This document shows, piece by piece, positions 1 to 64,000 of a stretch of 64,000 bases of DNA (position 1 is its first letter; each line of letters begins with the position of its first letter). The notes under the pieces were generated by a model that was not told the origin of the DNA, made no database searches, and was given only the letters and a program-made list of their open reading frames with translations. This stretch comes from Tribonema minus. Taxonomy: Eukaryota > Sar > Xanthophyceae > Tribonematales > Tribonemataceae. The position numbers and the translations under genes are program-made. The stretch is taken from positions 169,309 to 233,308 of the forward strand of contig JAFCMP010000118.1 in assembly GCA_017506865.1 (NCBI GenBank). Direction: 5' to 3'.

Positions 1-3000
1 TCGTCAGTACTTCTACATGACAAGGTGAACAGCCTGACAATCATTCGCTGATGTTGGCAGTTATGTGAGTAGCCTGCGGCATTGACATCATGCGTGCACC
101 TTCGCGAGCAGGCCTATTGTCTTGCAAACATGCTACTGCAGTGCCTGTACGGGTCCGTTTGCAAACTGCCAGCACGTGAGGTCAAGGGCTTTCTTCTGTT
201 CATGCATGAAGCCATCGTAAATTTAATGGCTTAGAATGGTCGCCCTGACTGTAATTCCCAAACCAACATAGAAGTAATAAGATTGTAGCAGTTGGTATGT
301 ACAATATGGCGCCGTTGTAAGATGGCCAACGCCACGTGACCTCATCACGCGCGCAGGACGGTTGATCAACTCACGGCATCACACGTCATTCGTGAGGACG
401 CGCATCATGTAGTCGCATGCAGACCTCGCATAGAGAATCGCAATAGCACGGCACCTACTTCAACTCACGGCGACTCCAGCACGAATCTGCGTGTGAATCT
501 GCGAGCGAGCACATGAATTTGCATGCGCGCGTCACCTTCGTGGCGGCCGCCGCCGCGCTGTGCTGACAGTGCACTAGAACCGAAGCCGAAGCCCAATGAA
601 GAGGCGGTGGTGTCCATAGAGTTGAGCACTGTGACGCGCGACAGCGGCGGCGGCGACCCTCTTGATGCTATGGGGCTGGCCGGCGCGCCGTGCGGCACAG
701 CGATAATCATGGTCGGCGGAGGCGTGCTGTTGGGCGTGACGCTGGTGCCTGGGCATCATGATAGCATAGGCATTGCAGCGAGATAATGAGCTGCAGCGCA
801 GCCGTGAGCATCACATCTCAATTTCGGGGACTGGTGTAAAAGGTCGGAAGTGTCAGAGGTTGGGCGCAAAAGCGCTCTTGAACCGCACCAGAGGTTTAAA
901 ATAGACACTTGAGGATAAAACGAATGGTGGAAGTGTTCCCCACCACATAGCGCCTTGGATGTTGGTTTTGCAGCCTATGTGAATCGCAGCATGCACCTGG
1001 GTCAATATCGTGACATAGTGTAGCGTAGAGTGAAGTAAGCAAAGACGCCTCGCAAATGTCTAACCACCCTAATGCCATCAACTTGAACACGGATGGAGCG
1101 CGGTGCACAGTGCCAGGTGATATTCTTGAAAATTGCTCAAGCTCTTTGAACTTCATATTAATAGCGCTTTGGTTGCTTCAAGTCATTTCAGTAGATTCTC
1201 ATAACTACGAGTTTGCTGTCGAAGATGTTGTCGTAAGGATCAGCCTGTCATTCAATCTGCCATATTCCACTTAGCGCTGCCCTCTCTGGTATCTGAGTTG
1301 CCACTTCGGTATGCCACAGTACTTCAAGGCTGGGTTTTGTAACAGACGTAGCACTTGATGTGCACGGGCAGTGGTAGCGAGAGCGCTGGTGCAACAGGTG
1401 CAAAAATAAGCCACAGCTCTCACTGATGTGTTGAAGTCTTAGAGTACTCTTCAACAGTCTTAGAGTACTCTTCAACACATTTGAATGTGTATGCTATAGC
1501 AACTTGTGAACAAGTTGACGCCTACCAACGCTTACACAGTCATTGATCATCAAGGCGGTCATTCTCACATTGCTGATTCACTGACAGGATCCTGTTAGTA
1601 TGCCATTTCATCACACGCAGAATCTGATGTCAACTTTTATGAAACCAGTCGCTTCGAAGAATCGCGGTGAGGTGATTCGGATCTTCACAGTCATGTGCCA
1701 ATCAGTGATTAGTCGATAAGATATCAGGCTTTGCCACCAAAGTGCCGCGCTGTGGGTCCAAGAGTGAGGCTTCCTCATTCATTGGTGGTAATTGCAGTTG
1801 AATTGTTGACTGGAACCGTTGGTGAATCTCAGACTGTGGCAGTGACAGTCTGATGTCAGCTTCAAAATCAGGTTCAGAATCATTCTCCTCATCGCTCACC
1901 AGCAGGTTGGACAGTGAATAGACTAAGTACGATACCCCGCGAGTCATTGACCATACAATGGGATAATTATAGTAAATGGTTGATTATCATCACTTCCAAT
2001 GAGCCACTTACATTCAGATTGATGTTATCATTTTTTTTTTATCGACAAGGCTTAGTTCTGAAGTTCAATCAACTCAGAAAATCTGATGTGACACAATGTC
2101 AGGCAGCATGAATCTTGATGATGGTGCATACTCAACAAATCGACAACTCATTCTGTGGACAACACATCCTGTGTCAACTTGTGTTATGCCACCAGACTCA
2201 GTGGTGACAACTTGAATAATCAAATCTCAGACCATTCAGCATTGCCAAAGAACTGGTAGCACAGTCACTGCCACAGTGACTGCTGCTGCAGTGTTTACCT
2301 GGTAAAGAATGATCAACTGCAGTCTGACAGTGTCAATAACTGAATAGTATAGTAGTACTATATTGTACCGTTCTTTCTCACAGATTCCAATTTAAAATAA
2401 GCGCACTCCACTTTAAAATTAAATTAAACTTTTAGGTATCAGTTTCTCTGGTCTGGTTCGAGAAGCTACTGCTGACTCAGAGGCGGACTCGTAGTGAAGC
2501 ACTGTATCTGCTTTAACACAAAGTTCAACTATGATGACATCAGTAATGACATATTGCTGCTGCCATGCCCACTGGCAGCCTGCCGGTAGGTGTCTGTCTC
2601 AGTGACAGTTACTGGGGTGTGAACATCACAATGATTATCACAATTGTGAACTAAGTCTTGACAATCACTGTGTGAGCGTACATGCTATGAGTGGTATTGT
2701 CAGTCTGAGTGAATGAGTTCAAACTTCAGTTGAACATGAGTAAGACATTGAGATTCTTTTTCCGAAGACGCTCTTACTATTAGTCACAAACAGGCACTGT
2801 CACACAAACACATGGCAACAGTAACTTTCAACACAGTGTCTCCATCATGGTGAGTGACTGACACAGAGTCGGACTCACAATCTTGAAACTTTAAGCCAGT
2901 TGTAACTTTTATACCGCGTCTGACATTGTGTTACATGCCGGCGGTAGTAATTGTTATCCAGGTGATATCAATGTTAGCACAAGCATCATGATGATGATCT

Positions 3001-6000
3001 TCCCGCTGGAGTTGACAATTCATCTACTACAACATAGAAGTGTACGATACTAACGCATGTCACTGTATAATATAGAATTATTATCTGAGTAAACTTCATG
3101 GAACTCAATTCAAATTGATGGATATACGACTCTGTGAATCACTCAGCGACATCCAATTTGGTGACATCATCAACATGATACATTTGCGGGGCAGCTATTT
3201 TAAAATTATAGTTGACTTGAACTCTCTGAGGCAGAAACTTGCCAAGTCAAGTCAATTCGAATGATATGGCGATAGCAAAAGCTGCAGCAGCAGCTGCTGC
3301 AATAGCTGCAATCATCATGCCTTTATATCATCATGATTTAAAAAATAATGTTGGTGTTTCAATTTGTTCAGACTCTGGTTAGTTCAGACTCTGAGTTCAA
3401 TCAAATACTGTAACACTAACTTGAAAAATTGTGGTGCTGTCAGTGGCAGTGTGTCAATTGAACTTAAGCCCTAGGATGACAGCAACATCTGATGCGGCCC
3501 GGCCGCCCGAGACCAGGCTGAAGGCCTCAGGCCGTCAAACTTATTTAATAAATTAATAAGCCAGGTTGTTGCTGATGATGATCATTAAAGTCATGAGTGG
3601 TGAGTACCAGTTCACGGCACTAGATGAGCTCACCACCTTAAGATTATCGATATACAGTATCAAATTTATTCACTGTCAGTTTTACATTACTATGCAATTT
3701 TATTAAGCACTAACTTGAAGTCTTTCAAGTTCAACTTGTGAGCTAAAGTCTGAAAGTAAAATTTAATGTTTGCAACAATGTTGCAGCAGTAGCCTCACTG
3801 ACAGGCTGCTAAGAGAATTAAATTGCAAACAATGGGACCTGAATCGGGAAAATGGGACTCAGCATCACCACTCTGGCAAACTTCAAGTCTGATTGAACCC
3901 TCCCCCAGCGTTTGCTGCTGAAATTTAACTTGATGTTGAGGCTATTAGGTGAACTAGTTGTCAAGTTGGTTAGCATTCCATGATGATCATCTCGAGCACT
4001 GAGCACTTTTCAAACTTCAATTTGGAGTTAAATTTTGTACTAGCATCATTAGAGTTGAGGTTAATCTTCAAGTCCAAGTTCAACATGGTATATCTCAAGA
4101 TCCTGAGCGTAGAGCGTAGGAAAAATCTTTGTGTTACTTATTAACTTTTTTCTAGGCGTGACACCCACATCATCACAATTGAGAGAACTCTATTAAATTT
4201 TGCAGAGTTATCCCCTGTGTCCGACTGTTGAATTCACGTTGCACTTTTCGCAATTTAAACTTTTTAAGCCTATACTTAGTCTAGTGAATGTTGCATTACA
4301 ATTTTGGTTTGTTTGTTCATTGTGTCAGGATACACGGCTAATAGTATCTCACATAGTCAGCAAACAACAGACTGAGTCAACAAAACGTCATTGATTGATC
4401 TACGGAATCCTCCGCATTGACTTATTGAAGGAATTGGGTCAGAATGATTGATAATCATTGCCAGGCGCGGATCAATCACCTGCACCTGGTCTGCAGAGTC
4501 TCTTACTGGCAGAGTACTACTAGTAGCCCGATCAGCAACGACTGCTGCACTGAGTCTCGCTGGTCACTGTTGCACAGCCACTGCAACATGCTTCACTTGT
4601 CACAGTGCCATACCTATACCACAATAACTGTACCATGAAGTAGTACAGTAATTATGTAGACTGAGTCTAGGGGATTGCCAGTGAAATTTGATAACTTTGA
4701 CTTCAATGCCAGTAAAGGTTGATTCACTTTAAATTAAAAGTCCTAGAGAATTTTCAACAGTGTCTCCGAGTCGTTGGATTGATGTTGAAATATTAATTCA
4801 CTTCAAGTTTTATCATCATGACATAAAGTTTTATCATCATGTCATGGTGATGTCATGATGATCAAAGAGGATTTCAGACTCTTCAGTGACTGCGCGCGGT
4901 GGCAAATCGAAAATGTACCCAAGTTGAACCTTAAATACTGATGTCAAATTGAATTGAACATTGCGGGCTGACTCAGACTGTCAGACTGTCAGTGAGTGAG
5001 CGTGTCTACTAGGCTATCCTCAGCCTGAATTACTGATTATTACTGATTGCATACTTCGCATTGTATAGGTTTAAATTGCGAAAAACGGGACCTGATTTCA
5101 AGACGGGACTAAAAGTAAATGGATTGCTGCTCAATTGTGCTGATATGGGTATGATGTTATGTTCATGCATGCCATTGGAATAAATTATTTAGGGATAAGA
5201 TTTTTTTTCCATGCTCAGGATCTTTTTTGATTTGATTGCAATGGCATGGCGCACGATCTGGCGACATCATGACGAAATTTAATGCTGATTCGACTCAGCG
5301 TCCAACTCCCTCTTAATTAGAATTTTAGCAGCCCCGCTATCTTAAGCCTGGCCCACTGGCAGTTGCGAGTGTGAGTGAGCGTCTGACTTGCAAAGTTTTG
5401 TGATCACTGACAGGCAACCCTTGGATCGCTGATGCGGTCACAGCGCTACAAGTCAGCGATGCGTTGGCATGAAGAACAAGCATAACAATCAGTCAAAAGT
5501 TTGTTCGGCAGGATTAATAATTTAGCTAAATGCCCGGTGATCAGATTCTGAAGCCTTCAACTTGAAGTTGCTTGCCATGATGATCAATAAATTGATAAAC
5601 TTAGAAAACAAAATATCTAATGGCGGTCGCAGCGGCTGCCGCAGCTGCTGCCAGCCTGCCAAATTGACAATATATAGCAGGAAGTGCAAAAAATTTCAGA
5701 GCTCTGCACATTGTAAGGAGGGAATTCTTTGATACAATCACCGAATTATCAAGACGCGCCACGAGGTTTCGGCAGGCGTGTGCGTCCTGGGTAATTGCCG
5801 ATGGGCTCGATCGAGGCCTCACACATTTCGATTTTATGAGAGTCTGCCACAACGGATGACTTCAGGATTTGGTAACTTCAACTTCCATTTCAATTTCAAC
5901 TTCAACTTCAACTTGAAGTACAACATTTTCCCGGATCGCTGAGAGGATGTTGTAGTTTAAATTTTGAAACAGTGTAAAAGGTATCAACCCTTTTCGGCCT

Positions 6001-6246
6001 CTGGACAATTTCTCAGGGCGTGTCCGCCGGCCTCAAACCCGTGGTGCCCTCCAAGAATTGGCGGATTGTTTCAAAAAATTCCCTCCTACAAGTTTTGTTT
6101 AAACTGTGGCGTGCCTCCGTTAAACAATGCCATGCAGATCGTCTCGTTGACATCATTACTAACTGTGACATTATCAAACAATCAACATAACATTCATTCA
6201 ATGCTGCTGGGGCATTGCCAACTTGAAGGACTCAATGACATTTGAA
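1..6246. other. Non-coding, AT-richer intergenic region
   Basis: I see no recognisable gene here. Frames are short (under about 95 codons) and resemble no protein family I know. The sequence is full of short palindromic words of the TGTCACTGTGACA, TCATCATGA and ACTGTTACAGT types. There is a 20-bp direct duplication near 1,436-1,478 and a 13-bp inverted repeat at about 4,813-4,825 / 4,851-4,863. An AACTTC/GAAGTT-rich patch lies at 5,875-5,920. The GCAGCTGCTGC runs at 3,278-3,300 and 5,625-5,652 are simple sequence. No tRNA-like cloverleaf or rRNA was recognised. Confidence 0.6.
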
Positions 6247-7560
6247 TCAGTCTCTGAGAGAATACACACACACACCTGAGGTTTGTTTGCGATGCGCGCT
6301 GCTAATCCCCGCCGCCGGCCATAATGTCTGCTGCACTTTTGACCCTCCGTTGTCCGCCCCTTCCCTCCGTAGAGTCCGTGTTGGCAGCCGCTGCAGAGCC
6401 CCTGGCCGTCGGGTCCGCTCGAAGTCCTCAGGCTCTGCATGAAACTGCTGCTGCCAGTGGGAAATGCGACGCACAATTGGAATGGGCTGAGACGTCCACC
6501 ATAGTGGCTCCGCTCCACTGGCAAGTGTGTGTGTTTGTTGGAGGGTTGCCCAGGGCGTCACTGGATCCATCTGCGGTCCGCTGTCCGTGACGATAACCTC
6601 TGCTGCAGTAAATGTAGGAGCTGCAGCACGACCTGCCAGTCTGAGACTGTCAGTGAGAGCCGCTGCAGCAGCTGCCGCAGCCTGAGCAGCCTGAGGGTAT
6701 GTCAAAGTGAATGCTGCCACCGAAACTGCGACAGTACCAGTATTACTAGCTTGACGTCCAACCTCAGGCTGACTGAGTCCCAAAGCCCCCAAGAACTCAA
6801 AAGCATTACTTGTACTGCTGAAACACGATGACTGTGGTGGCAACTTTGAAACGGATGGGACACCAGGCTGGACCGATGACTCAGAGGAAGGATATGGAGT
6901 ACTCAATGGATTCAATTTGCCAGGAGCTTCAAGGTTCTGTCTGCGCGATGTGTGGTCCACTACGCTAATCATGGACGCATCCATCACCTTGCCTGCTCGG
7001 CCGGCATGAAACTTCAACTTGTCGCTTGTGGGCTTTTCAGGCGACTCGAAGGTTTTGCTGCTGCAGCGTGAGCTTGGCAATGCGCAAATTGCTGCTTCTT
7101 GAAATGATTTTCGCCCTAAATCTAGGTGCAACTTTGCGGTTTTACCAGGAACTTCGAGCGCCTCCGATACTTCAACAGCTGCTGCAAACTGCAAGCTCAG
7201 CCTGCCAGCCTGAGGTCCTGTCACGATGACGTGTCGTGAAGCTGGTGGCTGCAACTGGTCCACCAGGTGACAGGTCTGCAACAAGAATTGTTCGGACATC
7301 GCGCGGTCCTCGGGGCGTTCTGGGACGCGTGGACCCCAAGCTTCAGGCTGCTCACAATCTTGAGGTTGCCGCTGCCAACCGAGGGTCTGCGTGATGGTTT
7401 CTGCAGCGTTGATGGCCTCTTTCTGCTGTCGTTGCGGGATGCCACTGGCATGGCGTTGATCCTCAGCAAGCGTGGCTGGACGATGTGCCTCAGCAACTGC
7501 AGCAGGTAGAGGCCCTGACCCTCTGCGGCCTGACGCTCCAGCTCCTGCGCCAAAGATCAT
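6247..7560 (-). CDS. Doubtful long open frame, Ala/Ser/Gln/Pro-rich hypothetical protein
   Basis: A single uninterrupted minus-strand frame runs from about 7,689 to a TGA at 6,247. The first in-frame ATG is at 7,560, which gives 437 codons. An in-frame stop lies just upstream at 7,699-7,701, so if the frame is real it begins at this ATG or is an internal exon. The product is low-complexity, rich in Ala, Ser, Gln and Pro, with Ala runs around the middle and no domain, signal peptide or membrane segment that I recognise. It sits in a GC-richer island inside AT-richer DNA, and frames this long are rare in the surrounding 20 kb. It could be a lineage-specific gene, a captured or degenerate element, or chance in compositionally biased DNA. 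No neighbouring gene suggests a function. Confidence 0.3.
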   Translation of the reverse strand: MIFGAGAGASGRRGSGPLPAAVAEAHRPATLAEDQRHASGIPQRQQKEAINAAETITQTLGWQRQPQDCEQPEAWGPRVPERPEDRAMSEQFLLQTCHLVDQLQPPASRHVIVTGPQAGRLSLQFAAAVEVSEALEVPGKTAKLHLDLGRKSFQEAAICALPSSRCSSKTFESPEKPTSDKLKFHAGRAGKVMDASMISVVDHTSRRQNLEAPGKLNPLSTPYPSSESSVQPGVPSVSKLPPQSSCFSSTSNAFEFLGALGLSQPEVGRQASNTGTVAVSVAAFTLTYPQAAQAAAAAAAALTDSLRLAGRAAAPTFTAAEVIVTDSGPQMDPVTPWATLQQTHTLASGAEPLWWTSQPIPIVRRISHWQQQFHAEPEDFERTRRPGALQRLPTRTLRREGADNGGSKVQQTLWPAAGISSAHRKQTSGVCVYSLRD

Positions 7561-8351
7561 CGCGGCCGACAGGATTGCCGCAGCAGCTGCACCAACATCA
7601 GATTGTGCGGCGCTGGCTGCCGAGTCGACAAGTGAGCTCTCAGCAGCTGGTATCCTGACATGATTGACATGATTGCTCGTCGTCGTCAAGTTGGTGTGTC
7701 ATGTTGGCGGTCGCGACGGATGCGCGGATTCCGAAGCTGATTTGACGTGCGGTGGCGGCTGGCATGCTGCTCGTGTTGGACATTGATAGGCACCAGCGCA
7801 CCAGCGCAGGCATACTACACTAGTTTCTCTGCAGGACCGGCAGCAGTGATCAACGGGGCACAGGAAAAATCCTCCGAATTCTGCCGAGGTAAATACCAAT
7901 GAATCAGATTCTGAGGCTGAAACGCAATCGATGCATGATTCCTCTGTGTGTCTGTGTAGCACTTCATGTTAACTCGGTCTTCATGTTAACTCGGTCGGGC
8001 GAGGTTGCAGCTTGGGATACGAATTTCTTATGATGAGGCTCAAACCTGCAATTCGTCCGACTTCCTCCCGATTCCAAATGCCCAAAGGACCTGGCAAAAG
8101 GTGCACGTTTCAAGAAGAGTACACATGCGGGACTACGGAGGGACAGGTGTATAGCAGTTTGCAAACATGCTCTTCAATGATTGCCTAGTGTCGCGAATGC
8201 AAGGCATTGCTGCAGAGTCATGTCACTCTGATTCACTGAGTAACGCTGCGAGACGACGTGACGACTGTATAGCGGTAATAATTACGTTTTGAAAAATGCA
8301 GGAACTGTTGATTCCTCCGCCAAGAGACGTCAACTTGACGGTGTGTCACTT

Positions 8352-8520
8352 GAAGAAGTTGTTGAAGTTCATTTACACCACTTGCATGCACTTGCATGCA
8401 CTTGCATGCATGGGCAACCTGTAACAACAGTTGCGTGTGCGTGAAGAAGTTGTTGAAGTTCATGTTTACACCACTGCCTCTGCATGCATGCAACCTGTAA
8501 CAACAGTTGCTCGTGCGTCA
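8352..8520. repeat. Two-unit tandem repeat, period about 91 bp
   Basis: A unit beginning GAAGAAGTTGTTGAAGTTCA at 8,352 recurs at 8,443. Both units end in a CAACCTGTAACAACAGTTGC segment. The first unit also holds three tandem copies of the 10-mer CTTGCATGCA. The unit overlaps the GAAGTT hexamer family found all over the window. Confidence 0.85.
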
Positions 8521-9724
8521 AGCAGGACGACGGTGGCCACCTGAAGCTGGAAGTGCCGTCGGTCGTTCGTCGACGAAATGAATATGATTTCCAGACTCTA
8601 GTTGGTGAAAAATAATTATTATGATGCACTGCAAGCAAGCACAGATATGATTTTTCTGCGCACTTGACAATTTGTGCAGGATCATGATAACCCCACGTTG
8701 CACTTCAAGTTGCCTTGGCCATTGAAAAGCGTGTTGTTCTGCTTGAACTATGTACTGCTAGTACGGCATGAAAAGTCAACTTTGAATTGTTTTTTTTGCT
8801 TTTCACGGGAATTCAATCCTGCTGATAACCATAGACACGCCCAAATAAAATGCTGCAGCGTGGTGCCTTCACTCCAATTCCTAGGGACGAAGTCACTAGG
8901 TCTCCGTTTGCACATCGTGCAAAAGACCCAAAATCGCAACAACTTCTGAACTAAAAGCCTGTTTCTCATCCTGTTTGGTGCATGATACAGACCATAATGT
9001 TAGGTATAATGATGATGCAACAGATCTGCAGCAGACCATTTGTGTGATGCTGTGGGTAATTACAAAGCCTCAAAAACAGGGTTTATTCGGATTAAAAGAG
9101 TTTCTGTGTGTGTCTGTGTACCAAAAACCCAATATATCGCCGGTATTCACGTCACATCATGAACAGCTGGCTCGACGACGAGCAGTGCAGAGGTCTTGTG
9201 AGCCTGTAGCAAGTGGTGAGCCTAGCTCAAAGAATAGATGCGTGCAACGAGAAGGAGCAGCCCCCGTGCGGACAGCTCGCGGAGAACGGTCTGTGGCAAC
9301 ACAGCGCGGAGCCGAGCACGCACCTAACGCAGCGCGCGAGAGCAGGTGCCGAGTGAGGTGCAGCAACAGCCCTTGCTTCGCGGTGAGCAGTGCTGAGCCA
9401 CGTGTGGCAGCAAATGCTGGTGTTGACTACGGCGAATAAAGCATGGTAGTGGCGGGAGCAGCAGCACCTGAGCTTGTGTCCAATTTTGACACATGCTGAC
9501 TGAGCATGACTAGGCTCAGTTACTATACGTGTTTCAGCATAGTCCCCAATGCAGCTGTGGAACAAGCTGTATTCAATCGACGGAGCTTATGCAACGGTAT
9601 GAATGCATGGGCAAAAGGTTCGGGTTTCGGTGGCTGTTTGCGACGATGGGCTGCTGCAGGCCAGATCAAGATTATTGAACTCAACGAGCAGGAGGAGCAC
9701 GACACTGGGGATTAAGGTGACATG

Positions 9725-10345
9725 CAGATATGCAGCAGTTTGTGGTCCACTGACTTGGCGATCCATCAGCAATGAACCTCCATAGCTACTTGCCAGCTGT
9801 TCGCAAAGGCAACTGGCCTGGCTGGCTGAAGCTGGAGCCTCGATTCAACATAGAAGCCTGAGGCTTGCAGAGCTGCATGCTGTCAAATAGGGCAGTGAGC
9901 ACGCAGAAGACTGTGATCGATTGACTTGGCGACCCATCAGTCATGACTTTTCATGGCTGGTACTTGCCAACTGTTTGCAACAGCGACCGGCCTGGGCTGG
10001 CTGCAGCTGAAGACATGTGCAACATGCGAGGCTTGCAGAGCTGCCAGTGCATGCTGTCACACTGGGCCGTGTATGCAGTGAGCACGCATCAGGTTGCGGT
10101 CGGTTGATTTGGCGACTCATGAGCATTGAACTGCCATGGCCGGTCCTTGCCACCTGTTTCGATGGTGACTGCCTTGGGCTGACTGCAGCTGAAGACATAT
10201 GCAACATGCGAGGCTTGCGGAGCTGCCTGTGCATGCTGTCACACTGGGCCATGTATGCACTGGCAGTGAGCACGCAGCAAGTTGTGCTCGGTTGACTTGG
10301 TGCGTCGTGAGCATTGGACTGCCATCTGGCAGCAGGTGCCATGGT
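9725..10345. repeat. Degenerate tandem repeat, period about 168-182 bp, 3-4 units
   Basis: The word AGGCTTGC(A/G)GAGCTGC recurs at 9,861, 10,029 and 10,211. Each copy is embedded in a longer shared unit (TTGGCGAC.CAT, CATGCTGTCA, GCAGTGAGCACGCA). Units differ by small indels. The open frames across this stretch come from the repeat and are not evidence of a gene. Confidence 0.85.
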
Positions 10346-12092
10346 AATGCATTCTTCATGAGGCCAGGTGATACCAACAACGCACTGGTGTCAACAGCAT
10401 CATGTGGTATGAGAGCAGCTGAGGCGCAGACCAAGCTGGCACAGCAGGTGATCATAGCACACTTCTGATACTGCCATAAAACCTGTGGAGTAAGTGCATT
10501 CCTCTGGACAGTGTATGCGTTTGAAGCCACATAATGTGGTACCAACAACCATGACATACGATGTTACATTGTGTGCTGAACTCCTGCTGCGCCAAGCTTG
10601 CCAACATACACATCTGCAGTGTGCAATGAACCAGCGTCGGGTGTGGTTATGCCTTTGATAACCCCAGGCGGTGGAGCAGTCATTAAGGAACTCAGTGGAG
10701 TCGCACAGCCCTTCAAACGCACGAAATGGCTGCTTACCTGCAGCTCAGCGTGGCTGACGCTGCGCTTGAAGTCTCTCAGGTTTAGGAGAAGGTTATGCTC
10801 CCGTGTTGTTTTGCAACCAGCTTTTGCAATTGTAGGATATTACTTCTTTCATTGCACACATTGTCAGATGTGCCACCTCCTGTGCCCCCTGCTTCGTCTG
10901 CTGCTGTGCATTGACGACGGTGTGCCTGTCTGCATGGCTATGTAGGTTTTCAACATGTTTGCAATACGTATATGTACAACAACCCTGACATGAATTTCCA
11001 CAGCTTGTGAGCAAACACATGCTCTTGTCGCTTTTGTAGCACCATGGTGCACTCTATCTGCTTGCGTCCCTAGGACTCTCCCCCAGCCCGAAGGGCTATT
11101 ATACCTCAATTATTATATTATGTAACATATGCAAATACATGATGACATGTACGTATGGACTTGTATTTATAAAGGCCCAAGGGAGGCCGGGTTGCCCATG
11201 CAATCGAAAAGCTTGCGTCAATGCAGCAGCCTAGTCTGCGATGACATGTACATGTCTGCAGGTTTAACTTCAAGTTGGCCAGTCTGAACTTCTGAAAGCA
11301 GTGGCTGTTTCGGGCTGCTGCAATCATGAGTCACTGACAGATGCTGAGTCCTATGATAATTTTCGTATTCAGGTCCTACTTCAAAAAACTGCAATCAATA
11401 ACTTACGTTTAACATGATGCCATTGTGTCATCATGGCATGATGACATCGTGTCATCGTGGCATTCAATAAAAATCATATCATAAATTATACTTCGAAGTA
11501 TAACATACTATTATGTCAACTGTCGTTGTCAGCCTGCTGATTTTATTTTCGATGACTGTCACTGTGACACAGTCAGTGACACTTCTAATTGATAGAAAAA
11601 TACCTGCGATTGCGGTAGCTGTGACTTGGCAATGCATTGAATTTCGTGATTATCGACAGCATCTGACTCATCGGATTCAGAATTGAACTTGAAGTGAGGT
11701 GGGAACAAGACTTTGTCAACTTTTAAGTCACGTTTCATTTCACATCATTGTTCGAGTCAGACTCTGCTGCCATCATGGTGATGCTATCTTAAACTGCTAG
11801 TAGTAGTACGTTGAATGAATATCATCATGACTCATCGGATGCCCTGTACATGATTCGAAAAGTTAACTGTGACAGTTGGCATGTACTGCCACATGTGATG
11901 TATGTGACATTAAATTTTTCAATCAAATTGAATGCAATCATCATGTACTAGATGTCATTATGATCCAAAACTGTAACAGTTACTGTTACTGGACCAGTGG
12001 TACATTCACGGTGGTTGTCATGGACTCGGACTCCGAGGCACTTTCAGACTGTCACACGACATCATGATGAAATGATACTGTAACATACCATT

Positions 12093-12122
12093 CATCTGGG
12101 CTTTTTCGCGCTCTGAGCGAGA
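12093..12122 (+). repeat. Solo arm of the dispersed 30-bp hairpin repeat family
   Basis: Thirty bases beginning CATCTGGGCTTTTTCGCG and ending GAGCGAGA match, with one difference, the left arm of the perfect-length hairpin at 54,611-54,700. No second arm is found nearby, so this is a half element or a decayed copy. Confidence 0.8.
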
Positions 12123-13054
12123 AGCAATACAAAGTACATTCACAGTTACTGCAAAGTTGTCAATGAACGAATGGGAACAAATAATTTTAATGAAGACATG
12201 AACGCTAACTTTTGTTGTGTGGTGGCATGCCTCCGAGTCATGAGCCATGTCATTGAGCAGCGTGTAGCTCTCATCATGATCATGATGGGTCTCAGGCTGC
12301 CAATAGCGGGGTTACCGTACAGAAACAAGGAGGTGCGTCACAGTGGGTGGGCGGACGCGTCACATGGCGGTGACGCACGCCGCGGCGGCGAAGGATGATT
12401 TCAGATACAGGCGCAGCCTGAGCGGGGGGGCACTGGGAAAGTCACTTGCAATTTGAAACTTGAAGTCATGACTGCAATGACACACACATGCCCAATGGCA
12501 TGGCCACCTTCAAGCTGACAGACTGAGATCAACAAGGTGAAGCTTCTAGATCTCATTGACAAGGCCTCAGAGTCGCGCTACTAGTTCAAACTTGAAGTGG
12601 CGCTTCAGATTCGGATTCAGAAGAGGAAGATTGCGGTTGAGGCTCCTCTGCTGCAGCAGCCTGAGGTGAAAAGTTTGGGGGACTGCGCGCCGCGTGCTAA
12701 GGTAGTCATTGCAGCAGCATCGTGACTGCGCAGCGCCGGCACCAAGAAAATCTTGCCTCAGGCTGCCTCAGGGCCTTGCCTAGTAGATGGCGCCAGACCG
12801 CATACTATACTACTGTTACAGTAACAGCACGCGGAGCGAAAGCCAGGCTGAGTGAATACTACCAGATAGCGCATGGCTCGCAGATGCCAGTTTGACAGGA
12901 TTCCTTTACTGAGTTAGAAAGTTAGGCCAGCTGATTGAGAAGCAGACATCAATCATCATTATCATTCAATGCAAGTTGACAACTTGCCTTGAAGTTAACA
13001 CTTCAAGTTGGTGCCTGTGAGGTACTACCATGACATTGTGGCGATTGTGTGACC

Positions 13055-13062
13055 AAGAATTT
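13055..13062 (+). repeat. 8-bp target site duplication, left copy
   Basis: AAGAATTT lies directly outside the left terminal inverted repeat. The identical octamer lies outside the right end at 14,022-14,029. An 8-bp duplication is characteristic of hAT-superfamily insertion. Confidence 0.85.
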
Positions 13063-14021
13063 CACACCTTAGACGACATCATGTCGCGACATGGTCGTCT
13101 AGACGACATGATCCTTTGAGGGTATGTCGTGACATGGTCGCCCAGACGACAGGGGTTTTAGCAGTGGCAAGCGACATATTATGTCGTCTAGAACGACATC
13201 AACTTTGACAGGCATGTCGCGACATGGTCGTCTAGACGACATAGGTTCTGCCAGCAGCACGCAACTATGTCGTGACGCAACGACATAGTTGAAGCTAGAA
13301 GTTGAAGTGCGATGGAGAGACCAGTGTTGCACCTATTGCGCTGCCACGACTGCTGCGAAAGCTTTTTCATGCTACACCAATCTCACATTACGTAGTGCTG
13401 CCTACTCTCTGATGTAAATATCGTCCACAACACTGTTGGCGCAACCTTCCAACAGCGGCTGAAACAGATTTGAACCACCGTCTCACTGCAAGACGCTCTG
13501 GCCAATTGGGCCCTGGATTCACTGCAGAGCACCTCTGGGGTGTATGGCTGCATCACCAACATCAGCACCAGCTCCCAGCGTCTTACCTCTTACCACGCAA
13601 GGAGGACCTTTTCGGGATAACTGATAAATACACCGAAACATGGGCTTTTGACGTGGATCATCACGCTGAGTAACTCAGATCAGATCAGAGCCTGCGGAAG
13701 TGTCGTCCGCTACTGCGAATGCTCTGATAGCGGCAAGCTACCGCGGAATCAATGCTGTGTGCACTGATGTGTGCACATACGACATGCTACGACATACACG
13801 ACATGACACATTGTCAACATGAAGAGCGCCAACCTTGCGCGACGGTGTCGTGAATGGACGACATGAACTCAATGAACGGTGCGTTCACACCGTCGTCTAG
13901 ACGACATGAACTGGGCAGATGGTGCGCGACTGTGTCGCGACACGATTTCTGGCGGCGCCGTCGCGACATATTGTACCGACTATGTCGTGAAAGCTGAGCA
14001 ACATATGTCGTCTAAGGTGTG
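13063..14021. mobile_element. hAT-like non-autonomous DNA transposon (MITE-type)
   Basis: The element is 959 bp and is bounded by a perfect 17-bp terminal inverted repeat, CACACCTTAGACGACAT on the left and its reverse complement on the right. It is flanked by an identical 8-bp direct repeat, AAGAATTT. Subterminal regions carry short palindromes: GTCGTCTAGACGAC at 13,094, 13,227 and 13,892, and ATGTCGCGACAT at 13,081 and 13,214. Such motifs are typical of transposase-binding arrays in hAT elements. The interior has no frame longer than about 67 codons and no transposase, so the copy depends on a partner elsewhere. The TIR, the TSD and the subterminal motifs are seen directly. The hAT assignment rests on TSD length and general structure, because the TIR itself is not a sequence I recognise. 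Confidence 0.85.
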
Positions 14022-14029
14022 AAGAATTT
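14022..14029 (+). repeat. 8-bp target site duplication, right copy
   Basis: AAGAATTT is identical to 13,055-13,062 and directly abuts the right terminal inverted repeat of the hAT-like element. Confidence 0.85.
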
Positions 14030-17000
14030 GACTATGTCTTCTGGATTAGAACTTCAACTTAAACTTACATGCTGCACGGCAGCAAGGCCTGGACCAGGTG
14101 CCGTCGCCTGGCAACTGTTACAGCAATCGCGTACTTAGCTCACACATGTCATGTACAGGGCGTCACCACTGTACGTGTGTTACAAGCATGAGGGTGGGGG
14201 TAAGGGCAGCTGCGTATCACAGGCAGCAACTGGAAGTGACAGACTTTCAATGTCGGCGTGAGGCATTGTGATCACAAATTTGCAAGGTAGATTTTAAAAC
14301 ATTAAAGCTATTGAATCACGGACAGGAACTGTTCTTGAATACAGTACACTGGCTGTACTACCTTTCAAATTGTCATTCATGATGACTACAACGTGACACA
14401 GTCACAGGCATTGCGAAGATTGCAACTTTTGAAGAGCATTACTTACTAATGTGTACCTCTGAGTCAGCATTTATCACGCCGTCGGGTGACCCTGAGGTTC
14501 CTCAACGAGCACAGTGACTTCCAGAGGGAGTCCAGCTGCGGAGGCAAAGCGGGAACAGACAGCAAGCCGGGGCAGGAAGCAAGCGGGGCGACGCAGCGAG
14601 CTGGTGAGCGTTGAGCGATAAAGACAGAACAACCCATGCCGCTGCTGCCAGCAGGGCCTATATCAGTATGTCATTGAGGACATCAACACAATGTACGCAC
14701 CTAAAATCAAGGCACATGCGACAATAAATGATACAAGTTTTAGCGACAAGATGTTTAAGCAGCAACAAAGTCCTTGTGCTGTCGCAGTGCCAAAAACTGT
14801 AAGCAACAACTTGTCAATGAATCTTAAACACTGTGTGCTACCTCCGAGAGTCTTGGCGAGTACATGCAGGCACGCATGAAAGCACTCCGCATCTGCACAA
14901 AGGGCATGACATCATGATTAAGGAGCCCGCTTGCCGCCGCGACTCAGATGGTCCAGGAGCTGCATAGCATTCGAGGCGGTTTCTGACTATAAAAGCAACC
15001 ACAGAACATTCACTTAGAATTTCTTGGAACTCAGACAGTCTGTAGACAGACAAATTCGCTCAGTGAAGCGTCTTCCTAGTAGAGAGCCTCCAGATTGGAT
15101 AGAGCTGCCAAATTAAAACCTATACACAGTGACTGTCAGTGGAATTACAATTGAAAAGGTGGCGAGGCTAGAAGGCGGAGGAGCGTCATGATCCACAGCT
15201 CGGATTCCCCAGCTGCCTTCCTGTACCAAGCCGTCCGATCGAGGCAACTCTGGCTGGTCGAGATGTGAGTGCTACACAACATGCTCGCTATAGCCTGCAC
15301 CACACGGCTCCTGGCACATCTGCTTTGAGTCTCTAGTGCCCAGGGCCATTGGCAATTGCATTTTGTGCTTGCTCACGACGCGCTGCACAACACATGGCAC
15401 TACCATCACGCGCTAACACTGACGATGACATCCCTTCACCCACCCTTGACGCTGACCCTAATCCTTAGGCAACCCGGCTCCCGCACCTGCGGCTAGCACA
15501 TGGCTGCTGCCCGTGAGGGCAACATTGTATGACGCAGCTTGCCCCTTACCCAAACCCAGGGCCTGTCCCTAGCACTGGCCCTATTAGTAATCCCCCCCGA
15601 CTTCGAGTGACTTGGCGCTGCACGTGAGGGCACATCTTGCTCACTACTCTCAGTGAGTAGTAACACTTAGGCTAGCAGTACTGGTGGTACCCCTCAAGCT
15701 GACTCTGGCCCTGACAGAGTCTTCCTGACTTTCACGCACCATGATGCGGGCGCCTGCGGCTCTGTCAGCGCAACCGTGCTGCACGTGAGCGCGAACGCCA
15801 GGGACCTGTCAAGTTGAAGTTGGAAGTCCAGGCGCGCGTGCAGGTATTGCACGTGTATGAAGCGTCGGGCGCGCATTATGATACACGCGCAAGCGTGTCA
15901 AGGATCCGGGCACCGCTGCGGCCCCAGGCCGCCGTGCTGCCGCCGGATGCAGTCGCAGTAGGCCTGCGGCAAAGGTCAAGGGACAGGGTATTACTGATCA
16001 CAACGCGGAACCCGCGCACCGGTACTAATCCAGGCCCTATCCTGAAACCTGTGCAGTAATTGCTGCACACTGTCAGTAGTACTGTAACTGTTCCAGTAAT
16101 TTGAACGTGCTTGGCGATTGAAATTCTCAAGTTGTGGGGGCCAGTCATTACAGATTGCATCCATAGAGGAAAGTTGGCACCACATTGTACAGGTCTACCA
16201 GCAGCTCAGCAACAGCAACACATTTTTGTAACTTTTAAATTGCCCATGGGCAAGTTGCCAAGGTGTGAGCTTGGCAAGGTGAAAGAGCCATCCAAGGGCC
16301 TGAAAACACGTGACCATCATGATTGCGGTGCCCGTCCTAGAACTGTTACAGTTACTGTAAGCCTTGGGGCATTACGTAGCTTCTTCCACGTCTCATGTAA
16401 TATTATTCAGTTGCTCGAAAATGCAAATTTTAAAGTTGCAGATTAAGAGTGGCCCGAGAGATTTGTGTTGGTCAAACTCAAACTCTGGAGTTCCAAGCCA
16501 TCTGCAGTGGAGACCAAAATCTGCCTTACAAAATAGATTGGGCGCCGCCACAACCAGTCCACGCCATTCAAAACGTCAGCAGTTCAACACCTTTTCGTGT
16601 CAAAGGGTCCTTGCCTGATTTCGTCGCCTGTTTTTTGTCCTCATCCGTAGACAAACAGGCCGTTGCCTTTGTTTAACGCTTGCGTCATAAGAATTGGGGG
16701 GCGCGTGCAAACGAGCCCCGTTTTGGCAGGCCGGTTTTCATCGCTACAAAATACGGTTGTCAACAATGCACCTGTGGAACCAATTTTTGTTCTTAACTGA
16801 AGTTTGAAGCTTTTTTAAGCTTGAAACGACAGACGACTTGTTTGAAACATACCAAATTCGTTTATAAAAGTGCAGCCGCTGCGCCAGTTCTTGCCGGCCA
16901 CCAGGCTAGCTAAGCTGCCGTAGTGGCCAGAAGCCACCGCCACAAAGATTCACTGTGCCATGTGGCAGCATCTGGCCTTTGAAGCCTTCACAAACAACAC

Positions 17001-19794
17001 GTGCAATTGTCACAGTGACATCAACGATAAATCATACTGATTAACTATTATAATTTATTGGGTATCTCACTTGGCAGGTCGATGATGATCCCAGGGCTTC
17101 CGAATGCAGTGACTTCAGTCACTGTGCCGGCATTTGACGTAGGGTGCACGACTTGCAGTCGGCTTGCAGCCAGACTCAGTGGCACTGTCTGGTGGGCGAC
17201 CTGTTCCGCTGCATCACGGTGCAATAAGCTTGACCGCAGATTTGTTGCATCATGATGGCGACAATGCCAGCAGCAGCAGGACGACCTGGAGGAAGAGAGC
17301 AGGAGCGATGGGACAGGAGAATGGAATGTCAGCTGATTGTTGCCTGTCAGTGAGGGATATTCCAGAGTTTGCATGCAAAATATTACGCTGCGCTGCTCCT
17401 GCGCTGGAGGTCTAACTGACAGAATGATGACCCATCAATCAAGTCGTCTGCTAAATTTTGTTAACAACCAACATTTAATCCACTTTTAAGATCTGAGACA
17501 TGCTGATTCAAACTCTTTTTCATAAGACGCTAAACTGAGAAGCAGCAGTAATGAGTGTGTTGTTAGGGTGGACTATAGTACTAGTACATCATTGAAATTG
17601 AGCATACCATGATGTTATCAAGGTGTTAATTTTGTACTACCTTGAAGTACGCAAAAAACTGACAGGATCTATAGAACACTTTAATAATGCACGAGAGATG
17701 CGCGCACAATACTATGTCATTACAAATATCACAATGGTGTTGCTGGTTGTTGATGTATTATAGTAGTTCAGTCCCACTTGGCGCAGCAGCCATTGCAGTG
17801 CAATAGATGACATTCACTGACAGCAGCGTTGTCGCCTGTCTTGCAATTTTCATCCTTAAGTGAAAAATGCATTCCTCTTTAAACACCTGAACAGTGCCAC
17901 AACCGTGTTTGCAAGGGTAGGACATGAAGCCAGAATGTGTGCCAATACTACGCTACATTGCAATGGGGTTGAATGTTTGCTTTCAGGCAGATGAAGTTAT
18001 CAACACGTACTACTAGATGCAACTTCTACCGTCAATGTTACAGTAGCGTACTCTGTGCCACACTCGTATTTCATAGGAGGACTCGTTGCCGACATGTCTG
18101 CAGGCTGACCCTTGAAGAACCCACTGGCACATAACTTGCAAATACATCACTGGCAGTCATATACTAGTAGCCTACGAGTCACATCACTGTGACATAATGT
18201 CATGATGTACATATGCACCATGACATAATGTCATGATGTATGAGGTTATTGACAAAAGACACTGCAAATATTTTTACAATAGCGTGGTACTTTTGCAGGA
18301 ATTGTTGCTGATACATCTAAACTTATATCATAGGGCGCCCTGTGCGCAACTGATATAAGTATCTCGTTGACTCATGCGATCTGAAGCTTTTGAAAAAACA
18401 AGTCTCAGAATCCAGCACGAGTTGACAGTGAATGCTTGAACCACCAGCCGCGATATGACTAGTGCTTGACAGCTGTCAACACAGCATTTCAAACAGTCCA
18501 AATTTATGCTCATCATGATTGCCTTTCACAAAGTAACTGATTTCCAAAGCTCTCCAGTATGCAACAACTGTCGACCCTCAAATTTGTCACATCAGCGTAT
18601 AATGTGGTTTTACACAGACTGCAAAGTATTAATACGCAGTCACAATACCCACATACGTCGAAGTACCACTGATTTCATTCACAAGTAAGTGAGTGCGCTA
18701 CAACACCCAACCACAGGCGCAACACAGCGCGCAAGCAGGTGAGTGCCCGCAAGACCCGTGCGTGGTAACATGGCACTGTTGGAATTACTCAGAGCGATGC
18801 CGCTGAGAAAGATTAGTGAAGCCTTCAACTTCAAATTGAAGTTGAAGCCTTGGGGCGTGCAGTTGAACCCTTGGGCACGCAGCCTTTTTTTGAGTTCTGA
18901 TTGCCAAGTCCAACGAGTTTGATTGCCAAGTTCAGGCTGTAACCGTGTCTGACTCACTGGCAAGTGACTCGCGGCCGCCCTATGCAACTGTGGAATGCAG
19001 CTGCTGCAGCTGTTGTGTCATGGCACCGTCTTGTAACACACCAGCCAAAACAGCCTCCGTGCTATCGATGCCATTGCAGCAGGCACTGCAGTGGTAGCTG
19101 AGACTTGAAGTCAGCTACACCTGCTGAGTTGCCATATGTACGTCTGCCGTCATTGTCACACAGCGGCAACAGTAGCGCAGCAGCGCCTGACTGAAGCATG
19201 AAAACTTGCTGTTTGTCCCGGCCACAAAGCCAGCACTGAGGCGCCGTCAGGCTGGCAGAAAGTGCTGTCCCAGTGACAATCGTAGGTTTACCTGCCCATG
19301 GGTAGACCCCAGGCTGATGCTCAGCTTGGAAACCTCAGGCTGGTGCACATGCTATCTAGCGCAGTGCCTGGCAGTCTCACAGTGTGCAATCCTGCTGCTT
19401 CAGCCATGAGCGCCCGCTGCCTCGCACCTGGCAAGGTCACCGTTAGCACATGGCATGTTGTGTTGGTATTGAACACTGTGGCGTATACATCTGTGTGCCA
19501 GGACGTGTTGACATCATCATGTCAATGATTTGGTCCAAAATTTCAACATAGGTATCATGGTACTAAGTCGTAATGCAGGGGCAGACATGACCATGCGCCC
19601 ATGCGAGCACAAACGCCCTGTAATACATACCGTGGCACCTTGACAACCCTATGGCATGCATCATGTAATGGCCTCAGGCGCAACACATTGAGGGGAGAAA
19701 GCTACTTTGGAGAGTTGCTGCAGAGGTAACATGCTGGCACCTCATGAACGTTTTATTTATAAGCACGAAAGAATGAGTACGCCTGTTACAGTAG
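14030..19794. other. Intergenic region without a recognisable gene
   Basis: Mixed-composition DNA. A GC-richer patch at 15,440-16,060 has a loosely repeated word (GCTGC.CGTGAG) near 15,507, 15,613 and 15,777, which could be debris of a lost gene. It encodes nothing I recognise on either strand. ATGACATAATGTCATGATGT is directly repeated at about 18,188 and 18,221. A near-perfect palindrome of the GAAGTT family lies at about 18,823-18,847. No tRNA or rRNA was seen. Confidence 0.5.
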
Positions 19795-19904
19795 GCCAGC
19801 CTCACAACAACAAGTATGCATGCTTCACCTTTTGTAGTTCTGCGTTGAGGCCAGCCTCACAACAACAAGTATGCATGCTTCACCTTTTGTAGTTCTGCGT
19901 TGAA
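19795..19904. repeat. 55-bp tandem duplication beside the NTH1 stop codon
   Basis: A 55-bp unit starting GCCAGCCTCACAACAACAAG at 19,795 is repeated almost exactly at 19,850. It ends 13 bp before the NTH1 stop (19,918-19,920 on this strand), so it probably lies in that gene's 3' UTR. Confidence 0.85.
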
Positions 19905-19917
19905 GCCACGTCCAGCA

Positions 19918-22900
19918 TCATTCAAGCTTTCCCGAGCTTTCAAAGGATGGGCAAATGTTGCTGATCTTGCACAAACCGCACTTAGGCGATACTGCTCCGC
20001 AGACCTGACGCAGTCGCACGGCATGCATCGGCAAATCATGAGGCACATGGAGTTAACCTGACGTTCACGTACTCATAGGACCCCGGCATATGCATATATC
20101 TTCCGTGTATGCACAGTGGCATTGTCGCCACCAATCCCAGGATGCAAGTCCGACTGAGTCAGCAAGGGCGCCTGCTGGCTTTTACACCATTTTGAAGTGT
20201 GTTGTCTGACTCACTGTACCATGTCGAGTCATTCCTGAGTGCAATGCAGACATCCGGCGAGTCATTCAGGCGCATTCTGCTGCATGCAGGCAGCTCTCAT
20301 TCAAATTGCTGCCAGCTCAGAGACAATGGAGTCAGAATCTACTATGAACACTGAGGATCAGAAGCGGCTTTTCGAAACGAAACTCTTGAGCGGTGAGCCT
20401 TTGAAGTTACCTGTACTGTACTGTACCCTTCACCTTGCTCGTTTCTGAAGAAGCGGCTGACGTCAACCGCAAGTTAAAATTGTTGCAGCTCGAGCACAGT
20501 AGAACGTACATCTCATTACTTCATTTGACAGGCGCATATTATCGATGCAGATCTCCACGCACCCACGAGCTTGAGCATCAAATGCCACATAACGCGCAGT
20601 TCTGAGTGTGTTCCTGACAGAATGACAAGTGAGGCTAGGCCAAAACGCAGCATTTATACCAACGAGCCCCAGCGATGCCTTCGGCTATTTGTGGTAGACC
20701 TTTTTGAAAAACCATGGCGCACGGCATCTGCCACGCGTCTTGCGCTGAGACAAGCCATGAGCGAGGTGCGCGCTGGCCTCCCGCAACGTCACAAGAGCAC
20801 CCTCATATCTGCGATGTCAACTACCATACAGGCGTCATCCTCTCACGCGCTGCCAAGTCAGGCTTGAACCCCAACGCGATATCTCATCATCGCGTGCTCA
20901 CCTCCTGCCCGAAGCCCACTAATAAGAAGTTCACCTCGCTCCACAGCGGGCGCGGCAGCCACGCCTCCAGCGCCGCGCGCGTGAGCTCGGGGACCTGCGA
21001 GCGCGCGCGGCCATCCGCGCCTGAGCGCTTCCACGTTTTCACCCATCCCAACCTGTGGCGCGAGCGAGCGCGATGTCACCGCGGCGTCTCTGAGCTTGCA
21101 GCATTGACACTCGCGAGGTACGCCCCAAGCACATGCTTGCCCAAGCACGCGGTTCTTGAAAGCGCGGTTGTCGCAGCATGCCAGCGCACTGCGTGCCGAG
21201 GATTGCTCTGCCTCACGGGCGGTCCGGGTAGATGCGCATCCCCAGCGAGGGGTCGGGCTTGCGTCACGACCAGCGCGCAACTCGCGCACCGGTTTGAGGT
21301 GCGGTGCACATATATTCCCACGAATAATACCCCCCCTTCCCTGCCACGTGCATCCCCAACAAGGGGTCAGGCGTGCATCGCTGCCAGCGCGCAATGCGGG
21401 CACCGGTTTGATGCCCCCACTATCCTGTCTTGTGCACACCCAATCGGGCAAGGCGTGCGACTTGCGCACCGGTTTGAGATGCGGTGCACGCGGGTGTCCA
21501 CGCGTGTACCCACGCTATCCTGCAACGTGCATCCAGGGAGAAATACGCATATGCCCACGCTGTCCTGCCACGTGCACACCCAACCTGGGCCACAATCACA
21601 TCAATGCTTCAAGTAAAAAAGACTACAAGCTCCTTGCACGACTAATGTGGTGACGTGCACTGGTGCGTGCGCACGACTCCGCGCACCGGTTCGAGATGCG
21701 GTGCGCGCGGGTGTCCACGCGCATGTCTCCGCTACTGTACCACATGCTACATGATTCGCTACTCTACCACATGCATCCCCAGCAAGGGGCCGAACTTGCA
21801 TCGCGACTCGCGCACCGGTTCGAGATGCGGTGCACGCGCGTGTCCACGCATATGCCCACGCTGTCCTGCCACGAGCACTCACGCCGCAGCATGAGCTTCG
21901 ACCGTGCTGTTCTGCTGCCACTGAATGCTAGCCATCCAGGGGGGGGGAGTTCAACCCAACAAGGGGTCGGGCTTGCATCGCGGCCAGCGTGCGACTCTGC
22001 GCACCTATTCGAGATGCGGTGCACGTGCGTATCCACGCATATGCCGACGCTGTCCTGCCACGCCAGGTCCATGACGAGCGTCATAACCTTGGGGCCCACG
22101 CCCGGCAGCGCCAGGAGGCCTGCAGCATCCGGCGGTATGTCCCCGCCGTATCGGTCCAGCTGCAATGAGGCCACGGCACCGCGCACCGTTGCAGTTGCGG
22201 GCGGGGGTTTAGGGGGGTTCTCGCAAGTTCTCAATTCACAGCCTCAAGTACGACAAGATCTTCGGCAGCGGAAGTTATGTCTTCGCTGTATTTGTCCAGC
22301 TGTAACAAGGCCATGGCATCGCGCACCGTTGCAGTCACGGGCCGGGGTTTACAGGGGGGGCTCATTCTCGCAGGTTTTAAATAAACAGCCTTAAGCATGA
22401 CATGATGTTCGAAACTGGACATTGGTCAACTCCGAGTGAAGACGCGGCGCAGAGCGAAGTGGTGATGCAGTGGCAAAGGAGAGTTCTGTGGACATGGCGC
22501 TGCGATACGGGTGCCCAGAAAGGTGCTGGGCACTGGCGCCTTTCATGTGAGCCTCCGCTGTGGATATGACACCATTAGTGCCCACTGTTTGACACACTGC
22601 TTGCGCATGCCCCCTTGGTCCAGCCTACATGACACCCTGAAGAATTGGATTGAAGAAGTACACGACCGACCTTGTCTGTCATGTCTGTCGAATGGTGCCC
22701 ACTGTTCGACGCACTGCTTGCGCATTCAGCCTTTACAACACTCTGAAAAATTTCATTGAAGAAATACACATGGGATGGGCATGGGCCTTGTCTGACATCG
22801 GCAGTGCTCTTGCACGGCGACTCGACACGCGCGCTCACCAGCACGTCGCAGATTTTCAATATGCGCGTCGCCTTGGTCTTGTAGAAGCTCACGGGGCGCA

Positions 22901-24657
22901 CGGCATCCAGGATCTGCTCCTCGCTCTTGGTGCGCAGCACGGCAGCGCTCAGCGGCAGCGGGCTGCACAGTTGCGCCAGGGCCCTGCACGCCGCGGACGT
23001 GGCCTCATCGCGCGTCTGGCTGCTGAGCATGCCCGACAGCAGCACCTGGGCGCGCGCGGGGCATGCGGCATCACGTGTGTATATGTGTGGGGGGGGGGGG
23101 GGGGGGGGGGGGAGGGGGGGGATCAGGGTGGCCTGTTTGTGATGTCAACCTTTCAGCAGCACCTGGGCACGGGCGGGGGCGTGTGGCATGCATGCCCGAC
23201 AGCAGCACCTCAGCGCGCGCGGGGTGTGTGGCATCGCGGGCGTGGGTGCAAGTGCGCTGTGTGGGGTGTGGGGAGTATTGCGGCCTCCATTTGATGCCCA
23301 GTTTTTGCATGCATGGTTTCATGCCCTTTGCTGTGGACCACACGACCCAACAGGAACCCGTAAGCGTAGGTTAATGCCATTGATCGACAACAACCATCAT
23401 AGTCACATACAGGCGTTAGAAGTTTCTGAGCAGGTTGCTAGCACACACATGTACCCTCCATGACAGGCCATGGCAGCTTGACTACAGCGGCATACATTTG
23501 TGATGTTTTCTGCATCCACAACGACACGTCTGCTGCCACGAGTTCTGTAGCTGTTGGAAAAGTGGCGCCAACACGAGCGTCATCATCATCGCAAGAGCAC
23601 TGATGGCGGGATGCCCTGCGTGCTCATAGCTCACAAACCATTCGCTCTTCATGACAGGCACCTCAATACTACCAGTACCACATGTCCGGTAGTGCAAGTC
23701 TGTGTGCATACATGTCTGGACTGGTGTGAGCGCTCATATACCATGCACTGCTTGACACGACGGTCTCACTGGTGTCACACTGTCACGTCTGTGTTGTATG
23801 CATGTTACCACAATTTCAAGAGAGCGACAGGCCAGAAGGGTGCCATCATGCTGCCATTTTTGAACAGGCAACGCCGTGCTGTTAACATCAGAAGTGGTCG
23901 CACAGAACTTTAGAGTTATGCCGAGTGTCTTGATGTGCGTTTGCACGTGAAAAGCCAGCAGCCTTACGCGGCCAGAAACATGCCGCTGCTCGCGAAGATG
24001 AAGCAGTTGCGCCAGCTGCTCAGCAGAGGCATCGCCACAGCTGAGAGACTGCATGTGCCGGTGTGTCTGTGACTTTCTTACTGCGGATGCAGATACTGAC
24101 GTGTTCTTCTCCCAAAAAAGGAGTGTGCATACCTGAAAGCGCACATCTGCAGGAGAGGCAAGGGGGTTGGCTGCCAGCCCAGCTTGCATGATTGCCTGAG
24201 CGCCGTGCTCATCCACCGCTGCTGAGCCCCCCACCCTCATCGCCCGTATTCCAGCCAGCTGCTCCTTCCACAGCTCGGGCTCGGGCCCTGAAACAGCATC
24301 TGCCGGTGTTATCCGTACTGTAGCAGCTGCTGCCTTTGGTTTGACAGAGTTGAGCCGGCGCTTTGGTGAGGCAGCAATCGCTTCGTCAGAGGATTTGCGC
24401 TGCCGAGGTGGTTTTGGCCCGCCATCATCAGTAGAGGGTGCATCGTCATGATGCTCCTGGTGCTCGGACCCCCTTCTGCTTGCTCGCAGAGCTCCACTGC
24501 TGGCTGCGCCGTCCACGCTCCGACCATGCGAGGAATTTGTCAGAACTCCAATGGATGACGATGCAGTGCGCAACGAGCTCCAGCAGTAACTTTGTAATGC
24601 AGCAGGTTTCAGCAGTGCCAGCGCCGGTGGAAGCATGCGCGTCAGCAGCAGCAGCAT
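19918..24657 (-). CDS. NTH1: Endonuclease III (NTH1-type DNA glycosylase/AP lyase), 5 exons
   Basis: This is a base-excision-repair glycosylase with AP-lyase activity acting on oxidised pyrimidines. Minus-strand exons are 24657-24133, 23045-22839, 22159-22005, 21052-20902 and 20004-19918, totalling 1,125 nt (374 aa); all joints agree in phase and use GT-AG. Residues 1-175 are a variable, basic leader that may hold a nuclear or organelle signal. The catalytic core starts [14 protein letters not shown] (176). The helix-hairpin-helix motif LPGVGPK ends in the predicted Schiff-base Lys268, and VDTHVHR contains the catalytic Asp287. Exon 4 encodes [19 protein letters not shown]. The last exon supplies the [4Fe-4S] ligands Cys348, 355, 358 and 364 (C-x6-C-x2-C-x5-C). 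ATG 24657 is the first in-frame start. It diverges from the FAAL gene across 97 bp. Introns contain copies of the exon 2 and exon 3 junctions. Confidence 0.94.
20005..20901 (-). other. NTH1 intron 4
   Basis: An 897-nt GT-AG intron between the VGFGQE exon and the iron-sulfur exon. It shows no clear junction copies and no recognisable gene on either strand. The plus-strand frames here are chance. Confidence 0.7.
21230..21872 (-). repeat. Tandem decayed copies of the NTH1 exon 3 donor junction
   Basis: The end of exon 3 (the coding segment for [11 protein letters not shown], its GTGCGC donor and the following intron bases) is repeated in NTH1 intron 3. Clear copies lie near 21,811-21,872, 21,681-21,743, 21,464-21,530 and 21,282-21,350. 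Partial ones lie near 21,398-21,430 and 21,541-21,590. Several still read [14 protein letters not shown] and keep the CCGGTGCGCGAG donor context. They are duplicates of the active-site exon and not separate genes. Confidence 0.85.
22240..22360 (-). repeat. Copy of the NTH1 exon 3 acceptor junction
   Basis: Reading on the minus strand, this segment repeats the end of intron 2, the acceptor and the first codons of exon 3. The real junction encodes LDRYGGDI; the copy encodes the degenerate LDKYSEDI. It lies directly upstream of the real acceptor at 22,160. Confidence 0.8.
22580..22775. repeat. Tandem duplication in NTH1 intron 2, period about 117 bp
   Basis: GCCCACTGTT(T/C)GACRCACTGC, followed by TTGCGCAT and a TGAAGAA.TACAC segment, occurs at about 22,580 and again at about 22,697. 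It is non-coding and lies within the intron. Confidence 0.75.
23085..23215 (-). repeat. Poly-G run plus copies of the NTH1 exon 2 acceptor
   Basis: A nearly uninterrupted G run (C run on the coding strand) at about 23,089-23,120 lies just upstream of the exon 2 acceptor. Beyond it, 23,155-23,215 contains two copies of the acceptor region with GGTGCTGCTGTCGGGCATG-like starts. The C run may serve as part of the polypyrimidine tract. Confidence 0.75.
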
Positions 24658-24754
24658 CCTCTAATGCAGGCTGAGCACAGGTGAAAAAGCGTTGAAGTTG
24701 CGTTAACGGTTGAAGTTTTCAGTTGATATCTTATCTAACACACGCGTACGGTTC
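24658..24754. promoter_or_regulatory. 97-bp divergent (bidirectional) promoter region
   Basis: The NTH1 ATG (24,657, minus) and the FAAL ATG (24,755, plus) are separated by only 97 bp, so both promoters and 5' UTRs must share or overlap this segment. It contains two GTTGAAGTT words around a GTTAAC palindrome (24,691-24,718). No TATA box is evident. An in-frame TAA at 24,704-24,706 upstream of the FAAL ATG supports that start. Confidence 0.6.
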
Positions 24755-45296
<20,542 letters not shown>

Positions 45297-46649
45297 GCCA
45301 TGCAGCCAACGCACCTGACCTCGACGCGACAACGTGCGTGGGCGCGTGAAAGCGCGCCGCGCGCAGCGCGCTTTCACGCGCACAAGCACATCAACCACAG
45401 CACATGCGACTAAGCCATGCGGCCAACAAACCTGACCTCAATGCGATGCGCGTGAGCGCTTGCAAGCGCATCATGCGCACGAGCACGCGTGTCTTCGACG
45501 CGCGGGCCTCCGACGTTGCGCGCCACAGCGATGCACTATTGAGTGCGCGGCGCTTGCTGCGCGCAGCACGCGCACCTGGGGGGCACAGCTTAGAGTCGTG
45601 CACGGCACTTTGGCGCCAACTTCAAGGCCGCGTTGTAGCCTGTGCACCGGCACAGCTTGACGACTCCGCGCTGCGTCGCATGTCCTGATGTTTCTCGTCG
45701 TTCCAACATGCCGTAGGCTGAGAGGTAGTGGTAGTGTGTCTCTGTCGCGTGCAGGGCCATGAGCGATGTGCATGGCGCTGATTCCTACTCAGTGTCATGG
45801 GCGTGACATGCTCAAGCAGCACGTGGCGCACTTGCCAGAAGCACTGCGTACGGCAGTCACAATCATTCAGAGTATGGCAGTCTCGTTTGCGTGACATACA
45901 AGCAGCATCGCATGGCGCACACGAGTGCGGACAGCCGTGTAGAGGGCATATGGGCCGATAGCATGCAGCACATGCAGTCACCTCCCTCCTTTGCGCGAGA
46001 CGCGTCTGTGCAACACACATCGAATTGGTGCCGGCCTTCCGCCATCTCAATGGCACAACGGTCGCCGCAACATCGCGCGTAGCCGCTGAATTCACTGTGA
46101 CGTGTCTGATGCCTTTGTGTGTGCCGCAAACCTTGAATGTACAGCGCAACAAGACTTTCTGTGGTGTGAGTGACGCGCTTAGCACTTTGCGAAACCCTGC
46201 GGTGCAGTGCAACCAATCACGGAGTGGGTGTGATGTTGTTGGCACGTCCATAATGACACCACAAAGCATGACATTGCAATTGGAATCATCTGCGGATGTG
46301 TCTTTTTCTGATCATCTTTTAGCCCTTAAGGCCTATTGAGCTCCATACAAGTTTGCAGCCTTGTCATGTCCGTGACAAGCAAGACACAGGATGCACGCCC
46401 GTTGGGTGCAGCAAGGAATGCGCTTGGTTTGAGTTTGGCACTCATGCAGGGGCGTGTGCAAATTACAACCTCCTGCAGCACCATCCATTGAGGATCATCG
46501 AACACTAACCAGTTGCTCGCACCTCGATTCAGATGAGCATCATCGATTGTCACCTTCCTAGACCCCCTTATTAGACAATCACGCTTGCCAGCAGAGGCAG
46601 CAGCTGGAGAGGAGCGTGGGGACGCGGTCTGACAGAGGAGCTGAGAGGC
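45297..46649 (+). other. FAAL-CYC1 intergenic region
   Basis: About 1.35 kb between two co-oriented genes. It begins with a perfect hairpin (45,342-45,381). A degenerate copy of the FAAL stop region follows at 45,400-45,460: ACACGCGACTAGGCCATGC.GCCAAC at 45,286 recurs at 45,404. The rest holds no recognisable gene. The CYC1 promoter must lie in its right part. Confidence 0.6.
45342..45381 (+). terminator. Perfect 16-bp-stem hairpin 45 bp after the FAAL stop
   Basis: GCGCGTGAAAGCGCGC, an 8-nt loop, then its exact reverse complement. It lies in the predicted 3' UTR between the stop codon (45,294-45,296) and the duplicated stop-region copy. It could influence 3'-end formation or mRNA stability. 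It could also be a palindrome created by inverted duplication. Confidence 0.55.
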
Positions 46650-49600
46650 ATGCTCTCTCGCCTAGCTTCCAGGGCGCTCAGGCCCCATGCCGTCGCGGTG
46701 AGTGCCAACGCAGTCACGCATTTCCACAAGCATGATGAACCAGCACAGTGAGCACCTGCTGGTGACTTCTTCGCAGCTGCAAACGCATCAGGCGCATGTG
46801 CAACGGAGCGCTGCACACGCTTCTGCCGCTTGCGCTGGCCGCAGCCGCCTCCAGTGTGTGTAGCAGTCGAGTGCAAAAGGTCTCGGCCTCTATGATCCGT
46901 CGGTGTTTGGCCTCTCGGGAAGCCTCACGTCGCTCTCGCGACTGCCTTGCTGCTATCGACAGGCTGGGTTGACTGCATCCGCTGCGGCTGGTGCAGGAGC
47001 CGCTTTGTGCAACGATGACTGCATCCCCTCACTGTCATACGGCTGGCCCCAAGACGGAGCGCTGTCCTCGTTTGATCACGCAGCGTAAGTACGGTTCGTG
47101 AGTATGTGGAGCATGGACACTGCAACAGATTCGATAGAGTAGTCTGCAGCTTCAGCAGTGCGCGCTTGATGTGATGCCTGTTGCACTGTCATATATGTCG
47201 CTTCAGGGTCTCGTTCAGGTCTTCCATATACAAGCTTCAGACAGCCCTCTGGAAGCATGGATTGCAGATTCGTCAAACGGCAGTGGTGGCTGGTCATAGA
47301 AGCAGTGTGTGTGGCTTTCGAGTATTGCCACTGCAAAAGCTGCAGTTGGAAATCTGATGGTGATGGGCCTTCTGTCAGAGCAGTTACCCTACGGAGAGCT
47401 TTGCACTCGTACTGCCATGTGCGCCTTGCCTGTGCACGTCGCCAGACATGCAAATATGAGTATCGAGACGTGTGAGCACCTTCCTGTTATACTCATAGCC
47501 GCACGTTCAGTGCCGGCGCGCGTCCGGCTCTCTCCACTTGCTGATTGCTGCTACTTGATTGAATCACCAAAACTACCCCCCTTAATTTAGGGCAGCAGGC
47601 AGCTTGGAGTCGGATTTACACCAGGTCTGGACTCAACCATGACGAAAGTCGTCCTGCGGCAGGCCAAGTGAAGTGTAACTTCTGCTACAGGCAGACCCTG
47701 TCGTGCATGCAATGCACATGCTACTGAGCACTGACACTCGCCATGCCCTCGCTACCGCCGTTGACTGGCGCCGCAGCATCCGCCGCGGGTTCCAGGTGTA
47801 CCGGCAGGTGTGCAGCTCGTGCCACTCCATCCAGTACATCAGTTTCCGCAACTTTGTCGGAGTGACGCACGACGAGGCGGGCGCAAAGAAGTTGGCCGAG
47901 GTCAGTGACTCTCCCATGCTACTTCAACTACCACTTGCTACTTCAAGTGCTGTTTCTCTTGTGTAGCCGGTTTCTTGCGGAACAGTCTGCGCTGCCTGTC
48001 ATCATTTGCTGTTGCGATGCTCGCCTGTATTGGCCGTACCGAACAAGACCGTCCTATGCTGGCACGGCTGCTGGTTCTATGACAGCTACTTGGTTGTAGC
48101 GTGTTTTGCTACTCTCTATGATAGGCTGTATGTATCATGACAGCGCTGCGCTTTGTTGTGGCGTAGTGAATGCCGCCATGAGCTGAACAGGCCGCATTTA
48201 GTCGCCGGTGTGTCGCGTGCGCCGCAACTCGCAACAGCAAATGCGCCTGCGCTCACATCATTGTGCATGTTTTGACTCTTGTGCCGCGGCGCACTGGCGG
48301 CGGTGGCGCTGCTGCTGGCGACTGGCGGCGGCGGCGCCGGCGCGCGGCTGCGCAGGAGTTTGAGGTGACGGATGCTCAGCCGAATGACGACGGCGAGATG
48401 TTCGAGCGGCCCGCCAAGCTCTTTGACAGGTGAGCTCGCTGGGCGCTAAGAGCACGGAGCTTCGGCGCGATAACTAAGGCATCCACTTTGAAGGAAGGGC
48501 CTTGCTCCATTCTGAAATGGTCCAGGCGCTGCATAGGCCAATAACAATGGCGAGATGTTTGAACGGCCCGCCAAGCTCTTTGACAGGCGAGTTTGCTCTC
48601 AGCGCGCAGTGCTAAAGGAGCGCAGAGCATTGGCGCGATGAACGTGGCATTCGCTTTGAAGAAAGGGCCCTGCTCTTGTTCTCAGCGATACAGGCGCTGC
48701 AAGGCAGAGCTGTTTGACAGGTGACTTTGCTCAGCGCTGAGGGCACGGAGCTCTGGCGCAATAGAGAAAGGGCTCTGCTCCTTGTCACGATGATACAGGC
48801 GCTGCGAGGCAGAGTACGTGCGGGCCGTTGTTGGCACGATGCTAGAGCAGCCCGTCAAGCTGTTTGACGGGTGAGTTTGCTCAGCGTCAAGAGCACGGAG
48901 CTTTGGCGCGATGAACGTCGCATCTGTTCGAAGGAAGGACCCTGCTCCTGTTCACAACAACCCAGACACTGCAAGGCAGAGCTGTTTGACAGGTGATTCT
49001 GCTCAGCGCGCAGCGCCAAGCACGCGCGGTGCTTGTCGCGCTGAGTGTGGCGTTCGCTGTGAATGAAGGTCCCTGCTCCTCTTCACAACGTCCAGGCGCT
49101 GCAAGGCAGAGACTACGTGGGGGGACCTTTTTCCGCAGCTTTGTGGCATCTAGGATTGGCGTGCGGAGCAGGGAATTCTTGCGCGCGTCGTGCCGTCCTT
49201 GTGCATATGCGTGGCGCTTCAATTCGGCGTGCGGCAGGAGTTTCCGTGTAGTGCCGGCGATGCAGCGGAATGTATCTTGATGCTGCTCCTGGTCGCCTCT
49301 ATCTACATACACGTGGGATGCGCGACTGCCAAGCATGTGTTGAAGCGAGCAGTTGAAGTTACAGCTGGGCACGTCATCGACACGCCGCAGTGTGCGTGCT
49401 CAGGAATCTAGACGTCTTGCAGCCCACTGCTGCTCTCTATGCGACCTGGCTGCGTTGGCCACGATTCCAAGCCTTCGTGCACTGTATGTAATGTAACGTG
49501 CCTGTATGTACTGTACCGCACCCAAGCGCGGTCAGCCGAGTCATTTGTGGTGCAAGTCGCAGAGCACTTGCGCGGCGGAGTCGGCGCAGTTGCACAAATT

Positions 49601-52600
49601 AGGGTTAGGGTTAGGTTAGCGTTAGGGTAAGCGGTAGGGCTACCGCGGCAGGTTAGGGTTAGGGTACTCGCGGCGGCCATCTTGTGAAGTGCACGCATCA
49701 CCACTGGTGGCAGCCTGCTTTGCCCCCGTCCTGTACTGGCCCCAGCAGCGAGCCTCATGTACCTGCCTCACATACCTAACCCACCTACTGTACCTCTGCT
49801 CCCTCCCCCCCCCCCCCCCTCATACAATCACACACCTCACAAAACCTAGCCTGACATGCCTGCCTCACAGTACCCACGCCCGTCCAGGCACCTGGGGCCA
49901 CGCAGGATTGAGCGAAGCGGCGCGCCCAACTTAAACCCAACGGCATGTATATTGTATACCGCACAAACCAAGCTTGAGATGCATACTGTACCTCACAAAA
50001 CTACCTTACCTACCCCCGCAACCCCCAGGTACCCTGGCCTTTACAGGAACGAGGTGGAGGGATGCGCGGCATACAGCTCACATACCCACACAAACGTAGC
50101 CCAATGTATCTACCTCATAAAAGTACCTTACCTACCCCCGTACCCCCTCCCCAGGTACCCGGGCCCATACAGGAACGAGGCGGAGGGACGCGCGGCTCAA
50201 GGCATACATACTTCACAAACCTGACGCAAGATACATGCCTCACAAACCTACATACCCGCCTACTCCCGCAACCCCCAGGTACCCGGGGCCGTACAGGAAC
50301 GAGGCGGAGGGGCGCGCGGCCAACGGCGGAGCGCTGCCGCCCGACTTGTCGCTCATGACCAAGGCGCGCCACGGCGGCATCGACTACGTCTTTGCGCTGC
50401 TCACAGGCTATGCGGACTCTCCGGCTGGCAAGGACTTGTTGCCGGTGCGTCACTGCTTGAAGCTTAGATTTTCGTTTGAAGTATGTTGAAAAAGTGCAGT
50501 TTTCGCGCTGCTCACCGGCTACGCGGACTCGCCCCCCGGCATGGACCTCCTGCCGGTGAGCCGCCTCTCTTCTTTGTTGTGTCGAAGTAGAGTGTTGAAG
50601 TACGTGGCGGAGCGCTGCCACCCGACCTCTCGCTCATGCCGCGGCGGCGTCGACTACTGTGCGTCTTCGTGCTGGTCACCGGCTACGCGGCCGGCTGGCA
50701 AGTGCGTCACCGCTTGAGGCCTAGATCTTCGTATTGAGTATGTCGAAAAAGTACATTTTTTGCGCTGCTCACCGGCTACGCGGACTCGCCCGCTGGCACG
50801 GACTTGTTGCCGGTGTGTCGTCGCGGGCTTAAAGTCCTGACTTTAAAGTTGAGGTATGTCCAATACGTAAGCGTAGACTTGCGTCTTGAAGAATGTCAAA
50901 TGAGTACGTGTTGCGCTGTTCACCGGCTACACAGACTTGCAGGCCGGCAAGGACTTGTTGCCGGTGCGTCGCTGCCGCGTGCTTTGCATCGTGCGGCACG
51001 TCCATGCTGATTGTTTGCCTTGAAGTTCATTTAAAGACTTCTTCAAGAAGTACACCATTGGTTATGCAAACTCGCCTGCCGGCAAGACCCGTCGCCGGTG
51101 CATTCCCCCTACGCCCTTGTCATCTTCAACATGATGTTCAACTTGAAGTAGTCCAGAGCCCCCGCGGCATCGGTGGCGGCCGTCGCAAAGGCGGGCAGCG
51201 AGGGGACTGCGTGCCGTCTGCGCCCCCTCTCGCACCCTGACTCGCGTATGGCGTCCGCTCCCGTTCTTGCACGCGAGTTTGCGGTCACGCGCCGTCGCCG
51301 ACAGCTCACGCCTGCCGCCTTGTGTGCTGATGCTTCCTGGCGGCTGGCTTCTGCAGCCTGCAGTGAGCGCTGCAAGTGACGTTGGCTGACCGCCGCACGT
51401 CCCCGCATGGTCCGTTGCACACACAGCTCAACCTTGCTTTGTTTCGTCCAAACAAGTTTCTCGCGCTTTTCTTCTCTGACTTTGGCGTTTGGTTTTCTTG
51501 CCAACAGGGCCTGTACTACAACCCGTACTTTCCCCTGCGGCGCCATCGCCATGCCAACCTCTTCCAGCTGATCGCTGACCCCCCCCCCCCCTCTTCAAAT
51601 CGCTGACACCCCCCCCCCCTCTTCAACGGGCTATTCTCACAAATGCTTATCAAATTGTCATCATCGTTTGTGTTGCTGTTTTCAACAGGGCCTGTACTAG
51701 GGGTTGTACTACGAGTTGTACTTTGCTGGCGGCGCCATCGCCATGCCAACCCCCTTCAGTTGATCTTTGACATTTCCCCTTTCTTCTTCAATGGGCTACT
51801 CTCAGTGAAAGAAAACCAATATCGTTCTGTGTTACTTTTTCAACAGGGCCTGTACTACAACCCGTACTTTGCGGGCGGTGCCATCGCCATGCCGCCGCCG
51901 CTCATGGACGGCCAGGTGGAGTACGAGGACGGCACGCCCGCTACCGTCACGCAAATGGCCAAGGTGAGAGACTCAATGTAGCGATCATCTGCAGACGTCC
52001 CTTTAGCAAGTACTATGGCGCACTGAGCGCCATTCCCATGGCGCCCTGAATGCCGTTAAAAGAAGGAAAATGGTGTTATGTCAATGATTCCCTAAAAGTA
52101 CGAGGACGGCACGCCCGCTACCGTCATGCAGATAGATGGCCAACGTGAGAGACTTGAATTATGTACGTGGCGACCATCTGCAGATTGCCCCTTTCAAGCG
52201 TACCACAGCGCCCTGAATGGCAACAAAGGAAGCAACCAGGCGTTGCTGATGTCAATGATTTCTTTGTCAAAGTAGAAACAATCAAAGAACAGAACCGCAA
52301 GCCCTGGACGGCGCTCGCGAGCGTTTTTGATGCAGGCGGGCAGGTGTGAGCACCATACCTACCGATCACGACGGCACGTCCGCGACCGTCACGCAGAGGG
52401 CCAAGGTGGGAGGCGCCTATTACGTAGCGACTGTCTGAGGCGCGAACCATGCAGCGACTGCCTTCAACCTGCGACCATCACGCAGGTGCTGCGCTGATTA
52501 TGTAGCGACTCTCTTCAACTCGTGACTGCCATGCAGATGGCCACGGTGAGGAACGTGCATCATGTGACATGGCGACTTTCTGCAGGTTTTGTCTTCAGCG

Positions 52601-54015
52601 AGGAGACAGCTACAGCGCCCTGAATTCCAACAACAGAAGGAAAAAGGCATCATTTATAACATAACAATCAACAATTCGCTATCAACGCAGAAAAAACAGA
52701 CGGCTCTTGCGAGCGCTCTTGATGCGCACAGGCGCGAACACCATACATTCCTACATGTGCATACGTGCATTCATGCGTAATATCGGTGCTCAGCGCTCAG
52801 CATCAACAGTCCTCGCGAGCGCCTCTGAAGCACGCTGTCGTGAACACCATATATGCCTGCATAGGTATGCATACATGCACATGTGCATACATGCATGCGT
52901 ACACACAAACACACATACATACATAAAGGTACATATATGCATACTTTGAAGTACGTACATAGAAGTGCGTTTCAGCGTCGTATCCGTGCTCAGTGCTCAA
53001 CATCAACAGACCGCATCACGAGTGTCCGAGCACGTCAGCGAGTGCTTTTGGGCGGGTGCAAGCGCTGTGGCCAGTGGTGCCCTAGGGTTAGGGTTAGGGT
53101 TCGGTGCACAGCGCACTGCGATGCCAGCGCCACCACGAGCGTCGCAGCGTCGTGAAGCCTCGTGCCACAGCGAATTTGCGCAAAAGACATCTGCGCGTCT
53201 CCTTCACTTCACTGCCATCTCTTGCCACCTCAACGCCCTTGTTTGCCCCCCTCCCCCCCCCCCCCCATATACCCCTTAGAGTGTATAGCCTCTTGTCGCA
53301 GATTTTTGCACGACAACGTCGTCATGTCTCACGTGTCTTCACTTCACCTCTCACACCTTCAACTCGTGTATCCCCTCCCCCCCCTTCCCCGAGCGTGCCA
53401 CCTGTAATCAAAGAAGAAGTGCCTGCGCAATGACGATGCGCCTCGTTCACAACTTCACCTGCTGTAAAGATCCACTTCAACTGTTGCACCCCCCCCCCCA
53501 CACACACACGCCCCCTCACCCACAGGATGTGTCACAGTTCCTGGCGCAGTGTGCGGAGCCGGAGCACGACAAGCGCGAGAGGTTTGGCGTCAAGGCCGTG
53601 ACAGTGCTCGCCGCCTTCAACTATTGTAATCCTCAAACTTCAACTGTTGTACCCCCCCTCCCCCCCCCCACAGGACGTGTTGCAGTTCCTGGCGTGGTGC
53701 GCGGAGCCGGAGCACGACGAGCGCAAGAAGTTTGGCGTCAAGGCCGTGACAGTGCTCGCCGCCCCATGCACAACTTCAACTATTGTAAACCTCAAACTTC
53801 AACTGTCGTACCCCACCCCCCCCCCCCCCCCCCCCCCCCCCCGGCAGGACGTGTCGCAGTTCCTGGCGTGGTGCGCGGAGCCAGAGCACGACGAGCGCAA
53901 GAAGTTTGGCGTGAAGGCCGTGACAGTGCTCGCCCTCGGCATCGGCATCACGGCGTACTACAAGCGCCTGCGGTGGGCGCCCGTCAAGACGCGCAAGATC
54001 ACGTACATGGAGTAG
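46650..54015 (+). CDS. CYC1: Cytochrome c1, haem subunit of complex III, 7 exons
   Basis: Transfers electrons from the Rieske protein to cytochrome c in mitochondrial complex III. Exons: 46650-46697, 46963-47084, 47777-47900, 48356-48429, 50279-50444, 51847-51963, 53848-54015; 819 nt, 272 aa, all GT-AG and phase-compatible. Exon 1 ([16 protein letters not shown]) is an amphipathic, basic mitochondrial presequence. [14 protein letters not shown] leads into VCSSCH (Cys69, Cys72, His73), the covalent haem site. [14 protein letters not shown] and [12 protein letters not shown] follow; Met193 is the predicted axial ligand. [22 protein letters not shown] and one membrane helix (about 237-258) with the KTRKITYME tail close the protein. 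The canonical CxxCH differs from the single-Cys euglenozoan form. Start: first ATG of a textbook presequence. Exons 4-7 are each flanked by decayed copies of themselves. Confidence 0.97.
47085..47776 (+). other. CYC1 intron 2
   Basis: A GTAAGT-AG intron of phase 2; no clear repeats. The AG before 47,777 completes Ala57 and restores [15 protein letters not shown]. No internal gene. Confidence 0.8.
48430..49110 (+). repeat. Four tandem copies of the CYC1 exon 4 donor junction
   Basis: The exon 4 end (GAGATGTT.GA.CGGCCCGCCAAGCT.TTTGACAG then GTGAG) recurs near 48,550-48,585, 48,702-48,722, 48,845-48,871 and 48,978-48,993. Each is followed by the same intron start (TTTGCTCAGCG...GAGCACGGAGC). 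Unit length is roughly 115-150 bp. Donors remain GTGA or GCGA. Confidence 0.9.
49597..49665 (+). repeat. Telomere-type tract in CYC1 intron 4
   Basis: About eight TTAGGG or near-TTAGGG units, interrupted by GCGGTAGGGCTACCGC, itself a small palindrome. Confidence 0.88.
49875..50278 (+). repeat. Copies of the CYC1 exon 5 acceptor junction
   Basis: CCCCCAGGTACC then an exon 5 start ([12 protein letters not shown]) occurs at about 50,031 and 50,152, before the real acceptor at 50,278. A more degenerate copy is near 49,890. Each unit includes a CCTACCCCCGYAACCCCCAG polypyrimidine end, and the period is about 120-127 bp. Confidence 0.9.
50445..51120 (+). repeat. Five copies of the CYC1 exon 5 donor junction
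   Basis: The exon 5 end (CTGCTCACCGGCTACGCGGACTC...GGACTTGTTGCCG then GTGCGT) is repeated near 50,507, 50,610-50,705, 50,764, 50,912 and 51,058. The second copy reaches back to [11 protein letters not shown] and has an internal deletion. Copies alternate with TTGAAG-containing intron starts. Confidence 0.92.
51500..51800 (+). repeat. Two copies of the CYC1 exon 6 acceptor junction
   Basis: CAACAGGGCCTGTACTA then an exon 6 start (GLYYNPYF) occurs at 51,504 and 51,686; the real acceptor is at 51,846. Both copies continue to GCCATCGCCATGCC before diverging. The second contains an in-frame TAG, so it could not be used as coding sequence. Confidence 0.92.
51964..52600 (+). repeat. Copies of the CYC1 exon 6 donor junction
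   Basis: TACGAGGACGGCACGCCCGCTACCGTC..GCA..TGGCCAA then GTGAGAG recurs at 52,097-52,150. Degenerate forms lie near 52,364-52,412, 52,470-52,485 and 52,520-52,552. The first still reads [11 protein letters not shown]. Confidence 0.9.
53081..53101 (+). repeat. Short telomere-type tract in CYC1 intron 6
   Basis: Three TTAGGG-type units lie upstream of the triplicated exon 7 region. Confidence 0.8.
53526..53847 (+). repeat. Two in-frame upstream copies of CYC1 exon 7 with poly-C runs
   Basis: The exon 7 start ([25 protein letters not shown]) is present at 53,526-53,616 and 53,675-53,763, before the functional copy at 53,848. Each is preceded by a C-rich tract and CACAG or GGCAG acceptor, and followed by CTTCAACTATTGTAA..CTCAAACTTCAACTGT. 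The upstream copies lack the transmembrane segment and have no GT directly after LA, so normal mRNA probably skips them. Confidence 0.93.
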
Positions 54016-55472
54016 TAGGGGCCGGCGCTACTAAGGGTCACTGGTGGGGGTCATAGGCATGGACGGGGGGGGGGGGGGGGGGTTGCGCTATGCGGTGTCG
54101 CAGCAAGGGGGTGGCGGTTGGGGAGGGGGGGGGGGGGGGCTGCAAGGCAGTCGCGCTCGCCATCACTGTGTGCGGGGCCATAAGAAGCGAGGCCGAGTCG
54201 TGTGGGATCAACGGGCAAATGTTCTTTATGACAACTGCGGCTATGGGTTATTTGTTGGCTTCCTCTGCTTGTACATCTGCTGCGCTGCCTGCGAATTTGC
54301 TTGAGTTCACGAATGTGTTTCAGCACGGTCCCCATTCATTTCTGTGCCGCGTGACCTTGGTTTTTTTTACCTCAACACTTGGCCGCCCTTTCATTGGATG
54401 TCCTCACAGCTCAGCGCTTACCTGGTTCACCACTCTGCAGTACAGATCGCTCCAGATGCAAGACTGCAATTGCAGACCATGGTAGGCATGTACGTGCGTG
54501 CGCCAACACCGATGGAACGTGCTGCTTCGAAGATGCATAAACTCACTGTACATGGTCTCTCTGGTGCCAGACGGCTAGTACATATAGATTCCGTACAGCT
54601 AGATGCCCATCATCTGGGCTTTTTCGCGCCCTGAGCGAGACTTCATTTATAAAAAGTACTGGTTGTCAACTCTCGCTTGGGGTGCGAAAAAGCCCAGATG
54701 GTACTTAGATGTCCAGCTTGCTTCAGAATCTACAGGTGCCTTGTTTTTAAAAATCTCGAAAGGGTCTCAATGTGCATTGGCAATCACTTCTTGATGACAT
54801 TGCCAAGTGGGATATATCCCCCGCCACCAAGTCCTCGCCCAACCCCCCCCCCCCCCCCATTCCGCCTTGTGCGTCCTAACACGCAAAGAGTACGCCATGT
54901 GGAGCGCTGTCGACAGAGCTGAGCGTATGCGCGCCAGTGCAATGCTTTTCAACGCAGCATGACTGTCACTGGCTGCTCCGAGCACCGAAAACCCGCTCGA
55001 TGCTGTGTCCATGCGAGCGTGGTTGACTTTTCTTCATGGTCAAAATGGGGAGATCGACACGTTACACTAATGACGGACTGAAGATGATGACACTTGGCTG
55101 CTGCACTGAGGTGCACACTGTGGCGCATCCCTCCACAATGGGAATCGAGCCATTTTCAGTTGCTGTAGGTAATTAATTGGTCCAGCATGATACAATGGGG
55201 CAAATCTATTGCAGCCGAAATAGGCTCATCTCGAGGCAAAAAACAAGCCGTATTCAGTTTTGGGGGAGAATGCCCCCGGCGGGAGCCCCCCGAATGCCGT
55301 GCCGCCTCGACACAACACTGGCACGCAGCAAGGCTGGGGGCGGGAGAGGACAAGGGCGGTCGTGGACACAGCGGATTGAAGGCAGGGCCGTCACTAGCAA
55401 GCGCAGCAGGCGAACGCGGTGGTGGCAGAGCAGAGGCGGCTATTTGTCCCTGGAGAGAGACGAGAAGGCACT
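54016..55472. other. CYC1-UblBTB intergenic region
   Basis: Poly-G runs at 54,065-54,081 and 54,127-54,138, the 90-bp hairpin element at 54,611-54,700, and a poly-C run near 54,843-54,858. No recognisable gene. The promoter of the Ubl-BTB gene lies in the right part. Confidence 0.6.
54611..54700. mobile_element. 90-bp hairpin element (two 30-bp inverted arms)
   Basis: The left arm 54,611-54,640 starts CATCTGGGCTTTTTCGCG. The right arm 54,671-54,700 is its reverse complement with about three mismatches, around a 30-nt spacer. A single arm occurs at 12,093-12,122, and related decayed arms lie at 59,628-59,860. The copy number and the inverted structure suggest a miniature inverted-repeat element or a small-RNA-type hairpin. 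I find no clear target duplication. Confidence 0.7.
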
Positions 55473-58400
55473 ATGGCAGCAAATCAGCAGGGAGCCAATG
55501 GCAGTCGAGCGAGCGTCAACGAGCACGTGGAGTTTGTTGTGAAGGTGAGCTGTCTTGCTGCTCTCGTCCTTGTTCTGTCGCCAGTCGATGCTGCAGAGGG
55601 GTTGTGTCTTCGTCTGTACATAGCCAGCGCGTGTTGTGTTGCATCAGAGGGAGATTTGTGGGTGAACCGCAATCATCATCGCAGCAAAAGCCAACAGGAG
55701 GCAGTCAGCACCATGTTTGTCTCATTCCGCCCATTCTCCGCTCGGCGTGCGGGCAGCCGCCAGTGCGGTGCGTCCGGTGCGATCCCATTCGCTGACGGGC
55801 GGAGTCCCCAGGGGCACAGTGCCTGAGTTGTGCTTGTACACGCGTCTGGCAATCGTTCAAAGTGCGAGATGTCTTTCGCTTGTCCATCATCGCGTCGACA
55901 TCAAGCATCCTGTTCATCGCAACAAGAACAAGTCGCGCCTCGAGAAGTACCCTTTCGGATGTGTTGTCGCTAGTGTGCAAATCCTGGCTGAACCAGCCCC
56001 TTGCCGGCTGCGACAGCTCTGTCTCGGCCTCTTTCCGTCTGCTACTCCTCTGAGATTACTTTGTGCGACGTCCAAGCGTGTCGTCGCACTTTTCGTGTCA
56101 GCCTTGACACAACGCCTCACCTCACTGTGTGCTGCCTTCCACATCTGCTGTGTCGTTGCTCGCAGGCAGCAGAGGATCTCATACTGGAAGGGAAGGAGCG
56201 GAGCTTGGTGCGCGTACGTGCAGGCACCCCGTACAGCTGTCTAATGCTCAAGAACCAGAGGTTCTCGAGTCTCTTCCGTCACTATGCCAAGCACCATGGG
56301 CTCAGGAAGGAGGACCTGGCTTATTACTTCACAGAGGCGCTGCAGAATGAGGTGGGATGTCATCCAGATATACAAGTTATGCAAATGGCCAGTTCAATAG
56401 TCCTGTACTTTGAGCGTGATGGAGGCACTCCTTGGCAGCTCAGAAGTGTTTTTGAACTGCACAGCTCGTGCCCCATGGTACTGAGGCTCTGGTGTGGCAC
56501 TGGTTCTTCAAACCTGGCTGTGCGCACAGAATGCAGCCTTTCGGCGCCTTCCGAGATTTGCGACAGTGGTCGGTCCAAAGTGCAAAATTGAAGTACATGA
56601 TGTTGAAACCCAGAATGTAGAGGGCCTTAGCGTCAGAAGTCAACTCAAGGCGAACTGCGTCACCTATAAAGCTGGTGCGGCAGTCTTCAATCACGGCGCA
56701 TCACCGGAAAAGGCGGCGCCACAGCATGAGCGTGCGCACTGTGCTTTTGAGGCGAACCTCAACTGCGCGGACGCACTCTATACTTCAACCCATGACGCGC
56801 CGCAGGACACGCCGGAGTCCATCTTCCTGCAGCCGCGCGACGAGGTGATTGTGCGGAAGCGCCGCCTCAACCAGTCGGACGAGGACAGCGAGGATGACGA
56901 CATTGAGGACCTCAAGGCGTCGGGCGAGCGCTTCATCTCTCAGGTGCGCTTTTGGAACTTCAACAACTCGTTGCTTTCTTTTGTGCACACCTGCACATGG
57001 TGGTAGTGCTCAAGCGATGATACGCGCTTGGGACCTCAAGGCGTCGGGCGAGCGCTTCATCTCTCAGGTGCGCTCTCGGAACTTCAACTCGTACGCACAT
57101 GGGTCGCAGTGCGCGCCGCACGCAAGCCTTGGTCTTGCTCTGCAGCACCTCACTCAAAGTCAGTCGAGGCGTCGGGCGAGCGCTTCATATCTCAGGTGGG
57201 GTTTTGGGACTTCAACCTGTTGCTTTGCACATGTAGTGCTCAAATGATGATACGCACCTAGGGTCTCAAGGCGTCGGGCGAGCTCTTCATCTCTCAATTG
57301 CGGTTTCAGAACTTCAACTGCTTGAGTTCCACACCTGCATGTGGTGGTGGCTCAAGCGATGATACGCGCCTATGACCTCAAGGTGTCGGGCGAGCGCTTC
57401 ATCTCTCAGGTGCGGTTTTGAAACTTCAACTTGGACGCACATGGAGGGCTGTGTACGCCCGCGCTAGCCTTGGTCCTGCTTTGCAGCACTTTACCCAACT
57501 CAGTGCTGACCCTGCCTCAGCGCATGCTGCTCAAGGCAGTGTTCCAGCTGACGCTCGTTGCCTGGGTGTGCGCCGCTCGCTGTTGGCTTTTGTTGGTGCC
57601 CGTGTGAGGCACGCTCAACTGCACTGCTGACCCTGCGGCCCGGCGCGCTGCGCGCTCGACGGCCTTGGCTGACACACTCATCACTCGCTGCGCGTATGCG
57701 TGCCGCATCTTGGCTGCACCTGATCATGTGCGTGCCGCGTATTGGCTTCACCTCAGCACTCGCTGCGCGCATGCGTGCCGCGTGTTGGCACGCAGTTCGG
57801 CTGCGCGCTCGACGGCCTCCGCTGACGCTCTCATCGCTCGCTGCGCGTTTGCGTGCCGTGTGTTGGCTGCAGTTCGGCGCGCTGCTGGCGGACGATGAGC
57901 ACTGCGACGTCACGTTCTTCGTCGGCGATGTGAGTGCCCCCCATGCTTGCATTCTTGAAGCGCTTCTCCATTGTTGAAGTTGGCGCGGTCTGTGCTGCAG
58001 CGCCCTCGGCGGCGACGCATTTCAACCCCAGGAAAGGGGGCGTAGCGGGGGTGCCGCGGCGGTGATGGGTGGCAGAAGCGGCGGTGGCGGAGCATGCCAT
58101 GGGCTCTGGCCGCAAGCTGCTCATGGGTGCTGACGTTTGTGGCGAACTTCAATGTTGAACCATATGATGAGTTTAAGTTCACCTGTGGCCCCACCGCGCT
58201 GCCCCTCTTCCAGCACGCCACTGCAGAGGTAGCAGCAGCGCTCAGCGCTGGTCCCCACGCCAGGTGTCTCTTGTCATGACATCGATCGGACGAGTGCGTC
58301 TTGCGCAAGTCGTTGCAACTTGTAACTTCAACTTGTGCGCCCCACCCCCATGTCGAAGGTGGTTTATCAGGTCAGTCACTGCGCGGAGGGGCACAAACTT

Positions 58401-61400
58401 CAAGTTGGTCGGTCGCGGACGACAGTGCAGCGCGCACAACGGCGCACGCAGGCTGAGTGAGCCTTGTCGATGTGCACTGTGCTCTCTGCTTACGACTGGA
58501 CGCGCGGCTCACGGCGCCGCATTCTCAACTTCAACTTGAACTTGGACAGGCGAAGGCGCCCGTCAAGGCGCACAAGGTAGTGCTCGTGGCGCGCTCCGAA
58601 TACTTCCGCAACATGTTCCGGCGCGGCGCGATGCGGGAGGGCGCGACGTGCGAGGTCAGCATTGAGTCGCACGAGGAGCAGACGGTGCGCTGGATGCTGG
58701 AGTACTTCTACACGAATGAGGTTGTGGACCTGCACAGGTGCGCCGCCCGCTTCAGCTTCAATCCTCAACTTCGAACTTGAATTAAATATTTCCATTTGCT
58801 CACCAGCGAGGTCAAGGACCTGCACGGCTGTGTTGTGCTGCTGGAGCGTTGTGCACTTCAAGTCCAACCTCAACTCCAAACTTCAAGTATTGATGTTCAG
58901 CTCTTTGGTTGGTGGGGGGGGGGCTGACACAGGCCGCTCTGTCGCTTGAGTTAGGGTCAGGCACCAGGAACGTGCAGCCCTGATTGTTGCTGCTGCCGCC
59001 GCTGAGAGCTGCGGCGTATGACGGTTTCACTTTTTGGCATGGCGACTGCTGCAGGATCTTAAGTACTCGAGAATAGGGGTAGAGCTGGGCTGGGTTGGGG
59101 TTGGCGTAGGGGTTAGGAGTAGGTCTAGGACTTGGGTTAGCAACAGGGTTTGGATAAGTGTTCCGGGCAGGGGCGCCAGATGCGCGCAGCACTGCTTTCG
59201 CGGAATGCCTCCACACGGCTAGGGCAGGCGTGCGCAGCGGTGTGCAGCGCGCTGCTGCCGCCGTCGTCGCCGCGTGCCGTGTCATCTGGCAGCCATTCTG
59301 CGCAGGCCGCACAGCAGCCGCTGCCCGGCGTGCTCGGCGAGCCTTAGGGCTGGGGTTAGCACCTGTAGGTACGCTGTCCGTGCGCTGACACATCTTCCAT
59401 TCTGCGAATCATTCGCTTTGCAGGCGCGCTGAACTGCGCGCTGAACTGCGCGCTGACGACAGCGGATGCTGTGAGGACGCGTGTAGGGTTTACCCGCTCC
59501 CCGGTGTGTCATTCGGAAGTGATTGCCGTTGCGCATGGAGACGCTTTCAATTTGTCGCAAGATACCTGGAGGTCCGCATTGAGAGACGCTTTCAATTTGT
59601 TGCAAGGTACCTGGTGGCGGGACGTCCACCACCTGGGCTTTTCTGCCCCTCAACCGAGGATGGAATGACAAGCACAGCACGCCATTCTCTTGTCATTGCG
59701 ACACGTGCACGGAGGCAGGTGCTGGGCGTTTTTGTGCCCCAAGCGAGAATCGACTGACAAGCACAACACAGAATTCTCTTAAGACAGGCGCACAAAGGAC
59801 TAGGTGGCGGTGATCCTGTTGATATTGGTGGGCTTTTTCGCCCCGCAAGCGAGGATTGCAAGTACAACATACTTGAAGTATGAATTTCAAACATGAAGTA
59901 TACACTTCAAGTGACGAAAATGCCCAATTCTCTCGTTACCGAACCAGGTGCACGGCGGACCAGGTGGCAGCGGTGCTGTCTATCGCGGAGGAATACCAGC
60001 TGCTGGACCTCAAGAAGCTGTGCGAGGTGACGGCGCGCGGCATTGTGACCACGGCCAATGTCGCGCGCCTCCTCGCCGCCGCCGAGCAGTTCCACGCCGC
60101 GACGCTGCGCAGCGCGTGCATGGCGTTCGTGCAGAAGAACATGTCGGACTGCGCGTACAACACGGTGCGTGTGCAGCGCAGACACTTCAATTCACGTGTG
60201 TGTACGAACTTCAAGTGTGAAGTTGCCTGCGTGTGTGCTTGGTCGGGTGTAGTTCCACGCCGCCACGCTGCGCAGCGCGTGCAAGACGTTCGTGCGGGAG
60301 ACATGTCAGTTTGCATGTACAACTCACTACGCATGCGCTACCTTCTTGTCGCACACTGTGAACTCGAAATGTGAAGAAGCTCGCTGATCGTTGCCATGGC
60401 GGAGTGCGCGTTGTCGTATTGCGCAGTTTGTAAAAAGCAGAGCGCGTGCGGCCGTCATTCGTGGGTGCAGCTGAAGTTGACGTATACAGCTGGTGTCCGT
60501 GCTGCGCTGGCATTCGTGCAGAAGCACCACAGTGGGGCTGCATCACAGACGTTTGAAACGCGCGCCACTATTCCCACGACACCAATTGGTCATGTTGGTT
60601 TCTTCACATTGGTCCAGACAGCGGCGGCGTCCAGAAGGCACTACCATCGGACTGCGCGTGCGCAACGCGGAAGCGAGCGCCGCCACATTTACGTCCACCA
60701 ACAACACGTGTTACTGTAGTTTCTTCACACAGGCCTGTCAAGGGGTTTTTGAGGTGTGGGCTGCAGCGCTCAACACAACCTTCTGCAGCGCTCAACTCAA
60801 CCTTCTGCACCGCGGCGAGGCGCACAGGGGCACTTTTGCCTCACTTCATATCCATCACTGTTGCTCGGCCATGAGCTGCAGATGCCCTAGCCTTCGTTCA
60901 CATTACGCAACACGTGCTTCGCTCTATGTGTGCAGTCGTGAAACGTTTCTCCCCATGCCCTGCGGCGCCTTTTCGCGGTTGCCCATGTCCAACACACACG
61001 TGCTGTTGGTCCGCTGCAGGTGCCCATATCTTCAACCTTGGTGCGCTGCTGGTTGTGTGTCATCGCTCAACACCCCCTGCACCCCCCCCCCCCTTCCCCC
61101 CCCGCTCTCCCCGCTGTGGCTCATTGTGTGCGCTGCTCAATGCCCCCCTGCACGACACCCCCCCCTGCGCAGTCGTTCACAAGCGACCTCATGGTAACCC
61201 CCTGTGGCTCGTTGTGTGTCATCGCTCACCATCCCCCTCCCCCCCCCCTCGCCCCCCTCGTGTGCGCAGTCATTCACGAGCGACCTCATGGTGACCCCCA
61301 AGCTCTGCGTCTCCATCCTCAAGCACATCTCCGGCGACACCAAGCCGGACGCCGCCGGCAGCGCCTCCAACCGTGGCACCAAGCGCCGCCGCGTCGACAT

Positions 61401-61455
61401 TGAGGTTGAAGCCGACGTAGCTCAGCAGGGGGGCAATGCGCGCGCGAACCCCTGA
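55473..61455 (+). CDS. SUMO-like/Ubl domain plus BTB protein, 7 exons
   Basis: Probable nuclear adaptor, for example a substrate receptor for a cullin-3 ligase or a transcription cofactor. Exons: 55473-55544, 56166-56351, 56806-56943, 57873-57929, 58550-58737, 59948-60164, 61270-61455; 1,044 nt, 347 aa; GT-AG, phases agree. Residues about 17-106 form a Rad60/SUMO-like fold (LVRVRAG..YSCLMLKNQRFSSLFRHYAKHHGLRKEDLAYYF...DTPESIFLQPRDEVIVRKR). An acidic patch SDEDSEDDD follows, then a BTB domain (134-245: DDEHCDVTFFVGD, VKAHKVVLVARSEYFRNMF, VRWMLEYFYTNEV, EEYQLLDLKKLC), a BACK-like helical region, and a C-terminal GTKRRRVDIEVE probable nuclear signal. Start: ATG 55473 fits the short exon; it is not otherwise confirmed. 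Introns carry copies of the exon 3, 4, 5, 6 and 7 junctions. Confidence 0.85.
57025..57425 (+). repeat. Four copies of the Ubl-BTB exon 3 donor junction
   Basis: CTCAAGGCGTCGGGCGAGCGCTTCATCTCTCAG then GTGCG..TT..GAACTTCAACT (real donor at 56,944) recurs near 57,031, 57,165, 57,263 and 57,373. Copies still read ASGERFISQ. The third has lost the GT (CAATTG). All carry the ACTTCAAC hexamer 12-20 nt after the donor. Confidence 0.93.
57540..57872 (+). repeat. Copies of the Ubl-BTB exon 4 acceptor region
   Basis: CGCTGCGCG.ATGCGTGCCG.GT.TTGGC-type units occur near 57,690, 57,756 and 57,840, with weaker ones from 57,560. The 57,756 unit includes GCAGTTCGGC, the start of exon 4. The last unit ends in the real acceptor CTGCAG (57,872). 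Confidence 0.8.
58738..59947 (+). other. Ubl-BTB intron 5 with junction copy, TAGGG-like tract and repeat arms
   Basis: Contains a copy of the exon 5 end (GAGGTCAAGGACCTGCACGG at 58,808-58,828), a diverged GGGTTAG-like tract at 59,070-59,155, a 44-bp tandem duplication (AGACGCTTTCAATTTGT at 59,539 and 59,583), and decayed arms of the 54,611 hairpin family at 59,628, 59,722 and 59,826. The acceptor at 59,947 restores DLHRCTADQVAAVLSIAEEY. Confidence 0.75.
60165..61269 (+). repeat. Ubl-BTB intron 6 with copies of exon 6 end and exon 7 start
   Basis: The exon 6 end (TTCCACGCCGC.ACGCTGCGCAGCGCGTGCA...TTCGTGC.G) recurs at 60,252-60,325 and, degenerate, at 60,495-60,535. The exon 7 acceptor (GCGCAGTCGTTCACAAGCGACCTCATGGT) recurs at 61,166-61,196, ahead of the real one at 61,269. 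C-rich tracts precede both acceptors. Confidence 0.85.
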
Positions 61456-61920
61456 CGGGGAGGGGGCACTCTGCCTGCCTGCTTTGCCTGTCCCCTTGCT
61501 CCCACCCCCCCCGCGCGCGCCCCCCTGTCCCCCCGGGTGTTCCGTTTCCGCTTCGCAGTGTGACTTTGGGGTCAGGTGTGCCTTGTTCAATTCGGCAGCG
61601 GCGGGCGCGCGACTGAGGGAGGTGGGGGGTGCGATTGGGGTGCATCACAGCCCCTTCCCCCCCCCCACCCCCTCCCCCTCTCTCTTGGGATTTATTTACC
61701 GTATTTGCCCACGCCACCGTCGCCCCCGCGAGGGGCTTCGTTTCCTGTCACGCACCACCGGAGTCATCATCGCCAGCGCATGTAGTATGAAAGAAAAGGG
61801 GGCCTTGGGTGCTAGGGCGGGATGGGGCTTTAGCGAGGTTCTCACGTGAGTCACATTGGGCCTCTTCCCCCCCCTCCCCCCCCACAAGTATCCTCCGGTG
61901 TCGAGCGTGCACTTGACCAG

Positions 61921-61956
<36 letters not shown>

Positions 61957-62606
61957 CCCTCTCATGCAATCTGTGTGTGTCACCCTCACAACTAGAGTCT
62001 GCGCGGGGGGGTACGTTATGCCATACACCATCTGTTGCATGCGTTTCCACTGATTTGATTCGCCCATGGGACAGCAGCGGAGGCTGGGGAGCTTGTGAGT
62101 AGTGGCGGTCACTTTCGTTGAGAGCGCTGCCTATATATGCCGTGTTCATTGTTTGAAGAGGGGCGTTCCTGGCAAGTGGAGTGGAGACTATGCGGGCACC
62201 CCATGCCAGCGGTTGGGCTCGCAAGTGACCGCAAAATGGACTGTCAAGACACCCGCTTTCAGCTGTTGTGGCGTTGTGCGCGGGCGTGTACTCGAGTGCA
62301 TGTGCATGTACTTTGTGATGCATCTGCACGCCTGGTCACGCATCCTACGCATGATTCTGCGGGACTAATGCTCCCTGTCTTTTGCAGTCGGGGGCCAGTG
62401 TTTGTGTACGCTTTGCATTGTTGCCATGAGCACGGTGCGAACTGCCTGTATATTGTGAATTCGTGAGTGATCCATGCCAATGTTGCTGACTTCTAGAGAG
62501 AGCACTCGCAAGCATCCGTTCAACGCTTCTGCAAAATCTCACTCACGTGACCACGTGAGTGAGTGAACCCAACGAGTTCAACTTTTCGGCACAGAGCCTA
62601 GAGACA
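61456..62606. other. UblBTB-BTB/Cys intergenic region
   Basis: C-rich and G-rich runs, including a run of about 35 consecutive G at 61,922-61,955, one of the longest homopolymers in the window. No recognisable gene. The right end contains the palindrome at 62,538-62,563. Confidence 0.6.
62538..62563. promoter_or_regulatory. 26-bp palindrome with two CACGTG boxes
   Basis: CTCACTCACGTG, two bases, then the exact reverse complement. It ends 43 bp before the ATG of the intronless BTB gene. CACGTG is the classical E-box/G-box bound by bHLH or bZIP factors, so a regulatory role is plausible. This is inferred from position and motif only. Confidence 0.55.
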
Positions 62607-63830
62607 ATGGCGGACGAGGGCGAGCTCCGTCATGATGCACAAGCTGAGGGTCCAGTCCTGCTCGCCACCCTGCAGTCACTGGTGGACCAAGCTGCTGCTG
62701 CAGGCACCCAGGTGTGCGTAGTTGAAGGCACCGTGGCTCTGTTGCCTGCGGACCATGAGGCGCTCGCAGAGGAGCAGCGCTCCGCGGCAGCCATCAGCCC
62801 AATTGAGTGGACCCAAGAGCAGGCGAAGTCTCTTTTCGACGACGCCGCAACCTGTGACAAGCTGCTGCAAGTGTGTGGGCGAGTCTTCCACGTCCATGGC
62901 GCTCTGCTGGCGAGTAGGTCGAGTTTCTTCGCAGCTCTGCTGGGGGGCGGCTTCGCAGAGCAGCAGCAGGCTGTCATCGCCCTGGACGTTCCAGCGCCCT
63001 CGCCTGCAGCAGTGGAGACCGTCCTGCTGCATCTGTACACCGGCGCTCTCGAGCTGCCCACCGGTGGCGACGCCCTGCTGCTGCAAGTGGCTCACAACGC
63101 CGCTTATCTGGATGCACCTGACCTGTTCAGGGCCTGCATCGATGCGCTCGCCGCAGGCGCATGGCGCGCCATCGCCTCCGCCAACCCCAGCGCGTTTGCG
63201 GCGAATGTTTCACCCACGTTGCTGGAGGATACTCTGGCACGCCTCGCCACCGCGCAGGCGAAGATGGAGCTCCTGGCGGCAGCGCAGATCGACTGGCAGC
63301 AGCGCCGCGCCGCCGCCGCCGCTGGCGCGGCAGCTGCTGCTGCCGCTGGTGCGCCTGCCACTGGCACAGCAGCAGCTGCTGGTGCTGCTGCTGCTGCCGC
63401 CGCTGCTGCTGCTGGCAGCGACGGCGCTTGCAACAGCGGCGGCAGTTCTGCGCTCGCACTCGTCTTCGACAGGGAGGTGCGGAGCGCTGCCTTTGCTGAC
63501 ACACTGGAGAGCGCAGCGGTGACTCAGTGGCTCTCCGGATCGAGCGGTGCGGCGGCAAAGACGGCTGCGGAGCACTTGCCAGTCGCAGTGGCGCACGCAG
63601 CTTCTGAGCGGGAGCGCTTGAGGCTGAAACAGCGGGTGAATGAGCTCGAGTCGCGCGTGCTGTCGCACGAGAGCACGCGCAAGTGCAGACAGTGCGGGCT
63701 CATCATAAGTGATAGCGATCGGTTGTCTCATACCGGCAATGCATGCAGCGACTGCATTGGCTGGAGTGCCAAAAAGAACTGCAAGGCATGTGGCCTTCGT
63801 CGATTCAACGGCCACTGCTTTCACTTTTGA
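62607..63830 (+). CDS. Intronless BTB protein with C-terminal Cys/His cluster
   Basis: Predicted adaptor of 407 aa. ATG 62,607 (GACAATGGCGG) is the first ATG; the frame stays open upstream only through non-ATG codons. The BTB domain spans about residues 77-184 (DDAATCDKLLQVCGRVFHVHGALLASRSSFFAALL, LDVPAPSPAAVETVLLHLYTG). An Ala-rich low-complexity stretch lies at about 235-270 and a short coiled coil (RERLRLKQRVNELESRV) at about 334-352. The end is C-x2-C-x16-C-x2-C-x8-C-x2-C-x8-C-x-H, a probable two-zinc module that I do not recognise as a named family. It lies 1.15 kb from the Ubl-BTB gene in the same direction. Having no intron in such an intron-rich neighbourhood suggests retroposition or late arrival. 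No function beyond protein-protein interaction can be assigned. Confidence 0.85.
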   Translation: MADEGELRHDAQAEGPVLLATLQSLVDQAAAAGTQVCVVEGTVALLPADHEALAEEQRSAAAISPIEWTQEQAKSLFDDAATCDKLLQVCGRVFHVHGALLASRSSFFAALLGGGFAEQQQAVIALDVPAPSPAAVETVLLHLYTGALELPTGGDALLLQVAHNAAYLDAPDLFRACIDALAAGAWRAIASANPSAFAANVSPTLLEDTLARLATAQAKMELLAAAQIDWQQRRAAAAAGAAAAAAAGAPATGTAAAAGAAAAAAAAAAGSDGACNSGGSSALALVFDREVRSAAFADTLESAAVTQWLSGSSGAAAKTAAEHLPVAVAHAASERERLRLKQRVNELESRVLSHESTRKCRQCGLIISDSDRLSHTGNACSDCIGWSAKKNCKACGLRRFNGHCFHF

Positions 63831-64000
63831 TCTCCATGGACGTGACCACAGGACTATGGATTGCGGCGGCGCTGCATGTGTAACTTTGAAAACACAGTCT
63901 TGCAGGTTGGTGTGCAAAACACACTTGATGTCAATATGGAGTACGCACGGCATTCGCCAGCAAGCAAAGGCAGGCCAGGTTGTGCAAGGTTGGCAGATGC
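63831..64000. other. Right edge, downstream of the intronless BTB gene
   Basis: Presumed 3' UTR and flank; nothing recognisable. Confidence 0.6.

Follow-up and report, generated by a model that had tools for sequence, protein, structure and literature searches.

Many introns of the alga Tribonema minus carry serial, decayed copies of their own borders. In the 64,000-nucleotide stretch of contig JAFCMP010000118.1 considered here (the window; all coordinates are window positions), duplicated units that straddle an exon-intron junction are present in 15 of the 26 introns within frame-consistent models of four genes. These copies are of two types: a donor-type copy consists of the exon end, the 5' splice site and the intron start, and an acceptor-type copy consists of the intron end, the 3' splice site and the exon start. 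The explanation that we consider quite probable is that they stem from ordinary tandem duplications of about 140 bp, which are tolerated across one junction since the exon-proximal site is still used.

Gene models were accepted if the reading frame is kept across introns with GT-AG or GC-AG ends. NTH1 (endonuclease III family, 20902..24657, reverse strand) consists of four exons (24657-24133, 23045-22839, 22159-22005, 21052-20902) that join in frame across GT-AG introns and match Pfam HhH-GPD (1.2e-17); the model stops short of the 3' end. The FAAL gene (24755..41660, forward strand) consists of 12 in-frame exons (24755-25410, 26078-26234, 26938-27106, 28451-28518, 29585-29984, 32125-32277, 33353-33465, 33691-33846, 35838-35993, 37445-37572, 40422-40581, 41484-41660), and its first 676 residues match Pfam AMP-binding (2.6e-55). 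It likely has more 3' exons beyond exon 12; another candidate for exon 6 broke the frame and was discarded. CYC1 (cytochrome c1, 46650..54015, forward strand) consists of seven in-frame exons (46650-46697, 46864-47084, 47777-47900, 48356-48429, 50279-50444, 51847-51963, 53848-54015) and matches cytochrome c1 in the PDB (5.1e-83). From exon 3 on it encodes 211 residues, of which residues 1-209 align with solved cytochrome c1; another cut of exon 2 contained a stop codon and was discarded. The fourth gene (55473..61455, forward strand) encodes a BTB domain (Pfam BTB, 1.2e-23) in seven in-frame exons (55473-55544, 56166-56351, 56806-56943, 57873-57929, 58550-58737, 59948-60164, 61270-61455), and no ubiquitin-like family is found in its product in Pfam at E <= 0.001.

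Arrays of junction copies occur in each of these genes. On the reverse strand, NTH1 has a donor-type array derived from the end of exon 3 (21236..22062, true junction 22005/22004), an acceptor-type copy of the exon 3 start (22136..22411, 78% over 136 bp) and acceptor-type copies of the exon 2 start (23027..23238). All further arrays lie on the forward strand. Donor-type sequence in FAAL comprises a copy of the exon 3 end (27080..27421, 87.5%, the alignment reaching only 5 nt into the intron), arrays after exon 5 (29958..30333, including a 66-bp unit present three times), exon 6 (32235..32648) and exon 8 (33810..34434), a copy after exon 9 (35934..36292, 81% over 155 bp), and an array after exon 10 (37495..39604) with a 153-bp unit, in which the exon end is found in 13 copies. 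A last donor-type array follows exon 12 (41580..42115), whose donor lies outside the 26 introns counted. Acceptor-type arrays precede exons 4 (27868..28471), 6 (31596..32202), 9 (34798..35886) and 12 (40942..41514). CYC1 has donor-type arrays after exons 4 (48383..49123), 5 (50325..50975) and 6 (51920..52648) as well as acceptor-type arrays before exons 5 (49989..50320), 6 (51502..51893) and 7 (53439..53934). The BTB gene has a donor-type array after exon 3 (56887..57498), an acceptor-type array before exon 4 (57647..57882), a copy of the exon 6 end whose alignment ends 3 nt before the junction (60088..60323, 85%) and acceptor-type copies before exon 7 (61048..61299).

With at least 8 nt required on each side, 10 of the 26 donors and 11 of the 26 acceptors lie within a duplicated unit; a looser definition again yields 15 introns with junction copies. 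The initial annotation had placed such copies in most introns of all four genes. All four genes are indeed affected, and "most" holds just barely: at the thresholds used, introns 1, 2, 4 and 7 of FAAL, 1-3 of CYC1 and 1, 2, 4 and 5 of the BTB gene are without confirmed copies, where exon numbering may differ between that annotation and the present models.

The copies are local, direct and tandem. A comparison of the window with itself yields, among pairs less than 2 kb apart, 124 direct versus 5 inverted pairs at >=40 bits and 86 versus 0 at >=60 bits. The units of many main arrays lie head to tail, with alignments that extend over one full repeat period or more; the median period is 137 bp (65 families). 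At >=36 bits and a spacing of up to 3 kb, local direct copies account for 43% of the bases in introns, 22% of those in exons and 5% of the remaining, unannotated window; the units are hence not equally common in that remainder. Within exons, 11% of the positions that lie 30 nt or more from an exon end are spanned by local copies.

The same pattern is found elsewhere in the genome. We compiled a sample of 59 introns, 24 from the window and 35 from other parts of this 158-Mb genome. In 20 of the 59, the end of the upstream exon is found again within its own intron, in 15 the start of the downstream exon is, and the window agrees with the other genes (9+6 matches in 24 introns versus 11+9 in 35). 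Controls are nearly empty: the same exon ends match another intron in 0 and 1 cases, wrong-side exon ends in 0 of 30 and 0 of 29, and shuffled or reverse-complemented introns give 0 matches, so that the resemblance exceeds that of shuffled pairs. In eight unselected 8-kb stretches, boundary copies are found at 13 of 37 predicted exons and on the expected side in 13 of 13, a count that excludes rows linking two similar ORFs (L045) or linking exons to each other (L050) and that depends on an exon predictor whose training set included some window exons used for its accuracy figure. L050 has PPR repeats in three exons. Overall, 89 copies are found at 38 of 128 junctions, and 0 of 273 local pairs lie inside one exon. 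Genes poor in arrays also occur, with no exon-boundary family in L036 and one each in L035, L037, L038 and L041. Among the chaperonin exon pairs, four are without a splice prediction, the last intron of L037 and the second of L039 were excluded for poor fit, and L043 yielded no introns. As a side observation, the motif ACTTCAA/TTGAAGT is about 20-fold over expectation in introns, a figure inflated by array copies; CTTCAA and TTGAAG are about equally frequent in positions 1-20000 of the window.

That junction duplications lengthen introns is seen in pairs of paralogues. The chaperonin gene L042 contains 23 partial exon copies versus 1 in its paralogue L041, and 21 of the 23 extend to the exon border on the expected side. 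Of the informative sites in these copies, 249 agree with the exon of the same gene, 29 with the paralogue and 21 with neither; the copies therefore arose after the split of L041 and L042. For CYC1 and its paralogue L055, the donor-type arrays after exons 4 and 5 of the window gene have no counterpart found in L055. Before exon 5, L055 has copies too; before exon 6 the window gene has 2 copies and 1 is found in L055, and before exon 7 it has 2 and none is found in L055. The CYC1 arrays are partly old, because the affinity of these copies to the exon of the same gene is not clear-cut (36 versus 27 sites).

The mechanism that we propose would begin with tandem duplications that hit the genome locally, head to tail and with a median period of about 140 bp. 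A duplication that reaches from an exon into the neighbouring intron would leave the splice site present twice. By exon definition, the splicing machinery would pick the copy nearest the exon body, so that the mRNA would be unchanged, the duplication silent at birth and the rest of the unit turned into intron. Successive rounds would extend the arrays outward from the exons, with unused copies decaying neutrally. Selection would remove duplications within exons, whereas wholly intronic duplications do happen as well, and introns would thus lengthen largely from their own edges. Judged from protein homology, the exon-proximal sites are probably the ones in use. According to a minigene study with 365-nt flanking introns (PMC9225289), the upstream of two identical donors is used exclusively. 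For acceptors, the same study reports that exon definition only lowers the preference for the upstream site (PMC9225289), and silence of acceptor duplications is for this reason less well supported.

The duplication step is shared with the rival that survives best, to which we give slightly less than an even chance: tandem-duplication noise arises at an even rate everywhere, and the link to junctions is geometry, given short introns between duplication-intolerant exons, with no added bias. Within the window, junctions are indeed spanned no more often than positions inside introns, at 40% for both (P = 0.24 when junctions are shifted circularly relative to array coverage). This per-base test is blunt because arrays hold many daughter copies, and we counted it against a junction preference. 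Counting families instead, 46 of the 65 have at least 8 nt of exon, versus 24.0 expected from collapsed intron lengths under a null of random duplications and purifying selection on exons (P printed as 0.0, 20,000 simulations). When at least 8 nt on both sides of the junction are required, the count is 37 of 65, nine families being intronic under this rule and exon-boundary under the former; the family class labelled "DA" refers to both ends of an intron rather than of an exon. Beyond the window, 23 of the 31 families are junction families versus 14.5 expected (P = 0.0007), whereas the stricter definition gives 16 of 31 versus the same expectation (P = 0.34). Without the window, L042 and L055, the excess is 11 of 17 versus 7.3 (P = 0.04), and 9 of 17 versus 6.8 (P = 0.19) at >=15 nt. 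A first per-event estimate (28 families versus 2.4 expected) was dropped, because its intron lengths were those of today, after expansion. By hand arithmetic under the same null, the observed 71% would follow from an ancestral intron length of about 230 bp. Also against this rival, there are 1.22 families per kb of intron versus 4 families in 30.0 kb of the remaining, unannotated window, and junction families are no older than purely intronic ones (identity in intron columns 0.824 in 28 introns versus 0.824 in 6). A junction preference exceeding geometry is suggestive.

The excess of junction units over purely intronic ones could reflect short ancestral introns, or else a ratchet, in which recombination deleting a unit via the exon would bring in decayed exonic sequence and be selected against. 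In its strongest form, longer introns would favour exon definition, which would render junction duplications silent, while losses through the exon would be selected against, driving intron length upward. That junction duplication is the main, self-reinforcing route of intron growth and sometimes of intron birth, with junctions favoured beyond geometry, is a tentative proposal that we think may well not hold.

The copies decay in the manner of unselected DNA. Their identity is 89.3% in exon columns and 82.1% in intron columns, with the exon value being the higher one in 21 of 27 introns; this is the outcome expected when the copy alone drifts freely. Frame-shifting gaps occur in 14 of 96 aligned exon-part copies. 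These data speak against a function that preserves the copies, whether as alternative or recursive splice sites or as regulatory decoys, a reading that we regard as unlikely. A GT or GC is found in 42 of 47 donor copies, yet retention of the donor dinucleotide follows exon identity (28 of 35 copies versus 27.7 expected when the array in FAAL intron 10 is left out, 39 of 47 versus 35.5 when it is included), and the arrays differ between the CYC1 and the chaperonin paralogues. Acceptor copies retain the AG in 25 of 26 cases versus 21.0 expected (P = 0.02; other exonic AG, 52 of 62); some of these copies could therefore be used. A position of the newest copy next to the exon is seen as a weak trend only (13 versus 8 arrays, not significant). 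The observation that almost every young family lies at a junction (24 of 25 at >=87% identity) was not accepted as evidence, as the constrained exon inflates identity.

Intron birth by tandem duplication of an exonic AGGT segment (Rogers/Hellsten), of which the arrays would be the remains, is a much less probable source. Like our proposal it turns gene sequence into intron by local tandem duplication, and one intron of L042 that L041 lacks consists of nearly nothing but junction copies and has CAG|GTG at either end; the pair comparison fits a gain in L042 and a loss in L041 alike. However, the model requires a wholly exonic unit and the units here cross junctions, and its geometry is not found among the 59 introns: the upstream exon end occurs at the intron end in 1 and the downstream exon start at the intron start in 0 (controls 0 and 1). 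Whole-exon tandem duplication, as in mutually exclusive exons, likewise copies exon sequence beside its source. The copies here are partial and decayed, and 0 of 44 internal exons are copied whole, in line with the distinction drawn in the initial annotation.

Insertion of introners or other mobile elements can be practically dismissed as the source of the repeats: one dispersed short element is found in several introns, but pairs within introns are direct in 142 and inverted in 4 cases (>=40 bits), and the 18 pairs between different non-paralogous introns (2016 combinations) correspond by position to the dispersed element and a telomere-like repeat, not to the arrays. Introners, as characterised in PMC9860276, likewise cause a fast genome-wide gain of intronic sequence; they are element copies inserted in many genes, whereas the arrays examined resemble their own junction and not other introns, as had been proposed.

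Single junction-spanning duplications are already published. In potato RdRp, according to PMC4974935, the unit likewise consists of intron end, 3' splice site and exon start, and a single event in one gene made a new spliced intron. The arrays of Tribonema minus, in contrast, are serial, affect both donors and acceptors across many genes and chiefly make existing introns longer; no report of serial, genome-wide intron growth by junction duplication is among the literature matches listed.

Collapsing the recognised copies reduces the examined intron DNA from 53.3 kb to 36.0 kb. About one third of it is hence explained by local duplication, mostly of the introns' own borders. Long introns are usually ascribed to transposons, and the chaperonin pair catches duplication-driven growth in the act. 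Each array represents a natural experiment in splice-site choice, in which similar donors or acceptors compete and, as far as sequence indicates, the exon-proximal one apparently wins. Intron lengthening without mobile elements and exon definition in a unicellular alga thereby become testable in one organism.

The four spliced genes of the window were modelled from reading frame and homology, with support from Pfam and PDB, and comprise 12 exons for FAAL, seven each for CYC1 and BTB, and four for NTH1. The initial annotation had named the BTB gene Ubl-BTB: its BTB part is supported by Pfam, but no ubiquitin-like family appears in the Pfam scan of the protein. When the window is compared with itself, pairs less than 2 kb apart with at least 40 bits are direct in 124 cases and inverted in 5, and local copies make up 43% of intron bases, 22% of exon bases and 5% of other window DNA. 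As that annotation had proposed, the duplicated units cross the exon-intron border, with a donor or acceptor inside the unit in 15 of the 26 introns, and many of the main arrays are laid out head to tail. Donor units comprise about 10-120 nt of exon end and the start of the intron, acceptor units the end of the intron and about 10-90 nt of exon start. The largest array, of a 153-bp unit 3' of FAAL exon 10, copies the exon end 13 times. FAAL alone has four GC-AG introns (7, 9, 10 and 11), and five GC donors occur among 64 introns examined. Positions 1-20000 have few local duplications and a G+C content of about 48% (about 58% in the remainder).

The window belongs to contig C118 of a 158-Mb eukaryotic genome (G000), which is that of a photosynthetic alga, with 92 light-harvesting matches counted exon by exon. 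One such fragment is nearest to fucoxanthin-type proteins, another to other LHC chains. Many contig ends carry a TTAGGG-like repeat; a haptophyte would be one possible source, since telomeres of the haptophyte Phaeocystis globosa are given as CCCTAA in the available text of PMC11347835. Interstitial TTAGGG-like repeats lie in or near introns at 29119-29186, 41317-41376, 42606-42649, 42957-42996 and 49599-49639. Intron comparison and genome search also identified a dispersed short element at 26255-26375 and 27984-28058 (both + strand) and in FAAL intron 9 at about 37299-37411 (- strand). It occurs in both orientations within introns of unrelated genes, with at least 41 genome matches from the best 40 of 1490 first-look candidates. 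The words ACTTCAA and TTGAAGT are about 20-fold above first-order expectation in the 64 introns; the shorter words CTTCAA and TTGAAG reach their highest density within the initial 50 nt of introns and are also common in window 1-20000.

The addition of chaperonin genes and the CYC1 paralogue gave a set of 64 introns from 13 genes. Among the 59 introns longer than 250 bp, the 60-nt end of the upstream exon is found again inside the same intron in 20 cases, and the 60-nt start of the downstream exon in 15 (9 and 6 of 24 within the window, and at similar rates, 11 and 9 of 35, elsewhere). Exon ends compared with a different intron gave 0 and 1 matches respectively, the wrong-side controls 0/30 (start of the upstream exon) and 0/29 (end of the downstream exon), and reverse-complemented introns none; shuffled introns, the randomised control proposed earlier, likewise gave none. 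No pair of copies among 273 is confined to one exon. In eight 8-kb genome stretches taken at round coordinates, a codon-usage score called 37 exons; on the window, which includes part of its own training exons, 21 of its 22 calls overlap a known exon, and 21 of the 30 exons there are recovered. Boundary copies are found at 13 of the 37 called exons, with the exon start in upstream copies in 10 and the exon end in downstream copies in 3. The three duplicate-rich stretches (L046, L047 and L050; 30-39% covered by copies) each have all exon calls on a single strand, the pattern expected of a spliced gene. The five duplicate-poor stretches (2-14% covered) have calls on mixed strands, L049 excepted, and three of them contain a call above 800 bp.

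Comparison of paralogues shows introns in the course of growth. The chaperonin-60 loci L041 and L042 share seven aligned exon blocks; their first modelled introns measure 357 and 2382 bp and they carry one and 23 partial exon copies, respectively, in agreement with the earlier proposal that duplications account for the long introns. In L042, 21 of the 23 copies run up to the exon border, each on the side expected for it, and two are interior. At sites where the true exons of the two loci differ, copies match their own exon 249 times, the paralogue 29 times and neither 21 times, counts that are non-independent as sites repeat between copies. A 645-bp intron without counterpart in L041 (L042:7902-8547) holds three donor units as well as acceptor-unit copies, and nearly all of its sequence is copied from its own borders. 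For CYC1, the 13 window copies match their own exon at 36 sites, the paralogue at 27 and neither at 7, and the four copies in its paralogue L055 match at 5 versus 1; these mixed matches mean that some arrays predate the gene duplication. Two window CYC1 donor arrays have no counterpart found in L055. By sequence comparison only, local copies are present in one light-harvesting gene (L057) and absent from its partner (L058), and the BTB paralogue L056 has several.

Across 27 introns, exon and copy are 89.3% identical in exon columns and 82.1% in intron columns, the former exceeding the latter in 21. Divergence is thus clearly lower where one of the two partners is under constraint, as expected for unselected copies. 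If the FAAL intron 10 array is left out, 28 of 35 copies retain the donor dinucleotide, against 27.7 expected; if it is included, the figures are 39 of 47 and 35.5. Acceptor AG is retained in 25 of 26 (21.0 expected, P 0.02; other exonic AG 52 of 62), a weak hint that copies are used or selected.

Units with an exon end are the majority of families. Of the 65 families, 46 lie at exon boundaries when at least 8 nt of exon are required, with 14.1 expected from present and 24.0 from collapsed intron lengths; in genes outside the window the count is 23 of 31 (14.5 expected, P 0.0007). Leaving out L042 and L055 as well, it is 11 of 17 (7.3 expected, P 0.04), or 9 of 17 with at least 15 nt of exon (6.8 expected, P 0.19). 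With at least 8 nt required on each side of the junction, 37 of 65 families qualify (23.9 expected), and outside the window there is no excess (16 of 31, 14.5 expected, P 0.34). A per-base shift test for junction preference gave P 0.24, and, judged by intron-column identity, families at junctions are no older than those within introns (0.824 in 28 introns and 0.824 in only 6). It follows that much of the junction majority is a consequence of short introns lying between protected exons; a preference beyond geometry is possible but unproven. The AGGT intron-gain model was tested on these introns and does not fit. Introners do not fit either, nor does whole-exon duplication (none of 44 internal exons is copied whole locally), as the initial annotation had held for both.

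Junction-spanning tandem duplication is already known from a single case, potato RdRp, in the available text of PMC4974935; among the papers listed in the literature searches, none concerns introns that grow serially in this way across a genome. Tandem duplication over one junction would create two donors or two acceptors, and homology and reading frame indicate that production of the protein requires the exon-proximal site. According to the available text of PMC9225289, minigenes under exon definition rely exclusively on the upstream donor when two identical ones are present, the shift being weaker for acceptors, and short introns pair the sites closest over the intron. With a mean length of 181 nt for exons and 833 nt for introns, exon definition would suit these genes, and it would leave the exon-proximal copy as the used splice site.
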